Positions 1-64,000 of a stretch of 64,000 nucleotides of DNA are shown piece after piece. The notes beneath the pieces were generated by a model. The model made no database searches. It worked only from the letters and a program-made list of their open reading frames with translations, and had not been told where the DNA came from. Made by a program: the position numbers and the translations under genes. Origin of the DNA: Hexactinellida sp. DTS-2022 (taxonomy: Eukaryota; Porifera; Hexactinellida). Every line of letters starts with the position of its first letter. Positions within the stretch are counted from its first letter, which is position 1. The stretch is from contig JAPNXP010000001.1 in NCBI GenBank assembly GCA_028753945.1, positions 5,570,501 to 5,634,500 on the forward strand, in the 5' to 3' direction.

Positions 1-591
1 ATGCTACGACCATCAATTGAAAGGTTAACGGTGTGGACAAACACTGAGAACAATAACGATTAAATAGTTGATGACGATTTTGTATCTTGGTAGTCCGTCG
101 TCGCCTTACCACTTAGAATATTATAAATCTTCCGCCGTACCAATTTTGAAAATGATGTGCCGCGCCTGGCTAACAGTATACACTAGACTATGCAGACTGG
201 TGAACTACTTTCGCTCCCTACGACCATCAGTCATCGATAACTATGTACAGTACATCCTCACTAATCCGAACCTTGCTAATGAAACCCTCGCTAACCCGAA
301 CGGAGTTCCCAAAGTATTTTTCGTATGAAAGTAGGAAAATCATAAATATACAAAAATAAGCCTCAAACAAATATTTAGATAGTATACTATATGTTTAGTT
401 TGCACTAGAACGATTTGGACAAATTTGGTTCAGATTATCGTATCTAATTTGACGTAGAACAGCCTCAAACAGAGCTGGACTTAATTTGACAAGGCGGGTT
501 AGGTCATCTATCAAAATAGAAAGAGCAGTGCATTTTCAATGAAAGTGGTTAACTAATCTACTTTATTTTTCAATAAGGCGTCGGATAGACA
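1..591. other. No gene recognised
   Basis: Short open frames occur (for example 68-328 on plus), but none shows a recognisable domain, start context or splice pattern. The segment ends at the target duplication of the hAT element that follows. Confidence 0.4.
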
Positions 592-599
592 CCTAGGCA

Positions 600-1494
600 C
601 AGGGCCGGATTAAGACTGTGCGGGGCCCTAGGCCATATATTATTTGTGGGCCCCTTAAAACTAAATAGTAAATACATATTAAGCTAAATAAATTTTATTT
701 TTATTTTCTTAGATATATGGATCATTACACTCATGCGCGGCGCCAGCTTTATCGAACTGGAGGGCATAGGGCGGCGGCCAATTTTTTATGGGGGAAGCTT
801 TTCCATCAGTCAGAATTTATCTGAAAACAATGGAGCTAGGATGAACTTGTCATAATTACAAACTATCCAGGGATTTTTTGAAATTATATTTGCTTATATT
901 CCCGTTAATAGACAAGTAATGTATTACAAATAATGTTATTCTTTTTGAAATAATTATCACAAATGGTGTAAATAAATTTGTTTTGCTATTTTGCTGGTGC
1001 GTCGATGCTACAATTCGAGATATTCGGTATTAATATTTATGTTGTGATGAAAGTCGAGCGAGCGTAGCGAGCGAGCTAAAAATTTTATTAATTCGAGACT
1101 CTAGAAATGTTTCCAGGGAATGAGAACAACTTAGCTGGTTTGAACGATGAATAAATAAAGAATGTATGAATACTTTAATGAAATACAATTATACAAACAT
1201 ATAAATGTTGTAAAAACGTATATTGAATTTGGTTTCCCTTTAATTAAATAGTATAAATTTGCAAGAACAAATAACAATTTATATAATAAAATTTGTAAGA
1301 ATATATCCGATAGTAACGCACCCAATATAAATATTAGCATCCTTGCTTGACACAATGAGTCCATCAGCCCAATGCATGAAGCCTCATTTTTAATAATTTT
1401 CAAAAAACTCAGAGAGTCCCGAAAGGCGCGGGGGCCCCCAAAGCGCGGGGCCCTAGGCCATGGCCTATTTGGCCTATGCGGTAATCCGGCCCTG
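600..1494. mobile_element. hAT-type non-autonomous element, 895 bp
   Basis: Terminal inverted repeats begin CAGGGCCGGATTA and end TAATCCGGCCCTG. The element is flanked by an exact 8-bp direct duplication, CCTAGGCA, at 592-599 and 1495-1502. Subterminal copies of GGGGCCCTAGGCC occur in inverted orientation at both ends. CAG...CTG-like ends with an 8-bp duplication are the hallmark of the hAT superfamily. No transposase is visible; a minus-strand open frame at 1131-1511 only reads through the right end. Confidence 0.9.
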
Positions 1495-1698
1495 CCTAGG
1501 CATAGAGCCAACTTACCTGTAATTTAGTTTTTTGAAAGTTGTAAAGTTTAATGTAAAGCAAAGTTAAGATAACCAAGACTACTTATATCAATAAACTCAG
1601 ATTATGTTATGGTTCTAGTTTAATGTTTCAAAAATATATTAATCTCAACTATAATTATAGTTAAATCATTTGTTTCAGAAAAGTTTAGTTACAAAAAT

Positions 1699-1816
1699 AT
1701 AAAATTACACCTTTTCCGGCAGGATGTTCCTTGGAGGTACCATCTTTTGTGGTTGGTGGATTAATAGTGCCTCCAAAAAAACATGCTGTCTGCACAGGTG
1801 TAATTTTAGATTTTAG
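1699..1816 (-). repeat. Degenerate copy of the R-family hairpin
   Basis: This keeps the layout of the 120-bp R hairpin: an arm with ATGTTCCTTGGAGG, a loop rich in TTGGTGG, and a returning arm with GCCTCCAAAAAAACATGCTG. Both arms carry many substitutions. It is the only R trace in the first 15 kb, which suggests the hairpin can exist alone. Confidence 0.6.
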
Positions 1817-2044
1817 ATTATATTACCAATAGACTATATTCTACTTAGCTTATACTTGTTCTAGAATGTTCTAAAGCTCTTTTCAACTGTAGTTTGACAT
1901 GGAAAATTTTGAATGGCAAAATATCGATAATACAAGTGCGATGAAAACACTTGGAACATTTTACAGTTGATGATGATGTCAATTCTATTATTCAAAATAG
2001 TAAGATGTGTGAAGTTGTTTCGATATTCGACATTAATATTTATA

Positions 2045-2191
2045 AGCCTGTATCATGTTGTATCAGTCTGAATCACGTTGTATCAGTCTGTATCACGTTG
2101 TATTAGTCTGTATCAATTTGTATCACCATGTATCACTCTGTATCACATTGTATCAACCTGTATCAGCTGGTATCAGTCTGTATCAACCTGT
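2045..2191. repeat. Tandem repeat, 10-bp period (TGTATCAnnn)
   Basis: About fifteen imperfect units of TGTATCA plus three variable bases (cgt, gtc, acc, ttt) run without interruption. The period matches one DNA helical turn. It lies directly beyond the 3' end of the minus-strand peptidase/PHD pseudogene. Confidence 0.85.
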
Positions 2192-2214
2192 GTTTGCTCC
2201 TACAAATCGTATTA

Positions 2215-2990
2215 CTAATTAGTAATGACTAGATACCAGTATTTCATAACTACGCGAATTCCTAACAATTTGGGAAATACTGACTTTTTTTCGCAAGAAA
2301 GGCAGATGAAATCTTTTGGTGCTTTCGAAATGCTTTTTATTTTCTCACAGCTTATGTGCTTCCATTCTAGGCACTGGTCGCACAAAATGAGATCATTAAA
2401 ATTTTCAGTGCGTTGACAGCATGTCACTATTGGAATTACTAAGATGTCGCGTATTTTAGTTCTGGTAACTTTTGATGAAGAAACCTTGAGAATCTTTTAA
2501 GTACTATTAGGCACGACTCAATATGCTTTCGAAGAATCTGCTGATCAAAACATGAATTTCTAACATCATCCCCTATTGCAGAATGATATGCAAATGCTAT
2601 TGCAAAAGGACCACATCATGATGAATCTTTTTGTTGATCAACGTTAATGACATTTGTTGTAAATTTCATACCAGTTGATAAATAAATCGTTGTTAATTAA
2701 TTAATTGTTCTTCTAATTGGATGCTTAGCTTTCCTAAATATAAGCTGTCCATTAGCAGAACTTTACTATCAATAGAGGCTGAAGTAACCCAATGAGCTAC
2801 CCCTGTATAATGGTGTATTTGAATATTTATTTCTGAAATGGGTGACCTCTTAAAATAGTTACTCGTTGTGAGTTTAAGGTACGTATCTTGAAATGAATTG
2901 TTGATCCTAAACTGTTTTCTCAAAATGGTTTGTGCTGCCCAAATAATGTTGGAACTTAGCCATCCGGTTTCCGATAGCAAAGAATTATGG
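2215..2990 (-). pseudogene. C48 (Ulp1-like) peptidase with C-terminal PHD finger, decayed
   Basis: Read on minus, 2980-2693 encodes a segment with GWLSSNIIWAAQ, then HHYTGVAHWVTSAS and VLLMDSLYLG. These match the His (HW) and Asp (DS) motifs of C48-type cysteine peptidases. After a stop near 2693, 2612-2430 resumes with CGPFAIAFAYHSA, the catalytic-Cys motif; an in-frame TGA (2616-2618) lies directly before that Cys codon. From 2427, TCCQRTENFNDLILCDQC...HISCE...FICLSC is a PHD-type zinc finger with regular Cys/His spacing. Peptidase-PHD combinations of this kind occur in repetitive genes of cnidarians and other invertebrates (from memory). No upstream domains were found. It is broken by stops, so not functional. 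Confidence 0.65.
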
Positions 2991-3946
2991 TTGAACTGTC
3001 AATCCGAGATCCATCAGCCACATTTTATTGGGAGGCACATAAGGGTGGTCGATTTCTTGTGGTTTGACACTAACAATCTTAGAGTTGCATTGAAGATTGA
3101 TATCAGGGTTGTTGATGGATACTCTTCGTAATCGTGGTATTCATAAGCAGAATCTGAATCATAGCTGAGGTTTGTTCTCTTCGAGGTTTGAGTGGTATTA
3201 TAATGTTCAATTGGTATCTTTATTGTAAAATATATAGCAGTTTCTGATTTTTTACGTGAATTTACCAGGAGTGCAGAGTTCTGATTTTGATATGAACTAA
3301 GGCTGGGTTATGATAATAATTAGCTTTCCGTTTCTTTGCTTTCCTATCTCAACTGCTTCTTCCAGATGTTCTTCATTCCTTTTTCGTCTTTTTGTAGAGC
3401 TTTTCGGAATGTTAAATATTAGCCCCGAGATGCGTTGTGAAATGTTAGCATGCATCTATCTTAAAAAATCTCCTGGTCGCATATGTAACTTTTTTGTAAA
3501 ATGTTTTGCTTCACGATGCCCATCCACTTTTCGACAATAGAGTTAGTTTCCCTTGTTTATATTTTTGTATGTCCACAAATTGTTCCGATAGTGCCAGCAT
3601 GTTTCCAGTCCACAAAGGAAATAGTTATAAGTATCGTTTTAGAAGGAATGTAATGAAGTCTGGGTAAATCCGATGAGAAATCATTCTCAAAAGTATTTTA
3701 GATGTTTCTGGCGTATTTGAAAACCTAAGTTTAGTTTATTCCATGACGATAGGTAATTCATTTACGAGCAATTAGAAAGTAAACACTGAAAATGAAATGA
3801 GCAAATACTTGACTTATCTAGCCGTATTATATTGGGTCACGATACGATTAGTTACGTAAAAACGAAGTATAATTTTCATCTAAATTCTGTTTTACGAATT
3901 ATTACACTCTTGTTTGTCATAATTGTGTGGTTATGCTAGCTACTAA
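2991..3946. other. No gene recognised
   Basis: The minus strand may hold upstream remnants of the peptidase gene, but no motif is readable. Plus-strand open frames at 2898 and 3310 lack any domain. Confidence 0.35.
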
Positions 3947-3952
3947 GTGAAA

Positions 3953-4219
3953 ATGCCACTACTTAGTTGTTCGGCTCCAAATTGTAAGAGCAACTACAAA
4001 TCAGATGACTCGTTCGCGCATTTCAAGATGCACCAGAAAGCAGGTCACTCAGACAAGCTTTATTCGGGTAATTTGCAGAGAAGAGACACACCGGTTTCAT
4101 GGAGGCGATACATTTCGCAACATTGTACGTGTGAATCTAAAGCTGAAAGATATTATTCACAAGTTTATCTACCAGGATTGGTGCCTCCTACTATTCTTTC
4201 TCGAATCAGAGGAAGATGA
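3953..4219 (+). pseudogene. THAP-like N-terminal fragment
   Basis: From the ATG at 3953 the product starts MPLLSCSAPNCKSN with Cys-x4-Cys spacing, followed by FAHFKMH. This parallels the MPNKCSAPGCKGN...VFKLP start of the complete THAP domain at 31511-31927. The later half of a THAP domain (Trp, Cys-x2-His-Phe) is not in the same frame. The neighbouring frame from about 4090 is open to 4223, which suggests a frameshift or a lost exon. THAP domains bind DNA and head P-type transposases, so this may be the cut-off 5' end of another such element. It could also be chance similarity over a short stretch. Confidence 0.4.
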
Positions 4220-4747
4220 ATAGTTTTCTAAGCTCTATCACTTATCTTGATCATACAAAGAAGAAAAGGATTTCCAGGAAATGCAAGGTAAGTTCTCATT
4301 TCTTTCCCTCCCTGAAAATTGGTCATTATGGTACCCTATGAATACAGCTTGATACGTCCTCGTATAGAATACTATAGCATCATGGTAGTGGCTACTTGTT
4401 AGTAAATTTGATCTCTGTTCAAGCCAGTGTAAGTTGTATTCTCCACTTTCGATAAATTTTATAAGTGTGGATGGATATACTCTGCCTGCATCGGCGTAGC
4501 ACGCGGTTTTTTGCGCCACTTGTGTCACAAGTGGCCCATTGACAGGAACACAAATGCCACTACGTTGATATGAGTTAATTAAAATATCATACTATGATTA
4601 CTATCGTTATAAACTTGAAAACCTAGTGTTTTCAGGTCATGTTATGTCGATATTTGAAGAGGTATGTGTATCCCTATCCTCAGCCACTTGTGGCACAAAT
4701 TTCGGATTTTCAAAATACTTTTGGCTGGGTAAAGTAATATATGTATG

Positions 4748-5002
4748 CAGTAGAATCTCGTTAGTACGAATACCAGCCAGGGGACCATCAATATGCGTTC
4801 GTTCGCCTTATCCGGTGTAAGCGCGATATGGGGACCCCAGCGTTTTGGGCCCCTAAAACGTTAGGGATTTAGGACAGGGGCCCTAAAACGCTGGAGTCCC
4901 CGAAGCGCGCTTATACCGGGATTAGTATTAACCAATATGATTGTGTTGAAAAGGCTTCGAAGGGACTGTATTAACCGTGTTACTACTAACGAGCTTCTAC
5001 TG
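4748..5002. mobile_element. TA-flanked MITE with GC-rich central palindrome
   Basis: Ends are CAGTAGAATCTCGTTAGTA on the left and TACTAACGAGCTTCTACTG on the right, imperfect inverted repeats. TA follows the right end and a mutated TG precedes the left. The core (about 4815-4920) folds back on itself with arms holding TAAGCGCG, CCCCAGCGTTTT and GGGCCCCTAAAACG. The CAGT-type end and TA target suggest the Tc1/mariner/pogo group. Confidence 0.7.
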
Positions 5003-5362
5003 TATTTTACGTACGTATCTTAAGTTTGAAAGTTCAATTTAGGGGGGGGGGGCTTTGGCGCAAATATTTCAAGTTAGTTATTAGTATATTTCTGAATTAA
5101 TTAAGATCGAGTTTTTGTGATTCCATTAGGTATTGCGCCTGCCCCATGCGAAATTTGTGCCCCCTGAGATTTTTCTTAACTTTGTGATGGTATATCTAAA
5201 CTTTGGACTAACATTTGGAATATTTGAGACTCAGCCCTCCTACAAGTCTCATAGCCCACCCACTATCGCTTTATGGCTATAGGCCTGTATCAATTCTTGT
5301 AAAATAAAACTAATTTAATGAGTTTTAATTAATTATTATTTTATTCTAGATACAGACTATCA
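5003..5362. other. No gene recognised; contains a G homopolymer run
   Basis: A run of about ten G starts near 5042. Otherwise this is AT-rich spacer without a supported frame. Confidence 0.4.
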
Positions 5363-5506
5363 CAGCGAACCCCAACCTTTTTCAACCGTGGACCCCCTTT
5401 ACCAAATACCAAACGTTCTATGGACCCCTCCCATTGCCCCTAATGCAAATTTAGAGATCTTGTCGACCCCCTACTTCCATCATTGGACCCAATTTCAGAA
5501 CCGCTG
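5363..5506. mobile_element. Short hAT-like MITE, 144 bp
   Basis: Left end is CAGCGAACCCCAACC; the reverse complement of the right end is CAGCGGTTCTGAAA. Flanks GACTATCA and CCCTATCA match at 6 of 8 positions, consistent with a decayed 8-bp duplication. The CAACCTTTTTCAACCGTGGA text is typical of hAT ends in animals. Confidence 0.5.
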
Positions 5507-5743
5507 CCCTATCAGATGTTTGTTAAGTGAAGAGTTCCTCTGACGAATTCTACTGCAAATACAAGTTTCACTCCTAATCTCATTATTTTACAGTTGAGAC
5601 TCTCTATATTGTTGTTTAACGTTACACTTAGCTCATTGTGTCTTGTATATTTATTTTCATGATTTATTTTCATGAACGAATAGGAAATGGGAATTCATAT
5701 TTAGGGACTCAGTAGATCACATTGATTTACCTAAGGCGTTCCC

Positions 5744-6213
5744 CTTAGCCTATATTATTATTTTGGCACTCCACAGGAGGATTGCCCCGACCCTGTTTTG
5801 TAGTTTAGCTAATACTTATATATCAGATATCTGTCATTATGTTGTTTATTAAAAAACAACAAGGCTGGATTCGGTTAACCGGTTAACCGTTGCTGACATC
5901 GGTTAACGGTTAGAGATTTTATTAACCAGTTAGCCGGTCTGTTGAATAATAGTAGAGTTATTGGGAAATTAATGTATAAAGTATTAAATTTTCTTGAATT
6001 TTATCAGAATATGTAATCCTAAACCCATTTCTCATACCACTTAATACATTTTATTGGACAACATTAATTTAAATATAGATTTGAAGGAAACTTATCAAGA
6101 TTTTTTAATAAACAACATAATGACAGATATCTGATTGGTAAGAATTAGCTAAACTACAAAACAGGGTCGGGGCAATCCTCCTGTGGAGAGTGCCAAAATA
6201 ATAATATAGGCTA
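5744..6213. repeat. Inverted-repeat element with GGTTAACC core
   Basis: Arms of about 110 bp (5744-5856 and 6102-6213) are near-perfect inverted copies, sharing TTTGGCACTC, GGGCAATCCTCCTGTGG in inverted form and the palindrome AGATATCT. Between them lies a segment dense in GGTTAACCG motifs (5873-5945), similar to the element at 23710-24351. The GGTTAACC element therefore looks nested in a fold-back element. Confidence 0.7.
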
Positions 6214-6214
6214 A

Positions 6215-6530
6215 TCCCGAGATTTTAACAATACTACCATATATGGAAGGGTGTGAAAATCGCATAACTTCCTTCCACAAATATTTTCGATAAACCAATA
6301 TGACCGTTGGACTCCCAAAATATGATTTCCTGTACGAAAATGATACATTTCATATGTATAAAGTTAAGTAATCCCGAGATTTTAACAATATTACCATATA
6401 TGGAAGGGTGTGAAAATCGCATAACTTACATTCCACAAATATTTTCGATAAACCAATATTACCGTTGGGCTCCCAAAATATGACTTCCTATACGACAATA
6501 ATACATTTCCTGTGTCTAGCATTAGCGGAT
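6215..6530 (+). repeat. Direct tandem duplication, about 155 bp x 2
   Basis: Two adjacent copies (6215-6369 and 6370-6525) begin ATCCCGAGATTTTAACAATA and continue through ATGGAAGGGTGTGAAAATCG and CTCCCAAAATATGA. A third, diverged copy lies at 9720-9895, so related sequence brackets the P-type transposase pseudogene at 7174-9262. Confidence 0.75.
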
Positions 6531-6825
6531 TACGGGATATCAATAAGTAACAATACTGTTTTAGGCCTACGCTAATTTTACCGTAAAACGAAGTTTACAG
6601 TCCCTATATTAAAGATGTCCCTGCTAATGCATAGTATTGCATACGATTAGTTTAGACTATTTAGAATCAAATAAGAGACAGTTTAATGTATTTCTAAACA
6701 CTTACAAGAAATGAAGAATAAAATAAATATCTATAATAATAAAACAAGTAGTAACAAAGATGTAGTATGTAGTAAAATATACAAGTAGAATTGTCTTGAA
6801 ATAGAAATTAGCGTTCCTTTGCCTA

Positions 6826-7120
6826 GCAGTGAGAGCTGCGTTCTTAACTGGTTGGTGTCACCGCTACTCGTCTCCTCGTCTCCTCGTCTAGTAGTTATAG
6901 TAAATCTGTGAGAGCTGCGTTCTTAACTGGTTGGTGTCACCGCTCCTCGTCTCCTCGTCTCCTCGTCTAGTAGTTATAGTAAATCTGTGAGAGCTGCGTT
7001 CTTAACTGGTTGGTGTCACCGCTCCTCGTCTCCTCGTCTCCTCGTCTAGTTATAGTAAATCTGTGAGAGCTGCGTTCTTAACTGGTTGGTGTCACCGCTC
7101 CTCGTCTAGTTGGTATAGTA
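6826..7120 (+). repeat. Minisatellite, about 80-bp period, four units
   Basis: Each unit has GTGAGAGCTGCGTTCTTAAC, TGGTTGGTGTCACCGCTCCT and a sub-array of CTCGTCTC, then TAGTAGTTATAGTAAATC. Units start near 6828, 6908, 6988 and 7063; the last is shortened by loss of CTCGTC subunits. It lies immediately 3' of the transposase pseudogene on minus. Confidence 0.85.
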
Positions 7121-7173
7121 AAGATGCAAACTTCTGAAGTATTTTTAGTTGAATTTCTAGAAGGTAAGAAGTA

Positions 7174-9262
7174 TTAGGAAGAAAATTTCTGAAGTTTTGA
7201 ATTATCGCGACCAACTACAATGTTATTAAAATTTTTAACCTTCTTAGATAAAATGCAATTAGCCACTGTTGTTAACAATTTCTTAAGAATATCCCATTTT
7301 GATGCCATACATATACACCACCTCCTCCATATTTCAATGGAATTTCTTTCAATTTCGAGCAATGAAATGTCGACTAATTTTCTATGGCAAGGTCCCTCAT
7401 AAAATCGACGACTTAAATTAGGATGATTATCGATCTTAATAAATATTTCGTACATTGTTACGACAGATTGATAAACATTTTCTGATGGATATTTAAGGGA
7501 ACCTCTATCGAGCAGATTAATTAATGAAAACCCTGTATCGTTATTAATTTGAATATCTTTTGGAGAAGTCAAAAAATCATGGCAGACTGAACATTCAGAG
7601 GATTGTTTAAAATAAGAAAACACTGCATACCCGGCAATATAGTTAAGGCATTCAATTTGAGAGTTATCAAATATAGGGTTAGTAATGTCAAGCAACTCAT
7701 CTGTAAAATATTCTAAATCAATTTCTGAATGTCTTTCTTCGACATTATCATCAGCAAAACTTTTTAAATATTCTTTAATACAGATCGTATCGGTACCAGC
7801 TTGTTCAACAAATAGAAACTTAAGAAGGTTAGATAACTGAAGTTTACGCTCACTTTCTAAAATTTGACAATATGATATGTTATAGTGGGACCCAGACATT
7901 TGGCGATAAAGTCCAAAGTGATGTTCTAATGCGTCGTTTTGTATTCGGGATGTCAGCAAATATTCATAACCACATTCTAAGGTTAATCTATTAATTAAGA
8001 ATGGAAGAGCCAGACAAGTGTGTCTAAAACTGGTAAACTTTTGAGGTGTAAGCTTACCCCTAGTTGATGGAATAGCTCTCCAACAATCTAGCCATTTGAC
8101 AACATTTTCCAAAAACACTAATCTTTCGTCGTTATAGTGGAGTGGGGCTAGATATGGATTATTGAAACGTATGTCTTTCCCGACCCAATTAACATTGAAG
8201 ATGCTCCAGATATGATTTATGAAGTTAAGAAAATCAACAGTTTGAAGGGGGTTACCAATGTTAGCATGGTTAATGAAACTAGAAAGACCTGCAGCTGTAG
8301 ATTCATGAAAAATTCTCAGAGCCAAGTTCACATTCTGTCGCTCTAACTGAGATGGCCAACATGCTTTTGATGTTAATTTTTTGGCCCTCTTGATGATAGA
8401 AAATCTGTCAGCTTTGAACAAGGTCCGAAGATCGTCAAATGCTGCATAACATATTGTAGGATATCTAGACCCCGTCAGCTGGCTGGGATTCAAAATAATG
8501 TTGGCAGTAGGTATAGAAATTTTTAACTGAGTGCAAGGTAGATTTAGGGATTTAGATGATTCAATTGTACATTCATCAAACTTGGGATATATAAAAGTCT
8601 TTTCAAAATCTTTAAAATTCAGCCAATTATTACGAATTGACTTGATAATATGAACAATGTCAAAAATAATACAAGATTACGATCTGGATTACAATGATGT
8701 ACAACCTTAGGATGTAATGTTTTCCCGTCATCTGAAAATAACTTATAAAGGTTAACATTTAACGGATAGTTGTCAGTACAAATAGCTTCGACAAAGAGAC
8801 CACAAGTCTCGATATCAAATATAGCTTTGGTAATTATTGGATGTAAATAAGCAGCAGTAGAAGAACCCAAAGGAATGAGGCGCACGATGGTTGAAAACTT
8901 TCTCATTAAACTTGAAACCATCAGCGAAAAACGGTTGTTGCAGGATCTCTAGGATTATCAATTGCGCCCAAAATCCTACCTCCTTTATATGATACATCAC
9001 TGCGTATATGAACTTCATCCATTTGAAGTATCACATGACGTTCCCTGTCACTAAACTTAGAGGTTATTTCCTTTAGTATTCGAAAATAGTCACCATCTAT
9101 CCCCCGAGTGTTTTTAATATGAAGCAAGTTTCGCTCATGTGGCAAAATTAAACAACTAGATGACTGGATATTTCTATAACATGCTGGTGATAATCCGTGA
9201 ATTTTAAGTGAAAATACTTGAGTTATTATATCATACCGCCGGTTATTTTTTGAATGGATCAA
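7174..9262 (-). pseudogene. P-type (THAP9-like) transposase, frameshifted copy 1
   Basis: Read on minus. 9262-8921 carries the first part of the RNase H-like fold, with KIHGLSPACYRNI and the catalytic-Asp motif LQMDEVHIRSDVSYKGG. 8921-8619 gives FSTIVRLIPLG and the second-Asp motif EAICTDNYPLNVNLYKLF, then FDIVHIIKSIRNNWLN across a one-base frameshift near 8663. The long tail (about 8660-7174) includes LTSKACWPSQLERQNV, LEHHFGLYRQMSG and DRGSLKYPSENVYQSVV. Motif order matches P-element/THAP9 transposases, which cut and paste DNA in the nucleus. Frameshifts lie near 8930 and 8663. An upstream linker is readable at 9545-9300, but no THAP domain remains. The protein parallels the copy at 29545-31927, which lacks this catalytic part. 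It is inactive as read. Confidence 0.85.
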
Positions 9263-9619
9263 ATTTGTCAGTTGTCCAACTTGTCCCTTATAAAATACAA
9301 CAAAATTTTTATGGATTCAGTACAGGTGAATAGATTGTCAGTTACGTCTAGATCTAGTGTGTCACATTCAACGAGGTTAATTGCGTTTTGTAGCTCATTG
9401 ATAGCTAATTTGACATAATTGTTTATCGAATGTTCAGATGCGTGTTCACTATGAGTTGGTGTGGAAAAGTTATCTACCTCATAAAGTGAACTTTCAATTT
9501 GGCGGGTGTCATTAATTGAAATTCTTGAAATACAAATCGGAATATTGTTAAGCCTCCAAAGACAAAATTTGGTGGCTTAAGAAAGATTTTTGGTGGCTAA
9601 CGGCAACAAACCACCTAAT

Positions 9620-9895
9620 TTGTCGAGCACTGCTAATTAGTGATAGTAAATATGCCAATATCTTCCTTACATGTGACTTCCTATTCGACAATAATACATT
9701 TCTTATGTCTAACTCTAACTGAAGTCGAGAATTTGAGATTATTACCATATATGGGAAAGGTGTGAAAACCGCAAAACTCACATTCCACAAATATTTGAGA
9801 TTAGGCAGTATGACCAATGGACTCCCAAAATATGACTTCCTATACGACAATAATAAATTTCCTGTGTCTAGCATTATCGGATTACGAGATATCAA
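9620..9895 (+). repeat. Third, diverged copy of the 155-bp direct repeat
   Basis: Shares TTACCATATATGG, GGTGTGAAAA, ACTCCCAAAATATGACTTCC and GGATTACGAGATATCAATAA with 6215-6560. Its position upstream of the transposase suggests that its insertion or a rearrangement removed the gene's THAP-coding start. Confidence 0.65.
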
Positions 9896-9950
9896 TAAGA
9901 CACAATGGACCCAAGTTCCAGGACCCGAGCTGGCAGCCTACAGTCCTTTT

Positions 9951-11265
9951 AGTTAGGGAATTTTACCCCAAATTATAGGTCAACCTTGAAAAAAATTGTT
10001 ACCAAACAATTTCTACACTAGAGTCTTCTTCTGGACCCAAATAAACTTTCAAAAAAAGTTGCAAGCCCAAACCCGTGAGGAAATTTTTTTACACGGGTTG
10101 CAGTTTCTGATTTTCCATAGTGAATCGCCGACATTTCTGGAGCCAACTTTCTCAAATCAGCTCCAATCAATTTATTATCACCATATTGGTACTCTGCGTT
10201 AAATTTCCAGCAATTTGATATATCACATGTCCATATTTGGAAGAATTTTTTTCCATAGCAACGCTGGAATGTCTTAGGAATGTGTAAAAATTCCATTATC
10301 AAATTGTGTTCCCACATAATCAAGTGACCCCTCATTCGACTCCATTCAGCTACCTGAGTAAAATTATACACATACCGACACTCTAAAACGTGATTTTAGA
10401 AAATTATTCGAGATTTACAGTTAAGGTCACTGTTCGTTGGAATCTTGTTTCAGCTCCACCGCCCGCGTCAGTTTTCACTCCCGCACGATTATTGTCATTA
10501 ATGTCATAATTCCCATTATTACACCTACATTTCAAGTATGGCCACTGTTCGTTGCCAATTTTATTGTAGGACACACTCTAGAATAGCCATAAATAGCTAG
10601 TAACAAAATCAGAACCTATAACAAGCATTATTACCCAACGATTGCATATTTTATCAATAAGCATTCACAAATTTGAATATTTGCTCAGATAATTATTAGC
10701 TATGTCGTCATCAAATAATGAGATAATGACAATGAGATGCCGCCCGCCCGCATCCTCAAATAGACTTCGTGTGGAGCTGAAACAATATTGTCATTAACAG
10801 TGGCCTAATCTCGAAAATCTCGAATAATTTTATAAAATCACGTTTTAGAGTGTCGGTATGTGTATAATTTTACTCAGGTAGCTGAATGGAGTCGAATGAG
10901 GGGTCACTTGATTATGTGGGAACACAATTTGATAATGGAATTTTTACACATTCCTAAGACAGTCCAGCGTTGCTATGGAAAAAATCTTCTAAATATGGAC
11001 ATGTGATATATCAAATTGCTGGAAATTTAACGCAGAGTACCAATATGGTGATAATACGTTGATTGGAGCTGATTTGAGAAGTTAGCTCCAGAAATGTCAA
11101 GATTTACTATGGAAAATCAGAAACTGCAAAGCGTGTAAAAATTTTCCTCACGGGTTTGGGCTTACAACTTTTTTTCTATGTTTATTTGGGTCCAGAAGAA
11201 GACTCTAGTGTACAAATTGTTTGGTAACAATATTTTTCAAGGTTTTGAGTTAAAATTCCCTAACT
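9951..11265. mobile_element. Fold-back (palindromic) non-autonomous P/THAP-type element
   Basis: Ends are AGTTAGGGAATTTTA and TAAAATTCCCTAACT, the same ends as the giant element 27256-35774. The arms (about 9951-10450 and 10775-11265) are near-complete inverted copies. The inner part of each arm matches the palindrome at 31963-32839 beside the complete THAP gene, for example AATCGCCGACATTT and CCATAGCAACGCTGGA. The spacer holds no gene. Several frames open across the arms because each arm is read on both strands. A target duplication could not be confirmed. Confidence 0.75.
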
Positions 11266-11286
11266 ATTTATTAAAGTAGTCCATGA

Positions 11287-11928
11287 ATAGGCCAAATATC
11301 CCAAAACTTTGAACGCATGTAAAATGTTCAATTACGTTTTTTCAAACAAATTGCTTTGACTAACCCATACAGGAGTCATTTACATAAAATATCTCAAAAT
11401 CAATTATGGAATGTTGCCACATTCCTCTGTTGCCTTGGAAACGTGATTTGAATGATTGAGGTCATATCTCGAGAAGGAATATAGTTACAGCTTACTCAAT
11501 GGATCCAATTGATAGCCCGTCCTCAACTTCCTATTCAATTATAATACATTTCGATTCTTTATCTCCAACCAATTTTACGCAAAATGTGTATTACCATTTG
11601 AATGTATATTACAATAATCACAATTCTCAGAAAATTGGTTGGAGATAAAGCATTGAAATGTATTATCATTGAATAGGAAGTTGAGGACGAGCTATCAATT
11701 GGATCCATTGAGTAAGCTGTAACTATATTCCTTCTCGAGATATGACCTCAATCGTTCAAATCACGTTTCCAAGGCAACAGAGGAATGTGGTATAGCAACA
11801 TTCCATAATTGATTCTGAGATATTTTATGAAAAATGAATCCTATGTGGGTTAGTCAAAGCAATTTGTTTGAAAAAGCGAAATTTAACATTTTACATGCGT
11901 TCAAAGTTTTGGCATATTTGGCCTATTA
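11287..11928. repeat. Long palindrome, arms about 300 bp
   Basis: The sequence from AGGCCAAATATCCCAAAACT to the middle (about 11605) returns as its inverse complement ending AAGTTTTGGCATATTTGGCC. Shared blocks include CTCGAGAAGGAATATAGTTA and CAAGGCAACAGAGGAATGTG. Arms differ by scattered point changes. It abuts the fold-back element just before it. No coding frame was recognised. Confidence 0.8.
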
Positions 11929-12600
11929 GACAAAACGGTTACGTCATTTCGAAATTTCTCGCGACCAAATTTCCGCTTTTCTTCTTATTAATTAAGTATA
12001 ATAAAATAGGTTAATTTTCGATTTCACGTTTTTATGGAGGTGTTAACTCATTAACTATATGATGAGCCGTGACCTACGTAGGTCACGGATGAGCTAATTA
12101 AATATATAATTTCTGATCATTATGATTTAATTAGAATTTATAAATTCTGTTCTCAGATTTGAATTCCACATGGTCGACTATTATAGGTGCATAAAGGCGT
12201 GGTAGAGACACTTATGTCACTTAATGGATATTGGCCAAATTGACGTCAAATCACAATACAGTACGTGTATTTTCAAATTTATAAAAATACTATAAATTTG
12301 AAAATATTATGATATTCTTCAAATATTGTCATACTTATGGTAATTTAAGAGTTGTTTCATTGAACAGCCTCTAATCAGGTAGCCGACGAATATTGTGTCT
12401 TTATTAAAATACCTGTTGTTCAAATCCTTTTGGCTGCTTAGTATAGTGTATCTTTTAATTAGTAGACAGTTATGTCGCCTAATGACGAATTTTACATTTA
12501 CAAATCTCTAATGTCAATATTTATTGTTGCTGTTTCCGCAAAATTTCCTCGGTATGTTGATCTTATGTAATTACTACTAGAATTGTATTATTGAAAAATA
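11929..12600. other. Spacer upstream of two host-like genes; no gene recognised
   Basis: AT-rich. Contains the perfect 22-bp palindrome at 12067-12088. No convincing TATA box or upstream exon for the following gene was identified. Confidence 0.35.
12067..12088. repeat. Perfect 22-bp palindrome
   Basis: CCGTGACCTACG is followed by its exact inverse complement around a central TACGTA. It is GC-rich compared with its surroundings and lies about 510 bp upstream of the 12601 frame. It could be a dimeric factor site or a fold-back scar. Confidence 0.6.
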
Positions 12601-13434
12601 TTGGGACCGAAATCCAAACTGGCCACCCAAACACCTGAACCTGATCTCGAATGGGAATTACTGTTAGAAGATATACAAGCTGTACTCTATACGTTTTACT
12701 CTCCTCATACAAAGATTCACCAGCCTCCCTCGCTATCTGTCTGTGAAAATTTTGATTTGTCTAGAGCTACTGCCTCAAGGATTGGTTCAGTTCCAATACA
12801 GGTTTCTATTGCCCATCCAACTCATAATGATATTATACTAGATACTCGAAGCGATATAAACAAACATACACTCCTTGTAAGGTCAGCTAATGGCAAGATG
12901 ACTGATGAAGTGTTTATAATAAATAAGCTTATTCAAACATACAAGTTTGCTTCCCTCATGGAGGCGTGCGTCCAAACATTTCAAATAATTGATGAAAATA
13001 TAACACTCACACCCGAACCATCATATTTGCATACAAAATTAGATACAATGTGTCATTACGTTGTCATACAGCTCGACCATATGCATGATGAGAGGAGATA
13101 TCTAACGCATATACAACACTTTTGTAAACAGACCTCTGTCCATGCTCTGATGTTCCTGGCAAGAGAGATACACTTCATACTACTCTCTGTGGAGTACAAG
13201 GCAATAGAACAGTTCATATACTTGATGCGTACGGTCAATGTGGATGTAGACAGGAAGAGGAGACCTTGTAGGGAGAGAATGATGAAGGTATTGGAACGAA
13301 GTCAAGCAACTGATGTACAAATATCTGATTCAGCCTTGGGTAGAAGTACGGTATACAGGAATGTTTGTAAGAAAGAAATATCTATTGTGTTATCAGGTTT
13401 CAAACTGCCTCTCCATATTATTGATCTAATCTGA
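12601..13434 (+). CDS. Hypothetical 277-codon protein lacking an ATG start
   Basis: An uninterrupted frame opens after a TGA at 12592. It reads GPKSKLATQTPEPDLEWELL and ends VLSGFKLPLHIIDLI. The natural start region reads ATTGGGACC, so an original ATG may have gained a T, or a TTG start or an upstream exon is used. No family was recognised with confidence. The last 28 residues (TVYRNVCKKEISIVL...KLPLHIIDLI) loosely follow the SOCS-box pattern, with a Cys and Leu/Ile-rich helix followed by LP-x-x-x-x-x-L; this is inference only. Length, codon use and lack of stops argue for a real or recently lost gene. It is on the same strand as the phosphatase 92 bp downstream. Confidence 0.5.
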   Translation: MGPKSKLATQTPEPDLEWELLLEDIQAVLYTFYSPHTKIHQPPSLSVCENFDLSRATASRIGSVPIQVSIAHPTHNDIILDTRSDINKHTLLVRSANGKMTDEVFIINKLIQTYKFASLMEACVQTFQIIDENITLTPEPSYLHTKLDTMCHYVVIQLDHMHDERRYLTHIQHFCKQTSVHALMFLAREIHFILLSVEYKAIEQFIYLMRTVNVDVDRKRRPCRERMMKVLERSQATDVQISDSALGRSTVYRNVCKKEISIVLSGFKLPLHIIDLI

Positions 13435-13525
13435 TATCTAATTTCTTTTATTAGGTAAATGGATTGATCTAATTATATAATAGGTAGTACAACCTATCCC
13501 ATTAGATCAACTAAAGTAGTTTAGA

Positions 13526-14446
13526 ATGAGCAATCATTACGACAGCCCGTTTCCTGAGTTGCCTAATTTCAGATGTATCAAGTCTTATAAAAGCTCAGAT
13601 GGTTCTGAGATAAGACCAGGGATTCTGTATAGATCAGCTAGACCTGACCTTTTGACCTTAGAACAATGCGAACAGTTTGACAAGTTTGGAGTCCGTACTA
13701 TCATAGACCTAAGGAGGAGGGGCGAGTATCTAAAGGCACACGGCCCGAAACATATTAGCGGTACCTACCCGAGTTTCTATTGGAATAAAAATGAGTTTTG
13801 GGCTTTAAAGAAAGGAAAAAAGCCGGTTAGAAATTTGCCTGAGAAAAAACATTTGATCGTTCCACTCTTTGCAATTGCCATCATCTGGAACTCATTCATT
13901 ATGCTGAACTTCTTTATCAGATGGCCGTCTCTGTTGCTGGCGTTATTTGATAAAATATTCGGGACATACCTCTTTATAAAATTCTTTGCGAAATTAGTTG
14001 TTAATAAAACTAGTTTAGCTGACAAGTATTTCGAAACGATTGATACAACTCAACCAATAATATATGCTATTCTAAACATGCTGAGTGATGGACATAACCT
14101 CCCAGCATTAATACAATGCTCTCAGGGCAAAGACCGCACTGGTGTCGTTACCATGCTGGTACTGTCTATCCTTGGTGTAGATGATGAGGAAATTATAAAA
14201 GACTATGCGATGTCTGAACAGGGACTGCTTGGAGTGAGGCAGCAGATTGTAAAGGAGATCTGCGGGAAGTATGGGTTTAAGGAGGAGTTCACACACGCGT
14301 ATCCTGACACTATGATTGCGCTTCTACAGAATATCAGGGAGAAGTATGGTAGCGTTATGCAGTATCTGGACTCTATAGGGTTTGATGAGTCACATAGAGA
14401 AAAACTCAGACAGGTATTTACTCAGCCAGCTACAGCTAGTAGCTGA
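13526..14446 (+). CDS. CX5R tyrosine/dual-specificity phosphatase (Y_phosphatase3-like)
   Basis: An intact 306-residue, intronless frame. Residues 14-70 (NFRCIKSYKSSDGSEIRPGILYRSA, then GVRTIIDLRRRGEYL) match the N-terminal signature of the bacterial/eukaryotic tyrosine-serine phosphatase family. Residues 196-206 form the P-loop QCSQGKDRTGV, with nucleophile Cys198 and Arg204, so the catalytic CX5R is complete. Residues about 110-157 are strongly hydrophobic (LIVPLFAIAIIWNSFIMLNF and onward), which suggests membrane association or a buried helical insert. The reaction is hydrolysis of phosphoester bonds, with substrate unknown. The start ATG at 13526 is the first in frame. The gene ends before AT-rich spacer; a lone intronless copy could also be a retrogene. 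Confidence 0.85.
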   Translation: MSNHYDSPFPELPNFRCIKSYKSSDGSEIRPGILYRSARPDLLTLEQCEQFDKFGVRTIIDLRRRGEYLKAHGPKHISGTYPSFYWNKNEFWALKKGKKPVRNLPEKKHLIVPLFAIAIIWNSFIMLNFFIRWPSLLLALFDKIFGTYLFIKFFAKLVVNKTSLADKYFETIDTTQPIIYAILNMLSDGHNLPALIQCSQGKDRTGVVTMLVLSILGVDDEEIIKDYAMSEQGLLGVRQQIVKEICGKYGFKEEFTHAYPDTMIALLQNIREKYGSVMQYLDSIGFDESHREKLRQVFTQPATASS

Positions 14447-14756
14447 AGTGTGGTTTGAGTAATTACTGCTAGGACAATTAAAGTTTCACTATTTATATTA
14501 CTCACTATATATTTTAACTAGTATATTATGCTACTAATGACATTGACTTAATTTGTTGCTGTTCCGGGACATACGAATTTACTGAACGGAGTGTATATTA
14601 TCGCATCAGTTTGCAAGCGCAACCTTTGAAATGGCACAGTATGGGGTAACCCTCATCGAGGCAATTTGGGGCCTATGAATTAGGGTGAAAAGTTAGTACA
14701 GTGAGCTAGCATTATAACCAAGTCCAAGGTACCTTTGTTTGCTAAAAAAGCAACTA
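14447..14756. other. 3' flank of the phosphatase gene; no further gene
   Basis: AT-rich. No canonical AATAAA is obvious directly after the stop. No reading frame is supported. Confidence 0.35.
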
Positions 14757-15325
14757 CGGTCAACTCTCATTATACCCAAGTCGGATATAACGAAGTACCT
14801 GCTAATAACGAAGTCATTCAATGGTCCGGAAATCCTTCTATCTTATTTTATTGTTAAAACTTCGGTTACAACGAAATGGATATAACGAAATTCGCTTATA
14901 ACCATAGGCGTCGTAAATGCAAAGGTCAATCCTTCGGGCCGCCCGGAAATTTCGGGTAATGTCCGGGTAAACTCCGGGTATAGTATTAGTAGCATAGGGG
15001 CAACCCTTCAGGGCCGCCCGGACATTTCCGGGCACCCGGGCGGGTTACGACGCCTATGCTTATAACGAAGTCATTTATTTCCCATATAGCCTATAAGCTA
15101 TTGATTTTACTCCGGTTATAACGAATTATGCTTATAACGAACTCCGGTTATAACGAAATCTGTTAATAATGAACTCCGATTACAACGAAATTCAACTTGT
15201 GATGAACTCTTTTAAGATCGAACTCCGCATATAACGAACTCCACTTATAACAAACTCCGCTTATAACGAAATGAAACTACGATCCCGAGCACTTCGTTAT
15301 AACGGGAGACGTCGGGAGTTGACTG
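14757..15325. mobile_element. TA-flanked MITE rich in CTTATAACGAA repeats
   Basis: Left end is CGGTCAACTCTCATTATA; the reverse complement of the right end is CAGTCAACTCCCG. TA lies on both sides (14755-14756, 15326-15327). The interior is a run of degenerate AACTCCGCTTATAACGAA units in direct orientation, interrupted by a hAT MITE (14903-15058). This fits a pogo/Tc1-type non-autonomous element. Confidence 0.8.
14903..15058. mobile_element. hAT MITE, CATAGGCGTCGT family, copy 1
   Basis: Ends CATAGGCGTCGTAA and TTACGACGCCTATG, with an exact 8-bp duplication CTTATAAC (14895-14902, 15059-15066). The interior is GC-rich with CCGCCCGGAAATTTC-type fold-back blocks. It is nested in the TA element, hence younger. 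Confidence 0.9.
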
Positions 15326-15655
15326 TACTTAATCCATTTGGGGAATACAACTTCGTTGTAAACGGGTATTTCATAATATTCAACTCTTTAGAACGGGAGT
15401 TTACTTTATATTTTAAAATTTCTGTTCCATTCTATCACTTCAGAAAGTGACTAAGATCTGTATTTAGTAATAGAAATTATTTAAATTAGCGTATTTTTAG
15501 GCTATTATTGTTCTTTTCGTCACTTTGGGACCAAAAAGTTTTGGAGAATATCACATGTGGTCACAAATTATTTATTAAAGTAGGTTGATAATCGTGTTAA
15601 GGAATATATTCGAAAAAGGTGTTTACTATGGGCAGTGGTATTAAATTTTACTGTG
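15326..15655. other. No gene recognised
   Basis: AT-rich spacer between a MITE and the first minisatellite unit of the R repeat. Confidence 0.35.
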
Positions 15656-15702
15656 CCGACTATACTATACTATAGTGGCCCAGTTCTAATCTCAGTGCTT
15701 TG
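15656..15702 (+). repeat. R minisatellite unit
   Basis: One unit with TGTGCCGACTATACTATAC and AGTGGCCCAG. It ends with GTGCTTTG, which is also the duplicated target of the hAT element that follows. Confidence 0.8.
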
Positions 15703-16072
15703 CAGGGGCGTAGACTTCGAGTTTGGTCATGGGGGTGCCACATGGCATAAACCCAACTTCCAACTAGATACATTTGGTAGTGGATAGAACCAATATATTA
15801 TAACTGGAAACTGGTTTTCGTGAATACCTATCAAATGAGTCATGAACCTTACTCTGAAAACTTACATATGAATTGGGTCCGACTACAGATATGATCGACA
15901 TTTGAAAAAAAATCAATCGCATTAATTGACCTTGTGTTTATTTAAGAGATTTTTTACTAATGTCAACCCCTTCTTCGCCTTCCGGGTCAGACAGCAAGAA
16001 GTTTTAAGCACCAGCAAACCCTATTGAGGAGGTTGTTTACTTGTGATTTGTGGTTGAGATTTCCAAATGCGA

Positions 16073-16092
16073 TATATATATATATATATATA
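16073..16092. repeat. (TA)n microsatellite
   Basis: About ten TA units directly abut the TA target of the next MITE. Confidence 0.8.
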
Positions 16093-16192
16093 CAGTCTAC
16101 TCCGATTAACTGGGACACGTTTGTTCCAGGCCTCTTGTCCCAATTAAGCGGTTGTCCCGATTACCGGTGTCCCAATTAAGCGGAGTATACTG
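16093..16192. mobile_element. 100-bp TA-flanked MITE
   Basis: Ends CAGTCTACTCCGATTAA and TTAAGCGGAGTATACTG, TA on both sides. The interior has repeated TGTCCCAATTAAGCGG units. It is related in style to the MITE at 41578-41736. Confidence 0.85.
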
Positions 16193-16689
16193 TACGTACC
16201 TAAGTATAGGAAATCAACGCTCCTTTAAATTAACGTGAATTTCTCCAAATCGCGTTAATTTCTTCCACGATACTTTCCTCTAGCTCTAATTTCCATCACC
16301 TTAATTTCCTGGGGCGTTAATTTCCATGATACTAATTTTCTCCAAATTCATAATACGTATTCAGCAAATTATACGATGAATGGAAAATTTCCAATGTGCA
16401 ATTGGGTTGAGAGGATGCCATGTCTCTCATGTCTCTCAAGTAGATTGGAAGCCTATTTTGGGACAATAAATAGTATTTAATCAGGAAATAATAACCTTTA
16501 ACATTTTTATAAATTTATTCGCGTTAGTTTCATGTATAAAATTGTTTTGCTCCAAATAGCATTAATTTCCTTGGGTTGATCTTCTATATTAAGGTTACCA
16601 ATTATTACGTCTTGGTAAGGCAACAGGAAATCATTGGGGTGCCAGGCAGGCCTGGCACCCCCAAGTTTACGCCACTGGTGCTTTGGTAT

Positions 16690-16828
16690 ATTATAATAAT
16701 ACTGTGCCGACAATACGTTAGTATAGTGGCCCAGTATTGAAATAACTACCTTTATTACTGTGCCGACTATACTATAGTATAGTGGCCCAGTTCTAATCTA
16801 GTGCTTTGGTATATTATTACTGTGCCGA
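16690..16828 (+). repeat. R minisatellite array, three units
   Basis: Units begin TACTGTGCCGAC near 16699, 16756 and 16817. The first two complete the palindrome to GTGGCCCAG; the third is cut immediately after TGTGCCGAC by Ty3/gypsy-1. Confidence 0.85.
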
Positions 16829-16830
16829 CA

Positions 16831-17656
16831 CTTTGAAATATGCGCACTAGCAAATGGCTGGGAACCAGAACGAAAGGCGTTAATGCTCGCTACATGCTTA
16901 AAGGAGGAAGCCTTGGAAGTGTTCAAGACTTTGAACCTGGATGAGAGAAAGGATTATCAGACTATTTTAAGGACACACTCAAAGCTGCATTTCGAGCAGA
17001 AGATTTTAAGTATACTGCTTTGAGTGAGTTTCATTCAAGAACAATGTTTCCAAATGAGACACCTCAGAAGTATTTGTATGAGCTGAAACGATTAATAAAG
17101 AAGGCTTTCCCTGAATTGGCTGAAGAGGCAAGGGAGCAATTAGTATTTGATCAATATATTATTAGGGGCCTTCCAAAGGTGGTGTATGAAAACATTCGTA
17201 TTTCCCCTGAAATACAAAAAACACAAATGATGCACTAAAGAGGGCCCAAGTTTTAATCCGAATGCATAAAGATGTTGTAAATCAACAACAGAATTAGTGG
17301 CGGCTGTGAATGAGATCGAGGAAAAGCCATCTGGATGTCCCAATAAGAATGTAACTACTACACAAAGTGCAATAGACGAAGCAGTAAGGCTGATTTCAGA
17401 ACAATTGAAATCGTGCTACAGTTCTGAGGCAAGTAGTTATGCTTGTGGTGTGCGCGATAAAAGTGGTTACCGTCGTTCAGAAGGAAGAGGGCTAAAGAAG
17501 GTAACTTGTTTTGAGTGTCACGGTGAAGGTCACTACGCAGAAGATTGTGCTAATCGGAGAAGATTCAAAAGGGACTTGCGTTGTTATAAGTGCGGGCGAC
17601 TAGGACACACAATCCGTTTTGTACGGAACAACAAAGAACCACTGAGCAGAATTTAA
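16831..17656 (+). pseudogene. gag: gypsy-1 Gag, frameshifted, with CCHC knuckles
   Basis: Capsid-like text starts at FEICALANGWEPERKALM (near 16831), breaks frame near 16955, continues SEFHSRTMFPNETPQKYLYE and breaks again near 17238. The nucleocapsid at 17510-17625 has CFECHGEGHYAEDC, a complete CCHC knuckle that binds RNA, and CYKCGRLGHTIRF, in which the final Cys position is Val. The N-terminal part (MANAVQADKFDGGDVDEYLE) survives only in the inverted copy at 21867-22130. Gag would form the particle shell in the cytoplasm. Confidence 0.85.
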
Positions 17657-17813
17657 ACTTCAAGGGACCCGTCGGGAGAGCCGAGGCGAGGTTCCAGAAG
17701 TTCTAAACATGGCTCAAAAAGAAATTTGACTTTCATCAAACTACTCAAAATGTACAGGAAACAATGAACCTCTCCAGGCAATTGTTAAAATCGGTGGAAT
17801 AGAGTGTAAAGTT

Positions 17814-18434
17814 ATGTTCGATAGTGGTTCTACGACAAGCTTGTTATCTGATGAGATAGCTAGGAAAATACCACATTGCGATTGGAAACCAGCTTCTCAT
17901 TCACTAGTAACTGCATCCGGGAATGTGATGGATATTCTAGTAGAGGTGGAGTTAGAGATTTGTATCAAAAATTTACAAGTACTACACACATTCATCGTAG
18001 TCTCTTTGCTAATAGTCGACTCGATTATTGGTGTTGATTTTTTATCTCGTCATAAAATGAAATTGGATTTCACCAACAGGACCGTATATGGGCCATTGAT
18101 GAGTCAAGATGATACTTCAGGAAATCCTAATACAATTCTGCATGGAACTTGTGCTTGTCATAAGGAATCTTATCCAGAAGCTTATAATGCAGCCTTGATT
18201 TTGGATACTGAAGATGACTGGGAGTATCGTTATACAGTTCCTCAATATGGAAGAACCTCCACATTACACTTCCCAGCATGTGATTCTCAGTTTTTGGATT
18301 TAGTGGAAGAATTTCAGGATCTTTTCAAGTTGAATCCAGAAGTCGCGAATGTCGAGGAATTTCGAATTTTTACTTCAAATGCTCCGCCTACTAAAACTCC
18401 ACCGAGAATGGTTCCGGAAGCATATCGATCTTAA
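17814..18434 (+). pseudogene. pol: gypsy-1 aspartic protease and RT linker
   Basis: MFDSGSTTSLLSDEIA is the DSG active-site loop of a retropepsin-type protease, followed by IIGVDFLSRHKM, the flap/hydrophobic core motif. The tail ends VPEAYRS at a TAA (18432-18434). Translation in the same frame continues directly with the RT at 18435, so one stop splits the original polyprotein. Confidence 0.9.
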
Positions 18435-19306
18435 GTTAATTCTCAAATTAAAGAAATGTTGGAACAGAATGTTATTAGAGTCTCTAGCAGTCCGTGGCTT
18501 TCTCCACCTGTTATTGTCGAAAAGAAAGGTGGAGGATTGCGTTTCTGCGTGGATTATAGAAATGTTAATAAAGTAACACAGAAGGATGCCTATCCATTAC
18601 CACTACCCGATCAAGTGCAAGACAAATTACATGGAGCTTGTATTTTCTCAAAACTAGACTTAAATTCTGGATACTGGCAAATTCCTATAGCGGAATGTGA
18701 TCGTGAGAAAACAGCTTTTTCTATGGGTCCGGGGCTTGGTTTATATGAATTTAATGTCCTACCTTTTGGACTTACTGGCGGACCGAGTGCATGTCAACGT
18801 ATGATGGATACAGTGTTAAGTGGTATGGACTGTACAGACAATTTCATTGACGATATTCTAACATTTTCCCCGGATGTGTCATCACATCAAATTGCTCTGC
18901 GACAAGTATTTCAGAGGCTCCGTAATCATAATTTTATTTTGCGTGGGAAGAAGTGCGAAATTGGGAAGAGTGCTGTCACTTACCTTGGTCATACCTTTTC
19001 GCAATCTGGAATGTCACCAGACCAGTCAAAAATAAATTCTATAATTCATTGGCCTAGACCTGGTAATGAGAAAGAAGTAAGACAATTTTTAGGGATTGCT
19101 GGCTATTATAGGCGATATATCAAAGATTTTGCTGCTATTGCTAGTCCCCTGAATCGTTTAATGGCGAAAGATAACAAATTTATGTGGAATGAAGAGGCGG
19201 AGGACGCTTTTACTAATCTGAAAAGTAGACTTTCTTCAACACCGGTATTGAAAGCTCCTGACTTCAAGAAGAAATTCACTGTGTGTACTGATGCAAGTGG
19301 ATTGGG
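18435..19306 (+). pseudogene. pol: gypsy-1 reverse transcriptase
   Basis: In-frame after the TAA: QIKEMLEQNVIRVSSSPWLS, LRFCVDYRNVNKVTQKDAYP, FSKLDLNSGYWQI and DNFIDDILTFS (catalytic Asp pair), then TYLGHTFSQSGM and FLGIAGYYRRYI. These are the ordered Ty3/gypsy RT motifs. A one-base shift near 19305 moves the RNase H into another frame. Confidence 0.95.
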
Positions 19307-20602
19307 ATGGGAGCTGTATTGGAGCAGGAAAATCATGCAGTGGCATATTACAGTAGGTCTTTAAGGAATTCAGAGAAGAACTATAGCACTATCGAGCTCG
19401 AATGTCTTGCTATAGTGGATGCACTAAAGCGATTTCGACATTACTTATTAGGAAGAAGATTTGAGATTCTTACGGATAATAAGCCATTAGAGTGGCTTGG
19501 TGGACAGAAAAGCATTGGTCGACTTTGGCGGTGGGCAGTAATCATACAAGAATATGATTTCGCAGTCACGTATCGGAGAGGAAATGACAACGGAAACGCT
19601 GATGCACTTTCACGTGTGATCTACCCAAACCATGTTGAGGCGGGAGATAATTATCAAGAGAATGATCATCTGCCAGAGCACACCGAGGATCATACTATAG
19701 TGATGGATGGAAAAAATGCTCGACAAAGTGTTAACAATGTCATGACTATCCATATCCAAAATTCACATGGAGAAAATTGTGCACTGACAGAGGTAAACCG
19801 GTTACCTAATCTTGAAGAAATAAAAATTCAACAAAATCAGGACCAGGTGCTCGGAAAGATTATATGTGAATTAAACCACTTGGAACGTTTTACTGGAATC
19901 GAATGGAATACATTTCCTTTAAAGACGTACAAAAGAATACGACATCAACTGAGTCTTAATGATGGTGTACTTGTACGCAATTACAAAATTGAACCTTACT
20001 CTGACAGTTTGACAGTTGTAGTAATACCTGGAACTTTGATAAGGGAAATGCTGCAGCAAGCTCATGAATAGGCAGGCCATCAAGGTATAGATAGAACATT
20101 AAGTCGTTTAAGGAATATAGCGTTTTGGGCGGGTATGAATGTTGATATTGAAGACTACATTGCTTCTTGTTTGAAGTGTCAGAAGGCCAAACTTCGTCCA
20201 GGTAGAGCTCCGTTACAAAATACACCAATAGGAAAAACTATGCAACTATTCCAAGTTGATGTTCTTGAGGTACCAATGAGTACAACTGGAAATCGTTATC
20301 TTTTAGTAGCGGAAGACGCTTTCTCGAAATGGTTAGAGTGTGTTCCAATGAAAGATCAAACAGCTGAAACTATTACTACCATATTAGTGGAGATATTTTC
20401 AAGATTGGGAATACCGGAGTTTTTGCATTCCGATCAAGGGCGAAATTTTGAATCGAAATTATTGAAAGAAACTTGTAGGTCTCTCGGAATATCTAAGACG
20501 CATACAACAGCATACCATCCGGAAGGAAATGCATTAGTTGAACGTAGTAATAGGACATTGTTGCAGATGCTAAGATGTTATGTGGAGGAAAATGATGAAT
20601 AG
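19307..20602 (+). pseudogene. pol: gypsy-1 RNase H and integrase N-terminal/core
   Basis: RNase H motifs: GAVLEQENHAVAYYSRSL, YSTIELECLAIV and FEILTDNKPLEWL. The integrase zinc finger spans a TAG (20069-20071) between HE and AGHQGIDRTL, with SCLKCQKAK as the Cys pair. The core carries FQVDVLEVP, FLHSDQGRNFES and HPEGNALVERSN, the D,D,E residues. It stops at TAG 20600-20602, where the related element has Trp, so this is probably a TGG to TAG change followed by a frameshift. Confidence 0.92.
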
Positions 20603-20622
20603 GAAACATATCTTCATTAGTA

Positions 20623-21432
20623 TTGTTCGCCTATCGTACTACAAATCACGCGTCTACCGGAGTAAGCCCATTTGAGGTTATGTATGGACGAAGTCCTGCT
20701 CAATTGACGAATTATAAATCACAAATCGAACAGGATATTACATCATATCAACGTTTTTTTAGTCAGAAACTTGCCAAAATTCGTGACTTTGTCGAAGAAC
20801 ATGTTACTGATGCTCAGAGACGACAGAAGGAATCTTACGACAGCAATATTAATCCTTGTAGGAAATTTGCACCAGGAGATGCCGTTTGGCTCTCTGTAAA
20901 TCTTGCTGGTGTAGCTGGCAAACTAAAGAGTAGATGGGAAGGTGGATGGAAAGTTGTGGAGATAAAAAGTCCGGTTACGCTGTGTATTGTACATTCCGAT
21001 GGAAGGAGGCGCGTAGTCCACGTAAATAGATTACAAAACTGTATAATTCGTGAGGATTATAGGAAAAGTAGTCTTGATTCGTTAGTAGGTGAAAAGAACA
21101 AACAACCTGAAACTGAAAGTGGGGAGAGTATTAGAGATGTTTCACATGCATCACTACATGATGCAGAACTGGAGATTTTAGATCAATTGGATGAAACAAT
21201 TACAAAACAAGACAATTCGCATGGAGAGGCAGTTGATTGGACATCAACACCAATTAAAGATTGTAGAGGATATTTCTCACAAAACTCAATGACTATAGAA
21301 GGAGATACGGATGATCAAAGTTGTAATTCGAAAACAAGCATTCAAGCATCTCCTCCTAAGGAAAAGCCACTCAGGCGATCACAAAGATTGAGAAGATTTC
21401 CGGGTTATTTGGCAGACTACGAGTTAGATTAG
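20623..21432 (+). pseudogene. pol: gypsy-1 integrase C-terminal domain
   Basis: Continues FAYRTTNHASTGVSPFEVMYGR, then FAPGDAVWLSV, KLKSRWEGGWKVVEI and RRRVVHVNRLQ, the SH3-like C-terminal module of gypsy integrases. An acidic tail (GEAVDWTSTPIKDC...) ends in a basic patch, LRRSQRLRRFPGYL. Frame-shifted from the core by events near 20600-20622. It ends just before a purine-rich tract, GAGGAAGGGAGAAA (about 21450), the plus-strand primer site. Confidence 0.9.
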
Positions 21433-21465
21433 CTCGAGGACGAGCTATTTGAGGAAGGGAGAAAT

Positions 21466-21540
21466 ATAATAAATGCAAGAGTTAATTTAGAGTATATCAT
21501 TAGATTAGGCACAAAGAACTACAGCAGATTAGTAGTTACA
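21466..21540 (+). repeat. Partial 3' LTR of gypsy-1
   Basis: Follows the polypurine tract. The text AGTTAATTTAGAGTATATCA and AGGCACAAAGAACTACAGCA matches the inverted full LTR at 22145-22308. It stops in TAGTAGTTAC, a 10-base string shared with the gag sequence to which it is fused. Confidence 0.85.
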
Positions 21541-22130
21541 TTCTTATTGGGACATCCAGATGGCTTTTCCTCGATCTCATTCACAGCCGCCACTAATTCT
21601 GTTGTTGATTTACAACATCTTTATGCATTCGGATTAAAACTTGGGCCCTCTTTAGTGCATCATTTGTGTTTTTTGTATTTCAGGGGAAATACGAATGTTT
21701 TCATACACCACCTTTGGAAGGCCCCTAATAATATATTGATCAAATACTAATTGCTCCCTTGCCTCTTCAGCCAATTCAGGGAAAGCCTTCTTTATTAATC
21801 GTTTCAGCTCATACAAATACTTCTGAGGTGTCTCATTTGGAAACATTGTTCTTGAATGAAACTCACTCAAAGCAGTATACTTAAAATCTTCTGCTCGAAA
21901 TGCAGCTTTGAGTGTGTCCTTAAAATAGTCTGATAATCCTTTCTCTCATCCAGGTTCAAAGTCTTGAACACTTCCAAGGCTTCCTCCTTTAAGCATGTAG
22001 CGAGCATTAACGCCTTTCGTTCTGGTTCCCAGCCATTTGCTAGTGCGCATATTTCAAAGTGTTCCAGATACTCATCTACGTCTCCACCATCAAACTTATC
22101 AGCTTGAACTGCATTAGCCATACTAACCAC
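21541..22130 (-). pseudogene. gag: Inverted duplicate of gypsy-1 gag 5' half
   Basis: On minus, the ATG near 22121 gives MANAVQADKFDGGDVDEYLE, HFEICALANGWEPERK, then the same frameshifts as the plus copy: near 21935, and the same stop after IQKTQMMH. Shared mutations show that both copies derive from one already defective template. Confidence 0.9.
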
Positions 22131-22308
22131 TCTCTGCTACCAATATAATATACGTTACTTCGTGAATTAACACTGTTTAATAATTTCAACTAGATCATAA
22201 AGATACACTATTCAGCTCAGCAAGAATATATATAGTAACTACTAATCTGCTGTAGTTCTTTGTGCCTAATCTAATGATATACTCTAAATTAACTCTTGCA
22301 TTTATTAT
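22131..22308 (-). repeat. LTR and primer-binding region of gypsy-1, inverted
   Basis: On minus: LTR of about 160 bp (22308-22145) starting near TGCAAGAGTTAATT, then TTGGTAGCAGAGAGTGG, the usual tRNA primer-site position, and the gag ATG shortly after. Exact LTR borders are uncertain because the outer flank also starts with TATA. Confidence 0.75.
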
Positions 22309-22345
22309 AGTATAGTGGCCCAGTATTGGTCTTAGTGCTTTGGTT
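22309..22345 (+). repeat. R minisatellite, right remainder of split unit
   Basis: TAGTATAGTGGCCCAG followed by GTCTTAGTGCTTTGG. It completes the unit cut at 16828; a few central bases were lost at insertion. Confidence 0.8.
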
Positions 22346-22816
22346 AGTTATTCTTCCGTAGATCATCCACAGAACAGAGTTTAATTAACTAAGAACCCAA
22401 AATTTCAGGATAATTGTCTCATGGGTTACAGATGTGCACCTGGGGTCACGATTTTTGATTAAACACATTTTTGCACCTTTTTAATATTTAAACATTAACA
22501 ATAAATAGTACCCGAATATTCAATTTATATGCCTTGATAGAGAATTTAATTCTCACCTTTTCACAGTGCACGAATTTTCAAATTGTGCTTCGTTTGTGCC
22601 ACAATTGACTTGCAAATTCCCTTAGTTTACTAGCACTTCAATTGAAAGTGTTATATCTAATTCTATTATTTTAACTTGTGATAATTATATTGATTCTACT
22701 TGTGAGATCGAATAGCTTCTATTTTCCAATTGAAAACCAAGATTTTACATTCCATAACAACGACAGATTATGTGATTATATTTATTTCTGCTTAGAATAT
22801 TCTTCCACAATGGATA
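22346..22816 (+). repeat. R body, copy 1, left segment
   Basis: Begins near CCACAGAACAGAGTTTAATT, then CATGGGTTACAGATGTGCAC and CTGGGGTCACGATTTTTGAT, later TTGTTTCAACTTG-type repeats and ACATTCCATAACAACGACAG. It ends CACAATGGATA at the insertion point of integrase-type transposon 1. Confidence 0.85.
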
Positions 22817-23299
22817 TGTTGTAGGCGAAATTGAGTACCAGGCGAGATTGAGTCTCAATTTCGCCTGAAACTCAATTTCGCCTGCGAGTGTCAGGCGAGA
22901 TTGAGTACCAGGCGAAATGGAGTCATATTACTTATAGAAAATTTTGAACTAAATATTATGGGTTGTTATAAATTGATTATATCCAGATCTAATCCCGCTA
23001 TTTGTTCACTTCCAAATGTTAATACTAGGTAATCAAGTATGCTGAATACGAATTTGACACTCACAAATTTCTTTTATGTCTATTTATTGTTGTTATTTAC
23101 AATATAGGTAAAAAAATTAAGGAATATTCCAAATTAACATAGAGACTGGCAGTTATTTTAAGTAATTGCATAGTAACTAAATACGAATTTAGTCTAGAAT
23201 TAACTACATATGTACTTGCAAATAAGTGCTGTTTGTTGTTAAAGAGACACTTAGTGACACTTGTATTTGAGATACATACTAATTTCTAAGCCACTTACT

Positions 23300-23441
23300 A
23301 AGTTAGTAATAGGCGTCGTTACTCGCCCGGGTGCCCGGAAATGTCCGGGCGGCCCGGAAGGGTTGCCCTTATGCTACTAATACTATACCCGGAATTTCCT
23401 GGCTGCCCGAAGGGTTGACCTTTGCATTTACGACGCCTATG
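23300..23441. mobile_element. hAT MITE, CATAGGCGTCGT family, copy 2
   Basis: The right end ACGACGCCTATG is followed by CACTTACT; the same octamer stands at 23292-23299, with a few extra bases before a worn left end (TAGGCGTCGT). The interior has CCCGGGTGCCCGGAAATGTC as in the other copies. Confidence 0.75.
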
Positions 23442-23709
23442 CACTTACTGTATAGCGTCAGGAGGGAGGTGTCGACCCCACCCTCAAGTCAGGGGAGAGT
23501 ATCTTGTTGTTCTCAATATTTTATTCAATGGTAAATTCTGGGGTTACGGTTACGATTCAATTTCTCGCCACGGTTAGCCAGTCAACCGCCCATGCTGATC
23601 ACCACAGTAGAACATTATTTATACTACATAATTAGTAAGGTTCAGCTTTGTTTTTATTCCTTAGTATCCTTACTACTGCTACATTTCGTCCTTCAGAAAA
23701 TATTAAATC

Positions 23710-24351
23710 AAGGCTGAATTCGGTTAACCGCCGCTAATACCGGTTAACTGTTACGGATTTTAGTGATCAGTTAACCGATATGTTAATATTACAATTTACA
23801 ATTAGAAGTACAAATTATTGGATAACAGTGTGAATTTGCACGCATTTTGTTCAGAATATAATAATTGTTTATCTTATTTAGACTTATTACCCATAGTCAC
23901 AGATATATTTTGGTGACAACACAGTGTAGAAGTAACCTGAAGTGATAAACTTGTACCGCAGTTAATTGTACTAATAGAGTACTTGGCTAAAAGAATGTGT
24001 TTTTCGTTACTACAATTTAGATATTTTCTGAGAAATGTCTATATATTTTGTTATAACTTTCAGTGCCGGTTAACCGTAGTGTGAAGATAATCGTAACCGT
24101 GGCCTCAAAATGGTTAACCAACCCCACCCTTGGTTTATAGGAATTTACTACATACATATGGAATTGCATATATTTAAGATTACCATATTCTAACAAAATT
24201 AATATAATTTAAATTAGTGTTTTATATACGCAATTACATTGATATTATTTAACTAGATTAACAGAGCGGTTAACTGCTCAATTAAATCTGTAACAGTTAA
24301 CCAATATTAGCAGCTGTTAAGCGGTCACCCGGCTAACCGAATTTAGTCTAG
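23710..24351. mobile_element. GGTTAACC-rich inverted-repeat element
   Basis: Left GAATTCGGTTAACCG...GGTTAACTGTTACGG; the right end is its inverse, finishing CGGCTAACCGAATTTAGTC. Arms are about 65 bp. The middle has further GGTTAACCG copies (24068-24120). It resembles the core at 5873-5945. Confidence 0.65.
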
Positions 24352-26589
24352 ACCTGTGAATTGAGTCTAGTCTGTAGGTATCGTTTCGCCCCTCATAATA
24401 TTATTTGGGGTGGCCGTTAATAGACAGCCGGGACCCCGGATCAAAACCTCTTGAATAAGAAGCGTTACGAGATAGCAAAACAATTATTGAACTACCAGAA
24501 TTACAACTGGTGGATAACCTTATCCTTAAGATTGCACTATTGTTAGCCCGCCTATGGTCTCGCGGGCTACCAAATCCGGCAGTGCTTAAGCAGACCACAA
24601 TAATCTATATATTAAAAGCACAATAGTTCTTTGTGAGTGTGTGTGTGTGTGAGTAGGTATGTGTTTGTCCGGATTACATTAAAGTAATTCGGAGATAAAA
24701 AACGCATCTCTATTTGAGATAAAAACTAACTAGAGGCCTGCATTTGTCCGGCTCCGTATGTCGGCATTTGTCAAAAATTCCAAATATCAAATGTTTAGAA
24801 TTTTCCGACTACTTTGTCTCTATGTTTATGCTGGCATTTCTCCGACTGTTTATTAAGTATCGCAATGTGAGTATTCAATAACAGTTGTAATTTATTTATG
24901 TTTTCACTCAACACAATTTTTGTTGATATATGTACTTTTCAGATCTTGTGTTTTATTTAAAGATGATATATTGGCTAATAATAGAATACGTATAATAAAT
25001 ATATTAATGCTATTTAGTAATTGATATTTAAATTAACATGGATTTTACTTTGGCTCAATATAAATAAAATCGCTGTTCAAAATATAGAACATATGAAGGT
25101 CACAAGTTGTTTGTATCCAAAAGAAAGATAATCAATGTACTAGGCTAGTGCTCTTTTTAGCTAAGCTCAGTCAAGAATGTAATCATATTAGTTAGCTTTC
25201 ACAGTCAATATGTGTTACTGTGCTATTTCTTTTTCAGTCGTTACATAGCACCTTTTTTATAGAAAGTGCTCCTGAATTAACATTTAACAAGGCCTCTTAG
25301 TGTGTAAGAGGTTTTCTGCTGAGCACCCATTAGGGTCGCTGGCTATACTTACTCCTACGCACTTGACACCCACTATAGTTAGGGCTGACTTCGCACCTGT
25401 CCAAAGATTATATTACTTAGTGAAAGTAAAATGTAATGAAGCTTCTAAATAATTTTTATTATCAATTATATAATTTATATTACATATAATTACAATACAC
25501 ATTTATTGTTTGTTTGAAGGTACGAGAAACGAAATGACTTTCAGACCCTGTAGACATGCAAATTGGTGTAGATTGCAGAATTAAATTAAATAACTTGGAT
25601 TAACATTCGTATTTGTCATTCACCAATTCAGAGCAGTTTCGAAATAATATCATTTAGAAGTTCCTTAATTCCCACACACTGACCTTGAGTTTGAGATTTT
25701 CTGATTAATTCCCAATCCCATTCTGAATGGACTGGGATTAATCTTAAAATCTTTTAAACTATAATTTCCATAGGGATTTGGCCTCATCTCTGGTTGCATA
25801 TTATAACAATTGTTATTTTTAGACTATTTTCCAATATTGAGAAAGTAGTCTGAAAAATGTCAACATCTTAGATTCGGAGAATTCCCACATACGGAGTTTG
25901 ACGTAGTCTCAGAATGGGATTAGTAGGGCCCATAGGTTAGTCCATTACGGTGACATTGGGAGGCCATTGCACATTGGTGATTCAATTGGCAAACTTTTGT
26001 ATGTCCATGGCCCTACCAACCATACCAGAGCCTACGCCTTTGTATTGTTAATTTATAGATGCACATTTAAACACATTTACTACATAACTAGAAGGTAATT
26101 ACTCATTTACTCACTATACATTCTCAACTGAGTGATATTGATAAGCTGATTTAACAGCAAGACCAGCTATTAAACCAACTAACAACACAACCAGCTTATC
26201 AATAAACTCAACATTAATTTGAGAATGTGTCGCGATTAATTATGTTCTGTTTATGGTGAATGTATTGAAAATTATATGTATTGGAGATTAAACTGGTGGC
26301 TTGAGTTAAATGGTTTGAATTCGCGAGTAGATTAGGATAAATATTTATTAGGAGGCAATACGAGCCTACAGTATAATCTCGTTCGCTTTTGCTAGGGAAT
26401 ACTTAACTATTCCACTTAATTAATTATCATGTATAATTTACACTTTACAACGCAATATAATTAACTTACAAAAGGATTCGTATTCCTTTTGTCAAGTCTT
26501 CAATATTAATCTATATACGTAACTATATGATACTAGTTTGCTTACTTAGTTATATTTTAAAATCTCAATCTTATTCTTAGTCATTAATT
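24352..26589. other. Interior of transposon 1; no gene recognised
   Basis: Contains a (GT)n tract at 24634-24655 and a hairpin pair ATTGATAAGCTG/CAGCTTATCAAT (26126-26205). The GC-rich GCCCGC...GCGGGC stem (24547-24569) stands out locally. No frame longer than 65 codons carries a domain. Confidence 0.4.
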
Positions 26590-27008
26590 CCCCAACTTTA
26601 ACAACAAACAGCCCTTATTTGCAAGTAGTTAATTCTAAATTCGTATTTAGCATATGCAATTACTTAAAATAATCGTCTAATCTCTATGTAAATTCTAATA
26701 TTTTACAAACTTGTTTACCTATATTGTCAATAACAACAATAAATATTTGTATTAGAAACTTGTGAGTGTCAAATTCGTATTCAGCATACTTTGTTTACCT
26801 AGTATGATAAGTGAACGAATAACTGGATTAGATCTGGGATATAATCAATTTTTAACAACCCATAATATTTAGTTATAAATTTTCTATAAGTATTATGACT
26901 CCATTTCGCCTGGTACTCAATCTCGCCTGACCCTCGCAGGCGAAATTGAGTTTCAGGCGAAATTGAGACTCAATCTCGCCTGGTACTCAATTTCGCCTAC
27001 AACAGATA

Positions 27009-27255
27009 CATGACATATTTAATTCTAATTAATTCGCTTTGTGTTTAACTTATAGAGACAGTTCCAAATAGATTATTGGGGTTATCGAGTGAGCTGAATT
27101 CAAATATGATAGTGAAATTAAATTTAAATTAATAATAATTTTAAATAATTGAACTTATTCATTTTGCTGTACATAATAATGGTGTTAAATTATTAATAAA
27201 TTAATAATTATTCATACTGATTTGATAAATAGCATTAATCTCAGAGATTATACAT
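27009..27255 (+). repeat. R body, copy 1, middle segment
   Basis: Continues CATGACATATTTAATTC, ATTATTGGGGTTATCGAGTG and AATGGTGTTAAATTATT, up to CTCAGAGATTATACA, where the giant P/THAP element is inserted. Confidence 0.85.
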
Positions 27256-27685
27256 AGTTAGGGAATTATAACTCAAAACCTTGAAAAAATTGTTACCAAA
27301 CAATTTCTACACTAGCGTCTTCTTCTGTGTCCGAATAAACATAGAAAAAATTTGCAAGCCCAAAGCTGTGAGGAAATTTTTTACACCCCTTCAAACCTGG
27401 GGACCAGGGGCCAAAAATCGCCGATATTTTTTACCTTTTTTTTTTCATTAAAATCAATTTATATGGTGTATTTTGGAACAAGGAATTGTTTAGAACCACC
27501 CATTTTATGCTAGCATTAATAGAACCTCTCGAACTTGGAACATTTACTCTAAAAATTCGAATATCTGAAATCAAATACTACAAAAGTTAGGCCCTATCAA
27601 ATAAATTACTTGTTGAATATTCCCGCCCGTCCCAATTTTTACACTCCGTCCGGATTCATTTACTATTAACTTATGAACTTAAAAG

Positions 27686-28096
27686 TAGGGCTGAAACGAA
27701 TATTCGAAATGTAACGAACGAACCTTTTTCTAAACGAACGAATATTCGAATATTCGTTCGTTTGGATGACTAAGCATTAAATCAATTTCTAGAAACAAAA
27801 TACATTGGAAATAGGTTTTTGATCATGTTAGAATGGTATAATAATAGTTACAAAGTGTATTATCCACAAGTTAACTAATAATCAGCTAGTTTAGTAGGAA
27901 TTTATATTTACGATATCTCTAAGCTATACAAAAGTCTTGTTGTTGTCCAAAATTAGTCAACGAATATCCGTTTCAATCTAATATTCGTCCAAACGAATAT
28001 TCGTTTCGTAACGAATATTCGTTTGCAAACGAACGAATATTCGTTCAATCATTTCGAACGAATATTCGAATATTCGGTGTATTCGTTTCAGCCCTA
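27686..28096. mobile_element. hAT-like MITE with CGAATATTCG repeats
   Basis: Ends TAGGGCTGAAACGAATATTC and TCGTTTCAGCCCTA; exact 8-bp duplication CTTAAAAG (27678-27685, 28097-28104). Both subterminal zones carry many AACGAATATTCGTT motifs. Present in the left arm only, so it came after arm formation. Confidence 0.9.
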
Positions 28097-28627
28097 CTTA
28101 AAAGTGCAAAATATTAGCAATTGACTGATGTTAAATATTCCTAATATATCAATTTTAATAAGTCAAGAATTTTAGAGCATTACTTTTATATTTTGGGCAT
28201 TGCCTTGTGTTTTTCTAATTAAATTAAATGAGAATATGTATTATTTTATATTGGATATGTTGTTTCATATTAATGGAATTAAAAAGAAAAAGAAAATCCC
28301 GTCCGCCGTCCTTATTTTCTAAAAAATCTGGATGATAAACAAGTAATTTTTTTACATGCATTTATGTTGCGGTGTGTACCCACACACACTGTCATGTTAG
28401 TGTGTGCAGGTACACACTGCTGTATGACCGCACACAATCAGTGTATTAGTGTGTGCGGGCACACACTGGTATCTGCACACAATTAATGACTAGACTACAT
28501 TGTATCAATAAACACTAAGGAGTTTGTGTAATTGGGAAAGAGATCGAATGCTGGCTGCTATCCTCGTGTATTCGGTACATACAAACTATAATTTTTTATT
28601 CCGTAATAAAAATTATTTAATTATAAA

Positions 28628-29242
28628 CAGGAGTGTTAGAAATGTTGTAATAGCCTATTTTTCTGTTAACTGTTAACAGCATTACTCTTTACAGCTTATT
28701 TTTTACACTCCTTCTTTAGAAATTTTTATCAAGCCAATTTTCAGTAAATTAATCAAGTTAGAGTATCTGGAAACACTTACGATGGGTGTAGATAAGGGGG
28801 GGTAGAGGAGTTTTAATCACTCCAGATATTATACAAACTGTGAACTATATGCCCATACTATACATATAGTATATTACTCTGCTTGCGGTGTAAGCGCCAC
28901 ACTACTGAAAATTATCTATTCACCTGCTTACACAAAAGTACACTGACAATTGTCAGTATATTTAAGCCACAGAAGGTAAAATTGTATTTAGCAGCTTTTT
29001 TTTAGTTTCTAGAAATAAGAAACTTTTCGCTTTTAATTAAGAGGGCCCAGTAGTTGCAAATTCTTCTTTCACAGTTGAATTTCGATCCCAATAATTATAG
29101 AATGTCTCCTATGAGATACAAAAGGAGATTAATGTAAATATCAGACCCTTAATATGCTGTTAATGACGCATTTAATGTTACTAGTTAAACTACAGTTGGC
29201 TGATATATTTGCTGTTGGCTGTAACAGCTCCTTCCAGCCCTG
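28628..29242. mobile_element. hAT MITE of the GCTGTTAACAGC family, copy 1
   Basis: Left CAGGAGTGTTAGAAATG; the right end read inversely is CAGGGCTGGAAGGAGC. Exact 8-bp duplication ATTATAAA at 28620-28627 and 29243-29250. Subterminal CTGTTAACAGC motifs link it to 40318-40642. Confidence 0.85.
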
Positions 29243-29544
29243 ATTATAAATTACATCATTTTTTCAGGCTGGCAATACAGCTTTATAGATCAGCCCGTGA
29301 CCAGCCTAACTATACAGTTGATGTTAGTTAGATCATACTACAAGTCAATAATACATAATATCATAGATGACTAAAGTAAAAGGATAGACCATTAAATAAC
29401 CATGGATGAGCGTGAAGGCTTTTCAATATATTTCATAATATAAATTATTGAGAATAAGCGTACATTCTAAATCATTTCCAAAGAATAAGGTTATCATAGT
29501 GCATATATTGACATGAGTTAGTATTAAGTAATAACTAATAAGTT

Positions 29545-31002
29545 TTAATGGTGAGAAAATTTCTTTGCCTTGCGTGAATCGCCACGAGCAGCCAGCTGAG
29601 AATTGTAATTTTTAATTTTGTTTGATATAAGACAGTTCGCCATTACACTAAACAATTGTCTTAAAATATCCCAATAAACAGTAATGCAAGAAGAACATGT
29701 ATTTCTCCAGGTTTCACTATATTCACCTTCTATATATTTAATGCCTATAGAGACCAAAATCTGTTTAGAAGATCCTTGGGCTAGGACTGACAAAAGGGAT
29801 TTGTTGCTATCAATCGAAACAAAGATTTTCCATATAATAACCACTGATTCTAATATAACATCTGAAGGCCATTTGAGTGATCCTCTGTCTACAATTTTCA
29901 AATAAGCATATCTTGAATCCTGGGGTTCTTCTTTCAAAAATTCTCTATCAATGGTGAGAAAATTCAAACATGCTGAGCATTTAGTGGACCGCTTATAATA
30001 ATGATGTACTGTTTACTCAGCCATAAATGCTAATGCTTGTAGCGTTTGAGAATTGTACTCAATAGTTTCTAATAAAGGGAGTTGGTTATGCAATTCCTCT
30101 ATGACTTGAGATGATACATTTGGAGGACTTTGTTCACTATCTGGACATTCTGAGAATTTACTGATAAACTCTTGGATAGAAATCTGTTCTGTACTCGATT
30201 GGTACAGTTTTAATATGCTAGAAACTTTCAGTCGACGTTCAGACTCAAGTATTTGACAATAGGAAATATGATACACGTAGTTAGCTCCTGACATCTGTCT
30301 GTACAGTCCAAAATGATGTTCTAACGGATCATTCTGTAGAAAAGTAGTTAAAACATAAGAAAATCCGCAATTGGTAGTTAGATGTCGAATTATAAGAGGT
30401 ATGGATAAGCATGAGTGCCTCAAACTAGTGAAAGTTTGGCGGGATAATGATGCTTTATTTGTTTTGGTGGTTGCTTCCCAAGCATCAATCCAAAATACAA
30501 TACGCTGTAAAATGAGAAGCGAGGATCATTCCTTATAAGTGGTTTTGAGAATTCTTCATTCAAACGTGTTCCCTTCTGAGGTGTACTAACATTAAATATT
30601 TTCCACAAGTTCACTAAATAGAAATAAATTCTGCTGATTTCGTTCTGAGTTGTCGTTTCGTGAATTATCTTAAATTTTTAGAGCAGCACTAGTTGACTCA
30701 TTAAATATTTTGAGAGCAAGTTTTACATTTTGACGTTCAAAACTAGAAGGCCAGCATGATTTAGCTGTCAGTTGATGAGCAATTTTAGCGAAAGCATGTT
30801 GATCTTGTCTGTAAAGTATTCGTATGTCTTCAAAACAAGCCTTGCATTGAGTAAGAGGATACTTCATGGAGTCAGTAGATATATCACCAAAATTAGGAAA
30901 AATAAAAGTGTGATTGAAATCTTTCGTATTAAGCCAATTATTCCGAATACACTTCAAAATTTGAACAGGATAAAAAAACAAGAAAAAGTTATCAATTGAC
31001 AT
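29545..31002 (-). pseudogene. P-type transposase copy 2, C-terminal part, catalytic core deleted
   Basis: Minus strand. Starts at PVQILKCIRNNWLNTKDF (near 31002), then ILYRQDQHAF, LTAKSCWPSSFERQNVKLAL, PLEHHFGLYRQMSGANYVYH, ending KIVDRGSLKWPSD...RGDSRKAKKF. Each block aligns with copy 1 (7174-8663). Frame breaks lie near 30670, 30420 and 30000. The segment carrying the two catalytic Asp motifs seen in copy 1 is missing: the linker after the THAP domain (about 31510-31160) runs straight to the RNNWLN block within 160 bp. It cannot make a full transposase, but could once have made a DNA-binding repressor-like product. Confidence 0.85.
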
Positions 31003-31510
31003 AGCTGTGTCAATATGTTGTATCTGCGCCTATTTTGGGAACCATACATTCTCAATCTGACACAAAACGAATTGTAGTAGAGGAAGGACATAGAAACAGA
31101 TACATGCTCTTGGTTTATGAACTCCAACTCTGACTCTGACTCACGATTATATTTCTCAATTTGACGATTGCTTCAATAATTTGTTTCCTCGCTGAATTAA
31201 CGTGATATCGTACAGGATCTGATTGACAAATATAATTCACAGAGGAGCTACATTCAATCAAAAGGATTTCAATTTGACGTATATCTGCCAAACAATTGAG
31301 GGATAGAGCAATTGGTTCGTTATAGTAAAATGCTTTGGTACGTAGATTGAAATTAATCGAAAGGGTGGCTTCGACTGTGATCTTAGAATTGTGAATATTT
31401 GGAAGTATAAAATGAACTGAATCTTGATTGGTAGACTAACGTAGCCAGTTTTTAAGAGAGATGAGATGAAGCTTTTGTTTCAAGTCATCCAAAGTAGCTA
31501 TACCATATCT

Positions 31511-31927
31511 CTATTCATCAATCTTGAATGTTTTCTGACTTTGTTGTATAACCTGAGCAAAGAATTGCTCCTCTTTTAACTCCACTTTCAATCGTTTACA
31601 TGACTTAGATGATTCATGTGGGGAAAGATACTTAGGGCAGCCAGGCAGAAAACAAGGAACGGCGCCTTTGCAAAGCACTGGTACTTTGCGAGGAGTTTCT
31701 TGAAGTGTACCATTAGTTCCAGATGGTACTGAGTAGGATCGAGCAATGTCTTCCTCACAAAAATGTTTTTCACATACATATGTGTATTGGTTAATATCTA
31801 CCAGATGTAGCGCTCTTATCCACTTGTGTCTTAGCTCAGGATCAGTAGGTAGTTTGAATACAGACACATAGCCATTAGTAGAGCTGGAGTTTCCTTTGCA
31901 TCCTGGAGCTGAACATTTGTTCGGCAT
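31511..31927 (-). CDS. THAP domain exon of P-type transposase copy 2
   Basis: The ATG at 31927 opens MPNKCSAPGCKGN, then VSVFKLPTDPELRHKWIRAL and YVCEKHFCEEDI. This is a complete THAP zinc finger: Cys5, Cys10, then Cys-x2-His-Phe near residues 52-56, with the invariant Pro and Trp. VLCKGAVPCFLPG follows where THAP proteins carry AVPTxF. The rest is a charged linker ending KTFKIDE. THAP domains bind transposon ends through zinc-coordinated folds in the nucleus. The ATG lies only 36 bp from the edge of the palindrome 31963-32839. The 139-codon frame ends at a TGA/TAG region and the transposase continues beyond a gap, so this is the intact part of a broken gene. Confidence 0.85.
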   Translation of the reverse strand: MPNKCSAPGCKGNSSSTNGYVSVFKLPTDPELRHKWIRALHLVDINQYTYVCEKHFCEEDIARSYSVPSGTNGTLQETPRKVPVLCKGAVPCFLPGCPKYLSPHESSKSCKRLKVELKEEQFFAQVIQQSQKTFKIDE

Positions 31928-31962
31928 AATTTGCTAATTAGTCTGGTCGTTGGAAGGTTGAA

Positions 31963-32839
31963 CCTAGAAAAAATTCATACAAAGCGTATTTTAGTATCAC
32001 TAGAAGCGGAATTTTTCGTAGAATAACATATCCAAAATCCGCTAAAATCCGTTTTGGGGAAAATATTTTACACGGGTGGCAGTGTCGGCCATTTCATAGT
32101 AAATCGCCGACATTTTCGTAGCTAACTTTCTCAAATCAAATCTAATCAACTTATAATCACCATATTTTACTCAGCGTAAAATTTCCAGCAATTTGATATA
32201 TCACATGACAACATTTGGAGGATTTTTTCCATAGCAACGCTGGAGTGTATCAAAAATATGTCAGGAATGTGTGAACATTTCATTCTCAAATTGTGGGCCT
32301 ATCCAATCTAGTGACCCCTCGTTCAACTCCACTAGTATAATTAAACATATATCGACCCTCTAAAATGGGATTTGACGAGATTTATCTGAAAATCTTGAAT
32401 TTTAGGTTTATCTCGAATAATCTCGTCAAATCCCATTTTAGAGGGTCGATATGTGTTTAATTATACTAGTGGAGTTGAACGAGGGGTCACTAGATTGGAT
32501 AGGCCCACAATTTGAGAATGAAATGTTCACACATTCCTGACATATTTTTGATACATTCCAGCGTTGCTATGGAAAAAATCCTCCAAATGTTGTCATGTAA
32601 TATATCAAATTGCTGGAAATTTTACGCTGAGTACAAATATGGTGATTATAAGTTGATTAGATTTGATTTGAGAAAGTTAGCTACGAAAATGTCGGCGATT
32701 TACTATGAAATGGCCGACACTGCCACCCGTGTAAAATATTTTCCCCAAAACGGATTTTAGCGGATTTTGGATATGTTATTCTACGAAAAATTCCGCTTCT
32801 AATGAAACTAAAATACGCTTTGCATGAATTTTTTCTAGG
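31963..32839. repeat. Near-perfect 877-bp palindrome beside the THAP gene
   Basis: The centre is near 32400, with about 50 bp of unpaired centre. Arms match with very few changes, for example CTAGAAAAAATTCAT..., GACCCCTCGTTCAACTCCAC and CCATTTTAGAGGGTCGATAT. Arm sequence is a relative of the inner arms of 9951-11265. It can extrude as a hairpin of about 400 bp per arm and occupies the promoter side of the THAP gene. Confidence 0.9.
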
Positions 32840-33964
32840 TATGACCCATTTTGGGATTTCAACGACCAGATTAAATGGGAATCCTTATATAGAGCTGAGC
32901 TTTCTAGAGTTCAGATTTTTTCCCATACTAAAAGCCCAGGCTTACTTTCTAAAGGTCAATTTCAAACTCTGGAAAAAACTGACCTTTCTCAGTGCCTGAA
33001 TATACATAGTGAAAAACTGAACTCTACTAGAGCTGAGCTCTATCTAAGTAATTTGTTTGCTAATTAATTGAACATGTAAATATTATTGTAAAGTGAATTA
33101 TCATGAAATAAATCAAAAATATATATTGTTGTAGACACTTAATAAATGAAGGATACATATCACAAGAAATAATAGTGAAACGGCCATATTTTTTAATTAA
33201 ATTCTTATAAACTGATGGTTGAATGTGGTTTTTACAACAAAAAATCAGATTGTGGTTGGGTAACAAAATGGCCTTCGCACTCATCCTTGGTGCAGTTTTC
33301 ATTTGTAATGGTATATCCTTATACTTTAGTCATCTATGATAATATATATTACAAAACAGCTCACAGACAGGATGGATGACACATTCTTTCGTTTGCTTCC
33401 AAATTTATGAATACTTTGGAACATGTTTTCGTTTTATTAAATAGCATTTCTTATTCTTTACATGACCACGCAGCAAAGAGCATTCCCATAGGATTTCAAC
33501 TCTCGGGAATTTCCATAGCATGAAAATTTTCCCCATTCCCATCATATGGAAATGCTGTGGGTATTCCCATATCGACGGCAACACTGTCACCCAGTAGTAA
33601 ACACTTTGAAATACATAATGCAGTAATGAATATTCGTGTCGGTTCGCTATCCATGGAGAACCATGGAGTCTACCTAGTACCCTAAGCAACTCCTTAAACA
33701 TACTTTGATTTGAATTCAATGTAGTAAAGTTTAAATGGAAAAATAACAAATACACTAAGTTCGATGTAATACTGGAATTGAAGGAAAAATATAGAATTCG
33801 AAGTTCGATTCTCTTTCTCCTGCCTAAATTTTATACCCCTATCATAAATGGTCTATTTAGGCTTATCTATAAGGCAGAAAGGCCACCCAGAAAATAAGCG
33901 AGTAATTTTGAAACTTTGCTGCTTAGAGTAGTATTAAATAGTTGTAGTATCCTACTATAGTCTA
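32840..33964. other. Interior of giant element; no gene recognised
   Basis: AT-rich. Minus frames at 33060-33302 and 33405-33755 lack domains. Short inverted motifs around AGCTGAGCT and AAAGGTCA (32890-33035) pair locally. Confidence 0.4.
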
Positions 33965-34009
33965 TAATTAAATAATCATTATTACGGAATAAAAAAATAT
34001 AGTTTGTAT

Positions 34010-34257
34010 CAGGGAATGAAAGGTTCACGAACGGACTGAATAAACCAAATTCAGTTCATTTCAAATTAACGCACGTTCAGTTCGTTCACGTTCACCTCCT
34101 AACTTCAACGCCACCAGCGTTCGTTCAGTTCGTTCAACTTCCGTTCAGGCAACCGTTGACGTTCGTTCAGTTCGTTCAGCGTAAATGCCATAAAGTCTTG
34201 CGTTCAGTTCGTTCAGTTCAAGTTCAATAAGTTCGTTCGTGAACCTTTCATTCCCTG
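34010..34257. mobile_element. hAT MITE with CGTTCAGTT repeats, 248 bp
   Basis: Ends CAGGGAATGAAAGGTTCACG and its inverse; exact 8-bp duplication GTTTGTAT (34002-34009, 34258-34265). The interior is dense in GTTCAGTTCGTTCA motifs. Confidence 0.92.
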
Positions 34258-34468
34258 GTTTGTATGTACCGAATACACGAGGATAGCAGCCAGCATTCGA
34301 TCTCTTTCCCAATTACACAAACTCCTTAGTGTTTATTGATACAATGTAGTCTAGTCATTAATTGTGTGCAGATACCAGTGTGTGCCCGCACACACTAATA
34401 CACTGATTGTGTGCGGTCATACAGCAGTGTGTACCTGCACACACTAACATGACAGTGTGTGTGGGTAC

Positions 34469-35053
34469 CAGGGTTGGGTTCAAGTACAATCTACTTAAGT
34501 ACTTCTGTAATTAAGTACATTTTTTGAGTACTTGTACTTGTACTTAAGTACTTTCACCATTTATCCGTTGTACTTGTACTTGTACTTAATTACTTTCCTC
34601 ATTTTTCTAAAGTACTTGCACTTGTACTTGAGTACTTGTTACTCGTGACTTTTTTATCATTCAATATATTTCCAACACACATCATTGATGTTCCTCAAAT
34701 CCCATCTCAAATAAAGTAGTGTTACTTAATACTTAGTATATTAGGAATTGTGTTCGTGTCAAGGACTACTGCTAAATCAATTAAATAGATTTGGATGATA
34801 CTATATAAACTATGTATTTAGACTATTTAGCAATTTCTACTATTATTACGAGAGATTTATCATAAGAGCTTGGGAAGTACTTGAGCTTGGGAAGTACTTG
34901 TACTTAAGTATTTTCCTAATTTTTTCATTGTACTTGTACTTGTACTTAAGTACTTCAAGTTTACCTGTACTTGTACTTGTATTGTACTTGAATATATGAA
35001 AAGTAGTAGTACTTGTACTTAAGTACTTTCAAATGTACTTGAACCCAACCCTG
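34469..35053. mobile_element. hAT MITE with TACTTGTACTTAAG repeats, 585 bp
   Basis: Ends CAGGGTTGGGTTCAAGTAC and its inverse; exact 8-bp duplication GTGGGTAC (34461-34468, 35054-35061). Many GTACTTGTACTTAAGTAC motifs fill both subterminal zones. Confidence 0.95.
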
Positions 35054-35774
35054 GTGGGTACACACCGCAACATAAATGCATGTAAAAAAATTACTTGTTT
35101 ATCATCCAGATTTTTTAGAAAATAAGGACGGCGGACGGGATTTTCTTTTTCTTTTTAATTCCATTAATATGAAACAACATATCCAATATAAAATAATACA
35201 TATTCTCATTTAATTTAATTAGAAAAACACAAGGCAATGCCCAAAATATAAAAGTAATGCTCTAAAATTCTTGAATTATTAAAATTGATACATTAGGAAT
35301 ATTTAACATCAGTCAATAGCTAATATTTTGCACTTTTAAGTTCATAAGTTAATAGTAAATGAATCCGGACGGAGTGTAAAAATTGGGACGGGCGGGAATA
35401 TTCAACAAGTAATTTATTTGATAGGGCCTAACTTTTGTAGTATTTGATTTCAGATATTCGAATTTTTAGAGTAAATGTTCAAAGTTCGAGAGGTTCTATT
35501 AATGCTAGCATAAAATGGGTGGTTCTAAACAATTCCTTGTTCCAAAATACACCATATAAATTGATTTTAATGAAAAAAAAAGGTAAAAAATATCGGCGAT
35601 TTTTGGCCCCTGGTCCCCAGGTTTGAAGGGGTGTAAAAAAATTTCCTCACAGCTTTGGGCTTGCAACTTTTTTTCTATGTTTATTCGGACACAGAAGAAG
35701 ACGCTAATGTAGAAATTGTTTGGTAACAATTTTTTTCAAGGTTGACCTATAATTTGGGCTAAAATTCCCTAACT

Positions 35775-36117
35775 AACAAGACAGAGACAAACTTCTAATT
35801 TATCAATTGATCCTTATGCCACGTAACACCTCTACAAATGTGTCTTGACACCTTGAGGTGTTGATGCCAGCAAAAAAAAAACGTGTTTTCACAATTTTGT
35901 GAATTAGATAATTCAAATAGGTCGGTTGGTTTTGGGTGATTACCCACACGCACATAAAAAATGATAACTCATCACCTATTACATGACTGAAAACTTGAAT
36001 AACTCTGAAATTAAGTGAGCTAAAACGAAACTTCCACCACTCTAAGGGAGGTTGTCTTCCGAAACACCTCTCTGAAACAATTTAACACCTTCATAGTGAT
36101 GATGACTTGACGAAAAA
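35775..36117 (+). repeat. R body, copy 1, right segment
   Basis: Resumes ACAAACTTCTAATTTATCAA, TCTTGACACCTTGAGGTG and GATGATGACTTGACG up to the hairpin, completing one R unit spread over about 20 kb by nested insertions. Confidence 0.85.
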
Positions 36118-36240
36118 TATCCAAAATTGCAGCCTGTGCCGACAGCATGTTCCTTTGGAGGCACTATCAATAAACAACCAACAAAATATAATGCCACCAA
36201 AGGAACATGCTGTCAGCACAGGCTGCAATTTTGGATTTTT
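36118..36240 (+). repeat. R hairpin 1
   Basis: Arms TCCAAAATTGCAGCCTGTGC... and its inverse, about 47 nt each, around a 20-nt loop CAATAAACAACCAACAAAAT. The left arm has one extra A (GACAGCATG), a feature of most copies, but here the right arm has it too (CATGCTGTCAG). Confidence 0.95.
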
Positions 36241-36242
36241 TT

Positions 36243-36570
36243 ACTGTGCCGATTATACTATAGTATAGTGCCCCAGTATTGAAATCACTGCCTTTATTAT
36301 TGATATTATTACTGTGCCGACTATACTATAGTATAGTGGCCCAGTATTGATCTTACTGCCTTTATTATTATTATTAATACTGTGCCGACTACACTATAGT
36401 ATAGTGGCCCAGTATTGGTCTTAGTGCTTTGGTTATTATTACTGTGCCGACTATACTATAGTATAGTGGCCCAGTTCTAATCTTACTGCCTTGGTTATTA
36501 TTACTGTGCCGACTATACTATAGTATAGTGGCCCAGTTCTAATCTTAGTGCCTTGGTTATTATTATTATT
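36243..36570 (+). repeat. R minisatellite array, five units
   Basis: Units begin TACTGTGCCGA at about 36242, 36309, 36378, 36437 and 36502. Each has TATACTATAGTATA at its centre and closes AGTGGCCCAG, then a variable spacer ending GCCTT or GCTTTGG and (ATT)n. Confidence 0.92.
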
Positions 36571-37679
36571 ATTATTATTATTAGTCCGTATCCTCTACAC
36601 ACAACAGAGTTTAGTTAACTAGAAGCCCAAATTTTAGGATGGGTGTCTCATGGGTTACAGATGTGCACTTGGGGGTTACGATTTTTTATTAACAAAATTT
36701 TTTTTAACACCTTTCAAAATTTGTCTGGTTCTTAACTCAAAAAATGTTATATTAAAGCCACAATTTTTTTCACTATTGGTTTCACGATAAAATTCTACTT
36801 CTGATGGGAAAAAATGCAAATTTTTAAAATTGCTAATTCATGCCAAAAATAGGGGTTGAAATTTATTTGTTTACTAACACTTCAGTTCAATTGAAGTGTT
36901 AAATCTAATTCTATTGTTTCAACTTGTGATTATTATATTGATTCAACTTGTGATTATTATATTGATTCAACTTGTGAGATCGAGTAGGCTTCTATTTTCT
37001 AATTGAAAACTAAGATTTTACATTCCATATCAACGACAGATTATGTGATTATATTTATTTCTGCGAGAATATTCTTGCACAATTAATGTACTGACGTAAT
37101 TATTTATAATTCATTCATTCTCTATTTAACTTATAGAGACGGTTCCAATTAGATTATTGGGGTTATCGAGTGCGTGGAATTCAAATATTATAGTGAAATT
37201 CAATTTAAATTAATAATAATTGCAAATAATTGAACTTAATTTATTTTGCTGTATATAATAATGGTGTTAAATAATTAATAATTAATTAAATATTTATACT
37301 AATTAGCTAAATTTCATTATTCACAGAGATGATACAAGATAGAAACAAACTTTCAATTTATCAATTGGTCCTTATGCCAGGTACCACCTATGCAAGTGGG
37401 TCTTGACACCTTGAGGTGATGATGACATCGTTAAAAAAATGTGTTTTTACAATTTTGTGAATAAATAATTCGCATGGGTTGGTTGGAGTTGGGTGATCAC
37501 CCAACACGCACCAAAAAATGCTGACTCATCACTTATTATATTCTACTGAAACTTGAATATCTCTCAAATAAAGTAATCTAAATGGAGACTTCCAACTCAC
37601 TAAGGGTCGTTGCCTTTTGAAACACCTTTCTGAAATAATTTAACACCTTCATGGTGATGATTACATGGCGGGAAAAAAA
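36571..37679 (+). repeat. R body, copy 2
   Basis: Starts GTCCGTATCCTCTACACA and ends before the hairpin at GATGATTACATGGCGGG. It includes the GTTATCGAGTGCGTGG block and TGCACAATTAATGTACTGAC at the place where the GATA-targeted elements sit in other copies; GATA is absent here and no insertion is present. Confidence 0.85.
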
Positions 37680-37800
37680 ATTCAAAATTGCAGCTGTGCC
37701 GACAGCATGTTCCATTGGAGGCACTATCAATAAACCACCACCAAAATATAATGCTACCAAAGGAACATGCGTCGGCACAGGCTGCAATTTTGGATTTTTA
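37680..37800 (+). repeat. R hairpin 2
   Basis: Same arms with one-base losses (GCAGCTGTGCCGAC on the left arm). Confidence 0.9.
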
Positions 37801-38527
37801 GTATTATTATTTCTCCGCAGACGGTACCCTGCCCAGACTTTTATAGATGATAAGCTGAAACTTGGCATGCAGGTGCGGATGGACCGTCTAATTTGCACCT
37901 GGGGTTACGATTTTTGATTAACACATTTTTAACACATTTTTAGCACCTTTCAAAATTTGTCCGGTCAATAACTCAAAAAATGTTTTACTATAACCCCAAT
38001 TTTTATTTCACCATTGGATTCACCATAAAACTCTGCGTTTGATGGGATAAGAAAACTTTGAATAATGGGTTTAATTTCTGCCATAAATGGGGTTGAAATT
38101 TCTTTGTTTACTCGCACTTCAATTTCAATAAAACTGTTAAATCTAATTGCATTGTTTCAACTTGCGATAATTATATTGATTTAACTTGTTAAATTTTTAT
38201 CTATTGTTTCAACTTGTGATAAATATATTGATTTAACTTGTAAATTCCAGCTGGCTTCTATTTAATTGTAGTATTACTATCAATGGATTAAATAAAATAA
38301 AATAATATATGAAATTTGTTGACTTTACTCAACTCACCGTGGATAACATTGCCAAAATAAATAACTAATAATATAAATTATTATCAATACATAATGAATG
38401 AATGGCATTAAACTATAGATGGTTTATGATAGAAACAAACTTCAAATTTATCTACCGTTCCTTGTGACTCGGACCAGTTAACAAATGGTTCTTGACTCCC
38501 TGAGGCGTTGATGACTTGGCGAAAAAA
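37801..38527 (+). repeat. R body, copy 3 (short type)
   Basis: Left end is of the TCTCCGCAGACGGTACCCTG type; middle TTGTTTCAACTTGCGATAAT; right end AATGAATGAATGGCATTAAA and GGCGTTGATGACTTGGCG. The GTTATCGAGTG block is missing. Confidence 0.8.
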
Positions 38528-38646
38528 ATCCAAAATTGCAGCCTGTGCCGACAGCATGTTCCTTTGGAGGCACTATCAACAAACCACCACAAAATATAGT
38601 GCCACCAAAGGAGCATGCGTCGGCACAGGCTACAATTTTGGATTTT
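38528..38646 (+). repeat. R hairpin 3
   Basis: Complete arms; loop CAACAAACCACCACAAAATA. Confidence 0.92.
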
Positions 38647-39413
38647 ATTATTATTATTATTCATTCTCCGTAGACGGTGCCCTGGGCACATCTTTATACA
38701 TAGAGGGCTTAAACCTGGCATGTAGCTTCGGAGTGACCGTTTTATTTGCACCTGGGGTTACGATTTTTATCAAATAATATTAATACTTATTTAAGCTAAT
38801 TATGGCTCTTAACATGAACTAATTAATAGTGAACTTGATAATATTTACATATTTGGATAGAGAATTAAATTCATACCTTTTCACAGTGCACGAATTTTCA
38901 AATTGGGCTTAGATTGTGCCACAATTGAGTTGCAAATTTCCTTTGTTTACTCACACTTCAATTTCAGTAAAACTGTTAAATCTAGTTCTATTGTTTCAAC
39001 TTGTAATAAATATATTAATTTAACTTGTTAAATCTTACTCTATTGTTTCAACTTGCGATAATTATATTTATTTAACTTGTTAAATCTTTCTCTATTATTT
39101 CAACTTTCGATAAATATAATAATTCAACTTATAAATTCCACCTGGCTTCTATTTAATTCTAGTAATACTGTATAATGGAATAAAGCAAATTAAATTAAAT
39201 AAGGAATTTATGAGCTTAAATCAAACTCACCGTGGATAACATTGCTAAAATAAATGACTAATAATATAATATATTATCAATACATAATGAATGAATGGCA
39301 TTAAACTCAAGATGGTTTATGATAGAAAAATACTTCAAATTCAACAATCGTTCCTTGTGGCTCGGACCAATTAACAAATGGTTCTTGTCACCTTGAGGCG
39401 TTGATGACTTGAA
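38647..39413 (+). repeat. R body, copy 4
   Basis: Short type, CATTCTCCGTAGACGGTGCC to GGCGTTGATGACTTG. It forms the left arm of a large palindrome with the inverted copy 5. Confidence 0.8.
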
Positions 39414-39475
39414 AAAATATAGTGCCACCAAAGGAACATGCGTCGGCACAGGCTGCAATTTTGGATTTTTTTTCG
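39414..39475 (+). repeat. R hairpin 4, half only
   Basis: Only the returning arm (AATATAGTGCCACCAAAGGA to GCAATTTTGGATTTTTT) remains; the first arm is deleted. Confidence 0.9.
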
Positions 39476-40203
39476 CCAAGTCATCAACGCCCAAGGTGTG
39501 AAGAACCATTTGTTAATTGGTCGTTGTCACAAGGAACGGTAGATAAATTTTGAATTTTGTTTCTATCATAAACCATCTAGAGTTTAATGCCATTCATTCA
39601 TTATGTATTGATAACAAATTATATTATTAGTTATTTATTTTAGCAATGTTGTCCACGTTGAGTTGAGAAAAGTCAACAAATTCCTTATATTATTTTATTT
39701 TATTTTATCCATTGTATAGTACATAATACTACAATTAAATAGAAACCAGCGGGAATTTATATGTTAAATCAATCTATTCATCGAAAGTTGAAACAATAGA
39801 GTAAGATTAACAAGTTAAATCAATATAATTACAGTCAGGTCTGCTTATTATGAACAAGATTTCGTCTGCTTAATATGAAGATTTTTTATTATGAACAAAC
39901 CCTACGGTCCCAATTTAAAATTTACATACGGTTTGTATTAAGTTGAGTTCGCTTATTATGAAGTTACTCTATTATGAACACAATTTTTGGACCCTTGAAT
40001 GTTCATAATTACAGAACCTGACTGTATTACAAGTTGAAACAATAGAATTAGATTTAACTGTTTTACTGAAACTGAAGTGTGAGTAATTAAACCACTATTT
40101 ATGGCATGAATTAAACCGTTTATTAACATTTGTCTTCTCCCATAAGACACATAATTTTAAGATGAATCCAATGGTGAAATATAGATTGGGGGTTTAGTAT
40201 AAG
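39476..40203 (-). repeat. R body, copy 5, inverted
   Basis: Inverse complement of the short-type body (GCCAAGTCATCAACGCCC, then TTTAATGCCATTCATTCATT and TTGAAACAATAGA), interrupted by a 193-bp MITE. It ends abruptly near ATTGGGGGTTTAGTATAAGC. Confidence 0.85.
39832..40024. mobile_element. TA-flanked MITE, 193 bp
   Basis: Ends CAGTCAGGTCTGC and its imperfect inverse CAGAACCTGACTG, TA both sides (39830-39831, 40025-40026). Removal restores the R sequence AATATAATTATTACAAGTTG found elsewhere (near 48105), a paralogous empty site. Subterminal TTATTATGAAC motifs repeat. Confidence 0.93.
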
Positions 40204-40317
40204 CCCATAAACTATAAAGCTCTGGCCGGCGGCCGAATGTTAGACAGACCTGGTGTAGATAATTGAGAATCCTAATTAGTTCGGAACTTCTCTATTGAAA
40301 CATTTGTGTAGTATAGA

Positions 40318-40642
40318 CAGGGGTGATGAATCTGCTGTTAACAGCCATTTTGGCTGTTTGCTGTTAACAGCTAACTATTTGCTGTTAACAGCCCAATTTT
40401 AAGCTGTTAACAGCCAATTCAAGCTGTTAACAGCCAATTCAAAAATGTTTAAATTCGAATTGAATTGTATATCGTATTTACATAACAGTCAAATTTGAAA
40501 CTAAATGGTTATATAATAATATTTTCATGATTATTGGTTAGATTATATAATAATATTTCAATTATTGCATTGGTCAGCAACTAGCTGTTAACAGCTTCGA
40601 TTTTCATTTACTGTTAACAGCCAGTGGCTGTTTCCATCCCTG
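40318..40642. mobile_element. hAT MITE of the GCTGTTAACAGC family, copy 2
   Basis: Left CAGGGGTGATGAATC, right read inversely CAGGGATGGAAACAG; flanks AGTATAGA and AGTATAAA (7 of 8). At least seven copies of the palindrome GCTGTTAACAGC or close variants. Confidence 0.85.
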
Positions 40643-40789
40643 AGTATAAATGATACCTTTGTGAGTTATCAATAATAGCAAAGAATTCAATTCTTAAATT
40701 GTAGAAATAGAAACTTAAGAATAATATACTATTCAAACATGTTGTTCTTTTGAGTTGCGTGAGTTGTCAACAAGAGAACACAAATAGAA

Positions 40790-40797
40790 TATAAAAG
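40790..40797 (+). promoter_or_regulatory. TATA box of the three-exon gene
   Basis: TATAAAAG lies 75 bp upstream of the ATG at 40872, a spacing that leaves about 45-50 nt of 5' leader. It is the only such box near this gene. Confidence 0.6.
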
Positions 40798-40871
40798 CCT
40801 TGATTATAATATATTACAAAATAGAAATCCACGAATATTCGTTACAATTTATCATCATTTCCTATTCAATA

Positions 40872-41331
40872 ATGGCTCAGAATTTGAATAATTGTACGAT
40901 CACCAACTTGACTGTAAGTACAATGACGTTATTAATTATTACATCATAATAAATTACTAACGATTTTATCCATAGATTAGTAACAATTCCAAAAATGGAT
41001 TCAAAAAACCAAGAAGGAGATACATAAAAAACGAAAAAATCTACAATATATTTAAAGAAAAAAAATTAGTTAATGAAGCAAAGAAATATCTAGTGAGTTT
41101 TGTTCCCCTATTTCTAATATATTTTGTACTAGTTTATTATTTTGTATATAGGAAATATGCAACTTACAAAACGAAAAGAATTTGGCCGACAAACTAATTG
41201 AAATAAATAGAGGAGATTTATTACACAAACTAGGATACATACTCCCCCCGTTTCTCCCTCACACGCCACGCCCCCCGTTTCTCCCCCACACGCCACGCCC
41301 GTCGTTTCTTCCTCACCTCCTAGCTCTATAA
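40872..41331 (+). CDS. Small three-exon gene, 112-residue basic coiled protein with PPFLPHTPR repeats
   Basis: Exons 40872-40913, 40976-41092 and 41152-41331, joined in frame at codon boundaries (14, 39 and 59 codons) to a TAA at 41329. Introns are 62 and 59 nt, GTAAGT...ATAG and GTGAGT...ATAG; intron 1 carries TTACTAAC, an ideal branch site, and intron 2 TTCTAAT. The product starts MAQNLNNCTITNLT, has a lysine/arginine-rich centre (KKPRRRYIKNEK), then a heptad-like helix (NIFKEKKLVNEAKKYLEICN, KNLADKLIEI), and ends in near-identical PPFLPHTPR units encoded by a 27-bp tandem repeat. No family was recognised. Retaining intron 1 stops translation early. Retaining intron 2 adds a hydrophobic VPLFLIYFVLVYYFVY tail, so a membrane isoform is conceivable but unproven. 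The gene lies between repeats with no gene partner. Confidence 0.7.
40914..40975 (+). other. Intron 1 of the three-exon gene
   Basis: Donor GTAAGT, branch-like TTACTAAC 22 nt before the acceptor ATCCATAG. Phase 0. Confidence 0.7.
41093..41151 (+). other. Intron 2 of the three-exon gene
   Basis: Donor GTGAGT, acceptor TTTGTATATAG after a T-rich tract. Phase 0. Its frame is open, unlike intron 1. Confidence 0.68.
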
Positions 41332-41577
41332 TTAACTTACTACAGTCACAACAATTACATAAATAACATTCTTATTAGCTTAATTCTTTTCTTATTACTA
41401 CATACGTATACTATATAATTAAAACTCTATTTATATCATGTTATCAATTGTAATTAGAATAATTTCGGATCAAATGGAATATACGTATACCTTGTGCAAT
41501 AAGTATATTTCCTGGTATTTGCAAAACCACCTTAATTCATTATCAACCAATAATTTAACATCAATTAAGATGTATTA

Positions 41578-41736
41578 CAGTGGAAGCCGCTTAATCGGGA
41601 AATTCGGTTATTACGGACGAGGCTTTGGAAACCAATTCGTATCAAATAGTATAAAGTATATCGGTTAATCGGGAGAACCGGATAAACGGGACTAAATTCC
41701 TACTCCCGAGGCGTCCCGATTAAGCGGCTTCCACTG
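41578..41736. mobile_element. TA-flanked MITE, 159 bp
   Basis: Perfect-looking ends CAGTGGAAGCCGCTTAATCG and its inverse, TA on both sides. Interior motifs GGTTAATCGGGAGAACCGG resemble those at 16093-16192. Pogo/Tc1-like. Confidence 0.92.
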
Positions 41737-42005
41737 TAGTTGAATTCACCTTTCACAATTACCCCCATATATAAGATAATTACAGAATACTGCTTTAAAT
41801 CTATGGAGAATTTCAATTCGGTCACTCAAGGGCTGCTGATAAGAATCAGTGGGTGCACTTGGGACACACCTCAGTACCTTTTCCCCGAAATTAACCCATA
41901 AATTACTAATGCACCATGATCCCTGTTACATAAGCCATATGCAAATACGGCACACTTATCATACAGACAAGCCATATGCCTGGCACACTTGTTACTAATA
42001 TTTTT

Positions 42006-42097
42006 ACTGTGCCGACTATACTATACTATAGTGGCCCAGTATTGAAATCACTGCCTTTATTAATTAATTTATTTTACTGTACCGACTATAACGATGT
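42006..42097 (+). repeat. R minisatellite array, two units, second truncated
   Basis: One full unit (TACTGTGCCGACTATACTAT to AGTGGCCCAG) and one cut after TACTGTACCGACTATA, where the gypsy-2 sequence begins. Confidence 0.85.
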
Positions 42098-42341
42098 AAC
42101 TAATTAATCTCAAAAGATAAGTATACGTCCAAAAGTTCCTACTAACTTAAGTTTCTAAATTTACACAAAGTTCTTAGATAATTCTTTTGTTATTTTATAA
42201 TCTCTGACTTTAACTTATACGTACTATACTTCTCCCTTCTTCAAATTAAAGCGGGGTTCATTACTGATAATCTTCCAGATATATATTTCGGTTGACGACG
42301 TTGGCGTTGAGATCGCTTACAACCTTTAGCCAATACAAACT

Positions 42342-42384
42342 GAGACTATGGGCTTGAGTGCTATTCAAGCCCATAGTCTCAGTT
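42342..42384. repeat. Perfect hairpin in gypsy-2 3' region
   Basis: Arms ACTGAGACTATGGGCTTGA and exact inverse, 19 bp, around a 7-nt loop GTGCTAT. Its position just before the LTR suggests a terminator-like or packaging structure, or a recent fold-back. Confidence 0.75.
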
Positions 42385-42734
42385 GACTTCGACGGAGTTG
42401 AACTTGTAATGCTAGAATTTCTATCACACGATGTCTGTAATCTTGAATCAACCAGAATTGAGTCGTTAAGGAAGCATTAGGGTATCAAGTATCCATCCGA
42501 AAACTAGTCTGAACTGACTTTTCATTTCCATCTCCCTGAAATTTTATATCGGTTTCTGTTATACCTTCAGATAAACTATCGTTCTGCATAATCGCATGTT
42601 CTCTCGCCATCATACTACGGTTCGTTGTATTACTTTTCCCATATCTAATCACATCCTCCGCACCAACATCCTGAAGTCTGATATTCGGTTGAAGTCGGTT
42701 AACGTGAACAACTTTAATCCTCCAATTCGAACTT

Positions 42735-43922
42735 TCAAATTTGACATTTACATGACCAGTTATCAGTTATCTCAGACACTCGCCATCCCCCTTCCCATCG
42801 GGCGTAAAATTTCTTCGACACACCAACGTGCGGGATAGACAGCCAGACAGAATCACCCACCTTAAATATTACTGATGAATTGTTACAGTGTGAATCGTAG
42901 TACTCTTTTTGCCGTTTTTGTGCCTGTATCAATTGGCCTTCTACAAATTCCTGAATTTCAATCAATTTCCGACGCAGAAACTTCTCATAAGAAGTCGGGT
43001 CATGTCCAGTTTGGGGCAATAACTGACCAATACTGGGAGAATCTCGCCCATACATGAGCTGAAATGGTGAGACTCCAATAGTAGAATGTTTTGACCTTCG
43101 ATATGCAAACAAAACCAAATAAAGATATCTCTCCCAATCCTCGTTTTTATCAACATAGTACCGAAGCATTTGGAGAATTGTTATATTGCTTCTTTCTACT
43201 AATGAATTACCTTGTGGGTGGTATAATGTTGTGTGTGTTTTCTTAATGCCCAATGAATTACATGTCTCTCTTAAGAGATGTGACTCAAAGTTTCTCCCTA
43301 GATCTGACTGTAGAAATTCAGGTATACCAATTCTGCAGAACGTTTCGACTAATAACTCAGTTATTGTTTCCGTCTTTTGATTTGTCATTGGAAAAAACTC
43401 TAGCCATTTTGTAAAAGCATCTTCGATTACTAGAATATATATGTGTCCTTTTAGACTAACTGGAACCTCCAGGACATCAACATGCACAAGTTGCATGGTC
43501 CTGCCGATATGAGTATTTAATAATAGGGCCCGAGTTGGTAAGGGTTCAGACTTTTGACAAATTTCACATGAGGTAACAAAATCGCTGACATCGGAAGCCC
43601 AGATACTTGAGACGACTTAGAGTACGTTTAATACCCTGGTGCCCAGCATTATCGTGAGCCTGACGGAGAAAATCTGTTTTCATTGTGTCAGCAGCAACAA
43701 TGACGCTGGAAGGTTGGAGAAAGGTTCAACCTTATACGTGTAGTTACGAACAAGTACCCCATTTATCAATTGGAGTTGTGATTGGATTTGCTTATAACGT
43801 TTTAAAGAGGGTAAATTCCACTCGAGACCATAAATACGCATATGAACTGGGGTCATCTCTAATTCATACAACACTTTTTTCAAAACAAGATCGTTGAGCT
43901 GTTTACGTCTAACTTCTTCCAT
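42735..43922 (-). pseudogene. pol: gypsy-2 integrase
   Basis: 43922-43680 codes the region before the zinc finger (LEWNLPSLKRYKQIQSQLQL). The zinc-binding pair region near 43650-43560 is frameshifted. 43496-42735 has VHVDVLEVPVSL, FLQSDLGRNFES and HPQGNSLVERSN (D,D,E), FAYRRSKHSTIGVSPFQLMY and FKVGDSVWLSI. The core is unbroken over 253 codons. Confidence 0.9.
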
Positions 43923-43984
43923 AGGAGGTCATTGTGAAAGTTCAGTAAGTGCACAAAGTTCGTTATCCGGTGATTTCTGCACGT

Positions 43985-44347
43985 TTACTCAGTCACACTA
44001 TCTTCATATGTAAAACGCGAAAGAGCATCTGTATTATTGTTCTCGGTCCCCTTATGATATGTAATTATAAAGTCGTATACTTGTAATATAACAGCCCATC
44101 GCCAAAAACATCCAAAACATTTTTGTTCAGCTAACCATTCTAATGGTTTATGATCAGTCAGAATCTCAAACTCTCGCCCTAAGAGATAGTGCCTGAAGCG
44201 TTTCACCGATTCCACAACCGCTAAACATTCCAATTCTACCGTACTATAATTTTTCTCAGCCTTCCTTAACGCTCTGCTGTAGTAAGCAATCACTTGTCCC
44301 CCTGTTCTAACACTCCTCCAAAACCGGTTCCACTTGCGTCTGTACAT
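43985..44347 (-). pseudogene. pol: gypsy-2 RNase H
   Basis: VIAYYSRALRKAEKNYSTVE, FEILTDHKPLEWLAEQK and YHKGTENNNTDALSRFTYED follow gypsy-1 closely. Preceded by a frame break near 44350, where GTG..GGVLEQ should be. Confidence 0.9.
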
Positions 44348-44532
44348 AAAATAAATTTCTTCCCAAAATTAGGACAATTTAGGACTGGATAGGATGCAAA
44401 TAATTCTTTAAGTTTCTTGAATGCAAAATCCACGTCTTCACTCCTCGTGAATGCAGTATAACGGTTCGTGAATGCGGTTTAACGGTTGTGTAATTGAAGC
44501 AAATTTGTTGATATATCTTCTGTAATAATTGG

Positions 44533-45364
44533 CTAGCCCCATAATTTTTTTAGATCTTTTTGAGTCGTGGGTTGTGGCCAATTTACGATAGATTCCACCT
44601 TACAATTCTGGGGTGACATCCCCAACTCATAAAAACTATGACCCAAATAATTGATCAATTGTTTTTCGACCTGACATTTTCGTCCAAGTAACGAAATTTG
44701 TGTTTGAGAAGCCGCTGAAATACTTCGCATAGATCTTTCCGATATGATTCCATATCTGGAGAAAATACTAAAATATCATCGATGAAATTCTCTTTGCAGT
44801 GATCCAGTCCACTCAAAACTTGATCCATTATTCTTTGAAATAAACTGGGTCCACTGGCGAGTCAGAAGGGAAGGACATTGAATTCATAGAGTCCCATTCC
44901 GGGTCCTGGAGAAAAGGCAGTTTTCTCGCGATCTAAATCTACTACTGGTATCTGCCACTAGCCTGAGTTCAGGTCCAGTTTTGTAAAAAAGTCATGCCAC
45001 TCACTGGCACTCAGTTTGACCTGAACATGATCGGGAAGAGGTAGTGGGTACGCATTTTTCTGCGTGACTTTATTTAAACTCCGATAATCAATACAAAATC
45101 GAATACTGCTGTCTTTCTTCTTGACAAGCACTCGGGGAGCCAGCCATGGACTATTTGAAACCTTTATAACGTTCTTGGCCATGCTAAGTTGCTAAGCGTA
45201 TACCGACAACTCGCATCACGACAATTCGCAACGGACAACTTTGCAAGCATTTCCTCAATTTGTGAATGCATTTCTTGCTGATAGGCTTGTGGTATCATTC
45301 TAGGTGGCAGCTTGATAGGAGGTGCGTTCCTCGTACGGATCGGGAATGGTTCAACGTTTGCCAC
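44533..45364 (-). pseudogene. pol: gypsy-2 reverse transcriptase, several breaks
   Basis: 45364-45164 (NAPPIKLPPRMIPQAY), 45182-44958 (NVIKVSNSPWLAPRVL, FCIDYRSLNKVTQKNAYP, TKLDLNSG), then FIDDILVFSPD (catalytic Asp pair, near 44775) between frames, and 44730-44533 (INYLGHSFYELGMSPQNCKV). Order is correct; at least three frameshifts. Confidence 0.9.
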
Positions 45365-45536
45365 CCCAGGTACAGAAAAAAGCTCCTGAAAGTCCTTGAT
45401 TATGTCTGTAAATTCCGCCTTGGTATCTGGATATTCAATACTATATGTATTGTCACACTTAGGAACGGCTCCTAGACAATCCCAATCTCCTCTTCCTGAT
45501 CCATTGAATTAGAAGCTGAATAAGCTTCCGGGTAAT

Positions 45537-45896
45537 TTAGCCTATGTACGGGACATGAATGTTGTTGTTCTCTGAATAATTTTGAAGATCTAAGGTAGTT
45601 ATCCTCCCAATTGTAGGTCCAATAGCTACTCTATTAGAAAAGTCAAGGCTGATTCGATGATTTGCCAAAAAGTCAATCCCTAGAATACAATCTGTAATAA
45701 GAGAAGATGCTTTAATGAATTTTTTAAGTGATCGAGATTTGCCAATCGTAATTTCCAACTCTGCCTCGCCCAGAGATTGCATCTTATTCCCGGTTGCTGT
45801 TAGTAACAGTTGTTCTGCTGGTGTAGGGATGATATCCTTTACTCTTCTAAATATAGTATTTGAAATAAGACTAACGGAAGATCCACTATCCAGCAT
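45537..45896 (-). pseudogene. pol: gypsy-2 aspartic protease
   Basis: MLDSGSSVSLISNTIF carries the catalytic DSG; ILGIDFLANHRISLDF is the second conserved block. A TAG just upstream of MLDSG breaks the link to Gag. Confidence 0.88.
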
Positions 45897-46099
45897 GATT
45901 TTGCACTATACACCTTCAATTTCTGCTACAGTGTACATAGGTTTCACAGGTTTACAAAGAGCTACGATATCTCTTTCGGGATATCGGTCGAATCGAGCCA
46001 TATTTAGAAGCCGGACCTTGTTTCGGCTCTCCCAACAAGTCCCTTGAAGTTTAAATTTTGTCCCACGGGTGGTTCCGGGAAATTCCTCATTATGTGCCC

Positions 46100-46726
46100 C
46101 ATAGGCGTAGAGTATGACGGGGCGGCCGCGGCACGCCCCGTCAGCCCGTATGCATTACGGGGCGGATGCCTCTTCGCCCCGTCAGCTTTCTGTAAAGATT
46201 CCGGAAAATATATAAATATATACAGAGTATGAAATCATGACTATTTCAATCAAGAATAACTATACTTTCCGGATATTTTATCAATAATTTACTGTACGAG
46301 TATAGATACCAATTGTGGAATCCCGCTTAACGACCACCTCAGAATAACGATCATCCCGATATTGCTATACTACTTTTTATATTCTCGTTCAACCACTTAT
46401 TAACATTAGTATTAACTGATTTTGGAATTACGACCACCCCGCTATTCAAAATTTTGGCCAAGGTTTATGAATGAATAATTATTTTCAAACACAGAATAAC
46501 GACCAAATTTCTAATAACAATCTATTCTTCCAAGATTCCAAATCTTGATCAATAGAAAACAATGCAAATTTGACAAATAAATAACAATCTAGATCAAATA
46601 AATAACGGTAATACTAAATGCTATTTCAATGCTTACTACTATGAATATAAAATATAGATAAAATCAGAGAAAATTTCGAGTGCCCCGTCAGCTTTTGGTA
46701 AAATAATTAACAACTCTACGCCTATG
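46100..46726. mobile_element. Inverted-repeat MITE, CATAGGCGTAGAG ends, 627 bp
   Basis: Perfect 13-bp ends CATAGGCGTAGAG and CTCTACGCCTATG. Subterminal GCCCCGTCAGC repeats at both sides; a GC-rich left zone (GGGGCGGCCGCGGCACG) against an AT-rich rest. No clear 8-bp duplication, so the right flank may have been rearranged. Confidence 0.75.
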
Positions 46727-47139
46727 GGCTCCACATATATTATCTATAATTTGTGACATTTTTAAAAATTATGTCAGTGAATACATTGGTAGAGGTTGGT
46801 TGATAAAGTTATATATTATATGGTTGCAAGGAGTTATCCAGGAGCGCTAGACGCTCCTTTTGGAGCATGATTCTGGAAAATTAGAATTTAGGAGCGTGAA
46901 AATTTGGATTCCTCTCCTATACCATAACGATCGTATTTACAAATAGCTGTATAATACACTGTAACGGTTGAGTGATTGTTCAAACACCAAGGGCCGTGAC
47001 TTCTTTTAGTCAATTGTTAGCTGCCTTAAAGATATTATAAATCTGTTTGTTATCTTAATCAAAAAAATTGATGTTTATGATATTTTGATGTTGAATTAAG
47101 TGAAAGATGGCGGCCCCTAAGGGGCAGGCTTGTCAAAAG
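46727..47139. other. No gene recognised
   Basis: Contains a local GGAGCGCTAGACGCTCC hairpin near 46852. No domain-bearing frame. Confidence 0.35.
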
Positions 47140-47345
47140 GTCCCGAATTGTCAGGTCAGGTCAGGTCTTACATACAATATTTACGTTCAGGTCAGGTCAG
47201 GTCATGGTGGTAAAAAATCATACAGGTCAGGTCAGGTCAGGTCTTTCACATTCTCAGGTCATTTCAGGTCAATTTCAAGTCAATTTCAGGTCAATTTACT
47301 AGTACTAGTCTACTATATTATATTTGTATACTACTAGTAAATAGT
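47140..47345 (+). repeat. (CAGGT)n-rich tandem repeat
   Basis: Clusters of TCAGGTCAGGTCAGGTC separated by unique bits; a short mirrored remnant AGGTCAGGTCAAGTCG occurs at 47618. Looks like the subterminal region of a worn element. The plus-strand open frame here is low complexity only. Confidence 0.7.
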
Positions 47346-47512
47346 GAGGTTTATACAAATAGAGCATCAATTTATTAATTGGTGTGGCGTTGATCAGCAT
47401 TTCCCCCGACTTTTTTTCGATGCGCTCATAATTTGCTTGTAGAGACGCTTTAAGAGCGAGATATCAATACTTAAGCGCGTCATTTTATGCAAAATATACT
47501 CCATTCTGAAAT

Positions 47513-47552
47513 CAAAGCGCGTTAAATGGCATGGCGCGTTTAACGCGCTTTG
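47513..47552. repeat. Hairpin AAAGCGCGTTAAA...TTTAACGCGCTTT
   Basis: 13-bp perfect arms, short GC loop. Two flanking GTGGCGTTGAT copies in direct orientation (47383, 47562) bound the segment. Confidence 0.65.
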
Positions 47553-47633
47553 TGTTAAAAGTGGCGTTGATATATCTGAAAAATTAAAACCAACCGAGTT
47601 GAGCCTTTGATAGAATAGGTCAGGTCAAGTCGA

Positions 47634-47757
47634 AAAATCCAAAATTGCAGCCTGTGCCGACGCATGTTCCTTTGGTGGCACTATATTTTGATGGTGGTTT
47701 ATTGATAGTGCCTCCAAAGGAACATGCAGTCGGCACAGGCTGCAATTTTGGATTTTT
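47634..47757 (-). repeat. R hairpin 5, inverted
   Basis: Orientation is reversed: the arm with extra A (GCAGTCGG) is on the right. Loop TTTGATGGTGGTTTATTGAT. Confidence 0.93.
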
Positions 47758-48180
47758 TTCGCCAAGTCATCAACGCCTCAATGTGTCAAGAACCATTTGT
47801 TAATTGGTCCGAGTCACAAGGAACGGTAGATAAATTTGAAGTTTGTTTATATCATAAACCATCTTGAGTTTACTGCCATTCATTCATTATGTATTGATAA
47901 TAAATTATATTATTAGGAATTTATTTTAGCAATATTATCCACGGTGAGTTGAGTAAAGTCAACAAATTCCTTATATTATATTATTTTATTTTATCCATTG
48001 TATAGTAATACTACAATTAAAAAGAAGCCAGCTGTAATTTATTAGTTAAATCAATATAATTATCGCAAGTTGAAACAATAGAGTAGGATTTAACAGGTTA
48101 AATCAATATAATTATTACAAGTTGAAACAATAGAATTAGATTTAACAGTTTACTGAATCTCAAGTGTGAGGAAATTCATG
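47758..48180 (-). repeat. R body, copy 6, inverted, truncated
   Basis: GCCAAGTCATCAACGCCTCA to GATTTAACAGTTTACTG, then joined head to head with copy 7. Confidence 0.85.
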
Positions 48181-49047
48181 CCATAAAAAGGGGTTGAAAT
48201 TTCTTTGTTTATTCACACTTCAGTTTAAGTAAAAGTGTTAAATCTAATTCTATTGTTTCAACTTGTAATAATTATATTGATTCAACTTGTTAAATCTTAC
48301 ACTATTGTTTCAACTTGTGATAATTATATTGATTCAACTTGTGAGATCGAGTAGGCTTCTATTTTCCAATTGAAAACTAAGATTCTACATTCCATAACAA
48401 AGACAGATTATTTGATTATATTTATTTCTGCTTACAATATTCTTGAACAATGGATACATGACATATTTAATTCTAATTAATTCGCTCTGTGTTTAACGTA
48501 TAGAGATGGTTCCAAATAGATTCCTGGGGTTATCGAGTGCGCTGAATTCAAATATGAAAGTGAAATTCAATTTAGACTAATAATTATTGCAAATAATTGA
48601 ACTTAATTTATTTTGATGTACATAATATTGGTGTTAAATTATAAATAGATTAATTAAATATTTATACTAATTATCTAAATTTCATTAATCTCAGAAATGA
48701 TATAAGATAGAAACAAACTTTAAATTTATCAATTGATCCTTATGCCACGTATAACCTCTACAAATGGGTCTTGACACCTTGAGGTGATGATGACATCGTA
48801 AGAAAAATGTATTTTTACAATTTTGTGAATTAAATATTTCGCATGGGTTGGTTGGAGTTGGGTGAATACCCAACACGCAGATAAAAAATGATGAGTCATC
48901 AGCTATTATATTCTACTGAAACTTGAATATCTCTCAAATGAAGTGAGCTAAATGGAAACTTCCACCACTCTAAGGGTCGTTGCCTACTGAAACACCTTTC
49001 TGAAATAATTTAACACCTTCATAGTGATGATGACTAGGCGAAAAAAA
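48181..49047 (+). repeat. R body, copy 7, with empty GATA site
   Basis: Contains AACAATGGATACATGACATA at 48447-48466, the uninterrupted form of the sequence that carries the three Ginger-like insertions. Otherwise the long type, ending GATGATGACTAGGCG. Confidence 0.88.
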
Positions 49048-49167
49048 ACCAAAATTGCAGCTTGTGCCGACAGCATGTTCCTTTGGAGGCACTATCAATA
49101 AACCACCACCAAAATTTAGTGCCACCAAAGGAACATGCGTCGGCACAGGCTGCAATTTTGGATTTTT
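49048..49167 (+). repeat. R hairpin 6
   Basis: Complete; left arm GCAGCTTGTGCCGACAGC shows one change. Confidence 0.92.
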
Positions 49168-49876
49168 CTTTCTCCGTAGCAGGTGCCCTGGCCACACCTG
49201 TATACATAGATGGCTGAAACTTGGCATGTGGTTCGGAGTCGAAGTCTAATTTGCACCTGGGGTTACGATTTTGTATTAACATATTTTGGACACATCTTTA
49301 ACACCTTTCAAGATTTGTCTGGTCTATGACTCAAAATATGTTTTACTAAACCCCAAAATCTTATTTCATATTTAGATTCTTCTTAAAATTCTGCGTCTGA
49401 TGGGAGAAGAAAATCTTCAAAAAAGGGTTTAATTTCTGCCATAAATGGGGGTTGAAATTTCTTTGTATACTCACACTTCAGTTTCATTAAAACTGTGAAA
49501 TTTAATTCCATTGTTTCAACTTGTAATAATTATATTGATTTAACTTGTTAAATCCTACTCTATTGATTCAACTGGCAATAATTATATTGATTTCAATTAT
49601 AAATTCCAGCTGGCTTCTATTTAATTTAATATACAATGGATTAAATAAAATAATATAATATAAGGAATTTGTTGACTTAACTCACTCACCGTGGATAACA
49701 TTGCTAAAATAAATAACGAATAATATAATTTAATATCAATACATAATGAATGAATGGCTTTAAACTCTAGATGGTTTATGATAGAAAAAAACTTCAAATT
49801 CAACAATCGTTCCTTGTGACTCCGACCAATTAACAAATGGTTCTTCACACCTTGGGCGTTGATGACTGGGCGAAAA
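49168..49876 (+). repeat. R body, copy 8 (short type)
   Basis: TTTCTCCGTAGCAGGTGCCC to GGCGTTGATGACTGGGCG. Confidence 0.82.
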
Positions 49877-49999
49877 AAAATCCAAAATTGCAGCCTGTGC
49901 CGACAGCATGTTCCTTTGGAGGCACTATCAATAAACAAACAACAAAATATAGTGCCACCAAAAGAACATGCGTCGGCACAGGCTGCTATTTTGGATTTT
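49877..49999 (+). repeat. R hairpin 7
   Basis: Complete; loop CAATAAACAAACAACAAAAT. Confidence 0.92.
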
Positions 50000-50174
50000 T
50001 ACTGTGCCGACTATACTATAGTATAGTGGCCCAGTATTGGAATCACTGCCTTTATTACTGTGCCGACTATACCATAGTATAGTGGCCCAGTATTGGAATC
50101 ACTGCCTTTATTACTGTGCCGACTATCCTATAGTATAGTGGCCCAGTATTGGAATGACTGCCTTTATTATTATT
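50000..50174 (+). repeat. R minisatellite array, three units
   Basis: Very regular 57-bp units with spacer TATTGGAATCACTGCCTTTA, the cleanest array of the window. Confidence 0.93.
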
Positions 50175-50341
50175 TTTTCTCCGTAGCAGGTGCCCTGGCC
50201 ACACCTTTATACATTGAGGGCTAAAACTTGGCATGTAGATGTGGAAGGTCCTTCTAATTTGCACCTGGGGTTACTATTTTTTATTAACAAATTTTGGACA
50301 CATTTTTAACACCTTTCAAAATTTGTCTGGTCCATAACTAG
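50175..50341 (+). repeat. R body, copy 9, truncated
   Basis: Only the left 165 bp (TTCTCCGTAGCAGGTGCCCT to TGTCTGGTCCATAACT) before an inverted hairpin. Confidence 0.8.
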
Positions 50342-50460
50342 AAAAATTGCAGCCTGTGCCGACGCATGTTCCTTTGGTGGCACTATATTTTGGTGGTGGT
50401 TTATTGATAGTGCCTCCAAAGGAACATGCTGTGGGCACAGGCTGCAATTTTGGATTTTTT
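50342..50460 (-). repeat. R hairpin 8, inverted
   Basis: Loop TTTGGTGGTGGTTTATTGAT; right arm CATGCTGTGGGCACAGG. Confidence 0.92.
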
Positions 50461-51544
50461 TTCGCCATGTCATCATCACTATGAAGGTGTTAAATTATTT
50501 TAAAAAGGTGTTTCAGAAGGCATCGACCCTTAGAGTGGTGGAAGTTTCCATTTAGTTCACTTCATTTTAGAGATATTCAAGTTTGAGTAGAATATAATAG
50601 CTGATGACTCAGCATTTTTTATGTGAGTGTTGGGTCATCACCCAACATCAACTAACCCATTTTAAATATCGAATTAACAAAATTGTAAAAACACATTTTT
50701 TTAACGATGTCATCATCACCTCAAGGTGTCAAGACCCACTTGTATAGGTGGCACGTGCCATAAGGATCAATTGATAAATTGGAAGTTTGTTTCTATCTTA
50801 TTTGAATTCTGAGATTTATTATATTTAATTAATTAGTATAAATAATTATTAATATTATTTATAATTTAACACCAATTTCAATGTCAACTTACAATTATTA
50901 AGTTAAATTATTTTGTCATAAATAATAAATTAATTAATTCGGTAATCAAATTTCAATTCCGCACACTCGATAACCCCTAATACACAAATTGGAAGCATCT
51001 ATATAAGTCATATACTGACTGAATTAATTATAATTAATTACGTCAGTCTATTAACAGTGCAAGAATATTCTCGCAGAAATAAATATAATCACTTAATCTG
51101 TCGTTGTTGTGGAATGTAAAATCTTAGGTTTCAATTAGAAAATAGAAGCCTACTCGATCTCACAAGTTGAATCAATATAATTATTACAAGTTGAACTAAT
51201 AGAATTCGATTTAACACTTCAATTGAACTGAAGTGTTAGTAAACAAAGGAAGCTTGCAACTCAATTGTGGCACAAACTAAGTACAATTTGAAAATTCGTG
51301 CACTGTGAAAAGGTGTAGAATTTAATTCTCGATCGAATGCATATAAATTAAATATTTGTGCACTATTTATTGTTCTTTTTCTAATATTAAACAGGTGCAA
51401 AAATGTGTCCAAAAAAAACTTTTTAAAAATCGTGACCCCAGGTGCACATCTGTAACCCATGAGACACCTGTCCTGAAATTTTGGGTTCTTAGTTAATTAA
51501 ACTCTGTTCTGTGGAGAGAATACGGACTAATAATAATAACTAAC
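50461..51544 (-). repeat. R body, copy 10, inverted, nearly full
   Basis: CGCCATGTCATCATCACTAT through AGACCCACTTGTATAGGTGG, CACAAGTTGAATCAATATAA and GTAACCCATGAGACACCTG to CGGACTAATAATAATAAC. Confidence 0.85.
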
Positions 51545-51670
51545 CAAGGCACTGAGATTAGAACTGGGCCACTATACTAAAGTATAGTCGGCACAGTAAT
51601 AATAATCGGTAACCAAAGCACTAAGACCAATACTGGGCCACTATACTATAGTATAGTCGGCACAGTAAAA
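51545..51670 (-). repeat. R minisatellite array, two inverted units
   Basis: ACTGGGCCACTATAC...GTCGGCACAGTA twice, the inverse of the other arrays, in keeping with inverted copy 10. Confidence 0.9.
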
Positions 51671-52148
51671 ATGTTTTACTAAACCCCCAAATTTTTTTTC
51701 ACATTTGGATTCACCATAAAATTCTGCGTCTGATGGGAGAAGAAAACTTTCAATAAAGAGTTTTATTTCTGCCATAAATGGGAGTTGAAATTTCTTTGTT
51801 TACTAACACTTCAGTTCAATTGAAAGTGTTAAATCTAATTCTATAGTTTCAACTCGTTATTATTATATTGATTCAACTTGTGAGATCGAGTAGGCTTCTA
51901 TTTTCCAATTGAGAACCGAGATTTACATTCCATAACAACGACAGATTATGTGATTATATTTACTTCATACTGACGTAATTAATTATAATTAATTCAGTCA
52001 GTAGTATATGACTTATATAGATGCTCCCAATTTGTTTATTAGGGGTTATCGAGTGTGCGGAATTTAAATTTGATAACCAAATAATTAATTAATTATTCAT
52101 GACAAAATAATTTAATTTAATAATTGTAAGTTGACATTGAAAAAAAAA
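51671..52148 (+). repeat. R body, copy 11, truncated
   Basis: AATGTTTTACTAAACCCCCA to GTAAGTTGACATTG, abruptly joined to a hairpin. The site near 51965 reads CTTCATACTGACG, lacking GATA. Confidence 0.8.
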
Positions 52149-52267
52149 ATCCAAAATTGCAGCCTGTGCCGACAGCATGTTCCTTTGGAGGCACTATCAA
52201 TAAACAACCAACAAAATATAGTGCCACCAAAGGAACATGCGTCGACACAGGCTGCAATTTTGGATTT
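52149..52267 (+). repeat. R hairpin 9
   Basis: Complete; one change in the right arm (GCGTCGACACAGG). Confidence 0.92.
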
Positions 52268-52284
52268 ATTACATTATTATTCTT

Positions 52285-52340
52285 ATTACTGTGCCGACTA
52301 TACTATAGTATAGTGGCCCAGTATTAGAATCACTGCCTTT
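52285..52340 (+). repeat. R minisatellite, one unit
   Basis: TTACTGTGCCGACTATAC to CACTGCCTTTAT. Confidence 0.9.
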
Positions 52341-53652
52341 ATTTATATTATTATTATTTCTCCGTAGCAGGTGCCCTGGCCACACCTGTATACATAGAGG
52401 GCTGAAACTTGGCATGTAGATTCGGAGTCGACGTCTAATTTGCACCTGGGGTTACGATTTTGTATTAACAAATTTTTGACACATCTTTAACACCTTTCAA
52501 AATTTGTCTGGTCCATAACACAAAATATGTTTTACTAAACCCCAAAATTTTATTTCACATTTGGATTCGCCATAAAATTCTGCGTCTGATGGGAGAAGAG
52601 ATTTTTCAATAAAGGGGTCAATTTCTGCCATAAATGGGGGTTGAAATTTCTTTGTTTACTGACACTTCAATTTCAGTAAAGTGTTAAATCTAATTCTATT
52701 GTTTCAACTTGTAATAATTATATTGATTTAACTTGTTAAATCCTACTCTAGTGATTCAACTTGCGATAATTATATTGATTTAACTTATAAATTCCAGCTG
52801 GCTTCTATTTAATTTTAGTATTACTATACAATTGATTAAATTAAATAATATAATATAAGGAATTTGTTGACTCAACTCAACCAACCATGGATAACATTGC
52901 TAAAATAAATAACTAATAATATAATTTATTATCAATACATAATGAATGAATGGCATTAAACTAAAGATGGTTTATGATAGAACCGTTAAGATTTTACATT
53001 CCACAACAACGACAGATTAAGTGATTATATTTATTTCGGCGAGAATATTCTTGCACAATTAATGACTGACTTAATTAATTATAATTAATTCATTTTGTAT
53101 TTAACTTATAGACGGTTCCAAATAGATTATTGGGGTTATCGAGTGCGTGGAATTCAAATATTATAGTGAAATTCAATTTAAATTAATAATAATTGCAAAT
53201 AATTGAACTTAATTTATTTTGCTGTATATAATAATGGTGTTAAATAATAAATAAATAAATTAAATATTTATACTAACTAGATAAATTTCATTAATCTCAG
53301 AGATGATACAAGATAGAAACAAACTTTCAATTTATCAATTGGTCCTTATGCCAGGTACCACCTATACAAGTGGGTCTTGACACCTTGAGGTGATTATGAC
53401 ATCGTCAAAAAAATGTATTTTTACAATTTTTTTAATTCGATATTTAAAATGGGTTAGTTGATGTTGGGTGATGACCCAACACACACATAAAAAATGCTGA
53501 GTCATCAGCTATTATATTCTACTCAAACTTGAATATCTCTAAAATTATATGAACTAAATGGAAACTTCCACCACTCTAAGGGTCGATGCCTTCTGTAACA
53601 CCTTTTTGAAATAATTTAACACCTTCATAGTGATGATGACATGGCGAAAAAA
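52341..53652 (+). repeat. R body, copy 12, short-plus-long fusion
   Basis: Starts TTCTCCGTAGCAGGTGCC, passes AAACTAAAGATGGTTTATGA, then AGAACCGTTAAGATTTTACA, where the long-type segment begins, and ends GATGATGACATGGCG. Confidence 0.82.
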
Positions 53653-53776
53653 AAATCCAAAATTGCAGCCTGCGCCGACAGAATGTTCTTTTGGAGGCAC
53701 TATAAATAAACAACCAACAAAATGTAGTGCCACCAAAGGAACATGCGTCGGCACAGGCTGCAATTTTGGATTTTTT
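53653..53776 (+). repeat. R hairpin 10
   Basis: Left arm CTGCGCCGACAGAATG has two changes; right arm standard. Confidence 0.92.
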
Positions 53777-55071
53777 ATTATTTCTCCGTAGACGGTGCCC
53801 TGGCCAGAGCTTTAGAGTTGATGTGCTAAAACTTGGCATGTAGGTGCGTATGGACCGTCTAATTTGCACCTGGGGTTACGATTTTTGATTAACCAATTTT
53901 GGACACATTTTGACACCTTTCAAAATTTGTCTGGTCCATAATTATAAAAATGTTTTACTAAACCCCCAAGTTTTATTTCTTATTTAGATTCACCATAAAA
54001 TTCTGCGTCTGATGGGTGAAGAAGATTTTCAATAAATGGTTTAATTTCTGCCATAAATGGGGGTTGAAATTTCTTTGTTTACTCACACTTCAATTTCAGT
54101 AAAAGTGTTAAATCTAATTCCTTTGTTTCAACTTGTATAATTATATTGATTTAACTTGTTAAATCCTACTCTAGTGATTCAACTTGCGATAATTATATTG
54201 ATTTAACTTATAAATTCCAGCTGGCTTCTATTTAATTGTAGCATTACTATACAATTGATTAAATTAAATTAATTTATATAAGGAATTTGTTGACTTTACT
54301 CAACTCACCGTGGATGACATTGCGAAAATACATAACTAATAATTTAATTTATTATCAATAAGTAATGAATGAATGGCATTAAACTAAGGATGGTTTATGA
54401 TAGAACCGTTAAGATTTTACATTCCACAACAACGACAGATTAAGTGATTATATTTATTTCGGCGAGAATATTCTTGCACAATTAATGTACTGACGTAATT
54501 AATTATAATTAATTCCATTTGTATTTAACTTATAGATTGTTCCAATTAGATTATTGGGGTTATCGAGTGCGTGGAATTCAAATATTATAGTGAAATTCAA
54601 TTAAATTAATAATAGTTGCAAATAATTGAACTTAATTTATTTTGCTGTATATAATAATGGTGTTAAATAATAAATAAATTAATTAAATAGTATACTAATT
54701 AGCTAAATTTCTTTAATCTCAGAGATGATTCAAGATAGAAACAAACTTTCAATTTATCAATTGGTCCTTATGCCACGTAACACCTCTACAAATGGGTTTT
54801 GACACCTTGCGGTGATGATGACATCGTCAAAAAATGTGTTTTTACAATTTTGTGAATTAAATAATTCGCATGGGTTGGTCGAAGTTGGGTGAATACCCAA
54901 CACGCACCTAAAAAATGCTGACTCAGCACATATTAAATTCTACTGAAACTTGAATATCTCTCAAATGAAGTGAGCAAGATGGAAACTTCTACCACTCTAA
55001 GGGTCATAGCCTTCTGAAACACCTTTCTGAAATAATTTAACACCTTTATAGTGATGATGACTTGGCGATAA
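53777..55071 (+). repeat. R body, copy 13, short-plus-long fusion
   Basis: Same junction AGAACCGTTAAGATTTTACA (54391) as copies 12 and 15, so these three share an ancestor. Confidence 0.82.
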
Positions 55072-55197
55072 AAATCCAAAATTGCAGCCTGTGTCAACAG
55101 CATGTTCCATTGGAGGCACTATCAATAGACCACCACCAAAATATAGTGCCACCAAAGGAACATGCGTCGGCACAGCTGCAATTTTGGGTTTTTTTCT
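55072..55197 (+). repeat. R hairpin 11
   Basis: Left arm GTGTCAACAGCATG is changed; right arm CACAGCTGCAATTTTGGG is shortened by one base. Confidence 0.9.
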
Positions 55198-55721
55198 CCG
55201 TAGCAGGTGCCCTGGCCACACTTGTATACATAGAGGGTTGTAACTTGGCGTGTAGGTTCGGAGTCGACGTCTAATTTGCACCTGGGGTTATGATTTTTGA
55301 TCAAATTATTTTAACACCTATATAAACTAATTATGGCTGTTACATGAAATCATACCTTGTGAACTTTATAAAATTTTCATATTGGATAGCTAATTAAATT
55401 CTACACCTTTTTGAAAATCAAAAAGATTCAACTTACCGTTAATTTCTGCCACAAATCGGGGTTTAAATTTCTTTGTTTACTCACACTTCACTTTCAGTAA
55501 ACTTTTAAATCTAATTCCATTGTTTCAACTTGTAATAAATATATTGATTAAACTTGTTAAATCTTACACTATTGTTTAAACTTGCGATAATCATATTGAT
55601 TCCACTTGTGAAATCGAGTAGGCTTCTATTTAATATTTGAAAACTAAGATTTTACATTCCATAACAACAACAGATTATGTGATTATATTTACTTCTGCGT
55701 GAATATTCTGCACAATGGATA
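55198..55721 (+). repeat. R body, copy 14, left of transposon 2
   Basis: Runs to TCTGCACAATGGATA, the GATA target. Confidence 0.85.
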
Positions 55722-55837
55722 TGTTGCAGGCCAAATGCGTTTACAGGCTAAACGCGTTTAGCCTGAAAATATACGCCAAACGCGTTTAGCCTAGGCCAGA
55801 TGCGTTTCAATTAATTTATAAATAGAATGGGTGTTCT

Positions 55838-56490
55838 CAGAGGCGCCCACAGACCCCTAAAAAAAGTAACGCACAATGTTGTATGGAAATTTGGGCTGTA
55901 AATATTAGTATGATTGTGCATTATATTGAATCTTAAATTCTTAATTATTTGAGAGAAGTGCAATTCGCCGATGTCCTGATGCATCAAACGAATGTATAAC
56001 CCTCTCAACGTCGATCGGATATCTCGATGCACGTGCATTAGTGCAAGACCCGTGAGTCAAAAATTGTGTGCGAGAGCTGCAAGTAAGATATCAACTTAAG
56101 TTGATTGATACGCGTATCGCGTATAATACGTATCATACATCATACGCTATCCATCAGTACGTATTTTAAGTTAAATATATGATCAACAAGGGATGTTTTC
56201 AAAGTAAATTCAGTTGTATAGTATACTATATGTTTAAATCTTATTGTAAAACAAGATGCTAGCAAGTAATCAAATTTATACTATATACAAGACTATACTA
56301 AGGTCGATTAACAGTAAAAGAATAACGATTAAAGCGAAAGTTGTTCATTACAATTCCAATAGCGCGATATGATAAGTAAGATATACGAATAATAAGTATC
56401 AATAAAATACGTATTAAACAACCAAGAAAATTACACAGTTAAATTTGTATACGCACGTGCTTATACTGCGTACCCCTGTGGGCGCCACTG
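55838..56490. mobile_element. hAT MITE nested in transposon 2, 653 bp
   Basis: Ends CAGAGGCGCCCACAG and CTGTGGGCGCCACTG; exact 8-bp duplication GGTGTTCT (55830-55837, 56491-56498). The right arm of transposon 2 shows the empty site. Confidence 0.95.
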
Positions 56491-56910
56491 GGTGTTCTAT
56501 ATTTATCACTATTAATTAAATGCATTTATTTCTCATTCTATCACGCGATTATTGTTATTTATTCACCAGAATTGGTGTATTGCATTACAGTAGATGTCGG
56601 ATATAGGCACACCGGTTAATAAGAACACTATGTTGGAAAACGGTTGCCATATACCCTATATAATTTATGTCGGATATAAGCACACCGGTTTATAAGAACA
56701 CTATGTTGGAAAACGATAATATAATGTGTTGCCAAGTTGATATAATGTCGGAGTCATTTTTGAAAGTACTGATTGGAACTACCGAATAATGTCATTTCGT
56801 GAGGTGGAAAACACAATGAAGACAAGAATAGTTAGTTCAACTAAGAATTTATATGAAATTTAGCATATCTAACTACGAGTATTACTGCCCAATTCAATAT
56901 ATGTGATTAC

Positions 56911-57077
56911 CATAGGCGTCGTAAACCGCCCGGGTGCCCGGAAATGTCCGGGCGGGCAGAAGGGATTGTCCCTATGCTACTAACACTAAACTCCGAGTTT
57001 ACCCGGAGTTTACCCGGACATTACCCGGAATTTCCGGGCGGCCCGAAGGATTGACCTTTGCATTTACGACGCCTATG
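56911..57077. mobile_element. hAT MITE, CATAGGCGTCGT family, copy 3
   Basis: Ends CATAGGCGTCGTAAA and inverse; exact 8-bp duplication GTGATTAC (56903-56910, 57078-57085). Internal TTTACCCGGAGTTTACCCGG duplication. Confidence 0.95.
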
Positions 57078-57280
57078 GTGATTACCCTATAATATAGATA
57101 GATAGATAGAATGATAAACTTATAAATCACATTCGTCAGAAATCATTCAAACATCAAATGGTTGGGAATTTTTCCCCTAGTCTTTGAAATAGTATGAAAT
57201 AGCTTTTTGAAGGTGATGAAGATTTCCTTTAGGCCTAAGTAATACTCCTTTCCTGAGATAAGAATGAAAATCACTATAAT

Positions 57281-59719
57281 TTGAATAAACGAACAAATCC
57301 CGAATTGTGTCTTATTGTTTACTTCAAAATGTTGATGCGAAAACAGAATTTCAATCAAGTTCAAGAAGAAAACTCTTGTAGCTCCGTTTTTTCTTCCGTG
57401 GAAATAGCTCACATAATGAATATATATTCTAGTCCCTGCCCTTCTGTCCACGGTGCATTGCGTCAGAGATATTATCGAATGAGAAAGAAATATCTTGTTA
57501 AGAATAATACTCTTTACCAGTCAGACACTCCTACAGGCAATTTATTGCAAGTTGTCCCTAAAGATAATTTATTCGATCTCTTTGATAAAGTGCATGGCGA
57601 GGATGGGAAGCACCTTGGAAGGGATCGCTTGTATGTCGAGCTGAAAAAGCGATTTACAGGATTTTCTAGGAAAGTAGTCCTTGCCTTTGTAGGATTGTGC
57701 CAAGAATGCCAACTACAAAAATCAAAGAAATCCATCAAAAGCTTCGTTACCAAACCGATTCATAGTAATGACTTTGCATCTAGAGGCCAAGTAGACCTCA
57801 TAGAAATGCAGGCTAGTGGAGAAATATACTCACCATATAACTTCTTGCTAGTATATCAGGATCATCTCACAAAGTTTGTGGTCCTTCGCCCTCTAAAATC
57901 AAAAACCGCTACCGAGGTTTCATCTACGCTCCTTGATATATTTTGTCTCATTGGCTCACCCCATATATTGCAAAGCGATAATGGGAGAGAATTCAAGAAC
58001 GTTAATTTAGCCACCATGATAAGAGAGCTGTGGCCCAGCTGTAAGATAGTGCATGGAAAACCTAGACATCCTCAGAGTCAGGGTTCAGTAGAGAGGGTCA
58101 ATCGAGAAATCAAAAAGGTCCTAGGTGCACTAATGCGCAAAAATGAAGACCCTTGTTGGGTAAAATATGTCTCTATCGCCCAACACTCCATAAACACAAG
58201 CCACACTCCACTCTTGAAAACAAATCTCCTTACAGAGTGTTATTCGGAAGAGAAGCAACCAAGGGCCTGGGTGATCTCGGTATTCCTGAAAATATTTCTA
58301 ATTACATATCTACAGAGGAAGAATTAAATCTGTAAGTTAATTATTACAAGCGAATTGTGTGTGCTTCCGCTGCGCGGCTGCGGATATTGAGTGTCCGGAT
58401 AAGAAATACTTTGGGTGCTTCATCGATACCAATCAGCTAGTAATTATGATAGTATGTATATATTCAGTGGTGTAGGCAGGATTAAGTTTGTTCATTCTGG
58501 TGTGTGGACACAGTATCACAGCCGAAGCGCAAGCACGCGAAGCGCTTATATCAAATTAAATCAGTGGTTCCATCACTGCTGATATTTGTAGTAATAAGTT
58601 TATAAAAACTATCATAAAAACTATAATATTAATTCATTATTTAGACTACTTGAACAAGATCAAGAATTTAATGAAGATTACCCGGTAGATAGTAGTTCGA
58701 GCACACCTACATGGAGTCACACTGATCTATCTGCTCATTTTTGTGCCGATGTGAATCCAGAATACGTTCCAGATTATTGATTGGAATTAGATGATTCCTA
58801 TACCAGAGAAATCACGCACAACAACTATGGGAATGTGTTAATCGTTCCCTACAATTACATACTTGATAATCCGAAGTTTCTTTCAACTCCGATAGATACA
58901 AATACAAGGCCATCCATTCCTGTACTCCAATGTGCTACTCCATCAGAAAATCAGCCCGCATCTCCATTGCTTATTCCAGTTCCTGAATATTCATGTCAAC
59001 AACCACTTTATAACAATTTGAATCCATCTTACCCGTCTCAATATGCTTCCTGTTCGTACATACCACCACCGTCGCTACAATTAGAGACTGCTGTACCTGT
59101 ATGCACAGTTTGTAAGGGTGAGTGCACAGGTGCTCACAGTTGTCCAGGTTGTCATAGACCTATCCATACGATTTGTGGACAGACTGTTGGTGAGGAAGGC
59201 TACGGATGTCCTGTCTGGTGCATCTCCTGATCATTAGAGAATAGAGCTGATAGCATCCAGGATGGAAGAGTAGCAGCTAAAAGGGGACAAGAAAAACAAA
59301 TCAAAAGAATGGTAAAGCAGTCAAACAAAAAGATTAAACTCGTTGACGTTGGTCAAAATGTCCTTATACCTATCCCCATAGTTGATAGAAAATCACCTTT
59401 TGATCCTCAAAACCTTCCTGGAGTAGTATTGCAAAGGTTAGTTGATGGGATGTATCAAATAGGGACTACCCACGGGATACTCGATCACCTATTTACATCG
59501 AGCCAGTTTGAATCTTCCCTTTCTTACTTTCTATCACCCGAAGATGTCCCAGATAACCGAGTAACCTTAAGAGAATCAATTCTTCATCATTCCTTTGGTA
59601 AGAATAAGCTACAATGTAATTGTACAGCTGGCTGCAATTCGAATAGATGCAAGTGCAAGCGTTCTAACAGAATTTGTAATTCAAAGTGTCATAAGTCGCT
59701 TATCTGCCATAATAAATAG
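57281..59719 (+). pseudogene. KRBA2/SCAND3-type integrase with PHD-like and CXC-like Cys domains
   Basis: Exon 1 (57281 or later to 58331): an H2C2-like zinc region (VHGEDGKHLGRDRL ... CQECQ), then the integrase core with GQVDLIEMQASG, HILQSDNGREFKN and HPQSQGSVERVNREI, the D,D,E triad. A one-base shift near 58215 moves the last part to another frame (SPYRVLFGREATKGLGDLGI). The intron is 58332-58644. Exon 2 (58645-59719) is one frame holding two TGA stops (58778, 59228). It includes CTVCKGECTGAHSCPGCHRP, HTICGQTVGEEGYGCPVW and, at the end, CNCTAGCNSNRCKCKRSNRI followed by CNSKCH. This order is characteristic of KRBA2-like transposon integrases. It would insert the element into DNA in the nucleus. 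Three lesions suggest it is inactive. Confidence 0.88.
58332..58644 (+). other. Intron of the integrase gene
   Basis: Donor CTGTAAGT, acceptor TTCATTATTTAG; removal joins EEELN to LLLEQDQEFNEDYPVD in frame. 313 nt, longer than the host-gene introns, and it contains a GC-rich GAAGCGC palindrome-like patch (58530-58548). Confidence 0.75.
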
Positions 59720-60000
59720 GACTCTTGATTAAGAGATCATAAAGTTCTCTCTATAGAAATAATCTTGTATAAGAAATAAAATGCCTAACACAAAGTATTG
59801 ATAGTCATTGCAGTCCCGTAGGTAGAGATCACTGCCAATAATGCAATATTATTAGGTAGATCCAATTCATTACTTTCAAATATAATACAATACAATATAA
59901 TATATTATAACCTAAATTATATAATACCATATATTATATATATTAACTATAATATAAATTTATTATAATATACAATATATAATACAATACATTAAATAAC
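59720..60000. other. AT-only low-complexity tail of transposon 2
   Basis: 59876-59995 is almost entirely A and T with ATATAATA motifs. No gene. Confidence 0.6.
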
Positions 60001-60349
60001 CGGCATGTTCTTATATCCGACATAAATTATATAGGGTATATGGCAACCGTTTTCCAACATAGTGTTCTTATAAAGCGATATGTTCTTATAAACCGGTGTG
60101 CCTATATCCGACATCTACTGTAATGCAATACACCAATTCTGGTGAATATATAACAATAATCGCGTGATAGAATGAGAAATAAATGCATTTAATTAATAGT
60201 GATAGATATAGAACACCCATTCTATTTATAAATTAATGGAAACGCATCTGGCCTAGGCTAAACGCGTTTGGCGTATGTTTTCAGGCTAAACGCGTTTGGC
60301 CTAGGCTAAACGCGTTTAGCCTGTAAACGCATTTGGCCTGCAACAGATA

Positions 60350-60929
60350 CACTGACATAATTAATCGCTCTGTCTTTAACTTATAGAGACTGTTGCAATT
60401 AGATTATTGGGGTTATCGAGTGTGCGGGATTGAAATTTTATAGCCAAATTAATTAATTAATTATGTATGGCAAAATAATTTAAATTAATTATTGTAAGTT
60501 GACATTGAAATTGGTGTTATATTATAAATAATATTAATAATTATTTATACTAATTAATTAAATATCATTAATCTCAGAGATTATAGAAGATAGAAACAAA
60601 TTTCAAATTTATCAATTGATCCTTATGCCACGTAACACCTCTACAAATGGGTCTTGACACCTTGAGGTGTTGATGACATCGTTAAAAAAATGTGTTTTCA
60701 CAATTTTGTGAATTATATAATTCAAATGGGTCGGTTGGTTTGCGGTGATCACCCAACACGGACATAAAAAATGCTGACTCATCACTTATTATATTCTAAT
60801 GAAACTTGAATATCTTTGAAATGAAGTGATCAAAATCGAAACTTCCAACTCACTAAGGGTCGTTGCCTTTTGAAACACCTTTCTGAAATAATTTAACACC
60901 TTCATAGTGATGATGACATGGCGGAAAAA
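60350..60929 (+). repeat. R body, copy 14, right of transposon 2
   Basis: Resumes CACTGACATAATTAATCG and GGGGTTATCGAGTGTGCGG, ending GATGATGACATGGCGG. Confidence 0.85.
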
Positions 60930-61052
60930 AAATCCAAAATTGCAGCCTGTGCCGACAGGATGTTACTTTGGAGGCACTATCAATAAACCACCAACTAAAT
61001 ATAATGCCACCAAAGGAACATGCGTCGGAACAGGCTGCAATTTTGGATTTTT
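60930..61052 (+). repeat. R hairpin 12
   Basis: Left arm GACAGGATGTTACTTTGG; right arm CGTCGGAACAGGC. Confidence 0.92.
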
Positions 61053-62356
61053 ATTTTTATTTTCTCCGTAGACTGTGCCCTGGCCAGAGCATTGGAGTTG
61101 ATGGGCTAAAACTTGGCATGTAGGTGCGGTTGGACCGTCTAATTTGCACCTGGGGTTACGTTTTTTGCTTAACAAATTTTGGACACATTTTTGACACCTT
61201 TCAAAATTTATCTGGTCCATAACTAAAAAGATGTTTACTAAACCCCCAAATTTTATTTCATATTTGGATTCACCATAAAATTCTGCATCTGATGGGAGAA
61301 GAAATTTTTCAATAAAGGGGTCAATTTCTGCCATAAATGGGGGTTGAAATTTCTTTGTTTACTCACACTTCAATTTCAGTCAAGTGTTAAATCTAATTCT
61401 ATTGTTTCAACTTGTAATAATTATTTTGATTTAACTTGTTAAATCCTACTCTAGTGATTCAACTTGCGATAAATATATTGATTTAACTTATAAATTCCAG
61501 CTGACTTCTATTTAATTGTAGTATTACTATACAATGGATTATATAAAATATTTTAATATAAGGAATTTGTTGACTAAACTCAAATCACCGTGGATAACAT
61601 TGCTAAAATAAATAATAAATAATTTAACTTATTATCAAAACATAATGAATGAATGGCATTAAACTAAAGATGGTTTATGATAGAACCGTTAAGATTTTAC
61701 ATTCCACAACAACGACAGATTAAGTGATTATATTTATTTCGGCGAGAATATTCTTGCACAATTAATGTACTGACATAATTAATTATTAATTAATTCCTTT
61801 TGTATATAACTTATAGACGGTTCCAATTGGATTATGGTGGTTATTGAGTTCGTGGAATTCAAATATTATAGTGAAATTCAATTTAAATTAATAATAATTG
61901 CAAATAATTGAACTTAATTTATTTTGCTGTACATAATAATGGTGTTAAATTATCAATTTATTAATTAAATATTTATACTAATTAGCTAAATTTCATTAAT
62001 CTCAGAGATGATACAAGATAGAAACAAACTTTCAATTTATCAATTGGTCCTTATGCCACGTAGCACCTATACAAGTGGGTCTTGACACCTTGAGGTGATG
62101 ATGACATCGTAAAAAAAATGTATTTTTACAATTTTGTGAATTAAATAATTCGCATGGGTTGGTTGGAGTTGGATGAATACCCAACACGCACCTAAAAATG
62201 CTGACTCAGCACATATTATATTCTACTGAAACTTGAATATCTCTCAAATGAAGTGAGAAAGATGGAAACTTCTACCACTCTAAGGGTCGTAGCCTTCTGA
62301 AACACCTTTCTGAAATAATTTAACACCTTTATAGTGATGATGACTTGGCGAAAAAA
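61053..62356 (+). repeat. R body, copy 15, short-plus-long fusion
   Basis: TTCTCCGTAGACTGTGCCCT to GATGATGACTTGGCG; junction AGAACCGTTAAGATTTTACA at 61682. Site variant CACAATTAATGTACTGAC, uninserted. Confidence 0.83.
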
Positions 62357-62475
62357 AATCCAAAATTGCAGCCTGTACCGACAGCATGTTCCATTGGAGG
62401 CACTATCAATAAACCACCTACAAAATATAGTGCTACCAAAGGAACATGCGTCGGCACAGGCTGCAATTTTGGATT
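62357..62475 (+). repeat. R hairpin 13
   Basis: Complete; left arm CTGTACCGACAGC. Confidence 0.92.
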
Positions 62476-62848
62476 ATTTTTACTTGTAATTATTATATTG
62501 ATTTAACTTGTCCAATCCTACTCTATTGATTCAACTTGCGATAATTAAATTGATTCAACTTATAAATTCCAGCTGGCTTCTATTTAATTGTAGTATTACT
62601 ATACAATGGATTAAATAAAATATAATAGTATAAGTAATTTGTTGACTAAACTCAATTCACCGTGGATAACATTGCTAAAATAACTAACTAATAATATAAT
62701 TTATTATCAATACATAATGAGTGAATGGCATTAAACTCTAGATGGTTTATGATAGAAACAAACTTCAAATTTATCTACCGTTCCTTGTGACTCAGACCAA
62801 ATAAAAAATGCTTCTTCACACCTTGGGCGTTGATGACTTGGCGAAAAA
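62476..62848 (+). repeat. R body, copy 16, truncated
   Basis: Starts inside the TTGATTTAACTTG stretch, ends GGGCGTTGATGACTTGGCG. Confidence 0.8.
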
Positions 62849-62970
62849 AAATCCAAAATTTCAGCCTGCGCCGACAGCATTTTCCTTTGGAGGCACTATC
62901 AATGAACAACACAAAAATATAGTGCCACCAAAGGAACATGCGTCGGCACAGGCTGAAATTTTGGATTTTT
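62849..62970 (+). repeat. R hairpin 14
   Basis: Both arms carry compensating changes: TTTCAGCC on the left and GGCTGAAA on the right, keeping the stem paired. Confidence 0.93.
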
Positions 62971-63456
62971 ATTATTAGTCCGTCTCCTCTCCACAGATTA
63001 GAGTATTATTAACTAAGAGCCCAAATTTTCACGATATGTGTCTCATGGGTTACAGATGTGCACCTGGGGTCACGATTTTTGATTACATTTTTTTGGACAC
63101 ATTTGACACCTATTCAATGTTAGAAAAGGAACAATAAATAGTGCGCGAAAATTAAATTTATATGCATTCGATAGAGAATTAAATTCTACACCTTTTCACA
63201 GTGCACGAATTTTCAAATTGCGCTTCGTTTGTGCCACAATTGAGTTGCAAAATCCCTTTGTTTACTAACACTTCAGTTCAATTGAAAGTGTTAAATCTAA
63301 TTCTATTGTTTCAACTTGTGATACTTATATTGATTCCACTTGTGAGATCGAGTAGGCTTCTATTTTCTAATTGAAAACTAAGATTTTACATTCCATAACA
63401 ACGACAGATTATGTGATTATATTTACTTCTGCGATAATATTCTTGCACAATGGATA
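62971..63456 (+). repeat. R body, copy 17
   Basis: GTCCGTCTCCTCTCCACAG to TTGCACAATGGATA, the GATA target of transposon 3. Confidence 0.85.
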
Positions 63457-64000
63457 TGTTGCAGTCCAAACGCGTTTCGACTAGTTGGAACGCGTTTCGA
63501 CTGCTTTTCTAGTGCAAATGCGTTTCCAATCTTAATTGTTTATCATGGGTATTTATTAAGTCAACTGTAAATAAATTGAATATCTAATTAGCTTAATTAA
63601 TTATGAAATATTTAATATTATTAATTTAATTATTTCATAAAGGAATCCAACTTAGATTGTTTACAATTTTGTGTGAATACTTGAATACAGGAGTTTTTTT
63701 AAGGTCGATCTTGGTGCTCAATTTGCACCAAGATTTTTGTAATTATATCACGATTTGTGTCGGCAGCGGCCTCTGCAGTGTTGAGTTACACCACGATTAA
63801 GGGTTGGCCGCAGCCGCTGCAGTTTTGAGTTACACTAAGGTCGCGCTGAGTTGCACCAAGGTCTGAACCTTAAAAAACACCCTGCTTGATTAGCCTTTTG
63901 ATTTATCTTGTCTACAAGAGATGCGATTACATTATATTCCTCTGTCATAGATTGCTCTTTTAAGAAATATTGATATTTTGGACTCAAGACAAAGCATCTC
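63457..64000. mobile_element. Ginger-like transposon 3, left end only
   Basis: Starts TGTTGCAGTCCAAACGCG after GATA (63453-63456). Outer zone AACGCGTTTCGACT twice in alternating form, then AAATGCGTTTCCAAT, like transposon 2. The right end lies outside the window; no gene seen so far. Confidence 0.7.
63688..63884. mobile_element. hAT MITE, 197 bp
   Basis: Left CAGGAGTTTTTTTAAGGTC, right inverse CAGGGTGTTTTTTAAGGTTC; flanks CTTGAATA and CTTGATTA (7 of 8). Interior CTTGGTGC...GCACCAAG and GTTGAGTTACAC motifs. Confidence 0.88.

Follow-up and report, generated by a model that had tools for sequence, protein, structure and literature searches.

Ginger2/TDD elements have TGTNR ends, 4-bp target duplications, and the target RTATAY, with terminal inverted repeats of 50 to 180 bp in animals, while the duplications of Ginger1 elements are CCGG or CCGT (Bao, Kapitonov and Jurka 2010, PMC2836005, in the portions drawn on here). 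The elements described below agree with this account of Ginger2/TDD in their ends (TGTTG(C/T)AG at both ends of transposons 1 and 2), in the 4-bp duplication (GATA around both complete elements), in the RTATAY-centered target seen in flanks outside repeat R, and in an H2C2 zinc finger plus DDE integrase core. Short nonautonomous relatives are present in both. Unlike the elements in those portions of the source, the target consensus of the present elements is longer by two bases in each direction (ATG-TATA-CAT), and the terminal repeats of transposon 1 (~430 bp) are longer than the 50 to 180 bp given there for animal Ginger2. With Ginger1, as outlined in the same portions, they share TGTNR ends, a 4-bp duplication, and an integrase-like transposase, but the duplications here are mostly TATA, and GATA at R, rather than CCGG or CCGT. 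The elements are placed in Ginger2/TDD as a putative assignment by ends, duplication, target, and domains. An earlier note on this DNA had called them integrase-type, Ginger-like transposons, which is borne out. The same note regarded targeting of a fixed sequence as unusual for Ginger-type elements, a view at odds with the preferences of Ginger1 (CCGG/CCGT) and Ginger2 (RTATAY) in the published portions cited above. Among the titles of the literature searched, none dealt with Ginger2 elements in a tandem repeat, and PMC2836005 was the one source found to mention both Ginger2 and RTATAY.

Elements at one base of repeat R

In the window (the whole 64-kb stretch of DNA that was analyzed), CACAATGGATA directly precedes an element start at positions 22817, 55722, and 63457, each time in a separate copy of a repeat, R, as had been claimed. 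The whole genome (112.4 Mb) contains six occurrences of the 16-mer CACAATGGATATGTTG, including the three window junctions. By a rough estimate from base composition, ~3e-6 copies of CACAATGGATATGTTGYAG would be expected by chance in 64 kb. After CACAATGGATA, the elements begin with TGTTGTAG at 22817 and with TGTTGCAG at both 55722 and 63457. Transposon 1 (22817 to 27004; 4188 bp), Ginger2-like with AATTGAG-type ends, terminates in CTACAACA. Transposon 2 (55722 to 60345, plus strand; 4624 bp), Ginger2-like and coding with AAACGCGTTT-type ends, terminates in CTGCAACA. Both are followed by GATA, giving the layout GATA-TGTTG(T/C)AG...CT(A/G)CAACA-GATA. Beyond the right GATA stands CATGAC (transposon 1) or CACTGAC (transposon 2), as stated previously, and the GATA proves to be a 4-bp target duplication, with copies at 22813 to 22816 and 27005 to 27008 for transposon 1 and at 55718 to 55721 and 60346 to 60349 for transposon 2. 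The left end of transposon 3 (63457 to 64000), of the TCCAAACGCGTTTCGACT type, belongs to an element extending past the window; a search of the adjoining 3.5 kb (L104) found no right end of it at R.

The terminal inverted repeats of transposon 1 span ~430 bp at 86% identity. Those of transposon 2 comprise 43 perfectly matching bp, followed by a subterminal array, and its ends also align over 117 bp at 91% identity with the alignment shifted by 17 to 20 bp. The subterminal arrays differ among the three window elements, as reported before. Transposon 1 contains no open reading frame (ORF) of ≥120 amino acids in the window ORF list and is taken as nonautonomous. By eye, transposons 1 (23307 to 23450) and 2 (56911 to 57080) were seen to contain GC-rich blocks that resemble each other and have AGGCGTCGT and ACGACGCCTA at their boundaries; a small inverted-repeat element has probably inserted into each transposon.

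The R sequence to the left of transposon 1 (22501 to 22816, plus strand) is 90% identical to that left of transposon 3 (63134 to 63456, plus strand), and the part left of transposon 2 (55401 to 55721, plus strand) is 88% identical to 48173 to 48456 over 284 bases. The latter stretch belongs to R copy 7, which displays the intact site that had been ascribed to it (AACAATGGATACATGAC), with the empty target ATGGATACAT at 48450 to 48459 on the plus strand. Full units recur every ~1.2 kb in three of the five long loci read (L081 to L083), which identifies R as a tandem repeat of ~1.2-kb units. It is present in several hundred copies and on many contigs. The other two loci (L079 and L080) hold one full unit each plus partial ones. 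A 24-base pattern of the R site has 731 genome matches at ≤3 mismatches, filled and empty sites counted jointly. The ATGAC-type site has 598 matches at ≤3 mismatches (reversed control, 11), and the CACTGAC/CATTGAC form has 129 exact matches.

Genome-wide, such an element lies at the same base of R in ~19 loci, which substantiates the recurrent use of one position noticed earlier. This count comprises the 15 left junctions listed minus C1:2763690 (L048, with a non-R flank), hence 14; three new loci among the six right junctions listed (C17:867354, C1:6459639, and C4:3586081); and two new loci from a further 14-row search (C1:3863891 and C7:1899445). Six rows of that search pair by position with loci already counted (C1:5630836, C11:2087411, C14:1414767, C10:2264362, C15:3437617, and C17:2693029), and the other six either do not represent junctions between R and these elements or are ambiguous (C4:3809660). 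The count includes C1:15890105 and C11:12775609, which have degenerate sites or ends, and treats C14:1405428 and C14:1414767 (9.3 kb apart, with unlike ends) as one locus. An additional end type, TGTTATGGGC, is found at 2 of the 19 loci. At C7:1899445-1899485, an AATTGAG-type end directly follows TGTTGCA at the R site; here, one element is apparently nested inside the end of another.

Target preference across the genome

Searches for element ends returned 471 matches, 167 of the AATTGAG type (≤2 mismatches) and 304 of the CGTTT type (≤1 mismatch). Flanks were analyzed for 200 ends, the best 100 of 167 and the best 100 of 304, respectively, a choice that favors low-mismatch matches and introduces a slight bias. 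Among the matches listed, 12/200 ends lie at the R GATA site and 188/200 elsewhere, so that the collection of junctions proposed in the earlier note finds most of them scattered and speaks against a lineage aimed at R alone. By end type, the R-site share among the matches listed is 5/100 (AATTGAG) and 7/100 (CGTTT), with transposon 1 contributing both of its ends to the five and transposon 2 both of its ends to the seven. Another 6 of the 188 (3 per end type) were placed at other R positions among the matches listed; these calls were made by eye on 12 to 15 bases of flank, so that others may have been overlooked.

Among the matches listed, 173 distinct flanks lie outside R. Their final four bases are TATA in 93 cases and GATA in 9, T occupies position -6 in 81% and G position -5 in 50%, and the pattern ahead of the element end is (A/G)-T-(G/A)-T-A-T-A. 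RTATA ends 89 of these 173 listed flanks. Read outward from both ends, the target has the palindromic consensus ATG-TATA-CAT, which includes RTATAY. The R site, ATG-GATA-CAT (ATGGATACAT), is one base off this consensus, and its core, GGATAC, is one base off RTATAY. The 4-bp duplication was also found at three elements outside R (L048 with L101, C5:935828 with L102, and L103); their ends were paired by position, and those of L048/L101 and C5:935828/L102 also by end type. Elsewhere in R, a short Ginger2-type element (L079:1284-1817) sits at ATG-GATT-CAT with R flanking it on both sides, and this site again fits the palindromic target. As a separate observation, two transposon-2-type elements on different contigs (L057 and L058) have the same 60 bp on their left, terminating in TTGTATA. 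Comparison of the L057 flank with R gave no match; the common flank is either part of a duplicated segment or another target that is itself repeated.

The ten bases ATGGATACAT occur 869 times in the genome (reversed control, 265). Within the first 100 of the 869 sites, 34 coincide with exact R matches, and 7 of the 17 read from the remaining 66 are R-like. Extrapolation from these 17/66 places ~61% of the sites in R, that is, ~530 in R and ~339 outside. Among the matches listed, five insertions at ~530 R sites compare with two at ~339 sites outside (P = 0.71), and a strict count, also among the matches listed, gives two in R and two outside (P = 0.65). The estimated rate at ATGGATACAT is similar in R and outside, with small numbers. 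The five R insertions are of the CATGAC type. C1:5593302, and C18:3284223 together with C18:3279462, are exact on both sides read; C3:3696294 was read on the left side alone, and C14:1490050 and C1:6459644 each have one side that differs by a single base. The two insertions outside R at exactly ATGGATACAT are L048 with L101 and C5:935828 with L102, and their flanks gave no match to R (for the C5 insertion, the L102 side alone was compared).

Origin of the filled R copies

We consider it very probable that ordinary Ginger2 elements have inserted repeatedly, and apparently independently, in a multicopy repeat that carries a near-consensus target. The elements would be subfamilies of Ginger2/TDD-type cut-and-paste transposons, whose integrase-like transposase would act across a 4-bp stagger when joining TGTTG...CAACA ends to a palindrome with the consensus ATG-TATA-CAT, so that the central four bases would be duplicated. 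Each R copy with ATGGATACAT would form a separate landing site. Because many R copies each carry this near-consensus sequence, different subfamilies would come to rest at the same base. We infer this chemistry, the role of the encoded integrase as mover, and which integrase mobilizes transposon 1. Underlying this reading are the observed ends and duplication, the flanks of listed ends, the consensus, and the copy numbers, together with the comparison of R flanks given below.

The elements might instead be drawn specifically to R by something besides the motif, for example, by zinc-finger or cysteine-rich domains binding satellite chromatin. A position-independent motif model predicts only 0.2 to 0.34% of insertions at the R site, compared with the 12 of 200 ends seen there among the matches listed. 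The six listed ends placed by eye at other R positions point the same way, as does the SCAND3-like zinc finger that transposon 2 encodes. The same model also underpredicts hits at ATGGATACAT outside R (0.3 of 200 listed ends expected and 2 seen; Poisson P = 0.04) and thus seems too simple for this sequence. With 188 of the 200 listed ends elsewhere and a similar estimated rate at ATGGATACAT outside R, we dropped R-specific targeting as the main cause and hold it to be improbable. An extra pull toward R, or improved survival of elements inserted in it, may still contribute; if true, such attraction of Ginger2 to R arrays would make R a safe haven.

The other explanation in the earlier note was a single old insertion whose inside was replaced several times. 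If that insertion had also been copied along with R, this would account for the presence of various elements at precisely the same R base, and the tandem arrangement of R makes gene conversion and unequal exchange plausible. The end types are, however, widespread with other flanks. Moreover, when the left flanks of 14 filled copies were compared with other R copies (leaving aside the short row E_L069), the nearest neighbor was an empty copy for nine, tied between empty and filled for two, and was a copy filled with a different element for three; a same-ended filled copy was nearest in 0/14. The alignment is poor (65%) for C11:2086, which is among the nine. Trees of R flanks, as the note had suggested building, were made from 35 left flanks and 31 right flanks; they place filled copies in several positions, but with little support (18/32 and 16/28 inner branches, respectively, are open), and three pairs of copies filled with different elements join, two of them starred: T1_win22817 with T6_C17, T2_win55722 with T6_C15, and, in the right-flank tree, C17:867 with C14:1414. 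The comparison took in 21 empty copies out of several hundred, and sampling on this scale is expected to yield such filled-with-filled pairs, which makes them weak evidence either way. The end-type populations and the nearest-neighbor comparison led us to drop the replaced-interior explanation, and we judge it highly improbable. Of the earlier interpretation, the element type, the recurrent R base, and the GATA duplication hold, but neither of the two explanations it offered does.

The pattern amounts to known Ginger2 behavior that an abundant repeat with a near-consensus target has brought into view. When the integrase prefers a short palindrome and such a repeat is at hand, insertion takes on the appearance of site specificity. 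The R copies also offer a natural assay of how Ginger2 elements choose their targets, in which several hundred empty sites of similar sequence can be set against ~19 filled ones.

Coding region of transposon 2 and its relatives

The putative integrase-type transposase part of transposon 2, with the H2C2 zinc finger and DDE core, lies at 57281 to 58327 on the plus strand. Its matches to PF17921 (E = 4.5e-5) and to PF00665 (E = 1.8e-4) fall under the curated Pfam cutoffs, and it also matches PFV integrase (E = 2.5e-15); some homologues of the protein are named KRAB-A domain-containing protein 2-like. A second coding stretch (58781 to 59230, plus strand) contains a SCAND3-like zinc finger (PF23663; 34.8 bits, cutoff of 27). 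The third (59309 to 59719, plus strand) is an ORF with a cysteine-rich C terminus, the cysteines being read directly, and matched no Pfam family.

Other retroelement- and transposon-like frames were noted by eye in the window. Gypsy-type retrotransposon-like frames (protease, reverse transcriptase, and integrase) appear in the ORF list at 17814 to 21432 and 42735 to 44347, and a THAP-domain-like ORF, perhaps of a P-element-like transposon, at 31511 to 31927.

The integrase-type protein of transposon 2 has at least 120 matches in the genome, some of which are pieces of a single copy. Integrases at GCCAAATGCG-ended loci are 78 to 95% identical to it (L008, L009, L011, L012, and L023 with L028), and those at TCAGAAGCC-, TCAAAGTGCG-, TCCAAGTGCG-, or TCCAAACG-ended loci are 61 to 67% identical (L013 to L017, L020 to L022, and L026). 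At L018 and L032, which have variants of GCC-type ends, the values are 61% and 52%. The subterminal arrays mark subfamilies, imperfectly. Integrase-bearing copies also terminate at places other than the R GATA site.
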